A stretch of DNA of 64,000 nucleotides, taken from contig NZ_FOXQ01000008.1 in the NCBI RefSeq assembly GCF_900115755.1, forward strand, positions 149,867-213,866, in the 5' to 3' direction. Both the position numbers and the translations under genes were made by a program. Origin of the DNA: Parafilimonas terrae. GTDB taxonomy: Bacteria > Bacteroidota > Bacteroidia > Chitinophagales > Chitinophagaceae. The notes under the pieces were generated by a model. The model saw only the letters and a program-made list of their open reading frames with translations. It was not told the origin of the DNA and did no database searches. Below, piece by piece: positions 1-64,000 of this stretch (position 1 is the first letter of the stretch; each line of letters starts with the position of its first letter).

Positions 1-1805
1 AGGTTCTCTACATTCAGCTTATATGAAGAGGTTTGTTTAACCGTTGCCTTTGCAACAATATTGCCCTGCCTGTTTGATACCTGCAAACTATAGCTGGCGG
101 ATGCATCCAATCCTTTTATATATAGCATGCCTTGAACAGGATTCGGAGAAACAGAGATAGCAGATGCTTCATTTATGGTTACAGCAACAACATTGGTTGT
201 TTCTATATTGCCTGATGGGTTTACCTGCTGTACGCGATAATAATTAGTGCCAGGCAAAGGATTATTGTCTGTAAAGGATTGTGTTTTACTATTTGTTCCT
301 GTAGTGCTGCTAACAACCCTGCCTATATTTACCCATGTGCCTGTAGTTTGAATGGTATTATAAGCAGTGGCACGTTGCACTACATAATGATCTCTACCAT
401 TTAATTCTGTGTTCTGCCAGTTTAAGGTTATACTGTTATTGCGGTTGCGCCACCACTTAAGTATTTTCTGAATCTTTTTGGCAATAGGTGTGCTGCCGTT
501 GTTGTAACGGGCCAAGGCAAGGTTGTAGTATGGCTGTGGGCCACCCTCTGGGATCAGCATATTGCCTGCAACTACAATTTTACCATCAGTTTGCAGACTT
601 AAAGAAGCGGCGTATTGATAATATCCAAAATCGGTTAAAGTTTTTCCCCCGTCCCCAAATGCGGTATTTAAATTACCATCTTTATTAAACTGTGCAACCG
701 AAAACATTTGCCTGGCGTCGTCTTCAGGTAAAGGGCGTGCAAAACCGCATGCGGTAATTTTTCCGTCCTGTTGCAGTGCTACATCATTTGAACCACTATT
801 ATACGCATCAAAATTAGCAAGCGCTATACCGTTATTGCCAAAGCTGCTGTCATAAAAGCCATTGGGGTTAAACCGCACCACGCACATACTTGATGTGGTT
901 ATACCGGCAGGCGCCACGCGGCCAGATGCGAGTATTTTTCCATCTGGCTGCAGGGCAAGCGAATAAAGCACATCGGTGCTGTTGTTATAATCTATAATGC
1001 GTTTGCCATTATAACCAAAACTGCTGTCAAGTGTGCCATCTGTTTTAAAACGGGCTATTAAAAAATTGGCTGAAGAATTTCTGTCAGTAAAATAACTGCC
1101 GCCTACTATTATCTTTCCATCGGGCTGTAATACAAGGCAGTTAATATTGTCAACGCCCGACAAATACACATTTGATATGCCATTTACACCAAATGTATTG
1201 TCTAAACTACCATCGGGCATATACCGCAATACAGTGGTATTCTGTGATTGATCGCTGCCCGCCTGCACTATCCTGCCATCTTCCATTACGCCCATGCCCC
1301 TTGCAGTTACACCATGTCCAACGGAAAAATTAACGCCAACAAGCCCGTTTTTACCAAAAGAAAGATCGGGGCTACCATCGGGTAGATATTGTGCTAATAT
1401 AGGAGAAGGATACCCCAGCTTTAGCCCTCCTCCATAACCCCCCGCAAGTATTTTTCCACTTTTTAATAAAACAAGATTGTAAATGCCAGAAAGGCTTATA
1501 AAATCTTCACCCGGAGGGTCAGGCCAGGGGCTTTTCAATATCCCTTTTTCACCAAAACTTTCATCAATTTTTCCATCCGGCAGGTACCTGGCAATAGCAA
1601 ATGCATCCATAGTATCATCGGTAAGGGTCGTTTCGCCAGCTATTAAAATTTTCCCATCGCTTTGAATTGCTGTTGCCCGCACTATGCCAAAGCCATAGTT
1701 CAAAACTTTTCCGCTGTCATTAAATGTGTTGTCTAATGTTCCCGGCTGCGCTTTTATTGTGTTTTCAACAATTAAAGCGGCCACAATGAGTAAAAAGAAT
1801 TTCAT
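1..1805 (-). CDS. Delta-60 repeat secreted protein with T9SS-type C-terminal domain (3' end outside window)
   Basis: The minus strand is open from an ATG at 1803-1805 to the window edge, giving about 600 residues without a stop. The protein starts with a signal peptide (MKFFLLIVAALIV..., ending near KAQ). About seven repeats follow, each with a D-x-x-F-G-x-x-G-type motif and a QPDGKI-type motif, which is the delta-60 repeat pattern (predicted beta-propeller). After the repeats comes a fibronectin-like stretch (NWQNTELNGRDHYVVQR). The last visible part, VSPNPVQGMLYIKG, is typical of a type A T9SS sorting domain, so the protein is probably exported through the outer membrane and anchored at the cell surface. 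The true stop lies just beyond position 1. The gene lies 56 bp downstream of the esterase gene on the same strand and may be co-transcribed with it. Substrate or ligand unknown. Confidence 0.85.
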   Translation of the reverse strand, partial: MKFFLLIVAALIVENTIKAQPGTLDNTFNDSGKVLNYGFGIVRATAIQSDGKILIAGETTLTDDTMDAFAIARYLPDGKIDESFGEKGILKSPWPDPPGEDFISLSGIYNLVLLKSGKILAGGYGGGLKLGYPSPILAQYLPDGSPDLSFGKNGLVGVNFSVGHGVTARGMGVMEDGRIVQAGSDQSQNTTVLRYMPDGSLDNTFGVNGISNVYLSGVDNINCLVLQPDGKIIVGGSYFTDRNSSANFLIARFKTDGTLDSSFGYNGKRIIDYNNSTDVLYSLALQPDGKILASGRVAPAGITTSSMCVVRFNPNGFYDSSFGNNGIALANFDAYNSGSNDVALQQDGKITACGFARPLPEDDARQMFSVAQFNKDGNLNTAFGDGGKTLTDFGYYQYAASLSLQTDGKIVVAGNMLIPEGGPQPYYNLALARYNNGSTPIAKKIQKILKWWRNRNNSITLNWQNTELNGRDHYVVQRATAYNTIQTTGTWVNIGRVVSSTTGTNSKTQSFTDNNPLPGTNYYRVQQVNPSGNIETTNVVAVTINEASAISVSPNPVQGMLYIKGLDASASYSLQVSNRQGNIVAKATVKQTSSYKLNVEN

Positions 1806-1861
1806 ATTGTATAGTTTAAAAAATTAAAAAAATTATGCAGTTTATGGCAATGGTTAAATAA

Positions 1862-3316
1862 TTATTCGTCACCGGGATCTAAAAAAAACTGCCCATCGCA
1901 GTTATTCGTATTGGAGCAGGCTGCGTTCTGGTTGGCCACCTGGCATAAATGCCGTTTGTCTTCACATTCTATAAATGCCGTAGTGCCGGTGTAATGATTG
2001 GCAGCATCCTGGTAATGCAATATCAACTGGAAAAAATTAGCGGCCCTCGCGGCAATGTATTTATAAGTATCTGCCCTGTTTGCAGCGCCGGTGCCAAAAT
2101 TACTTGCATAGCTGCTTCCATTACTGTCAAGCCCATGCTTCATCTGGCAATCAACAAATATCAAAGTGGCAATGCCGGCATTTTTTAAAACGGTATATAT
2201 TTTTTGGGAACCCATTGAATAAATATCCGGGTTGCCATTTATATCAGGATTTACTGTGTAAGCAACCCCTGTACCTGGGCACGCCCCAACACAATGCGTT
2301 TCTGAATGAATGCTGATATTGGTGGGAATATTGTAAGGGCTGTACACAGCATTGGCTGGTGCATAAAACAATGCCGTGGTATCAATCGGCAATGTAGAAT
2401 CTTTTAGCCCGTGAAAAGAAATTACAGGCGGTTTATAACCATCATTATTCCTGAAGAATGCACCCGGGTTGCTTTTGAAAGATTTATGTATAAACACATT
2501 GCCCCAATTGTTTAAAACGCCTTTTATAAAACGCCTGTAATCTAAAGTATCGTTATACACATCATTTGCTTTGGCAGTATCAGGGTCATAAAAATCGGCG
2601 TTTATGGAGGCGCCTAAAGCTGTTCTTACACCAGGCAGTATACTGTCAATTTTGCTTTGCCTATAATAATAAGCACACATCATGGCGGTTATACTACCGG
2701 CACTGCTGCCACCGAGAAAAACATTGTTGGTATCTATCCTGTAAGGGTCGCCGGTAACATTGGCGCCTAAATTAATTTGCCGCTGTATTATACAGCGTAT
2801 AGCGCCCCTGGCATCCTGCTGCGCCCGGTAAATTGCCAATGGCCCTTGCGCGGTTATATAATCTTCATCATTATAATTGCCTCGCCTGTATTCTACATCA
2901 AAAGCTACAAAACCTTTTTTGGCAAACTCCTGGCAAATGGTAATTGCATCGTCGCCATTGCCGAGGCCGGTGCAGTCTTCAAAACCGCCACCATGAAACA
3001 TAATTACCGCCGGCAATGCACAGGTTGTATAATTTACATCTGTTGGATAAAACACCCTGTAAAAAAGGTCTGTGGGTGCGCAATTGCAAGTGGTGCTTGT
3101 TGGCGAAGTGCCGCAGCCGAACTTATAGCGCACATCGCTGAATGTGGAAGGCATGCCTGTTTGTTTGCCGTAATTAATAATGATGATATTGTTACTGCCA
3201 TTAATGGCATGCGGGCTTAAATTCATGTCTTTTTCACAATTAAATGGATCAGCACAAGGCTGGGCAACGGAACTATAAAAAATTAGTAATAGCAGTGGCA
3301 GCAGGGTGGTTTTCAT
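1862..3316 (-). CDS. Secreted alpha/beta-hydrolase (carboxylesterase-like)
   Basis: A 484-residue protein with a signal peptide (residues 1 to about 19, cleavage after SVAQ). It carries the two hallmarks of the carboxylesterase / hormone-sensitive-lipase-like group: an oxyanion-hole motif HGGG at residues 108-111 and a nucleophile elbow GSSAG at 203-207, with Ser205 as the likely nucleophile. A later segment, PPVISFHGLKDSTLPID, fits the region that carries the acid residue, and MKHGLD near residue 400 is a plausible catalytic His site. It is longer than the usual 300-residue esterase and has an extra Cys-containing tail (about residues 440-484), so it may act on a polymer or on an esterified side group. 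Predicted periplasmic or extracellular. Start chosen at the ATG that gives a clean signal peptide. The real substrate cannot be read from sequence. Confidence 0.82.
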   Translation of the reverse strand: MKTTLLPLLLLIFYSSVAQPCADPFNCEKDMNLSPHAINGSNNIIIINYGKQTGMPSTFSDVRYKFGCGTSPTSTTCNCAPTDLFYRVFYPTDVNYTTCALPAVIMFHGGGFEDCTGLGNGDDAITICQEFAKKGFVAFDVEYRRGNYNDEDYITAQGPLAIYRAQQDARGAIRCIIQRQINLGANVTGDPYRIDTNNVFLGGSSAGSITAMMCAYYYRQSKIDSILPGVRTALGASINADFYDPDTAKANDVYNDTLDYRRFIKGVLNNWGNVFIHKSFKSNPGAFFRNNDGYKPPVISFHGLKDSTLPIDTTALFYAPANAVYSPYNIPTNISIHSETHCVGACPGTGVAYTVNPDINGNPDIYSMGSQKIYTVLKNAGIATLIFVDCQMKHGLDSNGSSYASNFGTGAANRADTYKYIAARAANFFQLILHYQDAANHYTGTTAFIECEDKRHLCQVANQNAACSNTNNCDGQFFLDPGDE

Positions 3317-3945
3317 AAAGCTGGTAGTTAAAAATCGTAAGTAATAAAGCTAATAAAAATTCACAATAAAAAGAAAATACAGCAATCCTGATTGAAATTA
3401 TTAGCTGTGTTGTATTTGATGCGTTTATTCCTACACTTGCAAGGTCATAGTTGCAAAAACCTTCAGGCCAGGAAGGCAGATAATAATTAGAAAAAGTCTT
3501 GTGCTTTAATAATGCACCCGCACCAATTAATAAGCAGGTACTTTTAAGGAATTGTTTTCGTGATTGCAACATAAGCGCTAGGATTAAAGTTGATTGCAAC
3601 AGTTAGTAACATAAAGCTATTGAAATAAAATATACCTATCCAATAATTTTTTGTCTAAGGCGAATAAGCCCCACTCCTGGCATGTTGAAAAATACCAGAG
3701 GTAAAATATTTCCGCGTTCTTCTTTGTTTTGAATTACCAGCCGCAGGCGTTGTCTAGCAACAGATTAATTGTAAAACTTAAATCATCAATATCTCTTCAA
3801 TCTTTAAGCGCAATATTCATTTATGAATAATTTATTCATTGTATCAATAAATATAACCCCGGCTTTATTTTTGAAAGCAGATAATCTGTTTCAATCGAAG
3901 GCGCCGTTACTTTCACGGACTAACAAACTACTTTAAGACCCTGTC
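3317..3945. other. Intergenic region, possible signal-peptide gene fragment
   Basis: No convincing gene. On the minus strand from about 3570 to 3400 an open frame reads like the start of an exported protein (QSRKQFLKSTCLLIGAGALL, then LPSWPEGFCNYDLASVGI) before degrading into low-complexity hydrophobic sequence that runs into the esterase start. This may be the remnant of a lost secreted protein, but the evidence is weak. The plus-strand part near 3866-3873 contains TATTTTTG, which fits the Bacteroidota -7 promoter consensus TAnnTTTG, and a palindrome at 3823-3839 is described separately. Confidence 0.3.
3823..3839. promoter_or_regulatory. Palindromic operator candidate, copy 1
   Basis: ATGAATAATTTATTCAT has perfect 8-bp arms around one central base. 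It lies 106 bp upstream of the small gene at 3946 and just upstream of a TATTTTTG promoter-like box. The same 15-bp core, TGAATAATnTATTCA, recurs at 5700-5714 ahead of the TIR gene, so both may bind one regulator. Confidence 0.4.
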
Positions 3946-4167
3946 ATGCAAAGAAAATCCAATGAGGAAAACATATATGAAAACCTGCTCGCTGCCGGCT
4001 TTACCAAAAGCGAGATAGATTCAACGCTTTATAAATTTCTGCAAGCAGAAATTGAACAAAGAAAAACATACAGAAAGCTTTCAACCGCTGGTAAAGTGTT
4101 GTGGCATATAAGAAAACTCCCGTTATGGATCAGGCATTTCTACTCGCTCTTAAAACAGAGTTGTTAA
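3946..4167 (+). CDS. Small hypothetical protein (73 aa)
   Basis: A short open frame starting MQRKSNEENIYENLLAAGF, charged and predicted mostly helical, with no transmembrane segment or signal peptide. I do not recognise the family. Support for it being real is the coding-like composition, a promoter-like box at 3866-3873 and the absence of any competing frame. It stands alone, followed by about 130 bp before the convergent TlpA-like gene ends at 4302. It could be a small regulatory or adaptor protein; no function is assigned. Confidence 0.45.
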   Translation: MQRKSNEENIYENLLAAGFTKSEIDSTLYKFLQAEIEQRKTYRKLSTAGKVLWHIRKLPLWIRHFYSLLKQSC

Positions 4168-4301
4168 GGCGTTGGCTTTTCTGAATATCTAAGTCGTGCG
4201 TATGCTCAAATTATTTATCACAAAAGCAGCACAAAGTTAGCTGAGTTGAAAACAGGGAAAGTAGAAACAATCCCTGTATCGTCTAAACAAGAAAAACCAA
4301 G

Positions 4302-5594
4302 CTACCATGAAGCCTTAATCACTGCTACTTCCATGTTTCTTTCTGTTTCCTCTAAAGCAAGGCCATATTTTGACAAGAAACCATTCCATTGCTGTACGTT
4401 ATAACTGTATATGTCAAATGGAAAATCGAAACTTATGTTTTTGGTTAGCCCTGTTGCATCAATTACAGGTGCAGGCAACATATAATTCAGCATGTCAATA
4501 AACCGGGAGAGCGGCTGGTTGTGCATATACTTATGCAGTGACGTTCTTTCTATATCTGTTGCTGCGCTGTCTGCTTTTAGAGAAACGGTATCTCCATTAC
4601 CAACCTTTTTTAACACATAACATTTCAAGTTTCTTTCCTCATTAAAAGCGATAGCATGAAATGTTCGTTGAAGATCCTGTCGCATATATGTTTTTACCTC
4701 AACAGGTGAAGCAGGCACTATCACTTCATAACAATAGCTGTTTTTATTATCTTTCTCTGCGTCCTGATGCAGCATAAATCCGGATGAATCTTTTACCTCG
4801 ATTATGGTTCTGTTGGCAGGATATTTCAGCACCTCGGGGTAAGCCAGCTGGTACAGCGTGAGCAGGGGATAATTGATTACGTAAAATCTTTTAGCCTTTC
4901 CCTCATTCAGCTCCTGGCTGCCTATAAAGGCAGGGATGCCATCTTTATAAGGTGTAATGATTGACCTGTATATAAAATTGCTGCCATCACCACCATTACC
5001 ATCTACAAACAAAGGTGTATTCTTGTCGAAGCCCCAATCATTCTTTACCGGGAAACGGATTTTTTCTCCTGCCAGCAGGGCCTGAATGCTTTCCGGTGTA
5101 ACGGCCCATGAGTAAGTTGAGCCAATAATAAGGCCCTTTTCATTAATCACAATAACATGCGGTACGGTTTCGTGAGGGAACAAATGGTTTAGCATGGTAT
5201 CGTGTAATGGCATCGGCACGGTAAGCGTTAAGCCGGTGCGTTGTTTTACCCTTGTCAAAACCTGCTTCACCCGCTCGTCAGGATCATCCTCAGCAGGATA
5301 GGGGTTTACCAGCAAAACCTGTATCCTGTCTTTAAACTTATCCTGCAAAGCCTGCATTTTAGGGAAAGCTTCTATACAGGAGCCACAATAGGTGCTCCAC
5401 ATATCAAGAATTATAAGCTTGCCTTTAAAGTCTGAAAGCCTGGCTGTTTTAGAAGGATAATTAAGCATTTGCCTGAAGGTGAAATCAACAACCGTATCAC
5501 CAACATTTAAAGGATGAATGGTTTTACCTGTTTTATTTTGGGCATCAGCAAATTTTACTGTCAGGCAAAACAGTAATAAGAGAAAGTATTTCAT
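4302..5594 (-). CDS. TlpA-like thioredoxin-fold protein
   Basis: A 430-residue exported protein. Residues 1-19 form a signal peptide (MKYFLLLLFCLTVKFADAQ). Residues about 28-180 form a redoxin/TlpA domain: GDTVVDFTF, LSDFKGKLIILDMWSTYCGSC, with the redox-active CGSC at 70-73 and a cis-Pro loop region (VPHVIVIN) later. This domain is followed by about 250 residues without a family I recognise, typical of the long Bacteroidota periplasmic TlpA-like proteins that carry an extra C-terminal domain. Its likely role is thiol-disulfide exchange in the periplasm, with the client protein unknown. The gene is divergent from the TIR gene at 5744; their 149-bp intergenic region holds the palindrome at 5700-5714. 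Confidence 0.82.
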   Translation of the reverse strand: MKYFLLLLFCLTVKFADAQNKTGKTIHPLNVGDTVVDFTFRQMLNYPSKTARLSDFKGKLIILDMWSTYCGSCIEAFPKMQALQDKFKDRIQVLLVNPYPAEDDPDERVKQVLTRVKQRTGLTLTVPMPLHDTMLNHLFPHETVPHVIVINEKGLIIGSTYSWAVTPESIQALLAGEKIRFPVKNDWGFDKNTPLFVDGNGGDGSNFIYRSIITPYKDGIPAFIGSQELNEGKAKRFYVINYPLLTLYQLAYPEVLKYPANRTIIEVKDSSGFMLHQDAEKDNKNSYCYEVIVPASPVEVKTYMRQDLQRTFHAIAFNEERNLKCYVLKKVGNGDTVSLKADSAATDIERTSLHKYMHNQPLSRFIDMLNYMLPAPVIDATGLTKNISFDFPFDIYSYNVQQWNGFLSKYGLALEETERNMEVAVIKASW

Positions 5595-5699
5595 GTGTAA
5601 TTCCTTTTTTAAATAGTTTTACACTGCACTATTTTCAGGAATTACATTAAAGAAGTGTTGCAAAAATGAAAGCTATTACCTGAATAAAAAATGCACGCC

Positions 5700-5714
5700 T
5701 GAATAATATATTCA
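5700..5714. promoter_or_regulatory. Palindromic operator candidate, copy 2
   Basis: TGAATAATATATTCA has perfect 6-bp arms and differs from copy 1 (3823-3839) only in the central base. It lies 29 bp upstream of the TIR gene start and in the divergent region with the TlpA-like gene. A partial direct repeat (CCTGAATAA) sits immediately upstream, near 5680. Confidence 0.4.
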
Positions 5715-5743
5715 CGACTGCTTTATGAAAGAAATATAAACCT

Positions 5744-7795
5744 ATGAACACTCCTCCAGATGTAAATTCAGAGCTAAATTTTGTACGGAATATCATGCGC
5801 GATGCCATTGGTGTTATGAAGCTGTTTCCGGAAGGTTTTTATAAAACAAACAGCAACAGGCCGGAAATAGAAACTTCGTTAGTGATGTTTACCCCTAGTG
5901 TAAAAAAAATTTTGGCGGATAATAAAATACAGGCATGGCTAAAACAAGTCATGGAGTCTTTCCCAAAAGGTTTTCAGCCTGTATTCATTCAGAGTAGCAA
6001 CATCATAGCCCAAGTACTTGATTCTTTTTCCGGCGATAGTTTGCCCACTTTAATGGAACTAAGTTTCCGGGATGAAAAAGCTTTTATGCTTTTGAATAGC
6101 TTAATGCAACTTCGGTCTGAAAGAAAAGACAGCGGAGATAAGCAGGAGGGTTTTGAGTTAGCTTTACAATATGAACTTTACAGGCGGCAGGTAGCAGCAG
6201 GATCGCCTTACGGGCAATTGTTAACTACCCTTTTGGGCAGGGATGCCCTGTTATGGTTAAGAGCTGCCAGCAAGGATGGTTATGGAAAAATGCAGCCGCA
6301 TGAATTTTCCCGCAGTGGCTGGATTGACATCTGGACAATAAAAAACCAGATAGATATTGAAAAGGAATTTCTGGAAATACCTCCGCAGTACGATCACTTA
6401 TCGAAAATAGTAGTTGCCTTATCATGGACGCTGGCGGCCCTGGCATCTTTTATTCCTCCCGACATATTTTTAGGGGAAGCATTGCCGACAATTACCTCGT
6501 TGCGCGACGGGAGATTAACTGTCACTAAAGGACAATATACAGTAGGTGCTTTTCATCCGGAGTCGATGTTGAAACTGGTTCAGATTTTAGCGGAGGGCCT
6601 TGTTAACCCGCTTTTATCTGCCGCAGACCTGATGTGGGTTGCCGTTAGTTTAGCTCATCTCCACGAGGTTAAAACATCTGTAACACGCACTGCAATATTG
6701 AATGAAGGGCGGTTTAATATATTTCTTAGCCACAGGGGCCTGGATGCCAAACTGGTGTTATCTGAAAGTGTGCGGCAACTGCATGCCGAACACGGGGTTT
6801 TCCTGGATTGTTTAACGCTGCCACATGGCGTAATTAACCGGTCTTTTGTTTTTGGTTCTTTAGCTAAATCAGATAAGGTATTGATAATTGAAACAGAAAA
6901 TTTTTATCATTCTGACTGGTGCAGAAAGGAAGCCTGGTTTGCTGATGCCCTAGCTTCGATAGGAGCGGCCAAAGTTGAACGGATAAACCTGGATTCAGCC
7001 AAAGAGCGAATTGCAATTGAAGGGCCATTATCGCGCAGGAAGCCGCAGGACTATGCACTCAATTATCCTGTTACCGGCCGGGTGCTCAGGGATATAGACG
7101 ATTGGACCAGGGAGCCGAATATGAACAGCCTGAAAGCATCCGGTTACCCTATCCATTTTTTGCTGGAACTGGAGAACGTATGTAAAGGTGGAACAAGAGA
7201 GGAAGATAAAGGCTGGATTGAAGCAACCGCGGGCACAATTTTACAAACATTGAAAAATGTTATTCAGCAATGTCCGGAAGGCGATCCCTTTGATGTGTGG
7301 TCTGCTGCACTGCAGCTTTGTTTTGCGGTGTTTGGTATTGGAGCTTATGCAAGGTCTAAAGTAGAAGTACGGCAAAGTATTGATGAAATGAATGCGGCCT
7401 TAAAAAAAATCATCGCGGCTGATTTGCATAAGCATGCTATGTTTAAAGAAAACGGACAACATTATCTCGCACTTATTGCAGCGGCCGCTGTACTGAGTTT
7501 AACGGGGTTTACTTTAAACAATAACATCCTGCCGTTAGTACAAAAAACTTTACATAGTGTAGCAAGGTTACAGGATGGCTTGCTGTTAGCTGATGCGCGT
7601 AACCCTGGGCCAAAACGGGATTTCCAGCTTCAGTTTATAGTAAAGCTGATCAATAATAATATTGGCAGTGTGGGCATTGTACAAAATGCTGACGCGCCGG
7701 TACATCAGCAGCAGGTGGATGGCTTTCCCCTGGAAATTCTGCCCTGTGTTACACTTTACCCGGGCATGAAAGACCCGTTTACTGTTAGTGCCTAA
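5744..7795 (+). CDS. TIR-domain protein (683 aa), putative immune effector
   Basis: A large soluble protein with a central TIR-type domain at about residues 322-430. The domain opens with FNIFLSHRGLDAK (F324 on), continues with VFLDC and a segment SDKVLIIETENFYHSDWCRKE. The SDWCRKE motif (S390-E396) matches the part of TIR domains that carries the catalytic glutamate in NAD-consuming members, so E396 is the candidate catalytic residue. The flanking parts (1-320, 440-683) match no family I know and are mostly helical. Known bacterial TIR proteins either cleave NAD+ or make cyclic ADP-ribose-type signals in anti-phage defence; that role here is inference from the domain and from the neighbouring conflict genes. 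It is a single gene, not obviously co-transcribed with the next gene (213 bp gap). Confidence 0.72.
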   Translation: MNTPPDVNSELNFVRNIMRDAIGVMKLFPEGFYKTNSNRPEIETSLVMFTPSVKKILADNKIQAWLKQVMESFPKGFQPVFIQSSNIIAQVLDSFSGDSLPTLMELSFRDEKAFMLLNSLMQLRSERKDSGDKQEGFELALQYELYRRQVAAGSPYGQLLTTLLGRDALLWLRAASKDGYGKMQPHEFSRSGWIDIWTIKNQIDIEKEFLEIPPQYDHLSKIVVALSWTLAALASFIPPDIFLGEALPTITSLRDGRLTVTKGQYTVGAFHPESMLKLVQILAEGLVNPLLSAADLMWVAVSLAHLHEVKTSVTRTAILNEGRFNIFLSHRGLDAKLVLSESVRQLHAEHGVFLDCLTLPHGVINRSFVFGSLAKSDKVLIIETENFYHSDWCRKEAWFADALASIGAAKVERINLDSAKERIAIEGPLSRRKPQDYALNYPVTGRVLRDIDDWTREPNMNSLKASGYPIHFLLELENVCKGGTREEDKGWIEATAGTILQTLKNVIQQCPEGDPFDVWSAALQLCFAVFGIGAYARSKVEVRQSIDEMNAALKKIIAADLHKHAMFKENGQHYLALIAAAAVLSLTGFTLNNNILPLVQKTLHSVARLQDGLLLADARNPGPKRDFQLQFIVKLINNNIGSVGIVQNADAPVHQQQVDGFPLEILPCVTLYPGMKDPFTVSA

Positions 7796-8008
7796 ATATA
7801 TTAGCTCCTTTACTAGAACTCCTTATAAAGCTAATGCCCCTAAATCCATGTGTGCAGTAGGAGTTCCATAAATGGCAGTTAATTGAATTATTATAATCAA
7901 TTATATGATTTTTTCTTAAATTGCCAATAATTTTAGTGAAATATTGACAGATATAAAAACTCTTGCCCCTTATTTGTAAAAAAATTTCAATCAAATAACC
8001 CGTACACT

Positions 8009-8689
8009 ATGGTTAGTTTCCCTCACATCTCGGTAAATAAATTAGGAGAATATGTTTATGCCACTCCGGCTAAAAAACGCAGTATTCTTAAAACCATGAA
8101 ATACCCCAGCAGCTTCAAGCTGGGCCGGTATCCTGAACCTCAAAGTGCTTTTATTCATTTTATGGCAGATGAAAAACATGATATTGGTATTTTCGAAAAA
8201 AAGAAACAACAGGTTGCCGGCAAAAAAATTACATCTGATTGGGTGAAAACAAATATACCCTGTTGCCTCGAAGCGTTAGATCACCTCATTAATTGCTCAA
8301 GCACCTTGCTCGTTCCTTATCTGCGCTTTAATGCAGAAAAAGGCTTGCCTCCGCAAAACCAAAACACGACAATTCAAAATGTAATAGTACATATTAAACC
8401 GGAAGTTGTTTTACTGGATGCCAAAACAAAAGAAATTAAAGGCGCTATTAAACTGGTGCTTTCAAAAACGAGGCATATTGATTTGCCTGAAGCAAATATT
8501 ATTGCAGCCAGCATTAAAAACCATCTTGAATCGCTTTATAAAATAAAATTGAAACCGGAAAATTGTATAGTAATAGATGTATTTCATCGTCGAAAATATA
8601 CTGCTCCCAAATTCATACAAACTGCAAAGATGCAAATAAAGCTTGCCTGTAACGAAATTCTAACTGCCTGGCCAACGATAACTGATTAA
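8009..8689 (+). CDS. Hypothetical protein (226 aa) in conflict-gene region
   Basis: A soluble protein starting MVSFPHISVNKLGEYVYATP. It has a conserved-looking N-terminal block (SVNKLGEYVYATPAKKR, then KYPSSFKLGRYPEPQ) and a central strand-rich part (VHIKPEVVLLD, EIKGAIKLVLSK). The alternation of strands resembles PD-(D/E)XK nuclease-like folds, but I cannot place the full catalytic set, so this stays a guess. It sits between the TIR gene and the OLD nuclease set, 129 bp upstream of the WYL-like gene, and could be an accessory gene of either. AT-rich like its neighbours. Confidence 0.6.
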   Translation: MVSFPHISVNKLGEYVYATPAKKRSILKTMKYPSSFKLGRYPEPQSAFIHFMADEKHDIGIFEKKKQQVAGKKITSDWVKTNIPCCLEALDHLINCSSTLLVPYLRFNAEKGLPPQNQNTTIQNVIVHIKPEVVLLDAKTKEIKGAIKLVLSKTRHIDLPEANIIAASIKNHLESLYKIKLKPENCIVIDVFHRRKYTAPKFIQTAKMQIKLACNEILTAWPTITD

Positions 8690-8818
8690 GACTATTAAGA
8701 AACTGCTATACTACAAAAATGCTAATCAATTTTAAAGTAATAAGTAGGTAATAGTATTATAAAATAATTTATAATCAAACTGTAGAAGCTGCTTATTTTT
8801 TTAATAAAATAGAATAAA

Positions 8819-9109
8819 ATGAATACAGACATTATTAATGCACTCAAAAATTTAAATGTAATTGAACTTCATTATGAAGGTAAATTAAGAGTTGTTGAAC
8901 CGCATCGTTATGGTAAAACAACAGCTGGAAATGAGTGCCTTCGCGCTTATCAAATAGGAGGGTATAGCTCTTCTGGAAAATTGGGTTGGAAAATGTATGA
9001 CTTAGAAAAAATTAGTGATATCATTATTTCAGACCAAACTTTTGATGGGCCTCGTGAAGATTATAAACATGGCGATAAAAATATGCCAACTATATATGCA
9101 GAACTCTAA
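8819..9109 (+). CDS. WYL-domain-like small protein (96 aa)
   Basis: The short protein contains VIELHYEGKLRVVEPHRYG, AGNECLRAYQIGGYS and LGWKMYDLEKISDI. This order (strand, E-P-H, L-R-A-Y-Q, G-W-K) matches the stand-alone WYL-like beta-barrel proteins found next to defence genes, where the WYL fold is thought to sense a ligand or nucleic acid. It lacks the HTH found in full WYL transcription factors. It ends 22 bp before the OLD-family gene and is probably the first gene of an operon running to 14512. Role in sensing or regulation is inferred. Confidence 0.7.
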   Translation: MNTDIINALKNLNVIELHYEGKLRVVEPHRYGKTTAGNECLRAYQIGGYSSSGKLGWKMYDLEKISDIIISDQTFDGPREDYKHGDKNMPTIYAEL

Positions 9110-9131
9110 ACTTACGTAAACAAAAAACCAT

Positions 9132-11072
9132 ATGAGATCAAAACTATTAAACATTACTGTTGGAAATTTAGGTTGCATTGGAAATGAAGGATTATCTGTT
9201 AGTCTGGACAATATCCTATGTCTTGTTGGAGATAATAATTCTGGAAAATCAACAATCTTGAAAGCTTATGAGCTGGCTTTGGGAACACAATCGTATTCTT
9301 ACGAAAAGGATTATTGCAAAAGGTCGAAAGGAGAAAATACCTATGTAGAAATATCTGTTCATATTCCAGAGGGGACTGCGAATATTGCCGAAAAGTGGAA
9401 AGAAAAAAAAGGTGAATTATTAGTTGTAAAAAGTAAGTGGGAATGGGATCAGAACGGCACTAAGACACGAAAAACTTTTGATCCCGAAATTCAGGATTAC
9501 TCAGATGATGGAAATGCGGCAGGGTTGGATAATGTATTCAATAGCAGGTTGCCTGTTCCCTTCAGAATTGGTGCTTTGGAAAACCCGCAAGTTGAACTAA
9601 AAAATTTGTTGAAACTTATTGTCGATCCCATTGCTGAAAATTTACGTTTAAATTTAGATGATAAAGAATCTGAGTTATGTAAGGCTCTAGAAGTTTTTAC
9701 TGCTCACGCTAAAAAGCCTGTAGAAGAACATAAAGAGATTATTGAAAAAATAAATCAAAGAATCACCAACAGCCATAACAAAATTTTTCCAAACCTTTCT
9801 ATTGATTTAAATATAGGTATGGCTGATCTCAAAGTAGATCCACTTGATGCGTTAGTAAAAGGATCCAAATTAAATATTAAGGAATTTGAAGATAATATTG
9901 ATTGGGATCAGCAAGGAACCGGTTCTCAACGAGCTTTATTTTGGTCTTTACTGCAAGTTCGTTCGAGGTTACAAGCCGTCAAGAATTTTAAGTCAGACCA
10001 TGAAAAACGAGTTAAACAAATAGAAAAGGATATTAAAAAACTTGAAGCAGAAAAAGAGAAAGCAAAAACTGAAACTAAAAAACAAGAAAAGCAAACTGCT
10101 ATTGATGAAAAGCAAAATGAATTGAAGCTTGCCCAGGAAGTTGAAGCTGAAAAAGCTATCGATGAAAGAAATAGTGAATTGGCTCTGCCTGGCTACATGT
10201 TGCTAATTGATGAACCAGAGATTGCACTTCATCCTAATGGAATAAGAGCTGCTTCAAAATACCTTTATGAATTAGCAAATGATCCATCCTGGCAAGTAAT
10301 GCTTACGACACATAGCCCGCTTTTTATTAATCCTTTTGAAGATCACACAACAATAGTACGATTGTCAAGAAGCGAAGGCAACCCAACTCCTAAAACATAC
10401 CGATCTGACGATATTGCTTTTTCTGAAGAAGAAATTGATAATTTAAAGTTGTTAAACGGCTTTGATCAAAACCTTTCAGAAATGTTTTTTGGTCAATATC
10501 CAATTATAATTGAAGGAGACACTGAATATGCTGCATTTGATACGATTATGCGAATGCAACCTGAAAAATATCATATCAACTGCAAACCTATCTTAATAAG
10601 AGCAAGAGGAAAATATACTATAATCCCCTTAATTAAAATGCTTACACATTTTAAAGTAGATTTTTCAGTATTGCATGATTCTGATTTTCCTAAAAATAAA
10701 AATGGAAATGCTAATAGCGCCTGGTCTGGGAACGAAAATATTTACACTGCTATAATTAATACCAGAAATTCAGGTTTAAGGGTTGTACATCGCGTTTCTA
10801 TTTCAACATTTGAAGTAGCCCATAATGGAATTGGGTTAGACGAAAAGGGTAATTATATTTCTGGAAGTTCAAAAGACAAGCCCTGGCTGATGTATCAAAA
10901 ACTTAAAAGCAATGACACAACAAGACAATCAGTTGAAAAGGTTTTAGATGATTTGATAGATTGTAACTGCATTGAAGAACCATTCGAAACAGATTTTACA
11001 TCAGGATTATCAGAAAAATTTAAAAGCTGGGTTATGGAAAATAACATAACAGATTTGCGTTTTTTAATGTGA
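9132..11072 (+). CDS. OLD-family ATPase with C-terminal TOPRIM nuclease domain
   Basis: The 646-residue protein has an ABC/SMC-like ATPase with Walker A GDNNSGKST (33-41), a coiled-coil insertion around residues 290-345 (EKEKAKTETKKQEKQ), and Walker B LLIDEPEIALHP followed by the switch motif THSP around residues 356-398. A TOPRIM domain follows: IIIEGDTE (about 457-464) and the metal-binding HDSD (about 514-517). This is the layout of overcoming-lysogenisation-defect (OLD) nucleases, which cut DNA and act in phage defence. There is no adjacent UvrD-like helicase, so it is not a canonical Gabija pair, and no retron RNA or reverse transcriptase is visible. It sits between the WYL-like and GIY-YIG genes on the same strand with short gaps, suggesting a shared operon. 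Confidence 0.85.
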   Translation: MRSKLLNITVGNLGCIGNEGLSVSLDNILCLVGDNNSGKSTILKAYELALGTQSYSYEKDYCKRSKGENTYVEISVHIPEGTANIAEKWKEKKGELLVVKSKWEWDQNGTKTRKTFDPEIQDYSDDGNAAGLDNVFNSRLPVPFRIGALENPQVELKNLLKLIVDPIAENLRLNLDDKESELCKALEVFTAHAKKPVEEHKEIIEKINQRITNSHNKIFPNLSIDLNIGMADLKVDPLDALVKGSKLNIKEFEDNIDWDQQGTGSQRALFWSLLQVRSRLQAVKNFKSDHEKRVKQIEKDIKKLEAEKEKAKTETKKQEKQTAIDEKQNELKLAQEVEAEKAIDERNSELALPGYMLLIDEPEIALHPNGIRAASKYLYELANDPSWQVMLTTHSPLFINPFEDHTTIVRLSRSEGNPTPKTYRSDDIAFSEEEIDNLKLLNGFDQNLSEMFFGQYPIIIEGDTEYAAFDTIMRMQPEKYHINCKPILIRARGKYTIIPLIKMLTHFKVDFSVLHDSDFPKNKNGNANSAWSGNENIYTAIINTRNSGLRVVHRVSISTFEVAHNGIGLDEKGNYISGSSKDKPWLMYQKLKSNDTTRQSVEKVLDDLIDCNCIEEPFETDFTSGLSEKFKSWVMENNITDLRFLM

Positions 11073-11106
11073 TTTAATTAAGGAATACATAAAAGCTATT
11101 TAATAA

Positions 11107-11904
11107 ATGATACAAACAGAATACATAACAGGTACAGAACTCAATGAAAAACTAAATGATGCTTACAGGTTAATATCTGAAGAAGCCATATTGCGCCTGG
11201 CAGCTAAAGATGCTGCAGTTAGCAATGTTGCAAACGGGCTTTGCAAAGACTGTTTTGGTATATGGTGCGATGAAGAAGATTTTTCACCGAATTACACGCT
11301 TGTTTATATCAATGGTGAAGGATTGCTGCAAGGTGAGGCTATCAATCTAAATATTGAAGATAAGTATAAGTTTGATATCACTATGGCATTCTGCAACCAC
11401 CTCACTAAAGAATATAAGCACCTTGATTTAATAGATGTATTCAATACTTATAGCTATAAATTAAGATCATATTTAGAATTGTTTGACTATCGAACGATTA
11501 GTGATAAGGAAATGTCGGAAATAGAAGGAGAAAATGTAACTTTTATTGCAAAGGCTAAAGGTATTTTATATGTACCTCAAATAGACAAACTGAAACTTTA
11601 CAGAGATTTTTTTGATAATAACTATAACTACGATAAACCTAAAGATGAAAATGTTGTTTATTTATTGCTTGATCTAAACACCAGTCATATTAAAATTGGC
11701 AGAAGTAAAACAATCATGCATAGAGAAAAAACCCTGCAATCCCAATCGCCTAAAATAGAAACAATAGCTTTCTGGAAAGCCCCAAAAGCTACAGAAACAT
11801 TTTTGCATAAAACATTTGTCGCAAAAAGATTAAGAGGCGAGTGGTTCAAATTGAATTTTTCCGATCTAAATCATATAAAAGAATTAATGACCCAATATGC
11901 ATGA
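11107..11904 (+). CDS. GIY-YIG (T5orf172/Mug113-like) domain protein
   Basis: A 265-residue protein. Its C-terminal part (about 184-260) reads VVYLLLDLNTSHIKIGRSK, then MHREKTLQSQSP, KATETFLHKTF and RGEWFKL. This matches the T5orf172 / Mug113 branch of the GIY-YIG nuclease superfamily: the first motif is degenerate, K-I-G-R-S is typical, the Arg in MHREK and the Glu in ATETF correspond to the expected catalytic positions. The N-terminal 180 residues match no family I recognise. It lies 34 bp after the OLD gene, so the two nuclease-type proteins are probably made together. A DNA-cutting role is inferred from the family; substrate unknown. Confidence 0.75.
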   Translation: MIQTEYITGTELNEKLNDAYRLISEEAILRLAAKDAAVSNVANGLCKDCFGIWCDEEDFSPNYTLVYINGEGLLQGEAINLNIEDKYKFDITMAFCNHLTKEYKHLDLIDVFNTYSYKLRSYLELFDYRTISDKEMSEIEGENVTFIAKAKGILYVPQIDKLKLYRDFFDNNYNYDKPKDENVVYLLLDLNTSHIKIGRSKTIMHREKTLQSQSPKIETIAFWKAPKATETFLHKTFVAKRLRGEWFKLNFSDLNHIKELMTQYA

Positions 11905-11998
11905 ACGCTATTATATTTTGCATTTCAAGTAACACTAATTTACTGATAGGCCAATACCTATTTAAATAATTTTGGAATAAATTTTCAATTAAGCACAA

Positions 11999-14512
11999 AT
12001 GAATATTGACACAGACTATAAATTGGATGATATAACCCTTATCAAACATCTTAAAGATATTAACAGCCCTTTTGTTCCAAAAATTTATGAAGTTTATGAA
12101 GAAGTAAAAGATATTCTTAACTCCAGAGTACAATTTGTCTTTCCAAACTATACGCTTCATAATACGGGTCATTCATTTCGAATAATGGAATACATGAGTA
12201 AGTTAGTAAGCGATTACAAATTGCTTGATGAACTTGAAATTACTCTTTTAATTTATGCTGCACTTCTTCACGATATTGGAATGGCTATCAGCGATAAAGA
12301 TATCACTGCGATTAAGGCTGACGATTTTCCTTTCTGTGATATCAAGTTTTCGACAATGAAAAAACTCATGGGAGGAAATGAAGAACTTGCATTACAAGAA
12401 TATGTACGTAGAATACACGCTTCACTGTCTGGCAAATATATTATAGAAGAGCTAAAGGAGAAATTGCTAATTCCTAAACTTGCTGCTTTAGATTTTGCAC
12501 AAGATCTTGCTTTAATTTGTGAAGCACATACCTGGGACTATGATCGAATAAAAACAGAATTGCGTACACATGAAATAAAAGGCGATTATAAATTTAATTC
12601 TCAATTTATTGCTGCAATTCTTCGCTTGGCAGACATATTAGATATTGACGGAAACAGAACGCCCTACAATTTATATAAACTAATTGCACCCAAAGGTATA
12701 AGTGATGATGAATGGAAGCAGCACTATCTTATTTCAAATAATGAAAAAATTACTGTTGACGATAGAACACAACAAAAGAAAATTGTTTTTCATGGCAAAT
12801 CAACAAATGCAAGCATACATAGAAAGCTATTGATTTACATTGGTTGGGTAAAGGATGAACTGATCAATGCCGTGTCTCTTGTTAAAGGAATGATACCTCA
12901 ATATAATTTGGTATATGATACAACACCTGAAGTCAATATACAAACTGAAGGTTATACGTTTTCTGATTACAAAATGACACTCGAATTCAAAGCAATCAGT
13001 TCATTGCTCATGGGTGAAAAAATTTATGGAAGTAGAACTTTGGGACTTAGGGAACTTGTTCAAAATTCAATTGATTCCTGCAAAATAAGGCAGGAAGCGG
13101 AAAAGCTTAAATGGGAATTTGGTGAAGAGCAATACCAACCAAAAATTAAAGTGATCTTAGATAAAGATAAAAATCAGGCAATAATAAAAGATAACGGCAC
13201 TGGCATGTCTATCAATATTATAAAAAAGCATTTTTTAAATATTGGTGTTTCATATTATAATTCCACTGATTTTTTACTTAAAGATTTTAACTACAGGCCG
13301 ATTGGAAATTTTGGTATCGGCTTTCTTTCTTGTTTTATGCTGTCTAATGATGCTAAAGTTACAACGAGAGATTATGGATCAAAATATAAATATACAATTG
13401 AACTTGAAAAAGGAAATGAATATACTTCTTTAACACAGGCGGAAGATGTGAGGTTTGATGGAACCGAAGTGGTTTTAAATTATTCAGATTTTATTTCAGT
13501 TTTCAATAACGATATAAAAGAAGTACATGGATTTTTAAGTCAGTATTTCTTAACAGACGGAATTGTTTTTGAATTGATAGATAAATCCTTGACAAAAAGC
13601 GAAAAGATTGTACAGAGCATTGCATTGACCGAGCCACTGGATAAGGGATTAATAAAAATTGATTTTAAAGATTATCTAAAAGAAGTTGAGGGGTATGCTC
13701 TAATAAAGAAAAAAAGACCATTTATTAAACAGTTCGATGAAATAGATTTTGATGAGATTCTTTATAAATATGATGACGAAAAAGGATTGGTGGAGATAGT
13801 TGAACCTGCCAAACTTAAAATAGATGATTATATCAATGGTACTGAGTTAAAATATTTTTCAATACCGTTAGTTGAATCCAATGTGGAAGATGATTTCTTA
13901 AATGGTTTAAATTTTACGGGAGATGTAGATGAGGTTATTACAAAAATGGAAAATGAATTGACATGGGTTTCTATAATTGTACCAAAAGATAGACAAGAAG
14001 AATTAGCTGAAACTAGTATTGACCGCAATACAGTTTATATTTTTGATAATCTTGAAACAAGGGATTTACACCAAATTGGCCATTCAAAAGACTGCGAAAC
14101 AAAAGCTTTTGTAAAAAAAATTACATTATTTGAAGGAAGGAAAAATACTTTGTACCTGCCCTTTAATAAAACGGAGCGCGACCATAAATTTTATTGGTGG
14201 AAAACAAGTGACAGTAAACAGTATTTATTCATGCGGAGCGTGTTGATAAAGGATTTTAATTTTGATATAGATGTATCGGCTTCAATTTTTGAAATTAGCT
14301 CCTTCATTACAAATATTACTTCCAAAAAATTTATTCCTGATATTTCCAGGAATAATGTTGATGCTGAAACGAGAAAGATACTAAATTATATTATTGGAAA
14401 AGCTATACATCTTGGTGCAAGAGATAATTTAGATTTGGATAAAGATGAAAAGCAAACGTTAGAAAATTTTATTAGGACTTATTACGATGAAAAAACTGAA
14501 TATGAAATATAA
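11999..14512 (+). CDS. HD-domain + HSP90-like (GHKL) ATPase protein (837 aa)
   Basis: Residues about 45-280 form an HD-type metal phosphohydrolase-like domain: HNTGHS (54-59) and LLHDIGM with H91-D92. Residues about 330-560 form a GHKL ATPase: N-box LRELVQNSIDSC (about 352-363), KDNGTGMS (about 398) and GNFGIGFLS (about 437), as in HSP90/MutL. The last 270 residues are unassigned. The fusion of an HD domain to an HSP90-type ATPase is a recurring but poorly characterised architecture; I do not know a named system for it. It begins 94 bp after the GIY-YIG gene, is AT-rich like its neighbours and is likely the last gene of the 8819-14512 set. It may act as an ATP-gated sensor or nucleotide-processing effector (inference). 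Confidence 0.78.
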   Translation: MNIDTDYKLDDITLIKHLKDINSPFVPKIYEVYEEVKDILNSRVQFVFPNYTLHNTGHSFRIMEYMSKLVSDYKLLDELEITLLIYAALLHDIGMAISDKDITAIKADDFPFCDIKFSTMKKLMGGNEELALQEYVRRIHASLSGKYIIEELKEKLLIPKLAALDFAQDLALICEAHTWDYDRIKTELRTHEIKGDYKFNSQFIAAILRLADILDIDGNRTPYNLYKLIAPKGISDDEWKQHYLISNNEKITVDDRTQQKKIVFHGKSTNASIHRKLLIYIGWVKDELINAVSLVKGMIPQYNLVYDTTPEVNIQTEGYTFSDYKMTLEFKAISSLLMGEKIYGSRTLGLRELVQNSIDSCKIRQEAEKLKWEFGEEQYQPKIKVILDKDKNQAIIKDNGTGMSINIIKKHFLNIGVSYYNSTDFLLKDFNYRPIGNFGIGFLSCFMLSNDAKVTTRDYGSKYKYTIELEKGNEYTSLTQAEDVRFDGTEVVLNYSDFISVFNNDIKEVHGFLSQYFLTDGIVFELIDKSLTKSEKIVQSIALTEPLDKGLIKIDFKDYLKEVEGYALIKKKRPFIKQFDEIDFDEILYKYDDEKGLVEIVEPAKLKIDDYINGTELKYFSIPLVESNVEDDFLNGLNFTGDVDEVITKMENELTWVSIIVPKDRQEELAETSIDRNTVYIFDNLETRDLHQIGHSKDCETKAFVKKITLFEGRKNTLYLPFNKTERDHKFYWWKTSDSKQYLFMRSVLIKDFNFDIDVSASIFEISSFITNITSKKFIPDISRNNVDAETRKILNYIIGKAIHLGARDNLDLDKDEKQTLENFIRTYYDEKTEYEI

Positions 14513-14596
14513 TCGACTGCAGGGAATCTTACACATATTGAATAAAAATTGTCATATTTGAATTTTAATTTCAGTTTTTACTAATTTAATACAGTT

Positions 14597-14992
14597 ATGG
14601 CAACCAGTACGCTTAAAATATTAAGAGAAGTAAATGACTACACGCAGGATTTTGTAGCCGAAGAAATATTAGGTATAAGCCAGGCCACGTATGCCAGGCT
14701 GGAAGCCAACCCTGCAAGAATAACTGCCGAACAAGCGCAAAAGTTATCCGACTTATATAAGGTCAGCATTGCTAACTTGCTTTCCGAGGCAACACCTATA
14801 GTAACATTTCAATCGAAATCCATTTCAGAAAATAGCAATAATGGCAATATAGGTTTTGTTCAAAGTCAAACAAATCAGTTTGATGAAACCACTATGAAAG
14901 TTTTGAAAGAGCAGAATGAATTATTAATTAAGCAAAACACAGAATTAATGGAATTGGTAAAAGCATTGGGTGGCAAATTGGCTCATTCATAA
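14597..14992 (+). CDS. XRE-family regulator with coiled-coil tail (pair A)
   Basis: 131 residues: an N-terminal helix-turn-helix (LREVNDYTQDFVAEEILGIS, then ATYARLEAN) typical of the Cro/C1 (XRE) fold, then a tail with the heptad-like LKEQNELLIKQNTELMELVK. It is a close paralogue of the XRE gene at 58424 (both begin with MAT-TLKILRE-NDYTQ). In that copy an ECF sigma gene follows directly with an 8-nt overlap. Here the matching sigma gene is at 15877, separated by two minus-strand XRE genes. It starts 84 bp after the HD-HSP90 gene; whether it belongs to that operon is uncertain. Confidence 0.85.
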   Translation: MATSTLKILREVNDYTQDFVAEEILGISQATYARLEANPARITAEQAQKLSDLYKVSIANLLSEATPIVTFQSKSISENSNNGNIGFVQSQTNQFDETTMKVLKEQNELLIKQNTELMELVKALGGKLAHS

Positions 14993-15003
14993 AGTGAGCA
15001 TAG

Positions 15004-15393
15004 TTACTTGATCTTTTGTTGGAGCCTTTTAATTTCTTGCTTAAGTTCCCTTATTTCTTCATTTTTGGTAAGCACAATTTCTTCCATGCCTCGATCATTG
15101 TATTGGTGATTCACATAACCACTACTGCCTCCTTGGCCACCGATAAAAGTGCAATTATGGTATAAAACATTTGCACGCAAATGATGAGTTACGCCAAATT
15201 CACTAAGCATAAACAATTCAATTGGTGCTTGATAAAAATCCGACAGCTTTTTTGCATGAATTTCGTTGATTTTTAGTTTCCCTTCTTCTAGTTTTTTGTA
15301 TGATTCAGTGGAAAGATTAAGTTCTTTTGCAATCATTTCAAGAGAAAGTTTTTTATACTGACGATAACAGGAAAGGATAAAAAGCTGATTCAT
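15004..15393 (-). CDS. XRE-family regulator with coiled-coil tail
   Basis: 129 residues with an N-terminal HTH (LSLEMIAKELNLSTESYKKLEEGK) and a C-terminal charged coiled coil (VLTKNEEIRELKQEIKRLQQK), separated by a Gly/Asn/His-containing linker (TFIGGQGGSSGYVNHQYN). It overlaps the upstream gene by four bases (ATGA), so the two are co-transcribed and translationally coupled. It points against the flanking XRE (14597) and sigma (15877) genes. It probably binds DNA as a repressor; target unknown, possibly its own palindromes at 15757-15815. Confidence 0.8.
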   Translation of the reverse strand: MNQLFILSCYRQYKKLSLEMIAKELNLSTESYKKLEEGKLKINEIHAKKLSDFYQAPIELFMLSEFGVTHHLRANVLYHNCTFIGGQGGSSGYVNHQYNDRGMEEIVLTKNEEIRELKQEIKRLQQKIK

Positions 15394-15710
15394 TTTCTTT
15401 TAGATGTCTTTTTCTTTTTAGCTAACGCTTCCCTTTCTTTTTTTCTTTTCGCCTTATATATCTCGACAGGTGCCGGTCCTTTTCGATCCGACCAAGTTGT
15501 TGGCTCTATAAGATCTTTTATATTTATTCCAAAAAATTCTGCTATTACTCTTAGTTGATATAACGATGGCTGAACTAAGTTTCTGCACCATCTAGAAACA
15601 GAGTTTCTATTAACATTAAGTTCTTCTGCCAATTCTATTTGATCCATACCAAACTCAATTAGGATATGTTGAAGGCGGTTATACTTTATTTCCGGATTTT
15701 CTTTACCCAT
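15390..15710 (-). CDS. XRE-family HTH regulator with basic tail
   Basis: 106 residues. The HTH reads MDQIELAEELNVNRNSVSRW and is followed by a second helical part (LRVIAEFFGINIKDLIEP). The end is very basic (KAKRKKEREALAKKKKTSKRK), which would favour DNA binding. It is the first gene of a two-gene unit, its stop overlapping the next start by 4 nt. The 166-bp divergent region to the sigma factor gene at 15877 holds two palindromes that could be its operators. Confidence 0.8.
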   Translation of the reverse strand: MGKENPEIKYNRLQHILIEFGMDQIELAEELNVNRNSVSRWCRNLVQPSLYQLRVIAEFFGINIKDLIEPTTWSDRKGPAPVEIYKAKRKKEREALAKKKKTSKRK

Positions 15711-15756
15711 TGGATAAAGATATATATGGGCAATTTATTGATTTTCAATATATTAT

Positions 15757-15771
15757 ATACTTTAAAAGTAT
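15757..15771. promoter_or_regulatory. Palindromic operator candidate between XRE pair and sigma gene
   Basis: ATACTTTAAAAGTAT is a perfect inverted repeat with 7-bp arms and a 1-bp centre. It lies 47 bp upstream of the minus-strand XRE gene start (15710) and about 105 bp upstream of the sigma factor gene, the usual place for an autoregulatory site. Confidence 0.4.
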
Positions 15772-15799
15772 CATTATATCATTTTGGATGTTCATAATA

Positions 15800-15815
15800 A
15801 TATCATAAGTGATAT
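15800..15815. promoter_or_regulatory. Second palindrome in the XRE/sigma divergent region
   Basis: ATATCATAAGTGATAT has 6-bp arms (ATATCA/TGATAT) and a 4-bp centre. It sits 61 bp upstream of the sigma factor start. It differs in sequence from the palindrome at 15757, so it may bind another regulator or be a chance AT-rich palindrome. Confidence 0.3.
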
Positions 15816-15876
15816 TTTCGTTACCTTTAAATTGCTACATAAAAAGTTTATTTATCTCTATTCCGAGTAGATTAGT

Positions 15877-16443
15877 ATGCTTTATAAGTCTAACAGTGGA
15901 TTTAATTCAACCAAAATGCTTTCCTTCAAAACAAGTTTTGAAGCATACTATCCATCTTTATGTTTTTTCGCCAACCGCATTATAAACAATGAAGAAGCCG
16001 CCGCAGACATAACCGAAGATGTATTCATTAAACTATGGGAGAAAAAACCCAATTTCAGCAAGTACAAAAACATTAAAGCCATATTATACATCGCTGTAAA
16101 AAATGCCTGCCTTAACTATATTCAGCAACAAAAACGCAATACCGCCAAACAACATGCTTTCGCTTATTTTGCCCAATACGAAAGCGAAGATTTCATCCTC
16201 AACGAAATAGTGCGTGCAGAGGTGCTGCGGGAGGTATATGCGGCCTTACAGCAACTGCCGCCGGAGCAACGCCGCGTTATGCACCTGCTCTTTAAAGAAG
16301 GCTTAGACAGTAAGCAGGTGGCAGAGGAATTAAATATTTCCATTCACACCGTGAAGAAGCATAAGCTTAATGGCATTAAGGCGCTTAAGAAGAAACTGGG
16401 CGTTTCGGGGTTGGTGGTTATTGCGGTGCTGGCGCATTTGTAA
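15877..16443 (+). CDS. ECF sigma-70 factor (Bacteroidota type), pair A
   Basis: 188 residues. Region 2 reads FEAYYPSLCFFANRIINNEEAAADITEDVFIKLWE with the DNA-melting part around FSKYKNIKAILYIAVKNACLNYIQ; region 4 reads LQQLPPEQRRVMHLLFKEG and the HTH SKQVAEELNISIHTVKKHKLNGIKALKKKL. A short hydrophobic tail (SGLVVIAVLAHL) ends the protein. Nearly the same protein is encoded at 58779, where it follows an XRE gene directly. Such sigma factors normally work with FecR anti-sigma partners; the FecR gene in this window is at 21251, too far to assume a link. An XRE partner (14597) is more likely here. An upstream ATG-rich start was kept; initiation at the Met in KMLSF is also possible. Confidence 0.88.
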   Translation: MLYKSNSGFNSTKMLSFKTSFEAYYPSLCFFANRIINNEEAAADITEDVFIKLWEKKPNFSKYKNIKAILYIAVKNACLNYIQQQKRNTAKQHAFAYFAQYESEDFILNEIVRAEVLREVYAALQQLPPEQRRVMHLLFKEGLDSKQVAEELNISIHTVKKHKLNGIKALKKKLGVSGLVVIAVLAHL

Positions 16444-16659
16444 ATGCTTCGCATTGATTGTCTGTACTTTTTTGCTTGTCCAAAAAAGTACCAAAAAAAG
16501 ACCTCCGAAAACGATATTCAGCACGTTTTCGGATTACGCCTTGATGTAGCTTTTGTACTGATGACTTTTCGGCTGTTTGGCCTTGATGCTTAGGTTCGAT
16601 CAGCATGATTGATGGCTACTATCTTTTAGTAAACCATTATTCAGTAAGTTTAATTTATT
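16444..16659. repeat. Hairpin repeat downstream of sigma gene
   Basis: Directly after the sigma stop, 16464-16491 forms a perfect hairpin: GTACTTTTTTG (16464-16474), loop CTTGTC, CAAAAAAGTAC (16481-16491). It then continues into another A-run. It may act as a terminator, though the stem is AT-rich, or it may belong to a dispersed genomic repeat. Beyond it up to about 16659 I see no gene. Confidence 0.35.
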
Positions 16660-17035
16660 AGGGTTTCACAATGCCTAAGCTTACAAATGAAATAATGCAT
16701 GTGCTTTAATGTAAGTTCATTGTTTACAAAGCAATAGTCCTTATCAAAGCCAAAAGCCCTGCAAATTTTTTCGGCATGGATTTTTGCCACCTCAAAAATT
16801 CGTGCTTCAGTTAATTGTGAAGGATTAAACTGAAAGCGTATTTTAAAATTATCATGTTGCGTATTTTCGGCGTTCTGTTGTCTCTGAATCGATAAGCATC
16901 ATTTAGGTTATAAAGAATGTTATTTCGCATATTTACAAAGCTTAATTGAAAAAGCACGTCGTCGTTATATTTGATCAATCTATAAAACTTTTTGGCAATC
17001 CCAGCAGCATCATTTCATATCCGATAATGCCTGTT
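16660..17035 (-). pseudogene. Decayed minus-strand gene of unknown function
   Basis: Two overlapping minus-strand frames read like pieces of one protein. The upstream part (about 17015-16890) reads KFYRLIKYNDDVLFQLSFVN then NNILYNLNDAYRF; the downstream part (about 16900-16660) reads NFKIRFQFNPSQLTEARIFE, AEKICRAFGFDKDYCFVNNE and LKHMHYFICKLRHC before a TAA. A shift of frame near 16895 and no start codon in the second part suggest a broken gene. I do not recognise the family. Confidence 0.4.
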
Positions 17036-17088
17036 GCATTTACTTAAACCTGCATATTGTTTGCATGATAAGCTTCATCAGTATAGCC

Positions 17089-17709
17089 CTAATATCCTTT
17101 TTCTTTTAGCCAGGTGGCAACTGCATAAACATAGTCGCCAAAGTAAGCATTGGTTGCTAATTCTTCAGGTGTTATATTTAAACTATGGCAAATCTTTGGA
17201 AGGTTTTCCTGGAATTCCTGGTAATGTTTCCATATAGCTTCACCACCCGGCAATCTTTCTGTTGAATACTGGCTTAACCATGTTCGTACACGTTCAATTA
17301 ATAATTTTGCTGAATTATTGTGCACGCTTATATCCTGGCCGCTAATATCGCTTAAAGTAGCTCGGTACCGGTGTTCCATGCTGTCAAGCACAAGCAGTCT
17401 TTTGTTTCGGTAACTTCCATCGGCATATAACATGCAGCCCCAGAACAGCCCGCATTCAAAAGGCATATTGAACCTCGGCAAATTATTACCATCACTTAGT
17501 TCCACCCGCGATATGTCATGAACGCCTAACCTGCATTCTTTGATTATGTCAGCTATCTTCATTAACCTGTTAGCTTCAGTACCAGAAGATTCCAATGCGC
17601 ATCTTGGACTAAAACCGGAATCCTGTATGGCAAACACGAGGGCTAAGAATAGTTCATTATAATCTTTATCAAAGGGACAGTTGATGAATACATTATTTTC
17701 GTAAGGCAA
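17089..17709 (-). CDS. TIR-like / nucleotide-binding Rossmann-fold protein (206 aa)
   Basis: The protein begins NNVFINCPFDKDYNELFLAL and continues with GFSPRCALESSGTEANRLMKIADIIKECRLGVHDISRVE and FNMPFECGLFWGC. The order strand, conserved Asp, helix, then C-x-x-G-V-H-D-I-S-R and an N-M-P-F-E-x-G motif is that of a widespread family of stand-alone TIR-like or deoxyribosyltransferase-like proteins that turn up in conflict regions; the Glu in NMPFECG is the best catalytic candidate. Enzymatic activity is inferred only. It lies 25 bp after a 64-aa basic gene on the same strand, so the two are probably one transcript. Confidence 0.6.
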   Translation of the reverse strand: MPYENNVFINCPFDKDYNELFLALVFAIQDSGFSPRCALESSGTEANRLMKIADIIKECRLGVHDISRVELSDGNNLPRFNMPFECGLFWGCMLYADGSYRNKRLLVLDSMEHRYRATLSDISGQDISVHNNSAKLLIERVRTWLSQYSTERLPGGEAIWKHYQEFQENLPKICHSLNITPEELATNAYFGDYVYAVATWLKEKGY

Positions 17710-17734
17710 AGCAGTAAATGTGAAGAGTGGCGGG

Positions 17735-17929
17735 TTAATAAATGGCAGCCTTTACAGCTTCCCGAATCTTTTCTTTCGAGTTTGTGGTTGGAACACGAGA
17801 GCCTTTTACAACCCTGTATTCACCGGCTTCGGAAGATGAAAAATGCATTTTTTTTCCGAATCTCAGTTTCCAGAACTTCCGCCTTCGGTTTGCAGCATTT
17901 TGCGAAGATTTACCGTTAGCTTTTTTCAT
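17735..17929 (-). CDS. Small basic protein (64 aa) upstream of the TIR-like gene
   Basis: The frame is open further upstream to 18031, but the ATG at 17927-17929 gives a compact soluble protein, MKKANGKSSQNAANRRRKF... with SSSEAGEYRVVKGSRVPTT and a helical end (KIREAVKAAIY). The longer version would add an odd hydrophobic start. A competing plus-strand frame over the same bases lacks any family features. Its position 25 bp ahead of the TIR-like gene suggests a functional pair, possibly a regulator or adaptor. Family unknown. Confidence 0.5.
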   Translation of the reverse strand: MKKANGKSSQNAANRRRKFWKLRFGKKMHFSSSEAGEYRVVKGSRVPTTNSKEKIREAVKAAIY

Positions 17930-18115
17930 TGCTTTTTGTTTTAAAGATAACACGATCAGCAAAGTTATACAAAAAAATAAAACTGCTTTTATGCACAATT
18001 TTAAAATTAGTGTGTGTATCTTAAGAAACAAGTTAAATATTATTTTAAAATGAAGGCCTTGCAGGCTTTAAGTTTGAATTGTTATATAATTTTATCTCAC
18101 TAAAAACACTTTAGA

Positions 18116-18490
18116 ATGATCAACCCAAAAGAACTCATGATTGGCAATCTCATTGATACTACCGATGGCCTGCATGCAGAAATAACCACGCTTACAAAAG
18201 ATAAAATGATTGAAGGAAAACCTACAAAATTAAATGTGATGTACCTGATGGGTTGTGGGTTCAGTGAAAAGCCTGGCAGAAGGAAAATTTGGGTACATGC
18301 AGCAACCGGTATTGAACTGAAAGCAATAGATTCAGTAACCTTTGTGCAGGTTTGCGGAAGGAAAGAAATTGGTATTCCGTTACGATATTTTCATGAACTG
18401 CAAAACCGGCTGTATTGTGTATCAGAATATGATCTGATAGCAGAATCAAAAAAAAGAAAAATAGGAGCTGGCGCGGTGGGCAACCAATAA
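18116..18490 (+). CDS. Hypothetical protein (124 aa), Bacteroidota accessory family
   Basis: Starts NPKELMIGNLIDTTDGLHAE and later has YFHELQNRLYCVSEYDLIAE. The pattern L-x-I-G-N-L at the start and H-x-L-Q-N-x-L-Y near the end resembles small proteins common in Bacteroidota mobile elements and prophages, whose function is unknown. No signal peptide or membrane segment. It faces the minus-strand membrane gene at 18493 end to end. Assignment to that family is a resemblance by eye. Confidence 0.6.
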   Translation: MINPKELMIGNLIDTTDGLHAEITTLTKDKMIEGKPTKLNVMYLMGCGFSEKPGRRKIWVHAATGIELKAIDSVTFVQVCGRKEIGIPLRYFHELQNRLYCVSEYDLIAESKKRKIGAGAVGNQ

Positions 18491-18492
18491 AT

Positions 18493-18687
18493 TCACGCAA
18501 GCATAAAAATAATTAAAGCCGGAGGGACAATCATGGCCGCTAATAAATAGAAAAACTTGTAACTAATATCGAAACCTATGTGGTAATAGACAAGGTCCCG
18601 GTTGATAAAATACATGATCATTACAATCAAAATGAAGAAAATGATTGTTTTAAAAACAACATTGATGAAATGGCTTTTCTTCGGCAA
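18493..18687 (-). CDS. Small membrane protein (64 aa)
   Basis: Two hydrophobic segments (FKTIIFFILIVMIMYFI and FFYLLAAMIVPPALIIFML) joined by a short polar loop predict a two-pass inner-membrane protein. The N-terminus is basic (MPKKSH), as expected for the inside. It ends 2 bp from the stop of the convergent gene at 18490. No family recognised. Confidence 0.5.
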   Translation of the reverse strand: MPKKSHFINVVFKTIIFFILIVMIMYFINRDLVYYHIGFDISYKFFYLLAAMIVPPALIIFMLA

Positions 18688-18998
18688 GTCCGTTTTTTAA
18701 AAAGATTACATATTTATGATGCATATTTAAGAGAAAATCTTTAATTTTATTCTTTAAGGGTTTAGGGTTGAAAACGAGCTTTTGTATTCACGAAGGCTCT
18801 TTTATTTTAAAAGCTTCGTATAACAAATATTATTTCATTTAAGCACCGCTATTCTTAATTTTCTTTTTCCTTTTAATGCATGCTTTTGGCCAGACCGGCT
18901 TTTATATCAAAAAAGAAGTTTATCGGTTTGACTGAAAGCTTGTTATTCTTTACAAGTTCAGCATGGATGCGTTTATGAATCCAAATTGATAACTATAA
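18688..18998. other. Intergenic region without a visible gene
   Basis: AT-rich sequence with no coding-like frame in either strand. I see no clear operator; it separates the small membrane gene from the terminator and the DUF892 gene. Confidence 0.5.
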
Positions 18999-19020
18999 AA
19001 GCCCTGCATGCGGGGCTTTT
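18999..19020 (-). terminator. Terminator of the DUF892 gene
   Basis: AAAGCCC at 18999-19005 pairs with GGGCTTT at 19014-19020. Read on the minus strand, the GC stem is followed by TTTATAG, 24 bp after the stop of the DUF892 gene, fitting a Rho-independent terminator. Confidence 0.6.
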
Positions 19021-19043
19021 ATATATCCGGATAGCAGAAATAG

Positions 19044-19602
19044 TTATAGAGCTTCAGGTTCTTCAGCAGCTTCATAATTCACACTGTTTTCTGCAATTGC
19101 ACTTAACTTTTCATCGGTTTCTTTTTCTTCTTCCAGCGTACTTCCCAGTAACTCTTTTATCTCGTTCAGACCAAGGGTCTCTGCAAGCTGAGCAAGGCCG
19201 CCATAAGTGGATATTTCATAATGTTCTACTTTTTTGCGCTGCAAGTATTAATCCTACATCACGGGTAGCCGTACCTTTCTTTGTCTCCTCTATAATGCCT
19301 GTTCCTTCCTGGAGAATACCTGCCATAGCATCGCATTTTTTTGCCTGTGGTTTTTTTTCAAGCAATGCAAATACTTTTTCAAGTCTTTCAACATGTGTTT
19401 GTGTCTGGGCATAATGTTCCTCAAACGCGTTTTGCAATTCAGATGATGTTGCAGCTTTTTTCATCTTGGGTAAGGCTTTCAGGATGTTTTTCTCCGCCCA
19501 GTAAATGTCTTTAATTTCATCTTGAAAGAAGTCTTTCAACATAGAATCATTAGCAGCGGCGCCCGCGCTTTTAGAAACTTTGCTTTTTGTTTTATTAGCC
19601 AT
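19044..19602 (-). pseudogene. DUF892 ferritin-like gene (YciE/YciF type) with a frameshift
   Basis: The first frame, from the ATG at 19600-19602, encodes MANKTKSKVSKSAG, then MLKDFFQDEIKDIYWAEKN and LQNAFEEHYAQTQTHVERLE, the start of a DUF892 ferritin-like protein. It breaks off after ILAAQK. The second frame then continues exactly as the family does: KVEHYEISTYGGLAQLAETL and LLGSTLEEEKETDEKL. A run of six T at 19230-19235 (A on the coding strand) is one base too long; removing one base restores a single open frame of about 185 residues. Either a real inactivation or a sequencing error in the homopolymer. The family is linked to stress conditions in other bacteria. Confidence 0.85.
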
Positions 19603-19689
19603 ATTAATAGTTTTTAAAGATGTGTATCCAATTCTGTGCAAGTTTTCTAAGATAGTCGCAGGGTTTAGATGATAAGACCGGTTTTCTTT

Positions 19690-20505
19690 AGTGGGTAGGG
19701 GCTTTTGTATCGGTCAGAGAACTGGTATTCAGGGAATGGTTTGTTTCCCCGAAAAAAGCATAAAAGTCCTGTACATAATTTTGTAGCTGGTGCAGGTGTT
19801 TAATTTTTGCTTTGCTTTTTTTCAATCCGCAAACCATAATAAAAGCCATCCTGCTTTTATTTGGCATGGTGATCACTGTTCTGAAATAATTCAACCATCA
19901 AGGAAATGCCCACGGTAACATATTTTTTGAATGATCTCCATAATTACTGTATCCATATTTATAGCCGCACCACTTAACAATAGCCGCCTTGTAGAGGCCC
20001 CATTTAAAAATGAATAGGCATTAGCAAAAACCACCATGGATTGGTCTAACAAAATATATACTGCAGTATAAGCAGACCCGAATAGTATCATACTACGGGC
20101 AAGTTTATCAAGCTTATTCCATGAGGGTAGGTAGTCTTTTGCAAATTCAGGGGCAGGCTTGTTTTTGCCTGTTGTAAAAGCATGAAGTCATCTGCCATAT
20201 ATCTTCAAAGAAATGCGGTGAATGCGGATATTTCTCTATATCGCTGTAGGCATGGTGCATGCGATGCATTATACCGCAGGCGCTTGGCACTAAAAAAGAA
20301 GAACCTTGCACAAACCAGGTAGGGGAATAAAAAAACTTTTCCCATGTTTTAGATGTAGTGTACATTTTGTGGGATGCATAACGGTGCAGGAAAAAAAAAT
20401 GAAAAAAAGCAAAAGAAACCAATGCGTAAAAAGAACAGAAGAATGATCAATATAGTATCTGACTGAAATTAAAATTGCAGGCCGTACTTTATACGCCTGC
20501 AATTA
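19690..20505 (-). pseudogene. Acyl-CoA desaturase, multiply frameshifted remnant
   Basis: Pieces of one membrane desaturase can be read in different minus-strand frames in the right order. About 20500-20390: a hydrophobic start ([13 protein letters not shown]). About 20390-20200: [13 protein letters not shown] with the first His box HRYASH, then [19 protein letters not shown] with the second box HRMHH. About 20150-20040: YLPSWNKLDKLARSMI and GSAYTAVYI. About 20000-19900 (another frame): KAAIVKWCGYKYGYSNYGDH and SKNMLPWAF. About 19900-19870: LMVELFQNSDHHAK, the third His region. At least three frame changes and several stops separate them. The family inserts double bonds into acyl chains; this copy is almost certainly dead. 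Confidence 0.8.
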
Positions 20506-20526
20506 ACTTATTTATAAATTTGGTAG

Positions 20527-20817
20527 TTAAAAGAAACGGTTACGCGAAAATGAATTTCTTCCGCCACTTCTTTCTTCTCTTTGCCTGGCCACTGAAACAG
20601 AAAGTGCTCGGCCCTGTATTTCTTTACCATTCAGGCCATTTAATGCAGCATTACCATCTTCTTCAGAAGGCATTTCTACAAAGGCAAAACCACGGGACCG
20701 ATTGGTTTCCCTGTCCATAATAATCTTGGCAGAATCAACGCTGCCATACTTTGAAAATAAATCTTTAAGGTCTTCTTCACTGGTGTGAAAACTTAAATTG
20801 GAAACATACATGTTCAT
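20527..20817 (-). CDS. RRM-domain RNA-binding protein
   Basis: A 96-residue protein made almost wholly of one RNA recognition motif: RNP2 MYVSNL at the start and RNP1 RGFAFVEM in the middle, followed by GKEIQGRALSVSVARQ and a short Arg/Gly/Ser-rich tail (RSGGRNSFSRNRFF). Single-RRM proteins of this kind are common in Bacteroidota and cyanobacteria, often cold- or stress-linked. The start was placed at MNMYVSNL because it matches the family; an ATG 9 bp upstream is possible. Likely binds single-stranded RNA. Confidence 0.9.
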   Translation of the reverse strand: MNMYVSNLSFHTSEEDLKDLFSKYGSVDSAKIIMDRETNRSRGFAFVEMPSEEDGNAALNGLNGKEIQGRALSVSVARQREERSGGRNSFSRNRFF

Positions 20818-20826
20818 AAAAAACAT

Positions 20827-21250
20827 TTTTTTAATTAATAATACTTGAAGGAAGTAGAAACAAAAGTGAGAGAAGGATAAAATTTACTTTGGCAAGTAAA
20901 AAATAAGATTATCTAAAATATGCTTTTACAGCTCAATTAAAACGAAAGTAATCTTTTAATCGGAAGAATAGCTATAAACTTTGTTAAGGCAGGTAAAACT
21001 CATATAACTGGATAAGCTTTAATCATAATGAATTAGCTCTACAGCAACAGCTTTCAAAATGAATTATAACAGTATGGCTTTTCTACGTTAATGCTTCTTT
21101 TATCACACTGCACTTGTTCATGAGAACGATTTTATTGCCATTAATTAAAAAACTTCATTTTACGGTATCCGTTTTTTCAATTTCATTGTCTCTATAATAT
21201 ACACTGCATTTTTTTCAGAAAGGAAAGAAGGAACTTATTAAAACAATCAC
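20827..21250. other. Divergent intergenic region upstream of fecR
   Basis: About 420 bp with no coding-like frame. It must hold the promoters of the RRM gene (minus) and of the FecR-SusC-SusD unit (plus). I see no sigma factor gene here, although ECF sigma genes usually precede fecR in this arrangement, and no clear operator. Confidence 0.5.
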
Positions 21251-22453
21251 ATGGCTACATCAAAAAGGCCTGTAAGTTTTTATATCGCCTCGCTTATTGT
21301 AAAACACCTTAAAGGCGGGCTTACAAATGCGGAACAACAGGATTTAAACAACTGGCTGGCAGCCTCCAAGCAAAACCGGGATCTGTTCAGGGAATTAACC
21401 AATGCTGATGAACTGGAACGCCAGGTACAGGAACTGGATAAGGTGAATACCGGAGCAGCATGGCAGCGGGTAGAACAGCAAACATTGAAAGCGCCTGAAA
21501 GGGCTGGCCGGAAGAGGTTAAAGCAATGGTGGCAGGTTGCAGCAGCCATATTTATACTGGCGATTGGTGGAGCTGTTATTTGGCACTTTGGCAGCGACAA
21601 GCAAAATGCCGGGTCGGTACTTGCAAGTAAGTATGGTAATGATGTATTACCGGGTACACATAAGGCAAGATTGGTTTTAAGCAATGGCAATACGGTTGTC
21701 TTAAACAACGGCGCCGACAGCGCGTTTGACGACAAAGGCCTTGCGATACACATAGCCGGTGGCAGGGTGGTTTATGAGCAGGCAACCACAAATATTACTG
21801 CAGCTTATAACACACTTTATATACCCAAAGGTGGCGAATATATGACGGTGTTGAGTGACGGGACTAAAGTGTGGCTGAATGCGGCTTCTGCCTTGCGTTA
21901 TCCGCTGCAATTTGATGGTAAGGAGCGCCGGGTGGAATTGCTGGAAGGTGAAGCTTATTTTGAAGTGGCAAAGAATGAACATAAACCGTTCAGGGTTATT
22001 ATGAATGATGTGGAGATCCGGGACATCGGAACGGCTTTTAACGTGAATGGTTATAGCAGTTCAAACGGACTGATAAAAGCCACTTTGACGGAAGGTGTTA
22101 TAAAGGTTGTGGCTTCGCAAAAATCGATAGTGCTGCAACCGGGAGAACAGGTAAAGGCAAATGATAAGGTAATGCAGCTAATTAAAGTAGATACATCACT
22201 TGCTGTTGCCTGGAAAAACGGGTTGTTTATGTATGAACGCACACCACTGGAAGACGTAATGGAACAGGTTGCACGGTGGTATGATGTGCACGTTGTTTAT
22301 GATAATGCTTTTACCGAAAAGAAATTTTTTACAGGAGAAATAAAAAGATCATTACCGCTTAGCAAAATACTGGAAATGATGGAGCTTACCGGCATAGCCA
22401 ACTTTACCATTGAGAACAAAACTGTCACGGTTAAACCCTATAATGTTAAGTGA
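21251..22453 (+). CDS. FecR-family anti-sigma factor
   Basis: 400 residues. The N-terminal cytoplasmic part (FYIASLIVKHLKGGLTNAEQ) is the sigma-binding region, followed by one membrane segment (about 93-112, VAAAIFILAIGGAVIW). The periplasmic FecR domain spans about 185-285 (YIPKGGEYMTVLSDGTKVWL, VELLEGEAYFEVAKNE, IRDIGTAFNVN), and a C-terminal DUF4974-like part ends the protein (PLEDVMEQVARWYDVHVVYD, ILEMMELTGIANF). It receives a signal from the TonB-dependent receptor encoded 39 bp downstream and controls an ECF sigma factor. The partner sigma gene is not adjacent, so it must lie elsewhere or be one of the two ECF genes in this window. Confidence 0.93.
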   Translation: MATSKRPVSFYIASLIVKHLKGGLTNAEQQDLNNWLAASKQNRDLFRELTNADELERQVQELDKVNTGAAWQRVEQQTLKAPERAGRKRLKQWWQVAAAIFILAIGGAVIWHFGSDKQNAGSVLASKYGNDVLPGTHKARLVLSNGNTVVLNNGADSAFDDKGLAIHIAGGRVVYEQATTNITAAYNTLYIPKGGEYMTVLSDGTKVWLNAASALRYPLQFDGKERRVELLEGEAYFEVAKNEHKPFRVIMNDVEIRDIGTAFNVNGYSSSNGLIKATLTEGVIKVVASQKSIVLQPGEQVKANDKVMQLIKVDTSLAVAWKNGLFMYERTPLEDVMEQVARWYDVHVVYDNAFTEKKFFTGEIKRSLPLSKILEMMELTGIANFTIENKTVTVKPYNVK

Positions 22454-22492
22454 TATGTAAGCGTATAATTTTCTAACCAAAACACGATTTTA

Positions 22493-25400
22493 ATGAATAA
22501 ACAAACGCTGCCCGGGAGCAGGGTAGGGGCTGTTCTTTGCCCTGCAGGAAGAACCTTTCTTATATTATTGCTGATGGCTGTATTTGCAGGTGCGCAGGCA
22601 CAGGCCAATCAATCGTTACACACCGACTCGGTAACAATAAGCCTTACGAATGCTTCATTGGAAAACGCTTTTACGCAGATAAAAAAGCAAACTTCCTACA
22701 GGTTTATTTACGATAATGCGTTACTGGAAAAAGCCCGGCCTGTTACGATCAACTCCCGTAAAGAGCCTTTGGATAATATATTGAATATGCTGTTTAAAAG
22801 CCAGCCCTTTAACTACCGGGTGATGGATGCTACCATTATCATCACGCCAGGGGAAGCGCAACAGACCGCTAAAGCAGGTAAACAGCAAATGAATACGGGT
22901 GATACAATAATTACGGGAATGGTAGTTGCAGATTCTTCCCTGTTACCTCTTGTAAATGCAACGGTAAATATTAAAGGCACATCGACGGTCACAACTACAG
23001 ACGAATCCGGTATGTTTAGCCTCGCAATACCTGTTGCAGAAAGTGTAGGAATTGTAATAAACTATGTTGGATATATACCTCAGGCAATAACCATCACCAA
23101 AGACACGCAGTTTCCTTTAACGATAAAGCTTAAGGAAAAGCCGCATGCGTTAAATGAAGTAACGATAGTAAGCACAGGCTACCAGGATATTCCAAGGGAA
23201 AGGATTGTGGGCGCTGTGTCAACAGTGGATAATAAAACGTTTAACCAGCAAACAGGTACCAATGTTTTACAGCGGTTAAATAATGTAACCAGCGGCCTGT
23301 TGTTTAACATAAACAAGCAGGATGCTCAGGGCAAACCAAACACCATTTCAGTAAGAGGGCTGAGTACCATCAATGGCCCGGTGGCGCCGTTAATAGTACT
23401 GGACAATTTTATTTATGAAGGTGACATCAATAATATTAATCCAAATGATGTTGAGAATGTTACCATATTGAAAGATGCAGCAGCAACATCTATATGGGGT
23501 GCAAGGGCTGGCAACGGCGTGATTGTGATTACAACAAAGAAAGGCAGCTTTAATAAAAAGCTGTCTGTTGATTTTAATACAGATGTAATACTGACACAGA
23601 AACCAGATTTGTATTACCTGTCGCAAATTTCATCTGCTGATTATATAGATGTTGAACAATACATTTTTAACAAGGGCTATTTTGATAACGACATAAACAA
23701 TATATACCAACGACCTGCTTTAACACCGGCTGTTGAGATTTTTCTTAAAAGGAGAGAGGGACTGATATCTGCAACGGATTCTGCCGCGCAGATTGACGAA
23801 CTAAAAAAGATTGACAGCCGCGATCAATATGATAAATATTTTTATCAAACGGCAGTAACCCAGCAATATAATTTGCAGGTTAGTGGCGGAAGTAACGATG
23901 TGGCATGGATAATTGCAGGCAATTTTGATAAGAGTAAAGGTTCCCTTAAAGCAACGTTTGATAAAGTTAACCTTCGTTTCAGCAATACATACCATCCGTT
24001 TAAAAACTTTCAGGTTGCGCTCGGGGCTTATTTTACAAACAGCAAATCTGTAAGTGGCATTCAAACTGATTTCTGGATAAACGGAAGAAGTGTTCCATAT
24101 TTAAAATTTGCAGACAAAAACGGCAACGGGATCGCAATTGACCGGTATAGGAAAGATTATATTGACACGGCTGGCGGCGGTTATTTATTAGATTGGAATT
24201 ATTATCCTTTGGATGATTACAAGCATGATATAACAACAATCCGTCAACAGGAAATAATTGGCAATATCAGTCTGCAATATCAATTTCTCCACGATTTTCA
24301 AATAAGCGCAAATTATCAATATCAGAAGCAAACAACCGCTTCTGAACGGCTTGCAGATATACAAAGCTTTTATACAAGGGATCTGATCAATACTTTTTCT
24401 CAACTGGATTACAGTTCCGGCAACATTAACTACATCATACCAAAAGGCGGTATACGCACGAACTATGTCACAAATCTTTCTTCCCAAAATCTCAGGGGCC
24501 AGATAAATTATAATCATAACTGGAAAAACCATTCTATAACTGCTATTGCAGGAAGTGAAATAAGAGGCTCTGTAATGGATGGAGACATGTTGAGTGTTTA
24601 CGGATATACTAAAGATCCTTTATTTCAGGGGCAGGTAGATTATAGGAACTATTATCCAACTTTTATTTCAGGGGGTTATCAAAATATTCCAAATGCAACT
24701 TATACTTCCCCAACAAATACCTACAGGTTTGCTTCCTTCTTTGGTAATGCATCATATATTTTTAAACAACGATATATTTTGTATGGAAGTTTAAGAAAAG
24801 ATGCTTCAAATGTTTTTGGCTTAAGCACAAATGATAAATGGAATCCGCTATGGTCTGCCGGGGCCGGGTGGAATATTTACAAGGAGTCTTTTTATAGCCT
24901 GCAATGGTTGTCCTACTTAAAGCTACGGGTAAGTTATGGGTATAGCGGAAACGTTGATGTAACCAAAACCCCGCTGCCTATATCCTCGTCGGGTTATACA
25001 GATCTTTATTCAAATCTGCCCATTGAGATAATCAATAATCCCAATAACCCGGAACTCAAATGGGAAAAGTCTGGTCAGACTAATTTCGGAATTGACTTTT
25101 CTTTTAAGCAAAACATTTTGACGGGAAGTATAGACTACTACATTAAAAAAGGAAAAGATTTATATGGTACAACAACCTTTGATTATACGGTTTTTCCGAG
25201 AACGCTTTCAGTAGAGAAGAATGTTGCTAATATGAAAGGAAACGGCTTGGAAATTATTTTGAATTCAAAAAATATTGATAAAGGGTTAAAATGGAATTCA
25301 CAGCTTTTATTCAATTACAGTTCAAGTAAAACTACCAGGTATTATGCACCGGAAGCCACGTCATTAGCTCGCCTTGTTAGTACCGGAAAATCAATAACAC

Positions 25401-26065
25401 CAGTTATAAATTATCCGCTCTACTCTATTGCCGCTTATAAGTGGGGAGGGTTAGATAATGAAGGTAACCCGCAAGGATACTTAAATGGTAAGCTTAGTAC
25501 TGATTATAACAGCATTGTTTCGCAAACCGGCGTAAAACCTGGAGACAGTTCAAGTATAACTTATATAGGCCCCTCAAATCCGGTCATTTTTGGCTCTTTG
25601 ATAAACGAGTTTAATTGGAAAGGCTTGTTTATTTCTTTCAATATCTCATACGGTTTCAAATACTACTTTCAAAAATCAACATTTACGTCAGATGCCTTAA
25701 TTAACCGGGGATTTGCAACTGCTGATTTCGAAAAAAGATGGCTGAACCCCGGGGATGAAGTAAAAACAAATGTGCCGGCGCTTGTATATACAGATTACCC
25801 ACAATTTAATTCAAGGGATGTTTTTTACAGCTATTCCTCTGTTAATGTATTGAAGGCTGATAATATTCGCCTGCGGTATATTGATGTAGGATATGTCTTG
25901 CATGATAAAAAAAATCAATTGCCGGTTAAGCAATTGCAGATTTATTTAAATGCTGCCAACTTGTGTATTTTATGGAGAGCCAACAAGGAGCATCTTGATC
26001 CGGACTATCCTTATTCATTGCCCCTCCAAAAAACATTGACTGTTGGATTAAGGGCAAGTTTCTAA
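22493..26065 (+). CDS. SusC/RagA-family TonB-dependent outer-membrane receptor
   Basis: 1190 residues. After a signal peptide (about 1-37) comes an STN domain (about 45-113: VTISLTNASLENAFTQIKKQ), the signalling domain that talks to FecR. A carboxypeptidase-like regulatory domain follows (about 138-215, ITGMVVADSSLLPLVNATVN), then the plug (about 225-345, with VSTGYQDIPRERIVGAVSTV and GVIVITTKKG) and a beta-barrel to the C-terminus (VGLRASF). It imports a large ligand, usually a glycan or peptide, with the SusD lipoprotein encoded 24 bp downstream. The STN domain means it also acts as a sensor. Nothing nearby (no glycoside hydrolase) reveals the substrate. Confidence 0.95.
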   Translation: MNKQTLPGSRVGAVLCPAGRTFLILLLMAVFAGAQAQANQSLHTDSVTISLTNASLENAFTQIKKQTSYRFIYDNALLEKARPVTINSRKEPLDNILNMLFKSQPFNYRVMDATIIITPGEAQQTAKAGKQQMNTGDTIITGMVVADSSLLPLVNATVNIKGTSTVTTTDESGMFSLAIPVAESVGIVINYVGYIPQAITITKDTQFPLTIKLKEKPHALNEVTIVSTGYQDIPRERIVGAVSTVDNKTFNQQTGTNVLQRLNNVTSGLLFNINKQDAQGKPNTISVRGLSTINGPVAPLIVLDNFIYEGDINNINPNDVENVTILKDAAATSIWGARAGNGVIVITTKKGSFNKKLSVDFNTDVILTQKPDLYYLSQISSADYIDVEQYIFNKGYFDNDINNIYQRPALTPAVEIFLKRREGLISATDSAAQIDELKKIDSRDQYDKYFYQTAVTQQYNLQVSGGSNDVAWIIAGNFDKSKGSLKATFDKVNLRFSNTYHPFKNFQVALGAYFTNSKSVSGIQTDFWINGRSVPYLKFADKNGNGIAIDRYRKDYIDTAGGGYLLDWNYYPLDDYKHDITTIRQQEIIGNISLQYQFLHDFQISANYQYQKQTTASERLADIQSFYTRDLINTFSQLDYSSGNINYIIPKGGIRTNYVTNLSSQNLRGQINYNHNWKNHSITAIAGSEIRGSVMDGDMLSVYGYTKDPLFQGQVDYRNYYPTFISGGYQNIPNATYTSPTNTYRFASFFGNASYIFKQRYILYGSLRKDASNVFGLSTNDKWNPLWSAGAGWNIYKESFYSLQWLSYLKLRVSYGYSGNVDVTKTPLPISSSGYTDLYSNLPIEIINNPNNPELKWEKSGQTNFGIDFSFKQNILTGSIDYYIKKGKDLYGTTTFDYTVFPRTLSVEKNVANMKGNGLEIILNSKNIDKGLKWNSQLLFNYSSSKTTRYYAPEATSLARLVSTGKSITPVINYPLYSIAAYKWGGLDNEGNPQGYLNGKLSTDYNSIVSQTGVKPGDSSSITYIGPSNPVIFGSLINEFNWKGLFISFNISYGFKYYFQKSTFTSDALINRGFATADFEKRWLNPGDEVKTNVPALVYTDYPQFNSRDVFYSYSSVNVLKADNIRLRYIDVGYVLHDKKNQLPVKQLQIYLNAANLCILWRANKEHLDPDYPYSLPLQKTLTVGLRASF

Positions 26066-26088
26066 TTTATAAACGAAATAATCTGAAA

Positions 26089-27465
26089 GTGAAAAATATA
26101 TTTCTTTTTATGCTGGTATGTCTTGCATCACTTGCAAACCTCGGTTGCAAAAAATATCTGGATAAAAAATCAAGTACAGGTATAACTGTGCCAACCACCC
26201 TGCCTGATATGCAGGCATTACTCGACAACGCAACTAATATGAACAGGCAAAGAACACCAACATTTGGTGAAGCTTCTGCCGATGATTATTTCTTGTTGCC
26301 GGCGGACTATGAAACACAAACAGAAAGGGATCAAAATGTATACAAGTGGATACCATACGAAAATTACGGCTGGCCAAATGATTGGTCGTCCTGTTACGTC
26401 CCGGTATATAATTCAAATTATTGCCTTGAACAGATACAAAAAATACAACCAACTCTTCAGAATCAACAGGCGTGGAATAATGTTAAGGGATCTGCTTTGT
26501 TTTACAGAGCCTATTATTTTCTTCAACTTGCGTGGACGTTTGCGAAGGCTTATGATACTGATTCAGCATTTATTGATCCGGGAATTGCGTTGCGGCAAAC
26601 CTCCGATATCAATGTTAAATCTGTGAGGGCGAACATTTCTGAAACTTATGAAAGGATAATAGAAGATGCCGAAGAATCTATTGCTTATTTACCTGATTTG
26701 CCGGTACACGTTAACAGACCATCAAAGGCTGCAGCGTATGGCCTGCTTGCAAGGACCTATTTAAGTATGCGCGTGTATGACAGCGCTTTTAAGTATGCAG
26801 ATTTGTGCTTAAACATTCAGCATGAGCTCATGGACTATAATGGCGATCCGGATATTATTGGTTCATTTAATGATGCTGAATCCCCCTTTAAGTTATTCAA
26901 TAAAGAAACCATATTTTATACAGAGATGGGATATGATATAACTCCTATCAGTCCTTTTTATGCTAAAGTTGATACCATTTTACTTGCGCTTTATGCAGAT
27001 GATGACCTGCGCAAAAAGGCATTCTTTGCGCCATATTCCGGCTATCTGCAATTTAAGGGCAGTTATACGCAAGATATGTGGACGCCTTTTACCGGACTTG
27101 CCACAGACGAAGTTTATCTGATAAGGGCAGAATGCTATGCCAGGAAAAATGATAAAACCAATGCATTGCGTGATTTGAATGCGCTGTTGATAAAACGTTA
27201 CAAGTCAATCAGCTTTAAACCAATTACAGCTACTGACAATAAAGAAGCCTTAAAAGTAATATTGAGTGAGCGGAGAAAAGAGTTGCTATATCGTGGCCTG
27301 AGGTTTCAGGATATAAAAAGATTAAATAAAGAAGGTGCCGGCATCATTCAAAAAAGATTAATCGCCGGTCAATCATTTATATTGTATCCAAACGATCCAA
27401 GATATGCTCTTCCCATACCGAAGGAGGTAATTGATAATTCGGGTATGTCTCAAAATACGTACTAA
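26089..27465 (+). CDS. SusD/RagB-family outer-membrane lipoprotein
   Basis: 458 residues, with a GTG start at 26089. The signal peptide ends in a lipobox (LANLGC), so the protein is lipidated and sits on the outer membrane. The N-terminal half has the SusD-like region (GITVPTTLPDMQALLDNATN, then YNSNYCLEQIQKIQ and GSALFYRAYYFLQLAWTFAK), the C-terminal half has the typical LSERRKELLYRGLRFQDIKR followed by YALPIPKEVIDNS. It forms the lid of the SusC receptor and binds the ligand first. A strong terminator at 27479-27505 ends the unit. Confidence 0.94.
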   Translation: MKNIFLFMLVCLASLANLGCKKYLDKKSSTGITVPTTLPDMQALLDNATNMNRQRTPTFGEASADDYFLLPADYETQTERDQNVYKWIPYENYGWPNDWSSCYVPVYNSNYCLEQIQKIQPTLQNQQAWNNVKGSALFYRAYYFLQLAWTFAKAYDTDSAFIDPGIALRQTSDINVKSVRANISETYERIIEDAEESIAYLPDLPVHVNRPSKAAAYGLLARTYLSMRVYDSAFKYADLCLNIQHELMDYNGDPDIIGSFNDAESPFKLFNKETIFYTEMGYDITPISPFYAKVDTILLALYADDDLRKKAFFAPYSGYLQFKGSYTQDMWTPFTGLATDEVYLIRAECYARKNDKTNALRDLNALLIKRYKSISFKPITATDNKEALKVILSERRKELLYRGLRFQDIKRLNKEGAGIIQKRLIAGQSFILYPNDPRYALPIPKEVIDNSGMSQNTY

Positions 27466-27478
27466 TATCAAAACAAAA

Positions 27479-27505
27479 GAAGCTGGTGTGCGTATCACCA
27501 GCTTC
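27479..27505. terminator. Bidirectional terminator after susD-like gene
   Basis: GAAGCTGGTG (27479-27488) and CACCAGCTTC (27496-27505) form a perfect 10-bp stem with a 7-base loop. It is followed by TTATTCTTTT on the plus strand and preceded by an A-rich run that becomes T-rich on the minus strand, so it can end both the SusCD unit and the convergent gene at 27515. Confidence 0.8.
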
Positions 27506-27514
27506 CTTATTCTT

Positions 27515-27877
27515 TTAATTCCTGTTCTTGATTGTATTATCAACACTGGAGCCTGAGTTTTTTACATCCTGTAAAACAGAAGGTGTTGTAGCACTCGCTT
27601 GCAGTGATACTGTAGAAATAAAAGAACTACCTGATACGATTGCGTTTGGTACGGCTACCTGGCAAGCCTTGACATTGCCTTGCTGACAAGGAGTGCTCGT
27701 GGTATTCCAATTGGAGGGGTTTTGGACATCACCCTGACTATAAGTTGCCGGGCCGTGATAGTACATTGTAGTAGCAAAAAATGATTTCTCGGATTTAAAT
27801 GCACTTGTACCAATGGCCAAAATCACCGCAAGAATAATGGCCAAAGAAGGCATGGCAATCTCTTTAATCTTTTTCAT
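27515..27877 (-). CDS. DUF6520-like small secreted protein (120 aa)
   Basis: A signal peptide (KKIKEIAMPSLAIILAVILAIGTSAF without its first Met, roughly residues 1-27) is followed by a short secreted part that contains two Cys residues (STPCQQGNVKACQ). The general form, a leader ending in TSAFKS and a small Cys-pair tail, fits the DUF6520 type of Bacteroidota exported peptides. They are often found next to MauE-like and thioredoxin-like genes, as here (28051). Function unknown; a redox-linked small peptide is a possibility. Shares the terminator at 27479-27505 with the convergent SusD gene. Confidence 0.65.
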   Translation of the reverse strand: MKKIKEIAMPSLAIILAVILAIGTSAFKSEKSFFATTMYYHGPATYSQGDVQNPSNWNTTSTPCQQGNVKACQVAVPNAIVSGSSFISTVSLQASATTPSVLQDVKNSGSSVDNTIKNRN

Positions 27878-28050
27878 GATTGTAAGCGCTTTTATAATCT
27901 TAAAAAGCTAAACTTGAGTTGATGAAAATTGCCTGCGCGTTTAATCAACTTGTTGGGGTCGCAGGTTTAACCTTACAACAAGTATCCGGATAAGTTATCC
28001 TTGAATTACGGAATACAAGTTTGAATTTATTCTTACCAACGATCTGCCTG

Positions 28051-28485
28051 TCAATTGAATTTAAAAGAATGCCGCACTTCGTTCTTCTTTTCAAGAAAAA
28101 TGCCGGCAATCGCCAATGCTAAAAAGAAAAAATTGAACACGATATGCTGTCTCCAGGAAAGTGATGATATAACACCTCCACATGAACATGGAAGTGCGGC
28201 ATTAAAGCTTATCATTATTATTAGAAATAGTGTAAACGAGGCTAACATTATTGCTGCACTGTACAATCCACATTTCATGGCTTTGGGAACTGCCAGGAAC
28301 ACTACAATTAATAATTCAGTAAGCGGTATTGCCAATGATAAAAGGCCACTAATTTTTGAAAGCCATAGAACTGCACTTAACTGCTCACGAAAAGTATTAA
28401 AATCAAAAAGCTTGCTTACCGCAGCATAAGTGAATAATAAGATAAGCAGACTTTGAATAGCTTTTAAGATAGCTGGCTTTTTCAT
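28051..28485 (-). CDS. MauE/DoxX-like four-helix membrane protein
   Basis: 144 residues with four predicted membrane helices (LLILLFTYAAVSKLF, ISGLLSLAIPLTELLIVVFL, AAIMLASFTLFLIIMIS, IVFNFFFLALAIAGIFL). The loop between helices 3 and 4 carries PCSCGG, the pattern of MauE-like proteins, which in methylamine dehydrogenase systems help disulfide formation. In Bacteroidota such genes pair with small secreted peptides, here the DUF6520-like gene at 27515 on the same strand about 170 bp downstream. It probably shuttles electrons or assists thiol oxidation of that peptide (inference). Confidence 0.78.
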   Translation of the reverse strand: MKKPAILKAIQSLLILLFTYAAVSKLFDFNTFREQLSAVLWLSKISGLLSLAIPLTELLIVVFLAVPKAMKCGLYSAAIMLASFTLFLIIMISFNAALPCSCGGVISSLSWRQHIVFNFFFLALAIAGIFLEKKNEVRHSFKFN

Positions 28486-28614
28486 GAAAGACTATTGAAG
28501 GTCATTGAACATATTAACTATAAGCCTCTTGCATTTCTATCTGCAAGCTACCTTTTAAAAAATATGTTAATGGGAGAAAAAAGTATGAGCATGGGATTAA
28601 TGAATTTATTAAAA

Positions 28615-29604
28615 TTAATATCTCCTTTTCTTTTTTCGCCACTCCTTTGGTGTCATTCCAAATTTGTTTTTAAAAGCTGCGGAGAAATTATTGGCATCTT
28701 TATATCCATTGTGTAACGCTATTTGTTTTATCGATTTATTGGTTTGTTCCAATTCCATGCTGGCAATCTTTAATATCTCGTTGCGGTAATATGCATATAG
28801 CCCCATTCCAAAGATTGCCTTAAAGCCTTGTTTAAGCTTTTGCTCATTAATACCTGCTTTTCGCGCTATGAAGGAAATGGAATGATGATAGGGGAGGTTA
28901 TTGTCAATAAACTCTTTCGCCGTATAAATACTTTCAAGCTCATTTATTTGAAGGGAATTTATCCATTTACCGTTTTCAACAACAAGATTGAGCAACCGGG
29001 TCATGAGCTCTTTAATGATTTCAATATGGAAGTCTTTAGTACTTTCAGAAAATGGCGAATGAATCAATTTTCTTATTAGATCGAGGCATTGAGCGTTTAG
29101 TCTTAGGTTTTTGCTGGCTACTAAAACCGATTGTAGAGATTCAATTTGGTCTTTCAGTGATTCGAGCGCCGGAAAGAATTTTAATGAATACAAAAAGAAG
29201 TTAATCGGATAATCAATAATGATAAAAATCTGCCTGTAATCTTTTTTTAAAAGAATGTCTGCCTGTAATGTAGTTGTATAAAAAATATTAAACTGGCTTT
29301 TTTCAAAGACGAGATCACCAAATGAGTTTATATAAGCTTGATGGGTTCCCTTTAAAGAAGTAAAACACAACAAAGAAGGGTTAAGGGTTGAAATGTAGAG
29401 GAGGGTGTCCTCACTTACTGCATCTGATATACAGTAAGTGAAATCAAAATCGCCGGCTTTAATATATTGCAGTGTAATACTGCCGAAAGCTGCCACGTAG
29501 CTTTCTATATAGCTTCCGGGAATGTGATATTCCTCAAGATGTTTTGGAATTTCATTGGATATAGAGAGATTCTTAAAATCTCCCACATTAATTTTAAATT
29601 TCAT
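28615..29604 (-). CDS. AraC-family transcriptional regulator
   Basis: 329 residues. The C-terminal 100 residues hold the two-HTH AraC domain: HHSISFIARKAGINEQKLKQ, GMGLYAYYRNEILKIASMEL and NKSIKQIALHNGYKDANNFS followed by FKNKFGMTPKEWR. The N-terminal 220 residues are a sensor part with no family I recognise. It is divergent from the gene at 29784, and their intergenic region carries a 14-bp inverted repeat (29697-29733) that is a good candidate binding site. It may control the two-component unit next to it; its effector is unknown. Confidence 0.88.
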   Translation of the reverse strand: MKFKINVGDFKNLSISNEIPKHLEEYHIPGSYIESYVAAFGSITLQYIKAGDFDFTYCISDAVSEDTLLYISTLNPSLLCFTSLKGTHQAYINSFGDLVFEKSQFNIFYTTTLQADILLKKDYRQIFIIIDYPINFFLYSLKFFPALESLKDQIESLQSVLVASKNLRLNAQCLDLIRKLIHSPFSESTKDFHIEIIKELMTRLLNLVVENGKWINSLQINELESIYTAKEFIDNNLPYHHSISFIARKAGINEQKLKQGFKAIFGMGLYAYYRNEILKIASMELEQTNKSIKQIALHNGYKDANNFSAAFKNKFGMTPKEWRKKKRRY

Positions 29605-29696
29605 TTTCTATGTCGGCTCGTTTTATACGTCCTAATAGGTGAAACAATGCAATAGTAACTGTTTCAATGATATAGCTGTAATCAAATGCAAAAGAT

Positions 29697-29733
29697 TGCG
29701 TATAAATACGTTGTTTTTGCGTATTTATACGCA
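29697..29733. promoter_or_regulatory. Long inverted repeat between AraC gene and the 29784 operon
   Basis: TGCGTATAAATACG (29697-29710) and CGTATTTATACGCA (29720-29733) are perfect complements with a 9-base centre. It lies 93 bp upstream of the AraC start and 50 bp upstream of the ATG at 29784. Probably an operator for the AraC protein or another dimeric regulator; a transcribed hairpin is also possible. Confidence 0.5.
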
Positions 29734-29783
29734 GGCTAAAAAAAGAAACACTCCCTACATTGCACGCATAAAATGAATATCTT

Positions 29784-30101
29784 ATGAGCAATTATGAAAT
29801 TTCTTTGCAGCAGGCCATTGATATGATAACAAGGTATAAAGCTAATAGGCCTGCAAATTTTCCTTTAAGTGAGAAGTTTGATGTGGAGGCAATCAACAAA
29901 TTGATTTCCCCTGAGAATTGTAAATACCTTAGAATTTATTACGGGATGAAAGATGATATGGAAGTTCATGCAATATTAGTAGCAGCAAATGCGGATGATG
30001 AAGATCTGTTACCATCTGATGAAACTGATAATGTTATAGTTGAGGATTCATTGCGCTGTCCTCCGGTATGTCCACCACCATCGCCGTTAAATGGAGAATA
30101 A
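29784..30101 (+). CDS. Hypothetical protein (105 aa), first gene of two-component unit
   Basis: A soluble acidic protein (YEISLQQAIDMITRYKANRP at the start) ending in a Cys/Pro-rich tail RCPPVCPPPSPLNGE. I do not recognise the family. Its stop codon shares one base with the ATG of the next gene (TAATG), indicating tight co-transcription with the membrane protein, kinase and regulator genes. The Cys-Pro tail may be a surface, redox or metal-binding feature. Confidence 0.7.
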   Translation: MSNYEISLQQAIDMITRYKANRPANFPLSEKFDVEAINKLISPENCKYLRIYYGMKDDMEVHAILVAANADDEDLLPSDETDNVIVEDSLRCPPVCPPPSPLNGE

Positions 30102-30754
30102 TGTTGAATAGTTTTGCTTTTGATCTTGTTGTTAGCTTTTCCATAATATTGCCTGCAATTACAGGTTTAATAAAATTAAATCAGGTCCGATGGAATTACC
30201 TTCCGTTTATCCTTCTTATATGGATAGGGCTATTTAATGAGGTCATTAGTACGATATTTATTTTTTCAACACACAGTAACACCATTAATTCTAACATCTA
30301 CGTATTGATTGAATATTCCTTGCTTCTTTTTCAATTTTATAAATGGAACGGTATAGAACGAAAAAAATGCTGCTATTTGATATTGCTGGGAATAGTTGTT
30401 TGGATTATTGATAATGTTATACTAAACAGTGTCTGGACCAATAATTCAATTTTCAGGATTTTTTATTCGTTTGCGATTATCTTTCTAAGCATTAATCAGA
30501 TCAGTAAGGTTATTATTAATGAACGCATGAGCCTATTGAAAAACACCATATTTTTAATTTGCATAGCATTTTTGATTTATTACGGTTGCAAGGCCTTTAT
30601 AGAAATTTTTAATGCCTTTCATCTGGGCTTTAGCAATGCCTTTAACCGTAATATTTTTATGATTTTGTACTTTGCAAATTTATTTTCTAATGTGATTTAT
30701 GCTTATGCGATATTATGCATCCCAACGAAACAAGAATTTTCCTTGCTATATTAA
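30101..30754 (+). CDS. Multi-pass membrane protein (217 aa)
   Basis: About six hydrophobic helices (FDLVVSFSIILPAI, WNYLPFILLIWIGLFNEVI, NIYVLIEYSLLLFQF, YLILLGIVVWIIDNVIL, NTIFLICIAFLIYYG, IFMILYFANLFSNVIY). The start was placed at the ATG at 30101, overlapping the preceding stop; an upstream ATG at 30068 in the same frame is less likely because it would overlap the preceding gene by 34 bp. The end overlaps the histidine kinase gene by 40 bp. Many Bacteroidota kinases of this type are preceded by such a membrane protein, which may be the sensing part of the split system (inference). Confidence 0.75.
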   Translation: MLNSFAFDLVVSFSIILPAITGLIKLNQVRWNYLPFILLIWIGLFNEVISTIFIFSTHSNTINSNIYVLIEYSLLLFQFYKWNGIERKKCCYLILLGIVVWIIDNVILNSVWTNNSIFRIFYSFAIIFLSINQISKVIINERMSLLKNTIFLICIAFLIYYGCKAFIEIFNAFHLGFSNAFNRNIFMILYFANLFSNVIYAYAILCIPTKQEFSLLY

Positions 30755-31473
30755 CCGGTGTTTTAGTCATTATTTTTTTGATAGGGGTTTTTATCATTTC
30801 TGCCATTTATCATCAAAAGCAGAACGCGCAGCTCAAACTGGCTCAATTGAGCGTGCAGTTGAAGGCGCTTGAAAGAGAAAGGGCCAGGATCGCCGCAGAT
30901 CTGCATGACGATCTTGGATCATCACTTGCTGCTATCAGGCTTCAGATTAAACATTTGAAAACCAACAATCAGAATGATGCGGCTATTATTGACGAAGCAA
31001 AATCATATATTGATGAAGCAATACAGAAATTAAGTTATGTGTCATTCAATATGATGCCCTTGATATTGCAGCGAAATGGGCTTTCGGATGCCATTAAGGA
31101 ACTAACAGAAATGATTGAGCTCACAACTGCGATAAAAATTAAGTGTGATTGCACAGTTGATATAGGAGATAATGACAGAAGAATACATTTCTACCGCATT
31201 ATTCAGGAAGTTTTAAATAACATCGTTAAACATTCTAAAGCTACTGCTGTGAATATCTCGGTCAGCAGGAATGAAAGATATATACTGGTTGATATAACTG
31301 ATAACGGCATTGGATTCGACAAAGACAGGATAATAAAAAATAGTATCGGAAGAGGATTAAAAAATATAAAGTCCCGGGTGGAGGTACTAAAAGGTAAATC
31401 CTATTTATCAACTGGAATAAACAAAGGCGTACATTATTCGTTCGAGATTCCTGATACAGAACATAATGGATAG
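30715..31473 (+). CDS. Sensor histidine kinase (HisKA_3 / NarX-like)
   Basis: 252 residues. A single membrane helix (FLAILTGVLVIIFLIGVFII) is followed by the dimerisation domain with the phosphoacceptor His64 in RIAADLHDDLGSS, as in HisKA_3 kinases. The HATPase domain shows EVLNNIVKHSKATAVNI (N box) and DITDNGIGFD (G1), ending in GRGLKNIKSRVE. With almost no extracellular sensor it probably senses through the membrane protein encoded just upstream or within the membrane. It overlaps the response regulator gene by 8 bp. Confidence 0.9.
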   Translation: MHPNETRIFLAILTGVLVIIFLIGVFIISAIYHQKQNAQLKLAQLSVQLKALERERARIAADLHDDLGSSLAAIRLQIKHLKTNNQNDAAIIDEAKSYIDEAIQKLSYVSFNMMPLILQRNGLSDAIKELTEMIELTTAIKIKCDCTVDIGDNDRRIHFYRIIQEVLNNIVKHSKATAVNISVSRNERYILVDITDNGIGFDKDRIIKNSIGRGLKNIKSRVEVLKGKSYLSTGINKGVHYSFEIPDTEHNG

Positions 31474-32125
31474 TAAAATAAAACTCATAATTGCAGACGA
31501 CCACAATATGTTTCGTCGTGGTTTAAGTTCGGTGCTGGAACAGGTAAAAGACATTGTAATCTTAGCCAGCGTTGCAAACGGGAAAGCCTTGGTCCAGGCC
31601 GCAAAAGAATTAAAACCTGATGTAGTGATAACGGATATTGAGATGCCTGGGATTGATGGTATAACAGCTATACAGGAGATGAAAGCAGCCGGATTAGCAA
31701 CGCGATCCCTGATCCTTTCAACGTATAATTCAAATCAGTTAATTGTAGATGCAATGGAAGCCGGCGCTCTTGGTTATATCACAAAGAATTCTGATGATGA
31801 GGAAATAGTTGATGCTGTTAGATGTGTATATGGATATCAGCATTATTACTGCAAAACAACAAACCTGAACTTGATAAAAAGAATTGCAAAAAGCGAGTTT
31901 AACCCATATAAACGACTGTCAATAGATTTATTAAATGATAGGGAAAAGATGGTGTCTATATTGTTTTGCCAACAAAAGACGGCTGAAGAAATGGCAAAAA
32001 TATTATTCCTCAGCAAAAGGACTGTAGAAGGGATTAAAGAAAAGATCAAAAAGAAAATTGGAGCAAAATCCGATACAGGGATTGCCATTTTTGCCATTCA
32101 AAATGGCATTTATATAATTGAATGA
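31466..32125 (+). CDS. NarL/LuxR-family response regulator
   Basis: 219 residues. The receiver domain has the acidic pocket D11-D12, the phosphoacceptor D57 in DVVITDIEMPG and the conserved Lys in YITKNSDD. The C-terminal HTH reads QQKTAEEMAKILFLSKRTVE, the LuxR type. The gene overlaps the kinase gene by 8 bp, so the two are a pair. Target genes cannot be read directly; the nearby AraC gene and the Rhs operon are candidates. Confidence 0.92.
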   Translation: MDSKIKLIIADDHNMFRRGLSSVLEQVKDIVILASVANGKALVQAAKELKPDVVITDIEMPGIDGITAIQEMKAAGLATRSLILSTYNSNQLIVDAMEAGALGYITKNSDDEEIVDAVRCVYGYQHYYCKTTNLNLIKRIAKSEFNPYKRLSIDLLNDREKMVSILFCQQKTAEEMAKILFLSKRTVEGIKEKIKKKIGAKSDTGIAIFAIQNGIYIIE

Positions 32126-32173
32126 ATATTCATATTCTAACCCGAGTGCGTTGTTTTTGGATAAAATTGCTTA

Positions 32174-32202
32174 ATATAATTCAAGTGGTACTTGAATTAT
32201 AT
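32174..32202. promoter_or_regulatory. Long palindromic operator upstream of the XRE gene
   Basis: ATATAATTCAAGT, GGT, ACTTGAATTATAT is a perfect inverted repeat with 13-bp arms. It lies 62 bp upstream of the XRE gene at 32265. Its core TTCAAGTnnnACTTGAA recurs at 32583-32599 after that gene, so it is a likely binding site of the XRE protein. Confidence 0.55.
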
Positions 32203-32264
32203 ACTAAATCACGCATATATTATATATTTTTAAAACCAAAGCTAAAATCCAACAAGCCTTTAAA

Positions 32265-32501
32265 ATGTTATCAACACAAATCGGAAAAACCATTAAGCAG
32301 ATACGTATTTCAAAGCAACTTAAACAAAGCGCGGTGGCTGCAGCTGTAGGCATGTCGGTCACAGCCTATAGCGATATTGAACGTGGTAAGACTAACAATA
32401 TAACTTTAACACGGCTTGAGCAGATAGCAAATGTTTTGGAAGTTCAGGTTGTTGAAATTATATCTTCTATCAGCCGTAGTAATTCCAATCATGCAAATTA
32501 A
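32265..32501 (+). CDS. XRE-family regulator (78 aa)
   Basis: A minimal Cro/C1-type HTH protein: IGKTIKQIRISKQLKQSAVA, then AVGMSVTAYSDIERGKTNNI and LTRLEQIANVLEVQVVEIIS. There is no tail domain. It lies between two copies of the core palindrome TTCAAGTnnnACTTGAA, one upstream (32180-32196) and one downstream (32583-32599) towards the Rhs operon. It may repress itself and the operon starting at 32891. Confidence 0.85.
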   Translation: MLSTQIGKTIKQIRISKQLKQSAVAAAVGMSVTAYSDIERGKTNNITLTRLEQIANVLEVQVVEIISSISRSNSNHAN

Positions 32502-32890
32502 CCTGATATTGATGGTACGTGTTCAACTTGGATGGATACATTCACGCAGAACAGGCTGTTATAATAAAGAATTATTAGAAATTTCAAGTACAACTTGAAT
32601 TGTTGAAGCCCTGAAAATTTGTTTTAAACGATAGCGCGTTCTAATTTGCTTGCTCAATCTTGTACCTGTTGAAAACGCGATGAATGATTAGTCGCAATTT
32701 AAAAATATTGATGTTTGAATTTATTACTTTAAATATATCGGTCTATTTTGAAGAAGCCATAGAAAAAGCCTAAACAGAACCCTAACAACTGCTTAAGCAA
32801 TCGTTGTAGAAAGTCGAAATAACCGAAGCTACATTTCATAAAATTGAAGTCTAAACTGGTATACGGCCATGTAATGACTATAGCTGTAAT
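32502..32890. other. Upstream region of the Rhs operon
   Basis: About 390 bp without a coding frame between the XRE gene and the first gene of the large Rhs operon. It holds the second copy of the core palindrome (32583-32599). I could not fix a single promoter. Confidence 0.5.
32583..32599. promoter_or_regulatory. Second copy of the XRE-linked palindrome
   Basis: TTCAAGTACAACTTGAA has 7-bp arms (TTCAAGT/ACTTGAA) around ACA. It is the same core as the site at 32174-32202 and lies 291 bp upstream of the Rhs operon start, so the XRE protein could link both. Confidence 0.45.
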
Positions 32891-35416
32891 ATGAGGTTGT
32901 CCCTGCATGCAATAACTTATATAAGCTTGCTGTTTTGCGTGAGCAAGATACAAGCACAAGCACTTAATAATATTACTAAGGTGCCTGTAAGAGAAATTGC
33001 AGCAAAGGCGAATTCAATAATACATGGAAGTCGTTTTATATCGCAACCACAACTCAAGGATTCTTTACCGAAAAAAAGCAATAAAAGGAGTGGCGTTAAA
33101 TCCAATACGACAGTACATCCGCATATAGATTCAATGCCTGCAAGAAAAGGCAGGATATATATAGTTTCAAATATCAAAGATGCTAAAAGGTTACCACCAA
33201 CTTGTGTATTACGTGAAATAAAACCTGCTAAATGCAAGTTGGTTGAATTTGTCTTTGTTGACACAGCAATAACGGTTAAGCCGGAACTTGCCGCTGACAA
33301 TGGCTATGTATCCATCCCGGCAAGAACGCCTTTGATGGTAATTCATGGTAATATAGCCTATGATTATTTTTATCAATCGCGTCTGGATACACCTTTTATT
33401 GGTGAGGATTTGCAACAGCATACGATAACGACCCGCCTTTCTGTCCTGCTGAAAGATCAGTATCCGTTTAACGTGTCGCTGTCCAGCACTTTTGGTAATA
33501 GCCCATATATGCGAAATTTCTTCGGGGCGAACCTAGACTTTGATCAAAGGAAATTTACACAGATTGTCAAAAACAGGGCGGAGAACTTCATCAGAAACAG
33601 CATGGAGGACAGTAATGTATTCAAACAGCTGTCAGATGATTTGGATAAAAAAATCCGGGCGCTGAAAGAGATCAGGGAATGGCTTTATAATCCTTCCATC
33701 ACGCAAAAACTGGTGGAAGCCCGGGAAAGATACCTTGCACGGCAACAGGCGCAGTTAGCGCAGCCACCTGCAGACACAACTACAGAAGATTGGTACACTC
33801 AGCTTGGTGCTCTGAAATTAAAAAACAGCGCTTACCGACTTAATAGTCCGAAATCAATAGGAAGAAACGCAGACAATAATGAGGATTCGGCATATAAGCG
33901 CTACCAGCGGTTTTATAATGAACAAAGAATAAAGGCCGATAGCATTGCCCGCGAAATAGACCAGCTGAAAGGAAAGCTTCTATCAAAGCAAAAGCGCCTG
34001 GATAGTACGCAAAAATCCCTGTCGGCCCGGATCAATAGCTATCGCGATCTGAATACGCTGAATGATAGTTTGAAAAAGATAATGCCAGATAGTGTGTTGC
34101 CTAAAGGACTTTCATTACTGGCTTCCCTGAGAAAATTGTCCATCGGGACTTCCACATTAGATTACTCTGAACTGTCGGTTAAGAACATTACTGTAACTGG
34201 CTTGCAGGTGGAGATAAATCCAAAATGGTATTATGCGGTAGCGGGTGGATTTATCAATTACAGGTTCCGTGATTATTATATGTTGAATGACAGCCGAACC
34301 CACCACGATCAGTATCTGGGTATAATCAGGTTTGGTAAAGGCAAGCCGGAAACAAGCCATTTATTCTTGACCTATTATTTTGGGAAAAGAAATCTATACA
34401 ACTATGGCACTTCGGCGGACTCGGGTATAGCTGCAAAAAATGCCTTGTCCGGTATTGCACTGGAACAGAAAATTGCAGTGACAGACAACATCAGCATTAC
34501 CGCGGAGTTGGCTAAGTCCTCAATGCCTTACTACAACAGGATGGCACAGGACAGCAAATTATCGAGTGGGGCATTTAATCTCAATGATAGGTCGAATGAG
34601 GCTTATTCCATTAAAGCAAATGTTGATATTCCCGGGACCAGCAGCAGGATAGATGGATATTTTAAGCGCTACGGAGAAAATTTTCAATCCTTTACCATGT
34701 TTCGGACAAACAGCCGGCAGACCGCCTGGCAAATACACTTGCAGCAGACGTTGTTTCAAAAACAATTGACCCTTAATGCGGCTATAAGAAAAAACGATTT
34801 CCTGAACCCCTTCCTGGACCAGCAACTGGTATCCAATACGGTGTTTAAAACACTCCAGGCTACACTTAGAATAAAGAAACTGCCGGTTATTTCCCTAGGA
34901 TATTTTCCAACCACGCAGATAGTAAAATTTTCAGATGAAAAGTATATGGAATACCTGTTCAATAACTTATATGGAAGTGTTCAATATTATTATAAAGCAG
35001 GCGCACTGCAGATGAGCAGTTCAATAACAGCCACCAAATTTTATAACAGGAAGGCTGATAGTAATTTCGTATATTATAATGCCGGTAATATCTCTTTCAA
35101 CCAGTCGGTATTTCTAAAAACATTCGTATTACAGGGAACTCTCAGTCAGTCCCAAAGCACCAACTACACATTGCACACCTGCGAACTGGGGTTACAGAAG
35201 AAATTTAAAAGACAGTATGCCGTTGGCGGAAGTTTGAAATATAACAAACAGGACATACTGCCTGATCCTCAAATAGGCTTTGCCCTGTATGGTGCAATGT
35301 CATTACTAAAAAATACCAGTATTCAATTGCGTGTTCAAAAAACCTATATGCCGGGGCCGGACCGCACGCTGGTTCCCGATAACATTGGGCGTGTAAGCCT
35401 GTACCAAAATTTTTAA
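32891..35416 (+). CDS. Outer-membrane beta-barrel-like protein (841 aa), first gene of the Rhs operon
   Basis: A signal peptide (about 1-23, ending KIQAQA) is followed by a periplasmic part with a long charged coiled coil (about residues 340-380, IKADSIAREIDQLKGKLLSK) and a C-terminal part (about 420-841) of alternating amphipathic strands ending in RVSLYQNF. The terminal aromatic residue is typical of outer-membrane barrels. No named family recognised. It precedes the next gene by 4 bp, and the five genes to 53666 are packed with gaps of 1 to 32 bp, so it is probably part of the apparatus that exports or displays the Rhs proteins (inference). Confidence 0.72.
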   Translation: MRLSLHAITYISLLFCVSKIQAQALNNITKVPVREIAAKANSIIHGSRFISQPQLKDSLPKKSNKRSGVKSNTTVHPHIDSMPARKGRIYIVSNIKDAKRLPPTCVLREIKPAKCKLVEFVFVDTAITVKPELAADNGYVSIPARTPLMVIHGNIAYDYFYQSRLDTPFIGEDLQQHTITTRLSVLLKDQYPFNVSLSSTFGNSPYMRNFFGANLDFDQRKFTQIVKNRAENFIRNSMEDSNVFKQLSDDLDKKIRALKEIREWLYNPSITQKLVEARERYLARQQAQLAQPPADTTTEDWYTQLGALKLKNSAYRLNSPKSIGRNADNNEDSAYKRYQRFYNEQRIKADSIAREIDQLKGKLLSKQKRLDSTQKSLSARINSYRDLNTLNDSLKKIMPDSVLPKGLSLLASLRKLSIGTSTLDYSELSVKNITVTGLQVEINPKWYYAVAGGFINYRFRDYYMLNDSRTHHDQYLGIIRFGKGKPETSHLFLTYYFGKRNLYNYGTSADSGIAAKNALSGIALEQKIAVTDNISITAELAKSSMPYYNRMAQDSKLSSGAFNLNDRSNEAYSIKANVDIPGTSSRIDGYFKRYGENFQSFTMFRTNSRQTAWQIHLQQTLFQKQLTLNAAIRKNDFLNPFLDQQLVSNTVFKTLQATLRIKKLPVISLGYFPTTQIVKFSDEKYMEYLFNNLYGSVQYYYKAGALQMSSSITATKFYNRKADSNFVYYNAGNISFNQSVFLKTFVLQGTLSQSQSTNYTLHTCELGLQKKFKRQYAVGGSLKYNKQDILPDPQIGFALYGAMSLLKNTSIQLRVQKTYMPGPDRTLVPDNIGRVSLYQNF

Positions 35417-35420
35417 GCAT

Positions 35421-36509
35421 ATGATTAAAAAATTATTGTTTTCTTTCCTGGTGCTGTGCATGGCAGCCTATAGCAAAGGCCAGATAACCATTGTACCACA
35501 GGTACCGCCGGCCGGGGTCATCGTCAAAAGCCAGCTATGGAACATGATGGTTGTAAGTACCGGAGATTATGCATCTGTGAGCATTTCACTCATACTGAAG
35601 GATGCCTCGGGCGGAAATACGGTTTTGAGCGGGGCTAGTAAAATGATCAATATAACGACGGGAAACAATCAATATGATTTCGCTGCGCTTTCTCCTATAA
35701 CCTATGATTACCAGAGTCCGGATATGGGCAGCGATCCCGATGGTTTTTTGATTGCCGGAAGTTATATTGCCTGCTATGCAGTAAAAGAAAGTATTCATGG
35801 ACAGGTTACTGAAACCTGTATTCCCATAGTAGTGGAACCAACCAGCCCTCCTCTATTGAACACACCTTATGATAATGAGGAACTGGTTTCCTATATCCCC
35901 AATTTCTCATGGATTCCACCTATGCCTGTTGAACTTTTCAGCAATTTAAATTACGATTTCAAATTGGTTGAGGTTCAGCCTGGTCAGAGCACGGCAGATG
36001 CTATCCAGCAAAACATTCCTGTTTACTTGACTAACCAAACAGACCCGTTTCTTTATTATCCTTCTTCTGCAATGAGCCTGGACACGGGTAAGTTATATGC
36101 CTGGCAGGTCATTGCCAATAATAACAGCACCTATTCTGTTTCCAGCGAGATATGGAGTTTCCGTATTGTTGATAATTATGATGAAGATACGTTGCTGGTG
36201 GCCAATGAATTGTACCTGCGCCTGAAGAATTATTCTGACGGTACGGTACCGCAGTGTAAAACACAATTACGGGTCGCTTATACTAATGCCAGCGTTGATT
36301 CGGTTGTTTCATATGTCGTTAAAGATGTTCGTGAAAGTGACCAGCCCGTGATCTCGTCCGGTGAACTGATATTGAGGCCTGGCCTTAATCTTTTATCGGT
36401 ACCGGGAACCGGTAATCTGGAAAATGAAAGAATATATCTGTTCCAGCTTTTCAATTCAAGAAATGAAGTATGGAGTGTCAAATTTCAGTTCCAGGCGCCA
36501 CAAAAATAA
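35421..36509 (+). CDS. Secreted Ig/Fn3-like protein (362 aa) of the Rhs operon
   Basis: A signal peptide (IKKLLFSFLVLCMAAYSKG) and a strand-rich mature protein. One region (about 145-245) reads like a fibronectin-type fold: PPLLNTPYDNEELVSYIPNF, then KLYAWQVIANN and SEIWSFRIV. No catalytic motif is visible. It lies 4 bp after the outer-membrane protein gene and 32 bp before the 2533-aa gene. Probably a surface or periplasmic accessory protein of the Rhs assembly; family not recognised. Confidence 0.68.
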   Translation: MIKKLLFSFLVLCMAAYSKGQITIVPQVPPAGVIVKSQLWNMMVVSTGDYASVSISLILKDASGGNTVLSGASKMINITTGNNQYDFAALSPITYDYQSPDMGSDPDGFLIAGSYIACYAVKESIHGQVTETCIPIVVEPTSPPLLNTPYDNEELVSYIPNFSWIPPMPVELFSNLNYDFKLVEVQPGQSTADAIQQNIPVYLTNQTDPFLYYPSSAMSLDTGKLYAWQVIANNNSTYSVSSEIWSFRIVDNYDEDTLLVANELYLRLKNYSDGTVPQCKTQLRVAYTNASVDSVVSYVVKDVRESDQPVISSGELILRPGLNLLSVPGTGNLENERIYLFQLFNSRNEVWSVKFQFQAPQK

Positions 36510-36541
36510 TTATTGATTTTAATTCCAACTTATTATAGAGT

Positions 36542-39500
36542 ATGATTAACCATTTAGTAAAGCTTCGCAAATCAATTGCCTTATTATTTGCCACCGTATT
36601 GTATTGTCAATTTGTTTTTGGTAGTGGCTTTTGGATGAGACCTGGCAGGTATTCGGTAATCCGTGACATACCACAGAAAAAATTAAATATCCCTGTTCCA
36701 AAATTTGAAACGGAACAACGGGAACCCACAATTAAAGACTATGCAGCAAAAGAATTTACAGGCGGGCCTACTCAACCCGAGATGCAGGCTTTTAGTTCTG
36801 TCAACAATGCCAACATGGTTGATCTGTTCACGGGTGATTTTTCCTATAATATTCCCTTAATGGATGTCGGTGGATATCCGGTAAATATCTCTTACAGCAG
36901 CGGGGCGATGATGGACCAGGAAGCCAGCTGGGTAGGCTTGGGATGGAATATCAATCCGGGTACCATCACCAGAAACATGCGGGGCTTGCCGGATGACTTC
37001 AGCGGTGGCGCTGACACCATTCAGAAAACAACAAAAACAAAAGAGAATAAGACCATTGGTGCCAGCATTGGTGCCAGCATGGAGATCGCGGGTTTTCCAA
37101 CCAATGCCTTTGGTGCAGGTCTTAATTTATCAGCAAGTACCGGTGTCTTTCATAATACATACCGGGGATGGGGAATGGAAACATCATTTAGCCCGAGTAT
37201 CAATGTTGGCAACTCAGCAAAAGGTACCCTTACGGGTGGCCTCTCCATTCAAAATAGTAGCCAGGAAGGACTGACGCTTTCGCCATCTTTTTCTTACCAA
37301 CTGACACAAATGCGGGAGGACCTGAATGCAGGAGGATATCTTTCCAGCGGGCTTTCCTATAACAGCAGGACCGGGATAAAAGGATTGCAGTTAGGCTTAG
37401 GGATAACACAATATAATAAGGCTAATGATAATCAAAACAAATCGGTGAGCAGCAACTATTCCTCATATATTTCATTTGCAAACCCTACCTTTCTGCCGAG
37501 AGTTGAAAACATTTATACATCCACTGGTTATACCTTTACCGCCCAGATAGGTCTGGAGAATTCATCCCTGCATCCTTCCGGCAGCCTAACAGGATATGTT
37601 TCAACGCAGGAAATTGCAGCAGAAGACCAGGTTCGCAGTATTCCTGCTTACGGTTTTTTACATGCATATGACGGATCAAAGGATTCAAAGGGCATTCTCG
37701 ATTTTAACCGTGAAAAAGAAATACCCTACCGCGAAAAGCCTGCTGTTCCCATTATAGCACTTCCTTACTATACACCCGATGTGTTTTCTATTACAGGAGA
37801 AGGCACAGGCGGCATGTTCAGGGCTTACCGGGGTGATATTGGATTTGTGCATGACAGTTATATAAAAAGTAAAGATAATTCCGACCGGTTCAATGTAGAT
37901 ATTGGTGTTGGAAATCTTTTTCATGCAGGCGTTGATCTTAACCTGAACAGAACTTTCACGGAAACAGGAGCCTGGAGAACAAACAATCTGTTATCCGGCA
38001 GTATTGATTTCACAAAATCGTCAGGCGATTATGAAGCTATATATTTTAGAAATCCGGGCGAGAAAACGGTAAACACAGCAGGCTTTTATAACCGTATAGG
38101 TGGCGAGGACTTGGTGTCCGCTGAGCTAACGCAAAACGGCCTTTCCAGTTCAATTAAAGCAACCAATTACTTAAGGAGGTTTAAAAACCAGGTTTTCCAG
38201 GGCAGAACCCTTTTAACGCCTGCAACAGCATATAAGGATCAGCGGGATAAAAGAAAACAAGTCATTTCTTATCTCACTGCGGAAGAAGCTTCCCTTGTTG
38301 GTGTTTCAAAATACATTGAAACGTACGATCTTAACAAATGGGGCCTTGCCACGTGTAATGACGGCATTTTACAGCAAATGGATAACAGGGGCGGGTTGGA
38401 AGCAACTTTTTTTGATAATATTGATTTTCTTGGCACCGGAATAACGCAGATAATTCCAGCAATTGATTATTATCGGAAAAAAGATGGCAACGGCAAATTA
38501 ATGCCTGCTGCAATCACCACTACTGGAAATAATTTCTCTGCAAGATTTAAAGGGAGACTATATGCCCCTGAAAGCGGTGCGTACAAGATATCTTTCAAAA
38601 CGGATGATGGCGTGAGAGTGCGCCTTAATGATTCGGTAATTATCGATGAATATCACAGGCAAAGCCCGACTAAATATACCAGCGATGTATTAAATCTTGT
38701 CAAGGATCATTTTTATGATCTCAGCATTGAATATTTTCAGGGCAAAGGCCGGTATTATGTTCAACTGTCCTGGGAGAGACCTGGAAAAACTGATACGATA
38801 ATAAGCCCGGATTATTTGTATCAGCCGGAGAAAATCACCACGTTTAAAGTGCCGGGAACACCTTTAACACTTGAAAAGCGGGTTAACAGTTTCCGGCAGT
38901 CAAATCATATATCCGAGGTAAGTGTATTAAATACAGATGGCAGGAGATATGTTTATGGTATACCTGTTTACAATCTCAAACAAAAAGACGTTAGCTTTTC
39001 TGTTGACCCTGCCGGCGGTAACAGTAATGAAGGCCTGGTTAAATACACGAAGAATGTTGATAACTCTCTTCTGAATAGACAGGGACAGGAAAACTTATAT
39101 ACAAGTGAGCTTACGCCTGCTTATGCCCATTCTTTTCTGCTGACACAGATTTTATCACCCGACTACGTAGATGTAAATCATGATGGTATAACAGATGATG
39201 ACCTAGGAGATGCTATTAAGTTCAATTATTCCAAAGTTAGCGGCGTTGATAATCCGTATAACTGGCGGGCGCCATACGTGCAGGACAGCGCCAGCTATCA
39301 GGAACTATTGAAAACATATAACCGGGACGACAAGGCAAGCTACACCTATGGCCAGAAGGAACTGTGGTACTTAAATTCTATAGTTTCTAAAAATATGATT
39401 GCAACCTTCACCCTGCTTGACAGGGATGATATGCTGCCAATTGGTGAAAATGGAGAGAAACTTGCCAACAGTCATACTGCTAAAAAGTTAGACAAGATCG

Positions 39501-42500
39501 ATCTTTATTCGAAAGCGGATTTTATAAAGAACGGAACAAATGCAGTACCGATTAAAACAGTTCATTTCGAATATTCTTATGAACTATGTAAGGGCATAAA
39601 CCGACCGGTCAATACATCTACGGGAAAACTAACTCTTAAAAAAATATGGTTTACCTACAACGGCAATGATAAAGGAATACGGAATCCCTACACTTTTACA
39701 TATAGCAGTATTAATCCTGACTATAATATTGCTTCGTCTGACAGGTGGGGCAGTTATAAAAGTGCTTTACAGAACTCTGGTTCTACTGCCGGAAATATGA
39801 TAAACAATGCAGACTATCCTTATGCATTACAGGACAGTACTACGGCATCAAAGAATGCATCAGCATGGGCACTTACGGAAATTTTACTGCCCTCAAAAGG
39901 AAGAATGGAAATCACCTATGAAAGCGATGATTATGGGTATGTCCAGAACAGGAGGGCAACCGATATGTTTAAGGTTGCAGGTTTCTCTCATACCAGCAGT
40001 TTTGTCGCTTCAGGTTATAATAAAATGTATGATGACGATGATAAATTATATATGCTGGTTAAGGTTCCAACACCGGTAAGTAACACGAATGAAGTTTTTG
40101 AAAAATACCTGGAAGGTATTTCAAAACTGTACTGCAAATTGTTTGTAAAAATGCCGGCAAATGAATTTGGTTCGGGCAGTGAATTTGTTCCCTGCTATTT
40201 CCGGCTCGCTGGCGGAACAGGGAGTTATGGGGTTACAACCAATCATAACATTATATGGCTGAAAATGGAAGCCATAGATAATGAAGGTAAAGCTGGAGGC
40301 GACTACAGCCCTTGTGCCAAAGCAGCTATACAATTCTTAAGATTGAACCTTCCCTCAAAAGCTTATTCCGGTGCTGAAACTTCGGATGACCTGGATTTGG
40401 GCCAGGCAGTGAAAATGATCGGAACTATGTGGGGCAATATAAAAGATGCCTTCACCTCTTTTGATAAAATAGCTCGTGGCAATTCATGGGCTCAGGTTAT
40501 AGATACATCACGTTCCTTTATAAGACTGAATGATCCTGATTATAAAAAATATGGCGGTGGCCTGAGAGTAAAGCGTATAAAGATTTATGACAACTGGAGT
40601 TCACTTACCCAAACGGCCCAGTTGCCCGGTGAGCGTGAAGCTGTTTACGGACAGGAATATGATTATACGACTATAAAAAATATTCATGGACAGCAAATAA
40701 AAATAAGCAGTGGCGTTGCCAGTTGGGAACCTGCAATAGGAGGCGATGAAAATCCTTTTCATGTACCTATTGAATACCTGGAGCAGGTGGCTCCGCTGGC
40801 TCCAGTTTCATTAGGATATGTGGAAGAACCGGTTGGAGAATCTTTATTCCCTGCACCTTCGGTAGGCTATAGTGAGGTAAGAATTCAATCAATCAATAAT
40901 AAGAAAAGTAAGTCCGCCAATGGGTATGAAGAAGTAGGGTATTATACAACGTACGATTTTCCAACAATCGTTGAAAGAACAACCATTAATAGCGATTCGA
41001 AAAAAAGATACAAACCTGGCCTGGCTAACTTTTTAAAGATTGATGCAAAGCACTATTTAAGCATCTCACAAGGCTTTAAGATTGAGCTGAACGATATGAA
41101 CGGGAAAATGAAATATCAGGCCTCGTTTTCTCAAGCAGACACATCAGCCCCGGTTACTTCTACCCGGTATTTTTATAAAGTGGATGATGCAAATGCTTCT
41201 TATAAGCATCTGAATAATTACGCCACCGTAATGGGGCCTGATAATACAATCGACACGGCTGTATTAATAGGGGAGGACATCGAGCTTATGGCAGATATGC
41301 GCCAGCAGCTTTCAGTCACCAATGGTAATAACTTCAATATTAACACTGACTTCTTCACTTTTCCCTTTCCCCCGGTTTTTGTATTGCCCTCATTTTTCGG
41401 TCTCGCCCAACGGGAAGAGAATTTGTTCCGGACGGTTGCCTTGACAAAAGTGGTTAACCGGAGCGGGATACTGGACAGCATCGTACAGATGGATAAAGGC
41501 AGTGTGGTTGCTGTCAAAAACCTGGCGTACGACAGGGAGACTGGCGAAGTTCTACTTACAAGAACAACAAATGAGTTTGAAGACCCTGTATTTAATTTCA
41601 CTTACCCATCACATTGGTATTATGACGGCATGGGGCCTGCCTATAAAAATATTGACGTTGTACTAGATGATATAAACATACTCGATGGAAGGATAACAGC
41701 GGGCCTCCCTGCAGGCAAGACAGAACTTGATTATTTCACCGGGGGCGATGAAATGCTCGTTGCCAGCAGGGAGAAAACCTCTGCGGCTACATGCCCCGAT
41801 GCATCCGGCATAGCTTCTTTTCCTTCCTATACTGAATTATGGACCATTAATACAAGTTCAGTGAATGGTAGTACGCCTGAAATCTACTTTGTTGATAAAA
41901 ACGGTAAGCCTTTTACCGGATATAACATGTCCATTAAGATCATCCGTTCCGGCCGGCGAAACATAGAAGGATCAATCGGTGCTGTTACCTCCCTGATTAA
42001 TCCTATGAAAAAAAGTGGGTCAAAATATGTGTTGACGATTAATAATGCGGCGCAAATCATAAATGCAAACGCTATTGAGTATAAAGAGCTATGGAAAACA
42101 GCCAACGCTATTGATTGTAACGCCTGTCCTGAAGGCAGTATCAGCAAGAATGGTCAGTGTGTAAAATCGATTGCACCGGTTTTTATTAATGATAGCTCAG
42201 AATATACAGTATGTTATGCAAGTTCTCAGGCAGACGAGTACAGCTCGTGCGGCAGTTATATTTATTCAAGTTTTAATACGGATAAGAGTGAATTTGTAAG
42301 GAGCCCGATAGATCCGTCAAATCTTTATTGGATCAATGTTGGTATGTCCGGTTATTGCCATTTACCTAGCGAAGGGGAGGGGCAATCCCTGTTCAGGTCA
42401 GAGAGTGTTATTTTAAGAGATTCATCTGTTGCATCATTCAGCGCTGCGGAAAGAAGCCTGCAGGCATTTCAAAACACTTCAATTGTAGAAAATAAAGGCC

Positions 42501-44143
42501 CGTTAAACCGTGTGGGTATATGGTTATGCCAGGATGATCCCAGTAATACAGCAATGTTGCCACAGGGGGAATGGAAAGGTTTTGTAAGTCAGTTTACCGC
42601 TCCTGTTACCGGAACGTATTATGTGGGCGCTGCCGCAGATAATCTGCTGCGGTTAAGATTAGATAATGTGCTGCTGATTGAAGATAAAATTCAGCCGGCT
42701 ACAGACAACTCAAACTTCAGTATCTGGCATTTGTATCCGGTCAGCCTTACCGCCGGTGTCCACAGCATCCAGGTGGAAGGTTATAACGAAGTAACGTCCG
42801 AGAGTTATAATCCTGCCAGCATTGGTGTGGAAATATACAACAATACTGAAGCAGAATTGCGGGCTGCACAGAGTGACACCAGCCTGGATATTGTCTTTTC
42901 CACCAAAAACCTGATAGGCACATCACAACCTTCTTCCGGTCATTTTGCATGTTCCGTGGGCTTTGCCCTGGATTCCACTTACGGCACCTACTCCTGTGAC
43001 TCGGTTGTAAATCCTGTTTCTGAATCCAACTTTTATAATTTAGGGTTGCTTGGCAATTTCCGTCCTCAAAAATCTTACGTTTATTACGATGACCGCAAAG
43101 AAACAGACCCTGCTGTAACACCGGATATTAAACAATATGGAACTATTATAAATTTCACGCCTTTCTGGAAGTTTTCTTCCAATAAACTAATCAAACAGGC
43201 AGATACCTTAAAATGGGTTTGGAATGCAGAATCAACGCTGTATAACCGGAAAGGGTTCGAGTTAGAGAACAAAGATCCGTTGGGCCGGTATAATTCCGGC
43301 CAGTACGGCTATGGCAATTCGTTACCGGTAAGTGTTGTTCAGAACAGCCCCCTGAGAGAATCGGCTTATGAGGGTTTTGAAGATTATGACTTTGGAACCC
43401 AGATATGTGATAATGTGTGCGCGATACCACTTCACTGGGATTTTTCCGCAAACGTGGGCAATATAGTAAGTACTGAAAGCCATACAGGGCGAAAAAGCCT
43501 GCTGGTAAACGGCGGTACTTCTATCAGCAACACCGTGCGGGTTAAAAGTTCTGTAGCGGAAGAACCTGTTCTCGGGCTGGTTACAAAAGCAAGTGTATGC
43601 CCGGCATTCAGCGGCAATACGCTTAATAATATTTCAGTAGATACTTCAGCTGTTGTCCCTTCCTTTTCTCCCCATAATGGTGCTTCCATATTGTTCAGTG
43701 CCTGGGTAAAAGAACAACAGGATTGCAGTTGTATAGACTATACTAATAATAATGTCACTATTGTGTTCACGAATCAATCCGGTAGTGCCATCGCAACTGT
43801 GGTGCTGACGCCTTCGGGAAACATTATTGAAGGCTGGCAACGCTATGACAGCACCCTTACAATTCCGGCGGGTGCCTACAGTATGACACTTTCATTACAG
43901 GCAACAAGCAGCAGTATTCCTGTGTATTTTGATGATGTCCGGATTACACCTTTCAATGCAAATATGAAATCTTTTGTTTACGACGCTGTCAGCCTGCGGC
44001 TCATGGCTGAACTGGATGAAAACAATTATGCTACCTTCTATGAATATGATAATGATGGCACACTGATCCGGGTAAACAAGGAAACAGAGAGAGGAATACA
44101 AACAATCAAAGAAACAAGAAGCTCACTTTATAAAGAAAACTAA
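36542..44143 (+). CDS. Giant SpvB/TcdB-like protein with PA14-type domains (2533 aa)
   Basis: After a signal peptide, residues about 85-150 read VDLFTGDFSYNIPLMDVGG, then NISYSSGAMMDQEASWVGLG and WNINPGTITRNMRGLPDDF. That is the opening of SpvB / TcdB / Rhs-type shells. A PA14 domain spans about 618-763 (GLEATFFDN, FKGRLYAPESGAYKISFKTD, DDGVRVRLNDSVIID). A second PA14-like region lies at about 2018-2100 (FTAPVTGTYYVGAAADNLLR, LTAGVHSIQVEGYNE). The end has a beta-sandwich (about 2380-2490) and a short YD-type start (FYEYDNDGTLIRV). It is part of the same transcript as the Rhs gene and may be its shell partner or a surface adhesin. No tip toxin is visible at its C-terminus. Confidence 0.82.
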   Translation: MINHLVKLRKSIALLFATVLYCQFVFGSGFWMRPGRYSVIRDIPQKKLNIPVPKFETEQREPTIKDYAAKEFTGGPTQPEMQAFSSVNNANMVDLFTGDFSYNIPLMDVGGYPVNISYSSGAMMDQEASWVGLGWNINPGTITRNMRGLPDDFSGGADTIQKTTKTKENKTIGASIGASMEIAGFPTNAFGAGLNLSASTGVFHNTYRGWGMETSFSPSINVGNSAKGTLTGGLSIQNSSQEGLTLSPSFSYQLTQMREDLNAGGYLSSGLSYNSRTGIKGLQLGLGITQYNKANDNQNKSVSSNYSSYISFANPTFLPRVENIYTSTGYTFTAQIGLENSSLHPSGSLTGYVSTQEIAAEDQVRSIPAYGFLHAYDGSKDSKGILDFNREKEIPYREKPAVPIIALPYYTPDVFSITGEGTGGMFRAYRGDIGFVHDSYIKSKDNSDRFNVDIGVGNLFHAGVDLNLNRTFTETGAWRTNNLLSGSIDFTKSSGDYEAIYFRNPGEKTVNTAGFYNRIGGEDLVSAELTQNGLSSSIKATNYLRRFKNQVFQGRTLLTPATAYKDQRDKRKQVISYLTAEEASLVGVSKYIETYDLNKWGLATCNDGILQQMDNRGGLEATFFDNIDFLGTGITQIIPAIDYYRKKDGNGKLMPAAITTTGNNFSARFKGRLYAPESGAYKISFKTDDGVRVRLNDSVIIDEYHRQSPTKYTSDVLNLVKDHFYDLSIEYFQGKGRYYVQLSWERPGKTDTIISPDYLYQPEKITTFKVPGTPLTLEKRVNSFRQSNHISEVSVLNTDGRRYVYGIPVYNLKQKDVSFSVDPAGGNSNEGLVKYTKNVDNSLLNRQGQENLYTSELTPAYAHSFLLTQILSPDYVDVNHDGITDDDLGDAIKFNYSKVSGVDNPYNWRAPYVQDSASYQELLKTYNRDDKASYTYGQKELWYLNSIVSKNMIATFTLLDRDDMLPIGENGEKLANSHTAKKLDKIDLYSKADFIKNGTNAVPIKTVHFEYSYELCKGINRPVNTSTGKLTLKKIWFTYNGNDKGIRNPYTFTYSSINPDYNIASSDRWGSYKSALQNSGSTAGNMINNADYPYALQDSTTASKNASAWALTEILLPSKGRMEITYESDDYGYVQNRRATDMFKVAGFSHTSSFVASGYNKMYDDDDKLYMLVKVPTPVSNTNEVFEKYLEGISKLYCKLFVKMPANEFGSGSEFVPCYFRLAGGTGSYGVTTNHNIIWLKMEAIDNEGKAGGDYSPCAKAAIQFLRLNLPSKAYSGAETSDDLDLGQAVKMIGTMWGNIKDAFTSFDKIARGNSWAQVIDTSRSFIRLNDPDYKKYGGGLRVKRIKIYDNWSSLTQTAQLPGEREAVYGQEYDYTTIKNIHGQQIKISSGVASWEPAIGGDENPFHVPIEYLEQVAPLAPVSLGYVEEPVGESLFPAPSVGYSEVRIQSINNKKSKSANGYEEVGYYTTYDFPTIVERTTINSDSKKRYKPGLANFLKIDAKHYLSISQGFKIELNDMNGKMKYQASFSQADTSAPVTSTRYFYKVDDANASYKHLNNYATVMGPDNTIDTAVLIGEDIELMADMRQQLSVTNGNNFNINTDFFTFPFPPVFVLPSFFGLAQREENLFRTVALTKVVNRSGILDSIVQMDKGSVVAVKNLAYDRETGEVLLTRTTNEFEDPVFNFTYPSHWYYDGMGPAYKNIDVVLDDINILDGRITAGLPAGKTELDYFTGGDEMLVASREKTSAATCPDASGIASFPSYTELWTINTSSVNGSTPEIYFVDKNGKPFTGYNMSIKIIRSGRRNIEGSIGAVTSLINPMKKSGSKYVLTINNAAQIINANAIEYKELWKTANAIDCNACPEGSISKNGQCVKSIAPVFINDSSEYTVCYASSQADEYSSCGSYIYSSFNTDKSEFVRSPIDPSNLYWINVGMSGYCHLPSEGEGQSLFRSESVILRDSSVASFSAAERSLQAFQNTSIVENKGPLNRVGIWLCQDDPSNTAMLPQGEWKGFVSQFTAPVTGTYYVGAAADNLLRLRLDNVLLIEDKIQPATDNSNFSIWHLYPVSLTAGVHSIQVEGYNEVTSESYNPASIGVEIYNNTEAELRAAQSDTSLDIVFSTKNLIGTSQPSSGHFACSVGFALDSTYGTYSCDSVVNPVSESNFYNLGLLGNFRPQKSYVYYDDRKETDPAVTPDIKQYGTIINFTPFWKFSSNKLIKQADTLKWVWNAESTLYNRKGFELENKDPLGRYNSGQYGYGNSLPVSVVQNSPLRESAYEGFEDYDFGTQICDNVCAIPLHWDFSANVGNIVSTESHTGRKSLLVNGGTSISNTVRVKSSVAEEPVLGLVTKASVCPAFSGNTLNNISVDTSAVVPSFSPHNGASILFSAWVKEQQDCSCIDYTNNNVTIVFTNQSGSAIATVVLTPSGNIIEGWQRYDSTLTIPAGAYSMTLSLQATSSSIPVYFDDVRITPFNANMKSFVYDAVSLRLMAELDENNYATFYEYDNDGTLIRVNKETERGIQTIKETRSSLYKEN

Positions 44144-44144
44144 T

Positions 44145-44903
44145 ATGAAAAAATGGATAAATCGTAAGGTATGGCTGGTTGCCCTAATGGCTTGCCCGGT
44201 TATAGTATGCTCCTCTCAGGACTTGCAGTTACGGCATATATTAGAAAAGAGCCTTGAAATGTATCAGCATAACGATTCTGCTCTAAGCTTTCATGTGAAA
44301 TTCTACTATGCAGACTACAACGAACCCTCTCTTATACAAGACTCAATTACCGGGGTATTCGCCATGTCTGGGAAGAAAGTTTTTTTTGATATTGGAAAAA
44401 CAAAAGCGGTAAAAAACGATAGCCTGGCTATAACAGTTTTCGAAGAAGACAAATTGATTTATATATCCTCCATACAGGATAAACTTAAGGAATACCAGCC
44501 AGGTTCAGTTCTTGAAACGCTGTTGTCTGCCAATTATGCTGCCGAAAAAAAGATTGCTATAAATAGCAATATTGCCGAGATCCAATTAAAGTTCAAAGAC
44601 ACTTCAATCTGCAAAAGTGTAGCGATTGAAATAGATACCAATACAAGTTATATTGTGAAAATTGAAACGGTTGTAAGAAAAGATGCGGCAGATGACGAAG
44701 CCAACCAATACATGCTTTCGCATTCCGAAGATGATTATTCGATTATTACAGCACTCTATCAGGAATATGCATTAGCGCCAAAAACTAGTTCTCCGGAGTT
44801 CGAGGCCAGTCAATATATACAAAAAAATGCGGAGGGGCATTATATGCCTTCATCCCGCTATGCTGATTTTACAATCTTTTTAGCCAATCCTAAAATGCAA
44901 TAA
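44145..44903 (+). CDS. Small secreted protein (252 aa) between the two giant genes
   Basis: A signal peptide (about 1-25) and a strand-rich mature part: LSFHVKFYYADYNEPSLIQD, GVFAMSGKKVFFDIGKTKA, IYISSIQDKLKEYQPG, IAEIQLKFKDTS, YIVKIETVV. The order of strands is reminiscent of LolA-like lipoprotein carriers, but I cannot confirm this. It begins 1 bp after the stop of the 2533-aa gene and ends 3 bp before the Rhs gene. It may be a periplasmic chaperone for the giant proteins (inference). Confidence 0.65.
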   Translation: MKKWINRKVWLVALMACPVIVCSSQDLQLRHILEKSLEMYQHNDSALSFHVKFYYADYNEPSLIQDSITGVFAMSGKKVFFDIGKTKAVKNDSLAITVFEEDKLIYISSIQDKLKEYQPGSVLETLLSANYAAEKKIAINSNIAEIQLKFKDTSICKSVAIEIDTNTSYIVKIETVVRKDAADDEANQYMLSHSEDDYSIITALYQEYALAPKTSSPEFEASQYIQKNAEGHYMPSSRYADFTIFLANPKMQ

Positions 44904-44906
44904 TCT

Positions 44907-47900
44907 ATGTTTAAGTTTTCTGAAAAGATTCATCTACGTTTATTGATCATATTGATTTTAAATGTTACAGTTTTTAGCGCAAGAGCCTCAGAAGACGTTC
45001 CTATTATCAAGGTACTTGATGGCAGTCAGGGCCAGTTAAAGACAGATTCTTCTATAACCGTTAATGATGACTACCAGAGTGCACTCGCTGCCGGTAAAAT
45101 TGAAGCCGGCGCTTATTCCAGGAACGCTGTAACACTTCGGATTAATGAAGCTGCCACTTATCAGTTAACCACAGGATTTGTCGCATCGGTAACAGTTAGA
45201 ATTGTATATACTTCGGATATGGTTCAATACGATTCTGTTGAAAAAACACTCGTTATAAATTACGATACCAGCAGTATTTATGCCAACAGCAGGAGTTTTG
45301 TGTTTTCCGGTGCACATAGTGTGAGTGTACGAGTGCTGGCTATTTCCTTAAAAAGAAATGGAACTGACCTGGCTGGTACGGATGCCGACAATACACTTTC
45401 CTCTCTTTTGCTTGAAAATTCAATAACACGGTCTCCGGAATATACCTTCAATTGTTCTAGCCACAATCTTGTAGCTATTGTAGCAACTGCTGTTGATGGT
45501 AGCGGGCCGGCAGACCTTGATAACACGAGTACTAAGCACGTATACGTAAGCTGGCCTGTTGTGAACGGAGCAGATGAGTATGATGTGGAGTGGACCTATA
45601 TTGACAGTAGTGCGCTTGCCAATAACCTTTATGGTAGCCCGTTGAACAAACAGCTCATCTTTGAGAATAATGCAACACGTGCCACTGTCACGGGAATTAC
45701 TACACGTATCCCGTTGATTTATTCAGGTGCAGGTTCGGTGTTTATCCGGGTGAGGCCGGTGCATATAATAAATGGCCGCCGGATTACGGGAAAATGGAGT
45801 TCTGAAAGAAATCCCACGCTGGGGTTAGGCCGCTATAATTTTTCCGGTCACGAACCTCGTTTGAACTGGCAATCAGAGGTCACATTCGCAGAAGACGGCA
45901 AAAAAAATGTGACGGTACAATATTTTGATGGTAGCCTCAGGAGCAGGCAAGCTGTTTCGAAGGATTATGGCGGCATGCTGTCAATTGTTGCAGAAACGAA
46001 GTATGATTACCAGGGACGCCCTTCATTACAGGTCATGCCCGCGCCGAATTTTCTTTCTGCTATGTTGAACTACAAACATGTTCCCAACTTAACAACAGAT
46101 AACAATGAATACGAAAAAAGCGTATATGATTCCGCCGCAGGTGGCTCGCTGTGTGACGTTGCTGCCCCGGCAATGGGCGAACTGATAGGAGCTGCTAATT
46201 ATTATTCTTCTCAAAGCCTCTATTACACTAATCCCAACAGTTTATATGAACGTTCAATGGATTTCGTACCGAAGGCAAATGGTTACGTTTTTAGCCAAAC
46301 CGTTTATACGCAGGACAATACTGGCAGAATATCCCGGCAGGGAGGAGTCGGACAGCAGTTTCAGGTAGGCAACCATGACACCCGCTATTATTACGGAAGC
46401 GCCTCCCAGGAAGAGTTAGATGCACTCTTTGGCACTTCTGTTGGCAATAGCAGCCACTATTTTAAAAACATGGTGCAGGATGCCAATGGCCAGGTCAGTG
46501 TAAGCTATACCGATATGCATGGAAGGACTATCGCTACGGCATTAGCAGGTAATGCCCCGGATAACATACAAAAGCTGGAGAACTTTGATTCTTCCTCTAT
46601 AATTGAAACACTTATAGACCCGTCTGGCGTACAGGTTGAAGATGGCGCCGTAACGAGCAAGAAAAGCCTGCTGGTGCCTGCCAAAGGGGATTATGTTTTC
46701 AATTATGCGCTTGACCCGCAGTCCCTTGGCCTGGCAAACTGCCAGGGTGTGCCCATTTGTTATGATTGCCTGTACGACCTTCAGATAACCATAACGGACG
46801 ATTGCAATAACAAAAATTTTGATGGCCAGCCTTTCGATACGCTTATCAGTAATCTTTCATTGCCCGTACCGGATACAACCTGCACCAACAATCCATCTGC
46901 ATTTAATGTAACCTTTACGTTACCGCTGGAAATCGGAAACTATGAAATAACAAAAACACTGAGGATTAGTAAGCGTGCCAAAGATTATTACAGGGATAGC
47001 GTTTTTATGAAGAAGAATACTTGTGTCAGTCTTGATTCCATGATTAGTTACCAGTTTTCGCTTATCAATAATGCTGCCTGTAAACCTACCTGCGAGACCT
47101 GTATGCAAAGCCTTGGCACCTGGGCACAGTTTCGCAGTTCCTATATGACAAGTGCCGGCATACCTGTAACCGACACCGCAAAATACCGTTCTGAAGCGCT
47201 TGCAGCTTACCAGGAAGCAATATCAAATTGCAATGTATTATGTAACTATAATGCCCCGACGGAAAATGATATCCGCAAAAGTATGCTGCTGGATATGACA
47301 GCGCCCTCCGGTCAATATGCCGATCTCGCAAAAAGTACTGATGAATACTCTGTATTTTATGCTGACGAAGACGCCGATGATGAGCAGGCCGTTCCGCTAT
47401 ATGCAAGGCCTGGCGTAAATTATCTTGATGAGTACGGCAGGCAGGAACTGGTTTATAACAGTGCGACCGGTACTTACGTAAAGCCAAATGAATTGTCGGC
47501 AGAAGAGTTCTCTGAGAATTTCAAGCCTTCCTGGGCAAATGCCTTGCTGTCTTATCATCCCGAATATTGCAAACTTTTGCAGTATGAGTTGTACAATAGC
47601 AGCTACCAGTGGGATAAAAAGATGCAAAGCATAGACACCTATAGCAGTGCTTCCGGTTCCGGTTATTTTACACCTACCGCCAATACCGCTGCAAAGGACT
47701 CTTTTGCCCTGATGTCCACAGCAAACCTTAACCAGTTAAATGATAGCCTGAATAACTATCGTCATGTACAGATAAACGGCACAGGACCGACTTACACGGT
47801 GAGCTTGTGGACAATGGCGTCCATGGTTACCCGCTGTATTTCCGGAGATGATGCACAACGCCAGTCCTGCATGGAAAATTTTATTCAGCATCCTATTGAT

Positions 47901-50900
47901 TCCACTTTCAATTCAAATTGGTGTACGGGAGACCTCAATATGGCCTGGCGGAATTTCAGGGAAATGTACCTGAATATTAAGCGCGAAATAATCGATGGCC
48001 GGATTAAAAACGCAAACTGCCCGCAAACGCCGTCTGCAGCCACACTTATTGCCGCCAGCCACTATCCTAATTTCAATGAGGTAAATGATGCAGTTAGCCA
48101 AAATAACCTTGACTATAATGTATCCTCAGCTGAAAGTGAAGACGTTAAAAACGCTACCGGCTCATTTTACCAAAGCAATTGCGAGGCTTATGCTACTACA
48201 TGGATGCAACAGTTAAGAACCTGTGTAGAATATAACCAGGCAGCCTATGATGAGATCATACCCAAACTGGTGGCTGTTTGTACCAAGGGTTCTGATGTAG
48301 ATCATCCTTATGGCTCAAGTTCTATTTCGCCAGACAGCTCATATGAATACAAGAGTTTTGAAGAGGTACTTACGGCATACAACCAGGCACATGGTATTAC
48401 AAATACCGTCAACTGTAATGCTGACCTGATATTGCAACCCAAGCCTTACAATCAGCAGCAGGTATATTATCGAAAGCCGGTATGGAGCAAGCCTTCAGAT
48501 TGCGAATGTGAAACTATCAGCAGCCTTTATGCTGACTACAATGCTTTCAAAAGCGGCGCTGAAACCTTTTCAGCCTATATAAAACGCACTACAGATAATG
48601 ATATAACGCAAGGGGCTCTTGACACGCTCCGGAGCATGTGCAACGGCAGTTTTAGCTGTAACTATTTGTCCAAACCGATAATATTGCCCGCTGCGCTTCA
48701 GTGTGATAAAGGGGATATTTGTATAAGTTGCGAGGAATTCAGTGTGGCTTACAATCAATATAAAGAAAAATATCCCAGCAAAATTCCTGCATTACCTGCA
48801 AATGACACAGCACAGGTCAAGATAAACACGCTCTTTACCAATTATATGAACAGCAGGCTGGGGCTTGGGAAGCCAACAGTTGAATATCTTGACTTCATGG
48901 CGCAATGTTCGATTAATGTAGGAAACCTTGTACAGCAGGAATTGCCTGATGTTAATAAAATAAATACGGATGTAATTCCTTCGTTCACCATTCCCAATAC
49001 CCCTCAATCAGGTGAATGCTGGAATGGTACTGCGACTAGTTTTTCTGTGAAAGATTCGGGGTATTGTGTATATGGCGACAACACACAAGGCTCAGGGATG
49101 CTCTTTGTCATAAGGCCAAAAAGCGGCGAGAAATTTTGCTATGAGGCCCAAAGTGTTGCAGTAGAACTTTGGTTTTACAGGTATTCGGACCATGACCTGA
49201 AAAGTGAAGGCATGTTTAATATCAGCCCTGCCAATGATAAGGTATGTGTTTTACGCTCGGATTTTGACCTTGAAGGATCAGCTAACGACTACAACATGTA
49301 TGGTGTATGCGGAACGCTGCCTTCTTGTGAAACAACTCTACCCTGTACAGCAGAAACCTCAGATTATGAATTTATAGACTTGGGAACATGCAGCGGGCAA
49401 AGCAGCTCTACTTCCAGGAAAATAAGAATTAAACCTAAAGCCGGAAAACAAATTTGCTCCGGTGACAGCATAGTTTATTTAAGCGTATACTATAAAACCG
49501 GAACAACTACAGGCGAGTTTAAAAAATCAGCACGAATTTATGCAGACACTGGATATACTGATATTTGCGTTACTTACCTGCCTTCAGGGTTCAGTCTTTC
49601 GAATATTGTTGTATGTGGACCATCACTTTGTGATTCCACTTCTAATGGTGGTGATTCAACCGGTTGCTACCCGGTAACAGATTTTCATTTTGAACAGCGC
49701 AATTTTACAGAAACTGGCTCTGACCCTGATGAATGCTCCATAAAAACGTACGATGCTTACCTGGTACATAACGGGGAACCTGTCCCGGCAACGATAAAAG
49801 TGCCGATTAAAAGAAAAAAGACTACGCTGTTAAATCCTTCAGGAGGTGGTTCTTATTCAGGTACATCCATTACCTATTTTGATACAGTCACCATCCAGGC
49901 AGGGCACAGCGAAGCTTATATAGGAAATTTTACCCAGGCGGATAGGATGACAGAAGGCACATTAACTGAAGATTGTTTGGAAATTACCAATGTCTTTTCC
50001 TTCTCAGATTCAACTCAGCTTGTTTGCGGTGTTCCGGATCAGCCCGGCTTCTGTGACAGCCTGCACAGCATTGTGGATTCATTTAAAATATTTTACGCAG
50101 GCCTTGCCAATCCGAAACCTGACTGCAAAACCAGCTTTGCATCCTACTATAATAGCCGTAAGGGTACCAGCTATACATTTGATGATATACAGGATATTTC
50201 TTTTAGCAGGTGCGGCGCTTTCCTGCCTGTTTGCCCACAAACCAGCGGCCCGAAACTTTGTGGTAAAGAGGTGATTTATCCACCGGCAACGATTGAAGAA
50301 ATTGATAACTGTTCCGATAATGAATTTTTTGCCGTGAGTACCGCCACCGAACGCTACATAGCCTACACAGATTCTTTGAAAAATGTGTTTGATACCGCTT
50401 ACCGCAATAAATGTTTGCAGGCCTATAAGTATGAGACCTTTACCGTAAGCCATAGCATTAAGGAGTATCATTATACGCTATACTATTACGACCAGGCCGG
50501 TAACCTGCTGCAGACCATCCCGCCTGATGCCGTTGTGCCAAACAGGAGCGTCACCTTCTTAAACCAGGTGAAGCAAAAAAGAGCGGAAGGCGACACACTT
50601 ACGCCGGCACACATATATACGCTGGCTACCAATTACCGCTATAATTCGCTGAACCAGGTGGTAATGCAAAAAACACCCGATGCCGGTACCTCATCCTTCT
50701 ACTATGACCGGCTGGGAAGGCTGGTCCTGTCAAAGAATGCCAAACAGGCCACCGCCAACAATTATAGTTATACCAGCTATGACGCCATAGGACGTATTAC
50801 TGAAACCGGCCAGTTAACATCATCGGCCACCATGAACAGGACGGTTAGTAAAAAACCGGCCCAGTTGACTACCTGGCTGAATAATGCCAAAAACACAAGG

Positions 50901-53666
50901 GAACAGATCACCCAAACGGTATATGACCTGCTTTATGCACCTATTGAAGGCACCGTATTAAATGCGAAGAACCTGCGCAACAGGGTGGCTTATTCAGCGG
51001 TATATGAAACGGCAACCAAACAAACCCAGCTTAAGAATGCTGCAGCCACCTATTATTCTTATGATATAATGGGTAACGTGGATACGCTGGTGCAGGATTT
51101 TACCTTCGGCAATGGCAACCGGTTCTTTAAGAAGGTTATCTATAATTATGATCTTATCAGCGGCAAGGTGAATTCCATTATTTACCAGAAAGACCAGCCG
51201 GACGTATTCTATCATCGTTACACATACGATTTTGCCAATAAGCTCACCAATGTAGAAACCAGTGACGATAGCATTACCTGGGAGAATGATGCGTTTTATA
51301 ACTATTATGCACACGGGCCGCTTGCCAGGATGGTAGTTGGTGAGCAGCAGGTACAGGGTATGGATTATGCCTATACGTTGCAGGGCTGGCTGAAAGGCAT
51401 TAACTCCACCTCGCCGGGCACCAAGTTTGACATTGGCGCTGACGGACGTGCAGCGGAATATGCACCCAATGCCATGATAGGCCGGGATGTGTTTGGTTTG
51501 GCGTTATACTATTATGGACAGTCTGATTACAGCGCCATTAAACGCACCAACCTCGAACAGCCGTTTGCCAATGCCGACCCGCTGAATGCCTCTTTCTCTC
51601 CGTTGTACAATGGCAACATAGCTGCCATGAGCACCAACTTTAATGATGTGCCTGTAAACGGCACCAACATCAAGCCTTTACTCTATGCTTATCAATACGA
51701 CCAGTTGAACCGGCTGGTGCAGATGCGGGCCTTTAAAAACAGCATCGGGTTTACCAATGTTAGCAATATATGGTCACCGGTAGCGGTGGATGATTTTGGG
51801 GAAGATGCTGCCTATGATGCCAATGGCAACATTACCAGGTACAGGCGCTATGGCAGCAAGAGTGTGAACCTGGTTAGCGCCACGGTAATGGATAGCCTCA
51901 GCTACAAATACAATGCAGGCACCAACCAGCTGAATTACATAAAAGATAAAATTGGCGTGAATGCCTACACAACTGATATTGATAACCAGAGTGCTGACAA
52001 TTACAGCTACGATGCTATCGGTAACCTTACTGCTGATGTAAAAGAAGGCATAAGCAGTATTGAATGGACGGTGTATGGAAAGATTAAGACAATCAATAAA
52101 ACTGATGGCACCACAATAACCTACAAGTATGATGCTGCGGGCAACAGGGTGAGTAAAACGGTTGGTAACGTTGAAAGCTGGTATGTAAGGGATGCCAGTG
52201 GCAATATCTTAAGCATATACACAGCGGGAGATGCATCGGTAAACAACGGACATCTTACATGGTCGGAGGCAGACATATATGGCAGCAGCAGGCTGGGCAC
52301 TTATACACCGAACAAGGATATGACGGTTACTCCGCCTGCGAAAGAAGATTTACCAACGCTTGGTGAAGTAGGATATTTTGCTACATTTACAAGAGGGCAG
52401 AAGCATTATGAGCTTACGAACCACCTGGGTAATGTGCTGGCTGTTATAAGTGATAAGAAGATACAGGTGAGCTCGGATAATGTTACGGTAAGCTTTTGCA
52501 AAGCTTATATAGAATCAGCAAATGATTATTATCCTGGCGGTATGCAAATGCCAATGAGGACTTACACAGCTACAAGTTCTTTGTCTTACAGGTATGGTTT
52601 TAACGGAAAGGAAAAAGACAATGAGGTAAAAGGTGAAGGCAACCAGTATGATTATGGCTTTAGGATTTATGACCCGAGGGTGGTGAGGTTTTTAAGTGTT
52701 GACCCAATCACCAAAAAGTATCCTTGGTACACGCCTTATCAATTTGCGGGTAACAGCCCAATAAAAAATATAGACTTGGATGGATTAGAGCCTGCCGGGA
52801 ATCAAAGTGATTGGGAAGTTGTGCCTGGAAGCGTGAATGTTTATACAGCGTCACATGTAACTGAGAAAGGAAAGACTGTCTTAACCAGAGCAGAACAGCA
52901 GTTGGTTAAAGATAAGACAGGCGCTAAATATTGGGTTACTCATCATCAATGGGTTGAAACAGTAGATGGTATTTCTTCAACAGCGAATGATTACTCGTGG
53001 TATAATGAAGACCCTAAAATTAAACTGCCAGGGAAAGATGTAGGCAGGTGGCAGCGATTTGAAACTGATATTATAAAAGAGCAAAAGGGTAATTGGCAGA
53101 TGGCTGATAATATTGGTAAAGTCACGTTCGGTGCTGCGTTAGTTGGCACAGCTTTACCAGTGGCTGCATATACTGGCGGTTCATTATGGGCTTTAAATAA
53201 TCCGTTGACACGTGTTGGTTTAACAAAGGCATTAGTTGGAGGTTTAAGCGATATAGCTGGGCAAAAAACTGTTAATTCGGATAACCCAATTAATTGGTAT
53301 AGTGTGGGAGCAAGTAGTCTTTTTGGAAACCCTTGGATTGGTTCTGCAGTTGGTTCTTTAAAAACTAGAAGTATCAATGGAAAGTATAGTTGGTCAAGTG
53401 CCGAGGCCATTGCAACGACTACCATATTAGGTGGTATTGCAGGTTCGATAGGTGGAAAGGCTGGGCTTTCATATCCAGCCGATGCCACATATAGATCAAT
53501 CGGTAATCTTTCAGTTAGAGGCAGTGTCAATCTTCTTCCAAGTTATTGGTCTAATATAGGAGGTAATGTGTCTTCTAGTGCTGCTGTAAATGCCTTTTCT
53601 TCTACAACTTCATCAAATCAAAATTCAAATGAAAATCAAACCAATAATCAAAAACCCTCTTACTAG
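44907..53666 (+). CDS. Full-length Rhs protein (2919 aa) with tip 1
   Basis: A signal peptide (to about residue 28) starts the protein. A DUF6443-like segment lies at about 311-370 (FSGHEPRLNWQSEVTFAEDG, DYQGRPSLQVMPAPN), a long Cys-rich region at about 600-1830, then YD repeats (about 1840-2560: LYYYDQAGNLLQTIPPDAV, YDANGNITRYRRYG, YKYDAAGNRVSK). The Rhs core ends RYGFNGKEKDNEV, RFLSVDPITKKYP, PYQFAGNSP and DLDGLE (2623-2628). The variable tip is residues 2629-2919: an Ala/Gly-rich part with two hydrophobic stretches (GAALVGTALPVAAYTGGSLW; TTILGGIAGSIGG). Rhs shells encapsulate and release toxic tips; whether this tip is toxic, and how the protein leaves the cell, is inferred. Four partial copies of its core lie downstream. 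Confidence 0.88.
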   Translation: MFKFSEKIHLRLLIILILNVTVFSARASEDVPIIKVLDGSQGQLKTDSSITVNDDYQSALAAGKIEAGAYSRNAVTLRINEAATYQLTTGFVASVTVRIVYTSDMVQYDSVEKTLVINYDTSSIYANSRSFVFSGAHSVSVRVLAISLKRNGTDLAGTDADNTLSSLLLENSITRSPEYTFNCSSHNLVAIVATAVDGSGPADLDNTSTKHVYVSWPVVNGADEYDVEWTYIDSSALANNLYGSPLNKQLIFENNATRATVTGITTRIPLIYSGAGSVFIRVRPVHIINGRRITGKWSSERNPTLGLGRYNFSGHEPRLNWQSEVTFAEDGKKNVTVQYFDGSLRSRQAVSKDYGGMLSIVAETKYDYQGRPSLQVMPAPNFLSAMLNYKHVPNLTTDNNEYEKSVYDSAAGGSLCDVAAPAMGELIGAANYYSSQSLYYTNPNSLYERSMDFVPKANGYVFSQTVYTQDNTGRISRQGGVGQQFQVGNHDTRYYYGSASQEELDALFGTSVGNSSHYFKNMVQDANGQVSVSYTDMHGRTIATALAGNAPDNIQKLENFDSSSIIETLIDPSGVQVEDGAVTSKKSLLVPAKGDYVFNYALDPQSLGLANCQGVPICYDCLYDLQITITDDCNNKNFDGQPFDTLISNLSLPVPDTTCTNNPSAFNVTFTLPLEIGNYEITKTLRISKRAKDYYRDSVFMKKNTCVSLDSMISYQFSLINNAACKPTCETCMQSLGTWAQFRSSYMTSAGIPVTDTAKYRSEALAAYQEAISNCNVLCNYNAPTENDIRKSMLLDMTAPSGQYADLAKSTDEYSVFYADEDADDEQAVPLYARPGVNYLDEYGRQELVYNSATGTYVKPNELSAEEFSENFKPSWANALLSYHPEYCKLLQYELYNSSYQWDKKMQSIDTYSSASGSGYFTPTANTAAKDSFALMSTANLNQLNDSLNNYRHVQINGTGPTYTVSLWTMASMVTRCISGDDAQRQSCMENFIQHPIDSTFNSNWCTGDLNMAWRNFREMYLNIKREIIDGRIKNANCPQTPSAATLIAASHYPNFNEVNDAVSQNNLDYNVSSAESEDVKNATGSFYQSNCEAYATTWMQQLRTCVEYNQAAYDEIIPKLVAVCTKGSDVDHPYGSSSISPDSSYEYKSFEEVLTAYNQAHGITNTVNCNADLILQPKPYNQQQVYYRKPVWSKPSDCECETISSLYADYNAFKSGAETFSAYIKRTTDNDITQGALDTLRSMCNGSFSCNYLSKPIILPAALQCDKGDICISCEEFSVAYNQYKEKYPSKIPALPANDTAQVKINTLFTNYMNSRLGLGKPTVEYLDFMAQCSINVGNLVQQELPDVNKINTDVIPSFTIPNTPQSGECWNGTATSFSVKDSGYCVYGDNTQGSGMLFVIRPKSGEKFCYEAQSVAVELWFYRYSDHDLKSEGMFNISPANDKVCVLRSDFDLEGSANDYNMYGVCGTLPSCETTLPCTAETSDYEFIDLGTCSGQSSSTSRKIRIKPKAGKQICSGDSIVYLSVYYKTGTTTGEFKKSARIYADTGYTDICVTYLPSGFSLSNIVVCGPSLCDSTSNGGDSTGCYPVTDFHFEQRNFTETGSDPDECSIKTYDAYLVHNGEPVPATIKVPIKRKKTTLLNPSGGGSYSGTSITYFDTVTIQAGHSEAYIGNFTQADRMTEGTLTEDCLEITNVFSFSDSTQLVCGVPDQPGFCDSLHSIVDSFKIFYAGLANPKPDCKTSFASYYNSRKGTSYTFDDIQDISFSRCGAFLPVCPQTSGPKLCGKEVIYPPATIEEIDNCSDNEFFAVSTATERYIAYTDSLKNVFDTAYRNKCLQAYKYETFTVSHSIKEYHYTLYYYDQAGNLLQTIPPDAVVPNRSVTFLNQVKQKRAEGDTLTPAHIYTLATNYRYNSLNQVVMQKTPDAGTSSFYYDRLGRLVLSKNAKQATANNYSYTSYDAIGRITETGQLTSSATMNRTVSKKPAQLTTWLNNAKNTREQITQTVYDLLYAPIEGTVLNAKNLRNRVAYSAVYETATKQTQLKNAAATYYSYDIMGNVDTLVQDFTFGNGNRFFKKVIYNYDLISGKVNSIIYQKDQPDVFYHRYTYDFANKLTNVETSDDSITWENDAFYNYYAHGPLARMVVGEQQVQGMDYAYTLQGWLKGINSTSPGTKFDIGADGRAAEYAPNAMIGRDVFGLALYYYGQSDYSAIKRTNLEQPFANADPLNASFSPLYNGNIAAMSTNFNDVPVNGTNIKPLLYAYQYDQLNRLVQMRAFKNSIGFTNVSNIWSPVAVDDFGEDAAYDANGNITRYRRYGSKSVNLVSATVMDSLSYKYNAGTNQLNYIKDKIGVNAYTTDIDNQSADNYSYDAIGNLTADVKEGISSIEWTVYGKIKTINKTDGTTITYKYDAAGNRVSKTVGNVESWYVRDASGNILSIYTAGDASVNNGHLTWSEADIYGSSRLGTYTPNKDMTVTPPAKEDLPTLGEVGYFATFTRGQKHYELTNHLGNVLAVISDKKIQVSSDNVTVSFCKAYIESANDYYPGGMQMPMRTYTATSSLSYRYGFNGKEKDNEVKGEGNQYDYGFRIYDPRVVRFLSVDPITKKYPWYTPYQFAGNSPIKNIDLDGLEPAGNQSDWEVVPGSVNVYTASHVTEKGKTVLTRAEQQLVKDKTGAKYWVTHHQWVETVDGISSTANDYSWYNEDPKIKLPGKDVGRWQRFETDIIKEQKGNWQMADNIGKVTFGAALVGTALPVAAYTGGSLWALNNPLTRVGLTKALVGGLSDIAGQKTVNSDNPINWYSVGASSLFGNPWIGSAVGSLKTRSINGKYSWSSAEAIATTTILGGIAGSIGGKAGLSYPADATYRSIGNLSVRGSVNLLPSYWSNIGGNVSSSAAVNAFSSTTSSNQNSNENQTNNQKPSY

Positions 53667-54036
53667 TATTTTCATTGTTGTATTAGTATTTAGCATAATT
53701 TATATAAATGGTAGGAATAGTGAAGATGATTATCGGGAAAAGGTTTTAAACAAACCAGAGCTAACAACAGGCACTGTTACAAATGTTGAATTTAAAAGCC
53801 GCGTTGGATATGAAGTGCAATTTTATTTTTCTGCCAATAATGGTGAAATACATTCTAAAACCAGTTTTGGTGATATAGTCTCCTTGCAACATTTTATTAT
53901 TAATAAACAATTCCCGATAATCTTTAGTTCTGTCAATCCAAACTATAATATGATATTAATTTTACCTGAAGACTTCAAAGATTATAATGTTCCTTTTCCA
54001 GATAGTTTAAATTGGGTATTGCAATATGTAAAGTAG
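53629..54036 (+). CDS. Candidate immunity protein 1 (135 aa, one membrane helix)
   Basis: The start was placed at the ATG at 53629, which overlaps the Rhs gene by 38 bp; an upstream ATG at 53590 adds 13 low-complexity residues. The protein opens MKIKPIIKNPLTSIFIVVLV, a single membrane helix, followed by a soluble part (ELTTGTVTNVEFKSRVGYEV, FYFSANNGEIHSKTSF). A homologue with an MQVKQIIKSPL start follows tip 5 at 63860. Since both tips 1 and 5 are followed by this family, it is the cognate partner, probably a membrane-bound immunity protein. Confidence 0.75.
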   Translation: MKIKPIIKNPLTSIFIVVLVFSIIYINGRNSEDDYREKVLNKPELTTGTVTNVEFKSRVGYEVQFYFSANNGEIHSKTSFGDIVSLQHFIINKQFPIIFSSVNPNYNMILILPEDFKDYNVPFPDSLNWVLQYVK

Positions 54037-54039
54037 TTT

Positions 54040-54067
54040 AAAGCCGTGCTTAAATTAGCGGCTTTTT
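54040..54067 (+). terminator. Terminator after immunity gene 1, abutting Rhs fragment 2
   Basis: AAAGCCG (54040-54046) and CGGCTTT (54059-54065) form a stem with a 12-base loop, followed by TT. The Rhs-homologous sequence of the next module begins at GCAGGCACC (54068), directly against the T-run. Confidence 0.6.
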
Positions 54068-54109
54068 GCAGGCACCAACCAGCTGAATTACATAAAAGAT
54101 AAAATTGGC

Positions 54110-55669
54110 GTGAATGCCTATACAACCGATATTGATAACCAGAGCGCCAACAATTACAGCTACGATGCTATTGGTAACCTTACTGCTGATGTAAAAGAAG
54201 GGATAAGCAGCATTGAATGGACGGTGTATGGAAAGATTAAGACAATCAATAAAACTGATGGCACCACGATAACCTATAAGTATGATGCTGCGGGCAACAG
54301 GGTAAGTAAAACGGTTGGTAACATTGAAAGCTGGTATGTAAGGGATGCCAGTGGCAATATCTTAAGCATATATACAGCGGGTGATGCATCGGTAAACAGC
54401 GGACATCTTACGTGGTCGGAGGCGGACATATATGGCAGCAGCCGGTTAGGCACATACACTCCCAACAAGGACATGACGGTTACGCCACCGGCGAAGGAAG
54501 ATTTACCAACACTTGGTGAAGTGGGATATTTTGCTACATTTACAAGAGGGCAGAAGCATTATGAGCTTACGAACCATTTGGGCAATGTGCTGGCTGTTAT
54601 AAGTGATAAGAAGATACAGGTGAGCTCGGATAATGTTACGGTAAGCTTCTGCAAAGCGTATATAGAATCAGCAAACGACTATTACCCTGGCGGTATGGCA
54701 ATGCCAATGAGGACATATATCGCTACAAGTTCTTTGTCTTACAGGTATGGATTTAATGGAAAAGAAAAAGACAACGAGGTTAAAGGTGAGGGTAATCAGT
54801 ATGATTATGGAATGAGAATTTATGATCCAAGAGCTGTAAGGTTTTTGAGTGTTGATCCACTTGCTCCAAAGTATCCTGAATTAACGCCTTATCAATTTGC
54901 TTCAAACAGGCCAATAGATGGGATAGATTTAGATGGATTGGAATGGTTTAAAAAAGATAACACACAATACACAATCAATTATAAACCCGTATTAAACACG
55001 CCAAACGTTTTAGCAGGCGCTAATAATGCAGCACACAACACTTTGGCCTTTATATGGAATGGTACTTTAGGTGCTTTAATGGAGGGTGGTAAAGGCATAA
55101 ATAATTACATTGCTGGTGGATATAAAGAACAAAGCAGCGCGCCTGACCCAGTTCATGATTTTATGGAGAGTACAAATGATGTGTTTAGGTATCATACAAG
55201 AACTCCATTTAAACAACAATTAAGTGATTTTGCTGATGCAGCTACTGATTTAAAGAACTATGAAATAATACCATCTATAGTACTTACTCATACATTATCA
55301 AGCTCTGCAGCAAGTGCTGCAACGTTTAGTGGGGATATAATTAGCGCAAGAAAACAATTAGCTTCCAATTGGGGAATACATGTTGAAAATGTAAATTTTG
55401 AAAAACAAGTATTTACACAGGCTGCTGATGTGAATACAACATATTACCAGTACCGAATACCCGGCACAGAAGCGGGTGCTTATTATGTAAAATCTTTAGA
55501 TATTACACCGGAGCAAGTAGGTTTATTATCTTCTGAATACACAGATGTATATAAAGTAACTGTTACAAAAAGAAGTCAGACATTAGTAAGTACCCATATA
55601 GAAGATGCAAAATATTGGCGTGATGGAAATAGCCCTGTTCAAGGTGGGGGGCAGCTAGTCCTGAATTAA
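54110..55669 (+). CDS. Orphan Rhs fragment with tip 2
   Basis: Rhs-core homology starts at 54068 (AGTNQLNYIKDKIG frame), immediately after a terminator, and the frame is closed by TAG at 54056-54058. The only plausible start is the GTG at 54110; in the full-length gene this is an ordinary Val. So it probably has no promoter or proper start of its own. After the DLDGLE boundary the tip is residues 279-519: WFKKDNTQYTINYKPVLNTP, then a helical middle and the end QYRIPGTEAGAYYVKSLDI, VYKVTVTKRSQT, PVQGGGQLVLN. The strand pattern and GGGQ end resemble ADP-ribosyltransferase-like polymorphic toxins; this is a resemblance only. Followed by a short putative immunity gene. Confidence 0.72.
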   Translation: MNAYTTDIDNQSANNYSYDAIGNLTADVKEGISSIEWTVYGKIKTINKTDGTTITYKYDAAGNRVSKTVGNIESWYVRDASGNILSIYTAGDASVNSGHLTWSEADIYGSSRLGTYTPNKDMTVTPPAKEDLPTLGEVGYFATFTRGQKHYELTNHLGNVLAVISDKKIQVSSDNVTVSFCKAYIESANDYYPGGMAMPMRTYIATSSLSYRYGFNGKEKDNEVKGEGNQYDYGMRIYDPRAVRFLSVDPLAPKYPELTPYQFASNRPIDGIDLDGLEWFKKDNTQYTINYKPVLNTPNVLAGANNAAHNTLAFIWNGTLGALMEGGKGINNYIAGGYKEQSSAPDPVHDFMESTNDVFRYHTRTPFKQQLSDFADAATDLKNYEIIPSIVLTHTLSSSAASAATFSGDIISARKQLASNWGIHVENVNFEKQVFTQAADVNTTYYQYRIPGTEAGAYYVKSLDITPEQVGLLSSEYTDVYKVTVTKRSQTLVSTHIEDAKYWRDGNSPVQGGGQLVLN

Positions 55670-55700
55670 AGAATTGCCACCTTTGAAAAAATTAATTCAA

Positions 55701-55985
55701 ATGGAAATTAATATATTGATTGATACTTTACATGATCGTTTATTAGCCTATAAAAAATCTGATTTATATCAAAATAAGGTGCTAAGGCAAGATATACTTT
55801 CTATTGAAATTGCAATATGTCTTTTTGAAATTGCTGTTTACTGCAACAGAACGATTAGCGAAGGAGAAAAATATTGGTTTAAAGGTGGATATTATATTGC
55901 TAATGACTTGACAGGCAAATGGGAAGACATATCAAAGATGTATGATGAATTAGTTAAAACAGCAAAAGAAAAAAAATTAATCTGA
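55701..55985 (+). CDS. Candidate immunity protein 2 (94 aa)
   Basis: The ATG at 55701 was preferred over the in-frame TTG at 55674 because it gives a clean helical start (MEINILIDTLHDRLLAYKKS). The protein is small, soluble and acidic to neutral, with VLRQDILSIEIAICLFEIAV and TGKWEDISKMYDELVKT. It lies 31 bp after tip 2 on the same strand, where an immunity gene is expected. No family recognised; the role is inferred from position. Confidence 0.65.
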   Translation: MEINILIDTLHDRLLAYKKSDLYQNKVLRQDILSIEIAICLFEIAVYCNRTISEGEKYWFKGGYYIANDLTGKWEDISKMYDELVKTAKEKKLI

Positions 55986-56030
55986 TAAATTGCGCCAGTT
56001 TTTAAGGTCATTGAAACCATCAGCGGCTTT

Positions 56031-56160
56031 TTATTTTCTTTCCTTCATGAGCTTGTCAATGAGTTCATTTTTTTCTTTCAGCATACGTTCGTAAAGTTCA
56101 ATCTTCTGCCGATAGAGCTCTACTATTTTTTCAATCGGATTAAATTGATGGTTAACAGGC
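56031..56160 (-). pseudogene. Truncated XRE regulator remnant (coiled-coil tail only)
   Basis: Read on the minus strand this encodes VNHQFNPIEKIVELYRQKIE then LYERMLKEKNELIDKLMKERK, ending at a TAA. It matches the tail of the intact XRE gene at 57918-58304 (NYQFNSIEKIVELYQQKMEL). The HTH half is missing; its place is taken by the start of Rhs fragment 3 at about 56221. So recombination or deletion removed the 5' half. Confidence 0.75.
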
Positions 56161-56227
56161 AAAACATACGCTTGTTTTCTGTATTTTAGATAAGCAAAAC
56201 AAGTTCTTTGAATAGCATTCGGGCGGC

Positions 56228-57295
56228 ATGCAAATGCCAATGAGGACATATACGGCCACAAGTTCTTTGTCTTACAGGTATGGGTTTAATGGGAAGGAAA
56301 AAGATAACGAGGTTAAAGGAGAGGGTAATCAGTATGACTATGGATTTAGAATATATGACCCAAGAGCCGTAAGGTTTTTGAGTATTGATCCATTGACAAA
56401 ACATTATCCTGCATGGAGCCCATATCCTTTTGCAATGAATAACCCTGTATCAGGTGTTGACTTAGATGGGTTAGAATATTTATATTTTAATGAAGCTAGA
56501 ATAGAAGTAATGCGTGGAGGAGTTTTTTTAAAAATTGAAAACATGCATAATATTACTCAAAACGCCTTCAAACAAGCAAATTCAGATCCCAATAATTGGT
56601 CTTATGATCAATTTGGACATAAAGGAATAGGAATAAGTACTGAGATAGGTAGTATTAATTTGCAAAAATATACTCCCAATAGCGAAGCAGACTACAATGC
56701 AACAGATAACTCGCCGGGGGCGCCGGAACCAGATTTTCAGCCTGGGCAGACTCAGGTACAAAACCCAACTGCTAAAAGTACAGGATTACCGGATAAAAGA
56801 TATAAGGACAGAACAGTTAGCAGCGCTACTCCTGCTGGATCAAGAGGATTGGCATTGGCATCAATTGCAATAGATGCAATTATTGTTGGCTCAAATATTT
56901 CAGCTAATTATTTAGTTAATGATGACATCAATTTAGCAAAGAAACATATTGAAATTTTAAAGCAAGCAACATACGATGTTCAAACAGCGTTAAATGAGGG
57001 GTTAGTACCTCAAAAATATCTGACGGATGAATTTATTTCAGATATAATAAATGTTGTTTTATCTGGGGTTAGCAATCTTAATAATAAAGATATAAGTAAT
57101 ATAGGAAGACAAATCTATAACACAGTATCAAAAAGGAGGATGCCTTATGATGGACAAATCATAATGAGAGATGTTAGTGGTCAGGTTATTAAATCAATAC
57201 CCAAACCAAATCCTATCTATGACCCTAACTATGGTAAGACTAATAACTCAGCTTCACAATCGGAAAAGAAACCTGTAGCTGGTTCAGGGAATTAG
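56228..57295 (+). CDS. Orphan Rhs fragment with tip 3
   Basis: Core homology starts at about 56221. The junction happens to provide an ATG (MQMPMRTYTATSSLSYRYGF), which in the full-length Rhs is internal, so this copy could be translated by itself as a short core plus tip. Residues 1-83 are core, ending at DLDGLE. The tip, residues 84-355, reads YLYFNEARIEVMRGGVFLKI, a proline-rich middle (NSPGAPEPDFQPGQ), a hydrophobic helix (GLALASIAIDAIIVGSN) and a charged end (IYNTVSKRRMPYDGQIIMRD). No toxin family recognised. Its stop is directly adjacent to the stop of the convergent TPR gene; there is no plus-strand immunity gene. Confidence 0.68.
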   Translation: MQMPMRTYTATSSLSYRYGFNGKEKDNEVKGEGNQYDYGFRIYDPRAVRFLSIDPLTKHYPAWSPYPFAMNNPVSGVDLDGLEYLYFNEARIEVMRGGVFLKIENMHNITQNAFKQANSDPNNWSYDQFGHKGIGISTEIGSINLQKYTPNSEADYNATDNSPGAPEPDFQPGQTQVQNPTAKSTGLPDKRYKDRTVSSATPAGSRGLALASIAIDAIIVGSNISANYLVNDDINLAKKHIEILKQATYDVQTALNEGLVPQKYLTDEFISDIINVVLSGVSNLNNKDISNIGRQIYNTVSKRRMPYDGQIIMRDVSGQVIKSIPKPNPIYDPNYGKTNNSASQSEKKPVAGSGN

Positions 57296-57895
57296 TCAAT
57301 GAGATTGCATAGATGCTATTTTTTGCTGAATAGATTTTGCATTTGGATATTGTTCTAAGTATAGTTTGTAATATTTAATGGCGCTATCATTTTTATTAAT
57401 TTTTTCAAATGTTTGCGCTAACGGTAAACTATAATCTATGTTCATGGCATATGCTGTTCTGAAGTCTTCAATTGCTTCATCAAAATGATTTAATTTTAAA
57501 AAAGTGATAGCTCTTTTATTAAGCACATATGGATTTTTGTTTTTTATAACTGCAAAGTTATATTCAATAAGTGCGCTGTCATATTGCCCTTTTGCATCAT
57601 AGAACATTCCTTTAAGAGCATGTAAGTGTGTGTTATTGGGATATCTTGGAACTAATTGGTTTAAAACATTTTCAGCTTCAATTAATCTTCCTTTTTGTAT
57701 TAAATTTTCAATGCTGTCGTAAAAACTGGTTTCTTTATTTATACCATTTAGAAATGTATCTAAGCTTGGTTGTGTTTGTTGTTTTAATTCCTTTATCTTT
57801 TTTACAATGTCGGGTTTAGGGGTAAAAAAATTTATTAATAAAAAAGTAATTGCAATGGATATAATAACAGAAAAAAAAATTGAAGTTTTTTTCAT
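57296..57895 (-). CDS. TPR-repeat protein with N-terminal membrane anchor (199 aa)
   Basis: A membrane helix (MKKTSIFFSVIISIAITFLL) is followed by tetratricopeptide repeats: GRLIEAENVLNQLVPRYPNN, GMFYDAKGQYDSALIEYNFA, AITFLKLNHFDEAIEDFRTA and NDSAIKYYKLYLEQYPNA. It lies convergent with tip 3, stop against stop with no spacer, and 22 bp downstream of the XRE gene at 57918 on the same strand. It could be a misoriented partner (immunity) of tip 3 or a gene carried with the XRE regulator; neither can be decided from sequence. Confidence 0.78.
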   Translation of the reverse strand: MKKTSIFFSVIISIAITFLLINFFTPKPDIVKKIKELKQQTQPSLDTFLNGINKETSFYDSIENLIQKGRLIEAENVLNQLVPRYPNNTHLHALKGMFYDAKGQYDSALIEYNFAVIKNKNPYVLNKRAITFLKLNHFDEAIEDFRTAYAMNIDYSLPLAQTFEKINKNDSAIKYYKLYLEQYPNAKSIQQKIASMQSH

Positions 57896-57917
57896 TGATG
57901 AATTATGATATAAGTGT

Positions 57918-58304
57918 TTATTTGTTTTGCATTAGCTTATCAATAAGTTCATTTTTTTCTTTTAGCATGCGTTCATAGAGTTCCATTTTTTGCTGGTAGA
58001 GTTCAACGATTTTTTCAATGGAATTAAACTGGTAGTTAACTGAAGAAGAATGGTCATGATAGTTGTTGGAGATAATATTAAAAGTAGCTTCTTCATTAAA
58101 GTTGCGGATAGCATCAGCTGTAACGCCGAGTGCTTTAGCCACTTTATCCAGCGTAGGTGCATCAATCGTTTCTTTCTGTTCAAGGAGGGAAACGGCCTGT
58201 TGTGTAATCTCCAGGTCTATAGCCAATGCATCCTGTTTAATGCCAAGTATCTCCCTTATGCGTTTCACGTTGTGGCCTTCGTGTATTTTATTTGCTGCTG
58301 CCAT
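57918..58304 (-). CDS. XRE-family regulator with coiled-coil tail, inside the Rhs array
   Basis: 128 residues from the ATG at 58302-58304; the frame is open to 58343, but MAAANKIHEGHNVKRIREIL is the natural start and leaves room for two operator-like palindromes upstream. The HTH is LGIKQDALAIDLEITQQAVS followed by LLEQKETIDAPTLDKVAKAL. The tail NSIEKIVELYQQKMELYERM, LKEKNELIDKLM is a coiled coil. A 3' remnant of the same gene type sits at 56031-56160. It is divergent from the XRE-sigma pair at 58424. Confidence 0.86.
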   Translation of the reverse strand: MAAANKIHEGHNVKRIREILGIKQDALAIDLEITQQAVSLLEQKETIDAPTLDKVAKALGVTADAIRNFNEEATFNIISNNYHDHSSSVNYQFNSIEKIVELYQQKMELYERMLKEKNELIDKLMQNK

Positions 58305-58329
58305 AAGTACAATGTTACAATATTTTAAA

Positions 58330-58366
58330 CTTGTAAAATACAAGCGGTTTGCTTGTGCAATACAAA
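58330..58366. promoter_or_regulatory. Two operator-like palindromes between divergent XRE genes
   Basis: CTTGTAAAATACAAG (58330-58344) is a perfect inverted repeat with 6-bp arms and AAA centre. A second, partly degenerate copy CTTGTGCAATACAAA follows at 58352-58366, spaced 22 bp from the first. Both lie 26-62 bp upstream of the minus-strand XRE start and 58-94 bp upstream of the plus-strand XRE start, the expected place for shared control. Confidence 0.55.
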
Positions 58367-58423
58367 GGTAAGCCGTGCTGCTTAAACAAAGGTGCAGGGT
58401 AATTTAGAAACTCATGCACCATT

Positions 58424-58786
58424 ATGGCAACGGGCACATTAAAGATATTGCGGGAGTTAAATGATTATACGCAGGCGTTTGTGGCGGAGGATGTGCTGGG
58501 CATAAGCCAGGCCACGTATGCGAGGCTGGAGGCCAGCCCGTTAAAGCTCACCGCAGAACATGCCCAAAAATTAGCAGCATTATACAACGTAAGCGCAGAG
58601 CACCTGCTGGCAGCAGGCACGCCTGTAATTGTATTTAAACAGGCAGAAGATGGTAACAGCACCGCACAGCTTACCGCCACCCTTACAGCCCTGCAAACGC
58701 AGAACGAGCTTTTGATACAGCAAAATACAGAACTGGTAAAGCTGGTAAAAACATTAAGCCAACAAACAGCGCTGCCCTATGAATAA
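58424..58786 (+). CDS. XRE-family regulator with coiled-coil tail (pair B)
   Basis: 120 residues, paralogue of the gene at 14597: TLKILRELNDYTQAFVAEDV, LGISQATYARLEASPLKLTA and a tail LQTQNELLIQQNTELVKLVK. The stop overlaps the sigma factor start by 8 bases (ATGAATAA), so the two are translationally coupled. This is the intact form of the pair that is interrupted at 14597-15877. It sits inside the Rhs array, between tips 3 and 4. Confidence 0.87.
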   Translation: MATGTLKILRELNDYTQAFVAEDVLGISQATYARLEASPLKLTAEHAQKLAALYNVSAEHLLAAGTPVIVFKQAEDGNSTAQLTATLTALQTQNELLIQQNTELVKLVKTLSQQTALPYE

Positions 58787-59324
58787 GCCGCTAAATCATA
58801 GCAGTGTAAAAGAAGTGTTTTACCAATACTACCCACCCCTTTGCCTGTTTGCCGGGCGTTTGGTAAACAATGAAGAAGCCGCCGCCGATATAACCGAAGA
58901 AGTGTTTATAAAGCTGTGGCACAAACAACCCGACTTCAGTAAGTATAAAAACATCAAGGCCGTATTGTACATAGCCGTAAAAAATGCCTGCTTAAATTAT
59001 TTGCAGCAGCAAAAACGCAACACGGCCAGGCAATATGCCTTTGCTTACTTCACCCAAAACGAAAGCGAAGGTTGCATACAAAATGAGATAATACGCGCAG
59101 AGATATTGCGGGAAGTATATGCGGCGTTGCAGCAACTGCCAAAGGAGCAAAGACGTGTAATGCAGCTCTTGTTTACAGAAGGGCTGGACAGCAAAGCCGT
59201 GGCGGCAGCGCTGAACATCTCCATCCATACAGTAAAGAAGCATAAGCTCAACGGGCTAAAGGCTATAAGAAAAAAGCTTGGCGTGCCGGGCCTTATCATC
59301 ATAGCGGCGCTGGCGCATGTGTAA
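58779..59324 (+). CDS. ECF sigma-70 factor (Bacteroidota type), pair B
   Basis: 181 residues: region 2 NNEEAAADITEEVFIKLWHK with KNIKAVLYIAVKNACLNYLQ, region 4 QLPKEQRRVMQLLFTEGLDS and AVAAALNISIHTVKKHKLNG, then a hydrophobic end (GLIIIAALAHV). It closely matches the sigma factor at 15877. Its coding end overlaps, in another frame, the ATG of Rhs fragment 4 (ATGTGTAA, 8 bases), the same geometry as the XRE/sigma overlap. So a sigma factor is fused in transcription to a downstream Rhs tip gene. Confidence 0.88.
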   Translation: MNKPLNHSSVKEVFYQYYPPLCLFAGRLVNNEEAAADITEEVFIKLWHKQPDFSKYKNIKAVLYIAVKNACLNYLQQQKRNTARQYAFAYFTQNESEGCIQNEIIRAEILREVYAALQQLPKEQRRVMQLLFTEGLDSKAVAAALNISIHTVKKHKLNGLKAIRKKLGVPGLIIIAALAHV

Positions 59325-61899
59325 TGTTCTTTTCACCACCTATTATTCTTATGATATAATGGGCAACGTGGATACACTGGTGCAGGACTTTACATTTAAT
59401 AATGGTAACCGGTACTTTAAGAAGGTAATTTATAATTATGACCTCATCAGCGGCAAGGTCAATTCCATTGCTTATCAGAAAGGCCAGCCGGATGTATTCT
59501 ATCACCGCTACACGTACGATTTTGCCAATAAGCTCACCAATGCAGAGACCAGCACCGACAGCATTACCTGGGAAAATGATGCTTTTTATAACTATTATGC
59601 CCACGGGCCGCTGGCAAGGATGGTAGTTGGTGAGCAGCAGGTGCAGGGTATGGATTACGCTTATACGTTGCAGGGCTGGCTGAAAGGTGTCAACTCCACC
59701 TCACCGGGCACCAAGTTCGATATCGGCGCTGACGGCCGTGCGGCGGAATATGCACCCAATGCCATGATTGGCCGGGATGTGTTTGGTTTGGCATTATACT
59801 ATTATGGCCAGTCTGATTACAGCGCCATCAAGCGAAGCGCCCTGTTGCAGCCGTTTGCCAATGCCGACCCGCTGAATGCCTCTTTCTCTCCGTTGTACAA
59901 TGGCAACATAGCTGCCATGAGCACGAACTTTAATGATGTGCCTGTAAACGGTACCAACATTAAGCCTGTATTGTATGCCTATCAATACGACCAGCTTAAC
60001 CGGCTGGTGCAGATGCGGGCCTTTAAGAGCAGCATCGGGTTTACCAATGTAAGCAATATATGGGCGCCGGTAGCGGTGGATGATTTTGGTGAAGATGCCG
60101 CTTATGATGCCAACGGTAATATTACCAGGTACCGGCGTTATGGCAGCAAGAATGTGAACCTGGTAAGTGCCACGGTGATGGACAGCCTGAGCTACAAATA
60201 CAATGCAGGCACCAACCAACTGAATTACATAAAGGATAAAATTGGCGTGAATGCCTACACTACCGATATTGATAACCAAAGCGCCAACAATTACAGCTAC
60301 GATGCTATCGGTAACCTTACTGCAGATGTAAAAGAAGGCATAAGCAGCATTGAATGGACGGTGTATGGAAAGATAAAAACAATCAATAAAACTGATGGCA
60401 CCACAATAACCTATAAGTATGATGCTGCCGGCAACCGGGTAAGCAAGACAGTAGGAGATGTTGAGACCTGGTATGTAAGGGATGCCAGCGGCAATATCTT
60501 AAGCATATATACAGCGGGTGATGCATCGGTGAACAGCGGACATCTTACCTGGACGGAGGCAGACATATATGGCAGCAGCAGGCTGGGCACGTTTACACCC
60601 AACAAGGATATGACGGTTACTCCGCCAGCCCTGGAAGATTTACCAACACTTGGTGAAGTGGGATATTTTGCTACATTTACAAGAGGGCAGAAGCATTATG
60701 AGCTTACCAACCATCTGGGTAATGTGCTGGCTGTTATCAGCGACAAGAAGATACAGGTTAGTTCGGATAATGTTACGGTAAGTTTTTGCAAGGCGTATAT
60801 AGAATCGGCCAATGACTACTATCCCGGCGGTATGCAAATGCCGATGAGGGCATATACTGCTTCAAGTTCTTTGTCTTATAGGTACGGATTCAATGGGAAA
60901 GAAAAAGACAACGAGGTTAAAGGTGAAGGCAACCAGTATGATTATGGGTTCAGGATTTATGATCCGAGGACAGGCAGGTTTTTGAGTGTTGACCCGTTAT
61001 TCCAATCTTACCCTTGGTATACACCTTATCAGTTTGCAGGCAACAAGCCGATTTGGGCGATTGATTTAGATGGGTTGGAAGAAAAAACGAGTACAAATAA
61101 AGGGTTGACATTTTTTCCGATACTTACACCCGTTAAGGCAAGAACTGCTGGTCAAATGATGTCTCAGCAGTTTAGTAAATCTGCACAAGCATTTTCGGAA
61201 TCAAGAACCGGAAAATTCATAGGGGGCGCATGGAATTTTACTACTGGAACAATTGGGGCGCTTGCTTCTGTAAGTTATATAAGTGCGACAGATGGGGCAG
61301 GCGCAGCGGTCGGAGGTGTCGTGGCATTGCAATTTTCTTTTGGAGAGATGTCAATAGGAACTGCACAAATGATGGATGCTCTCTTTTCAAAAAAGACAAA
61401 TGATGTATTACAAAATTCAGGTTCAATTCCTGGATTAATAGCTTATGGCACAGGATCTAAATATGCACCTTTTATTGATGCACTTGGACAGTTTACACCT
61501 ACTTTATCTACTGCAGGCTCGCTTAATGGATTAGTTAATAGTGGTTTGGGTATAATTGATGCAGCCAAAACCCTTAATAACACTCCGACTATAGCCAACA
61601 CAATTGCTCTGTTGGATCAAATTAGCGACACTAAAGGGTTCGTGTTAGAGTCGTTTAATCTGGCCAATGATGCCAGTGGTGGAAAGCTGAAACAATCCTT
61701 AAGTTATGCTTTCTCTTATACGGTTCAACAAGGTGATAATCTTACAAGTATTGCTGATAAATTTCATACTACTGTCGAAACAATAGCTAAGGACAATGGA
61801 ATAAAAGATATTAATAAAATTAATGAAGGGCAAAGTTTAAAGTTTTCTGGTTATGCAAAGGGTACATCTGGTGGTGCTGGCTCGTCTGATAATTATTAA
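59317..61899 (+). CDS. Orphan Rhs fragment with tip 4, LysM end
   Basis: The largest partial copy: 860 residues. Core homology starts at about 59334 (TYYSYDIMGNVDTLVQDFTF, as in the full-length gene at about 51046), just after the sigma factor stop. The ATG at 59317 adds only MCNVLF and is coupled to the sigma gene. YD repeats and core end at DLDGLE (residue 587-588). The tip, 589-860, has a Gly/Ala-rich helical part (TGKFIGGAWNFTTGTIGALA) and closes with a LysM domain at about 801-846 (YTVQQGDNLTSIADKFHTTV, INEGQSLKFSG). LysM binds peptidoglycan or other glycans, so the tip may be targeted to cell walls. Followed by a two-helix membrane gene. Confidence 0.78.
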   Translation: MCNVLFTTYYSYDIMGNVDTLVQDFTFNNGNRYFKKVIYNYDLISGKVNSIAYQKGQPDVFYHRYTYDFANKLTNAETSTDSITWENDAFYNYYAHGPLARMVVGEQQVQGMDYAYTLQGWLKGVNSTSPGTKFDIGADGRAAEYAPNAMIGRDVFGLALYYYGQSDYSAIKRSALLQPFANADPLNASFSPLYNGNIAAMSTNFNDVPVNGTNIKPVLYAYQYDQLNRLVQMRAFKSSIGFTNVSNIWAPVAVDDFGEDAAYDANGNITRYRRYGSKNVNLVSATVMDSLSYKYNAGTNQLNYIKDKIGVNAYTTDIDNQSANNYSYDAIGNLTADVKEGISSIEWTVYGKIKTINKTDGTTITYKYDAAGNRVSKTVGDVETWYVRDASGNILSIYTAGDASVNSGHLTWTEADIYGSSRLGTFTPNKDMTVTPPALEDLPTLGEVGYFATFTRGQKHYELTNHLGNVLAVISDKKIQVSSDNVTVSFCKAYIESANDYYPGGMQMPMRAYTASSSLSYRYGFNGKEKDNEVKGEGNQYDYGFRIYDPRTGRFLSVDPLFQSYPWYTPYQFAGNKPIWAIDLDGLEEKTSTNKGLTFFPILTPVKARTAGQMMSQQFSKSAQAFSESRTGKFIGGAWNFTTGTIGALASVSYISATDGAGAAVGGVVALQFSFGEMSIGTAQMMDALFSKKTNDVLQNSGSIPGLIAYGTGSKYAPFIDALGQFTPTLSTAGSLNGLVNSGLGIIDAAKTLNNTPTIANTIALLDQISDTKGFVLESFNLANDASGGKLKQSLSYAFSYTVQQGDNLTSIADKFHTTVETIAKDNGIKDINKINEGQSLKFSGYAKGTSGGAGSSDNY

Positions 61900-61908
61900 A
61901 TTAGCGTT

Positions 61909-62334
61909 GTGATAGAAATAAAAAGTAAAAAAGATTATTATAAGTCTTTAATCAAATCTAGTTTATGGATAGTGGTTGGTTTTTTAATAATACAGATGAT
62001 AAATCCTTCTTTTTTCTTTGGGACCCTAATTATTTTTTTAGTTATAGAAGCAATTTTAATTTCTGAAAATTTTACTCAAAGTATCAGCATTGATGCTTTG
62101 AATGTAAAGATTATAAAGTATCATTTTTTTTCAAAAGAAGAAATCGTTATCGAAAGAAATAAAGTCGAATTTAAACTCTTAAAAAAGGCTTCTTTTCGAA
62201 GCCCAGGCTATTTTGTATTAGATGTTTTAGAAAATAAAAGGAGAATTTATACCATTGATAGCCGTAACGGTTTTGAAGAAGAAGAATTAATAAAGTTAAA
62301 TGATTTTTTAAAATCTAAAAACGCTTTTGATTGA
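61909..62334 (+). CDS. Candidate immunity protein 4 (141 aa, two membrane helices)
   Basis: A GTG start at 61909 gives MIEIKSKKDYYKSLIKSSLW. Two hydrophobic helices follow (WIVVGFLIIQMINP, FFFGTLIIFLVIEAILI), then a soluble strand-rich part (LNVKIIKYHFFSKEEIVIER). It lies 9 bp after tip 4 on the same strand. A membrane location fits protection against a cell-envelope toxin, as expected from the LysM end of tip 4. Family not recognised. Confidence 0.68.
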   Translation: MIEIKSKKDYYKSLIKSSLWIVVGFLIIQMINPSFFFGTLIIFLVIEAILISENFTQSISIDALNVKIIKYHFFSKEEIVIERNKVEFKLLKKASFRSPGYFVLDVLENKRRIYTIDSRNGFEEEELIKLNDFLKSKNAFD

Positions 62335-62338
62335 GTTA

Positions 62339-62371
62339 AAGGGCCGTTAGCGTAAATAGCTTTCGGCTTTT
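62339..62371 (+). terminator. Terminator-like hairpin after immunity gene 4
   Basis: GCCG (62343-62346) pairs with CGGC (62364-62367), extended by G-T pairs and A-T pairs to about 62339 and 62371. It ends in TTTTATTT. The same CGGCTTTT ending occurs after immunity gene 1 and near 56023, at each module end. Confidence 0.45.
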
Positions 62372-62439
62372 ATTTATAACCGTATTGTTTTTAGTATGGT
62401 TCATCGCCGTTAATATTCGTTGCCAACGGCTATTACATT

Positions 62440-62510
62440 CCTTCATCAGTTCTCAATGGGTTCATTTTTTCTTAAGCATGCGTTCATAGAGCTCAATTGT
62501 TGTTGGGTAG
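62440..62510 (-). pseudogene. Remnant of XRE coiled-coil tail
   Basis: On the minus strand this short stretch resembles the tail of the XRE genes at 57918 and 56031 (LYERML-like codons in AGCATGCGTTCATAGAGCTC on the plus strand), but it is broken by stops. It lies just downstream of the short XRE gene at 62534 and suggests that an older XRE gene once stood here. Confidence 0.45.
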
Positions 62511-62533
62511 ATGTTTTTATTCTATACAGCAAC

Positions 62534-62722
62534 TTATTTAAAGAAGTCAACAAGTTCAGCTTTAAGTGCGGCAGCCAGTTTAACCATCGTAAAGAACTCT
62601 ATGTTTAGCTTACCGTTTTCTATGCGGCTAATATCGCTGTGATTGATTCCGGTAGCCACTTCCAGGTCAAGCTGCGACATTTTATTTTTCTTGCGCAGGC
62701 TTTTTAGTTTAAGGCTAAACAA
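62534..62722 (-). CDS. Short XRE-family regulator (62 aa)
   Basis: A bare HTH: SLKLKSLRKKNKMSQLDLEV, then TGINHSDISRIENGKLNIEF and AAALKAELVDFFK. There is no coiled-coil tail. It stands inverted between immunity gene 4 and Rhs fragment 5, the same position relative to a tip module as the XRE remnant at 56031 has to fragment 3. Probably a repressor; target unknown. Confidence 0.8.
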   Translation of the reverse strand: MFSLKLKSLRKKNKMSQLDLEVATGINHSDISRIENGKLNIEFFTMVKLAAALKAELVDFFK

Positions 62723-62784
62723 TTCGATTTAAAATCCTATATTGTTTATGATTACATAAGCTATTTGAATAGCATTCCGGCGGT

Positions 62785-63897
62785 ATGCAAATGCCAATGA
62801 GGACATATACGGCCACAAGTTCTTTGTCTTACAGGTATGGGTTTAATGGTAAGGAAAAAGATCCAAATATTACAAGCGAAGATTATGATTACGGTGCAAG
62901 AATATACGATGCAAGGACCGTGAGGTTTTTAAGCATTGACCCAATCACCCAAAAGTATCCTTGGTACACGCCTTATCAATTTGCGGGTAACAGCCCAATA
63001 AAAAATATAGACTTGGATGGATTAGAGCCTGCCGGGAATCAAAGTGATTGGGAAGTTGTGCCTGGAAGCGTGAACGTTTATGCAGCGTCACATGTAACTG
63101 AGAAAGGAAAGACTGTCTTAACCAGGGCAGAACAGCAGTTGGTTAAAGATAAGACAGGCGCTAAATATTGGGTTACTCATCATCAATGGGTTGAAACAGT
63201 AGATGGTATTTCTTCAACAGCGAATGATTACTCGTGGTATAATGAAGACCCTAAAATTAAACTGCCAGCGAAAGATGTAGGCAGGTGGCAGCGATTTGAA
63301 ACTGATATTATAAAAGAGCAGAAAGGTAATTGGCAAATGGCTGATAATATTGGCAAAGTTACTTTCGGTGCCGCGTTAGTTGGCACAGCGTTACCTGTGG
63401 CTGCATATACGGGGGGTTCATTATGGGCTATCAATAATCCTTTCACACGTGTTGGTTTAACAAAGGCACTAGTTGGTGGTACCGTTGACTTATTAGCTCA
63501 AAAAACGGTTAATACAGATGGCCCTGTAAATTGGTACAATGTAGGTGCAAGTGCAGCTTTTGGAAATCCATGGACCGCATCATTTGCGGGTTCCTTGTCC
63601 TTTAGAGATAATACGGGCTATCATTTATCAGGTGGAACTGATATAGTAACAGGTACCGTTTTAAGTGGTGTTACTGGTTCGATTGGTGGGAAACTGAGCA
63701 TACCATATTCTGCTGCAAGTTTAAGACCTGGAGGCAATTCTACAGTAAGAGCGGGTCTTAATCTCTTACCTGGTTATTGGAGTAGTGTAGCAGGATATTT
63801 ATCTTCAGGTGCTGCATCAAATGCAATTTATCCTTCCACATCATCAAATCAAAATTCAAATGCAAGTCAAACAAATAATCAAGAGCCCCCTCGTTAG
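62785..63897 (+). CDS. Orphan Rhs fragment with tip 5 (related to tip 1)
   Basis: Core homology starts at about 62776 and supplies an internal ATG (MQMPMRTYTATSSLSYRYGF). The core differs from the other copies just after GKEKD (PNITSEDYDYGARIYDARTV), then returns to near identity with the full-length gene from SIDPITQKYPW on. Residues 82-370 are the tip. Its first half is almost base-for-base the same as tip 1 (NQSDWEVVPGSVNVYAASHV), while the second half, from about 63478, is a distinct variant (GTVDLLAQKTVNTDGP, GTVLSGVTGSIGGKL). So tips 1 and 5 are alleles of one family with divergent C-terminal parts, each with its own immunity gene. Confidence 0.78.
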   Translation: MQMPMRTYTATSSLSYRYGFNGKEKDPNITSEDYDYGARIYDARTVRFLSIDPITQKYPWYTPYQFAGNSPIKNIDLDGLEPAGNQSDWEVVPGSVNVYAASHVTEKGKTVLTRAEQQLVKDKTGAKYWVTHHQWVETVDGISSTANDYSWYNEDPKIKLPAKDVGRWQRFETDIIKEQKGNWQMADNIGKVTFGAALVGTALPVAAYTGGSLWAINNPFTRVGLTKALVGGTVDLLAQKTVNTDGPVNWYNVGASAAFGNPWTASFAGSLSFRDNTGYHLSGGTDIVTGTVLSGVTGSIGGKLSIPYSAASLRPGGNSTVRAGLNLLPGYWSSVAGYLSSGAASNAIYPSTSSNQNSNASQTNNQEPPR

Positions 63898-64000
63898 TGT
63901 TGCTGTTATAATCTTAGTAGCGCTTTTAATTTATATCAGTGGCAAAAAAAGTGGAAACGATTACAAAACCAATATTTTAAATAAACCATCTTTGACAACT
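63860..64000 (+). CDS. Candidate immunity protein 5, 3' end outside window
   Basis: The ATG at 63860 overlaps the end of tip 5 by 38 bp, exactly as immunity gene 1 overlaps tip 1. The 47 visible codons read MQVKQIIKSPLVSVAVIILV then ALLIYISGKKSGNDY and NKPSLTT, a membrane helix followed by the same start as immunity protein 1 (MKIKPIIKNPL...; NKPELTT). The stop lies beyond the window. Confidence 0.75.
   Translation, partial: MQVKQIIKSPLVSVAVIILVALLIYISGKKSGNDYKTNILNKPSLTT

What the first reader, a model, noticed from the sequence alone, without database searches (positions are those of the whole stretch)
52541..64000. Five-tip Rhs array: one full-length Rhs gene followed by four promoterless core-plus-tip modules
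The full-length gene (44907-53666) is followed by partial copies of its own 3' core, each ending at the same DLDGLE boundary and then switching to a tip (54944, 56477, 61081, 63028). Entry points into the core differ: about 54068, 56221, 59334 and 62776. Most copies lack their own promoter and start. Orphan rhs-CT modules are known in Enterobacteria; here the array is large and in a Bacteroidota. The likely use is to swap the expressed tip by homologous recombination within the core, keeping unused tips in store with their immunity genes.
Basis: partly seen in the sequence, partly recalled or inferred. Interest (0 to 1): 0.85.

Follow-up and report, generated by a model that had tools for sequence, protein, structure and literature searches.

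The report
Rhs toxin tips shuffled by recombinase
This stretch of a Bacteroidota genome holds one complete Rhs toxin gene followed by a store of spare toxin tips, two of which begin at one shared short DNA site; a recombinase of a family found close to such stores in many related bacteria likely flips or moves the tips at that site, which would let one toxin gene change its warhead without losing the spares.

Summary
In detail: a 2919-aa Rhs gene (44907-53666) is followed by four partial core copies that end at the same DLDGLE boundary. The window ends at the contig end. Contig C28 probably continues the array, with two more modules head to head and a tyrosine recombinase gene.

The interpretation changes. 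Modules 3 and 5, two on C28 and one on C26 start at the same core codons. Relatives of the recombinase are in 17 of 93 other Rhs stretches. Of 17 found by profile in 395 genomes, 12 have an Rhs core end within 1.5 kb. Multi-module loci hold inverted modules in 13 of 14 cases with the recombinase, 6 of 33 without. Ten main/inverted pairs share an exact block starting near TTACTATCC. In one MAG a 4.9-kb contig carries the site inverted at both ends, as expected if both orientations coexist.

I read this as a shufflon-like switch of toxin tips. No inversion was seen directly, and the window's own modules are direct repeats.

The parts
36542..44143 (+). 2533-aa protein with a PA14 domain, first gene of the run that leads into the Rhs gene (gaps of 1 and 3 bases)
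44145..44903 (+). 252-aa LolA3-family protein between the PA14 protein and the Rhs gene
   Evidence: NCBIfam NF053579 115.7 bits over cut-off 83
44907..53666 (+). full-length Rhs gene, 2919 aa, with DUF6443, RHS repeat, RHS-associated core and tip 1
52536..52552 (+). core junction site of the main gene (GGCGGTATGCAAATGCC, codons of YYPGG/MQMP)
52696..53095 (+). tract 94-100% identical to module 5, between a 64-71% flank and a decline to about 60%: recombination mosaic
53590..54036 (+). candidate immunity gene 1 (148 aa, no Pfam hit)
54067..55669 (+). module 2: core copy 54067-54942 (90%), tip from 54944, Ntox46 match below cut-off; core site at 54689; no boxA-like leader seen
55674..55985 (+). 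candidate immunity gene 2 (103 aa, no Pfam hit)
56203..56220 (+). leader end of module 3: boxA-like GTTCTTTGAA running into TTTGAATAGCATTC, which meets the core at 56222
56222..57295 (+). module 3: short core end and tip (ORF 56228-57295)
57296..57895 (-). TPR protein (199 aa) convergent with module 3; possible partner gene, not tested
59317..61899 (+). module 4: core copy from 59336 (89%) and tip with a C-terminal LysM domain; core site at 60826
61909..62334 (+). candidate immunity gene 4 (141 aa, no Pfam hit)
62764..62777 (+). leader end of module 5, TTTGAATAGCATTC (boxA-like element weak: GCTATTTGAAT)
62779..63897 (+). module 5: short core end and a tip whose first part is nearly that of tip 1
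63809..64000 (+). start of candidate immunity gene 5, cut by the contig end

Best explanation
The window holds one full-length Rhs toxin gene and four stored core-plus-tip modules, and the tips are likely exchanged by site-specific recombination at one short site in the rhs core (the codons for YYPGG, YYPFG in many relatives), catalysed by a tyrosine recombinase whose gene lies beside the array's probable continuation on contig C28. Shown: the modules; the shared start point of the short ones; the recombinase family close to such modules in many genera, with its conserved residues kept; the inverted main/stored pairs in those genera; the exact shared block at the site; the mosaic between tips 1 and 5. 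Inferred: that this recombinase acts on this site; that inverted pairs flip reversibly and direct pairs are excised or moved; that homologous recombination in longer core copies (modules 2 and 4) adds exchange; that stored tips are silent because the export part and start are missing; and that the leaders of short modules (TAnnTT element, boxA-like motif) keep the immunity genes of silent tips transcribed.
For: Shared start: TTTGAATAGCATTC occurs exactly 3 times in the genome, each time at a module start (junctions). C28 has two joints at the site, core-left to leader at 4010 and right half to right half at 2391: the two wrong pairings of one dyad-like site. Recombinase: relatives of 218-308 bits in 16 other fetched Rhs stretches and a 77-bit partial in a 17th, of 93 other stretches with a core end; Arg178, Lys205, His288, Arg291, His314 and Tyr324 invariant in 17 rows (catalytic roles recalled). 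Profile search without regard to neighbours: 22 matches of 239 bits or more in 18 of 395 genomes, the next at 159 bits (at most five candidates per genome were scored); of the 17 genomes other than this one, one locus each, 12 have a core end within 1.5 kb, against 1 of 12 lower-scoring loci, that one a fragment of the family. Inverted pairs in 13 of 14 multi-module loci with the recombinase, 6 of 33 without, Fisher p 2.3e-6. Shared block starts 13-20 nt left of the GG of PFG in 10 main/inverted pairs; PFG wobble bases identical in 10 of 10 pairs, 8 of 90 between loci; Tyr-Tyr codons TAC TAT in 9 of 9 against 15 of 52, p 7.5e-5. In MAG SAIW01 two contigs end at the same 27-nt site and a 4890-bp contig carries it inverted at both ends; a recombinase relative (query residues 10-349 of 350) ends 136 nt before one of those contig ends. 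Beyond the recombinase in L074, L077, L082 and L107 lie genes of ordinary function.
Against: In the window all modules point the same way, so a flip cannot explain them. The main gene here has TAT TAT, not TAC TAT, and modules 2 and 4 start elsewhere in the core. Not all short modules elsewhere begin at YYPFG: in L049, L090, L106, L129 and L135 recognisable homology begins about ten codons later. In L133, which has the recombinase and inverted modules but no main gene in the stretch, my anchors gave no shared block. The C25-C28 link has a gap of about 200 bases and is inferred. In this genome the recombinase lies next to an integrated mobile element. The exact site TTACTATCCNTTYGG is in only 1 of 17 profile-search loci. 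The three-contig pattern was not found in G448, the one other genome tried. The boxA-like motif appears in 1 of 11 anchored modules of the profile-search loci. The assembler and k-mer length of the MAG are unknown to me; a k of 27 or less would break there without any inversion.
Confidence: 0.62

Rival explanations
1. Only RecA-type homologous recombination between core copies exchanges tips, as in Salmonella; the recombinase is a passenger and the shared start point is inherited from one ancestral cassette that was copied.
For: Direct-repeat modules with 0.9-1.7 kb of 89-90% core in the window; a mosaic whose ends lie inside the core and inside the tip; the Salmonella precedent (PMC3967940, abstract and passages).
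Against: Does not predict the recombinase within 1.5 kb of a core end in 12 of 17 profile-search loci, the link to inverted modules, or exact blocks of only 22-24 nt at the same codons in L074, L077 and L144 with differences on both sides.
Confidence: 0.2
2. The recombinase is the integrase of mobile elements that use the rhs core as attachment site; short modules are the right halves of genes split by past insertions.
For: In this genome primase, MobC, relaxase and coupling protein genes follow the recombinase, and the left half of a core ends at the site next to it.
Against: In L074, L077, L082 and L107 the neighbours beyond the recombinase include threonine synthase, saccharopine dehydrogenase and a C-N hydrolase, a polysaccharide export protein and a UPF0029 protein; none of the ten neighbours scanned from six loci is a mobility gene by Pfam.
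Confidence: 0.12
3. The fragments are decayed duplicates or misassemblies without function.
For: The array breaks at a contig end; some joints on C28 are inverted repeats, a known source of misassembly; regulator pieces are broken.
Against: The tip ORFs stay open over about 240-290 residues; the same design recurs in several genera, in isolates as well as MAGs.
Confidence: 0.06

Closest known systems
Main/orphan rhs loci of enterobacteria (Salmonella rhs-CT orphan switch, PMC3967940, abstract and passages seen)
   Same: One full-length gene, 3' fragments downstream that lack translation start and export parts, each with a tip after a conserved boundary and an immunity gene; recombination fuses a stored tip to the main gene.
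   Different: In the passages seen the proposed switch is homologous recombination after a duplication. Here a recombinase family, a shared short site and inverted copies are linked to the modules.
Shufflon of plasmid R64 (description in PMC3414803, passages seen)
   Same: Constant N-terminal part, several alternative C-terminal parts separated by recombination sites, a tyrosine recombinase gene as part of the system, inversion between inverted sites.
   Different: Swaps pilus-tip adhesins on a plasmid; here toxin tips with partner genes in Bacteroidota. Membership of the recombinase in the Rci family was not tested, and inversion was not observed.
Polymorphic toxin cassettes (PMC3482391, passages seen)
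   Same: Stored toxin-immunity cassettes that can replace the tip of a full-length toxin gene by recombination.
   Different: The passages that I saw name recombination in general and no dedicated recombinase or site.
BoxA of rRNA operons and of suhB (PMC5725501, passages seen; consensus GYTCTTTAANA for gamma-proteobacteria)
   Same: The leaders of many short modules have A[AC]GTTCTTTGA; GTTCTTTGA is in the rRNA spacer of this genome.
   Different: No NusB binding or antitermination was tested; the motif was rare in the modules of the profile-search loci.

Membership tests
Rhs main/orphan locus | full-length Rhs protein with RHS-associated core and variable C-terminal tip | tested here: met
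   TIGR03696 47 bits over cut-off 32.5; PF05593 and DUF6443 over cut-off
Rhs main/orphan locus | downstream partial copies with the same boundary and other tips | tested here: met
Rhs main/orphan locus | each tip paired with a cognate immunity gene | tested here: inconclusive
   small ORFs after tips 1, 2 and 4 without Pfam hits, the start of one after tip 5, none on the same strand right after tip 3; function not testable here
Rhs main/orphan locus | stored tip found fused to a full-length gene in a relative | tested here: inconclusive
   tip 2 in 348 genomes of the order: one partial relative on a 286-aa frame. Tip 4: matches almost all to the LysM part, two of them in long frames, one of these not examined. 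Tip 1 not answered, tip 3 not searched
Shufflon-like inversion system | recombinase gene close to the partial ORFs | tested here: met
   C28 4120-5169 and relatives in other Rhs loci
Shufflon-like inversion system | partial ORFs in inverted orientation | tested here: inconclusive
   met on C28 and in 13 of 14 multi-module recombinase loci, C28 being one of the 13; not met inside the window, where all five copies are direct
Shufflon-like inversion system | common recombination site at the head of each partial ORF | tested here: inconclusive
   modules 3 and 5, C26 and C28 start at it and ten main/inverted pairs share it; modules 2 and 4 keep longer cores that contain it; some modules elsewhere start later
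Shufflon-like inversion system | both orientations occur in one culture | not testable with these tools
   no reads held; contig ends in SAIW01 fit it, G448 gave no second case
XerC/XerD chromosome resolvases | score over the NCBIfam cut-off | tested here: not met
   own recombinase XerD 21.6 against 329.6, XerC 19.4 against 335.15 bits
Integrase of an integrative mobile element | mobility genes beside it throughout the family | tested here: not met
   present in this genome, none among ten neighbours scanned in L074, L077, L082, L099, L107 and L144
BoxA antitermination element | sequence like the rRNA boxA of the same organism | tested here: met
   GTTCTTTGA in own rRNA spacer, GTTCTTTAA in own leader; GTTCTTTGAA at module 3, C26 and C28
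BoxA antitermination element | binds NusB/NusE and suppresses Rho | not testable with these tools
   needs experiment

The most novel reading that the evidence does not exclude
Bacteroidota carry a toxin shufflon: a dedicated tyrosine recombinase family cuts inside the rhs coding sequence at the YYPFG codons and reversibly joins any stored tip to the single export-competent gene, while the leader at the head of the stored tip (own promoter and boxA) keeps its immunity gene on, so that a cell can change its weapon in one step and stay immune to its unswitched sisters.
Probability: 0.45. Interest if true: 0.9.

Novelty: new variant of a known kind. Interest (0 to 1): 0.8.

Why it matters
Stored Rhs tips are known, but in the work that I saw the swap is a homologous event found in passaged cells. 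A dedicated recombinase and site would turn it into a programmed switch and make the question testable: the two orientations can be counted in reads of any cultured relative. It would also give a recombinase that works inside a coding sequence, with a site set by a conserved peptide motif, and a possible answer to how silent tips keep their immunity genes expressed.

Tried and rejected
Looked for relatives with another tip on the full-length gene: tip 2 gave none in 348 genomes; tip 4 gave almost only LysM matches. First concerted-evolution test used an ungapped window and found the own main gene closest in 5 of 32; I replaced it with gapped alignments and rank against other main genes (11 pairs, 46 pairs). 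The change was made after seeing the first result, so it should be repeated on new data. Promoter and terminator scan of 53400-64000: about as many sites as in shuffles (sigma-70 type, which does not cover Bacteroidota promoters). The boxA and TAnnTT motifs were found by looking; the k-mer and tetramer rankings were unsupervised (1024 patterns tried), but the profile-search loci did not repeat the boxA. No -33 element found. Search of PDB sequences with the recombinase alignment: none at 1e-5.

Paper searches for Rhs, polymorphic toxin or toxin with shufflon, inversion or invertible: 1 paper; 8; 1; 0; 2; no listed title describes such a system, and the library lacks most subscription journals. 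An inversion survey, PMC5903667, has no 'rhs' in its text (passages). BoxA: no paper held boxA with antitermination and polymorphic toxin in the 20 listed of 49, and none of six held Rhs; on boxA and CRISPR arrays gave nothing used here.

In one search twelve loci were laid out; L120 and L133 have no main gene in the stretch and are not among the ten pairs.
Full report
Observation. The window is G000:C25:149867-213866 and its last base is the last base of the contig. A run of genes with gaps of 1 and 3 bases, a 2533-aa PA14 protein, a LolA3-family protein and a 2919-aa Rhs protein, occupies 36542-53666. Four partial copies of the Rhs core follow, all in the same direction, each running to DLDGLE and then into another tip. 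The longer copies are 89-90% identical to the main gene; in all copies but module 5 identity falls towards the tip, from about 85-95% to about 50% over the last 250 bases.

The array is larger than the window. Contig C28 starts with 69 bases 93% identical to the end of the first immunity gene, then 173 bases 95% identical to the sequence before module 5, then a module on the minus strand and one on the plus strand that meet head to head, then a left core half and a tyrosine recombinase gene. A further module lies on C26. The link C25-C28 leaves a gap of about 200 bases and is my inference. Own-genus G006 has a contig of the same length and with the same listed rows as JABDAV010000118.1, a Bacteroidetes MAG, which is why I call the organism a Bacteroidota.

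Recombination between tips. Main gene and module 5 are 64-71% identical in mid-core, 94-100% from 52696 to about 53095, 88-90% to about 53245 and mostly 60-68% after that. This is a mosaic: exchange has happened. A wider test used 46 orphan-main pairs from 21 loci: the first 60 bases on the junction side are 0.787 identical within a locus and 0.568 between loci, and the own main gene stands at percentile 0.86 by locus (15 of 21 loci at 0.95 or more); the last 60 bases before the tip are 0.605 and 0.591, percentile 0.52 (1 of 21). An earlier, cruder version of this test had not favoured the own main gene (5 of 32).

A common start point. Modules 3 and 5 and the C26 module join TTTGAATAGCATTC to the core at the codons YYPGG/MQMPMR; that 14-mer occurs exactly three times in the genome. 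The two C28 modules are cut at the same codons. On C28 the right halves are joined to each other at 2391, and at 4010 a left half is joined to an inverted leader. These are the two wrong pairings expected if a dyad-like site is cut and rejoined, though a misassembly at inverted repeats cannot be excluded. Among core ends from the 75 named loci and earlier genomes, 83 keep the left half, 65 follow unrelated sequence with stops and 25 are open without it. Many of the 65 begin at YYPFG or PFG; not all do: in L049, L090, L106, L129 and L135 recognisable homology begins about ten codons later.

The recombinase. The C28 recombinase (350 aa) has relatives of 218-308 bits in 16 other fetched Rhs stretches, two of them in L100, and a 77-bit partial in L146; L081 and L128 hold only weak matches of 55 and 74 bits. 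That is 17 of 93 other stretches with a core end; the stretches are up to 20 kb and some gene-to-module distances are several kb. Seventeen aligned rows keep Arg178, Lys205, His288, Arg291, His314 and Tyr324 (I recall these as the catalytic set). A profile search of 395 genomes of the class, which pays no regard to neighbours, gave 22 matches of 239 bits or more in 18 genomes, then nothing down to 159 bits (at most five candidates per genome were scored). Of the 17 loci outside this genome, one per genome, 12 have an Rhs core end within 1.5 kb at E 1e-3, the weakest 30.7 bits; of 12 loci from the lower group 1 has, and that one is a fragment of the family. Of the five without, two contigs end 142 and 94 bases past the recombinase (lengths). 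Among the 120 best of 417 database relatives the given names are integrase, site-specific or tyrosine-type recombinase, XerD and hypothetical protein; the own protein falls far below the XerC and XerD cut-offs.

Architecture in relatives. In L072, L077, L082, L099, L107 and L144 the full-length gene and one inverted stored module enclose 2.9-3.7 kb (5.2 kb in L074), and the recombinase frame starts 93-230 bases beyond the stored core end; L103, L118, L120 and L133 are variants with the recombinase inside or with more tips. Among loci with two or more core ends, inverted pairs occur in 13 of 14 with the recombinase and 6 of 33 without. In ten main/inverted pairs (nine in recombinase loci, L121 without) the shared block begins 13-20 bases left of the end of the PFG-coding GG, near TTACTATCC (ACTATCC in L144), and runs 6 to 78 bases right. 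In L074, L077 and L144 it is only 22-24 bases. L120 and L133 have no main gene in the stretch; in L133 my anchors gave no shared block. The three wobble bases of PFG agree in 10 of 10 pairs and 8 of 90 cross-locus pairs. Core ends that keep their left half use TAC TAT for the two tyrosines in 9 of 9 cases in recombinase loci, 15 of 52 elsewhere. In the profile-search loci the exact sequence TTACTATCCNTTYGG was present in only 1 of 17, so the site must vary by lineage, or the codon bias is a feature of the first sample.

A trace of both orientations. In MAG SAIW01 (Chitinophagaceae CW01) contig C7 ends with the left half of a main gene plus ACAGGATTACTATCCTTTCGGGATGAC, contig C3 ends with a recombinase relative (40% identity, L220 364-1383), a boxA-like leader and the same 27 bases, and the 4890-base contig C13 carries the 27 bases at both ends in inverted orientation. 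If only one orientation were present, reads longer than 27 bases should have joined these. The assembler is not known to me, and a search for the site of L192 in G448 found it once only.

Leaders. An unsupervised count over 84 orphan core ends in 44 loci put GTTCTT first among 6-mers (23 of 44 loci, 3.1 expected), AGTTCTT among 7-mers and TTCTTTGA among 8-mers; the logo is A[AC]GTTCTTTGA. The rRNA spacer of this genome has GTTCTTTGA, and the published gamma-proteobacterial boxA is GYTCTTTAANA (PMC5725501, passages). The most enriched gapped tetramer just upstream is TA..TT, 18.4 of 24 loci against 7.3, which I recall as the core of the Bacteroidota -7 element; no -33 partner was found. In the profile-search loci 1 of 11 anchored modules had the boxA-like motif; two leaders at contig ends, L192 and L220, have it by eye. 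So it is a feature of part of the family. My reading, that leaders keep the immunity genes of silent tips transcribed, is inference.

Is the recombinase a mobile-element integrase? In this genome a primase, MobC, relaxase and coupling protein follow it. Among ten neighbours from six other loci there is no mobility gene by Pfam; several are ordinary enzymes and three have no hit. I therefore read it as a dedicated enzyme that here has an element beside it.

Verdict. The find is a main/orphan Rhs array by anatomy, and works, most likely, like a shufflon. What is new to me is the recombinase family, the site in the coding sequence and the inverted tips; no title listed in the searches describes this, within a library that lacks most subscription journals. 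The window's own array, with direct modules and two longer core copies, is a less clean example than the two-tip loci of its relatives.

Noticed in passing
window 56046-56156, 57918-58343, 62438-62704; L004 116-288: XRE-type regulator genes or their remnants lie on the minus strand upstream of modules 3 and 5, before module 4 and on C28; an 82% repeat joins two of them and the intact one has an HTH_3 domain.
   Followed up: partly
window 58424-59324 and 14595-16443: An HTH gene plus sigma-70-like gene just before module 4 resembles a second stretch in the same window (73-76%); module 4's core starts 12 bases after the end of that sigma gene.
   Followed up: no
L004 4120-11414 (contig C28): Integrated mobile element genes (primase, MobC, relaxase, T4SS coupling protein) beside the recombinase in this genome; none among ten neighbours scanned in six other loci.
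   Followed up: partly
L004 2391 and 4010: Two reciprocal-looking joints: right half to right half, and left half to inverted leader, both at the core site.
   Followed up: partly
window 61081-61899: Tip 4 ends in a LysM domain (48 bits); elsewhere in the order its matches are almost all to the LysM part.
   Followed up: partly
window 55382-55525; L004 1392-2408: Weak matches to Ntox46 just below the curated cut-off in tip 2 (21.4 bits) and in the minus-strand C28 tip (24.8 bits).
   Followed up: no
window 44145-44903: A LolA3-family protein sits between the PA14 protein and the Rhs gene; its role in export of Rhs is unknown to me.
   Followed up: no
L192 end, L199: The junction site is a perfect palindrome in some relatives (CCGTTCC-TTT-GGAACGG in L192; about 12-base arms in L199), seen by eye.
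   Followed up: no
L045 (own-genus G006, C118): Four short modules in a row, each with a GCTCTTTGAATA leader, and no full-length gene found on that 9-kb contig.
   Followed up: no
L091, L108, L075: Whole contigs bounded at both ends by inverted Rhs core ends, like the SAIW01 segment; in L091 and L108 similar leaders stand at both ends, so the breaks may be due to repeats.
   Followed up: partly
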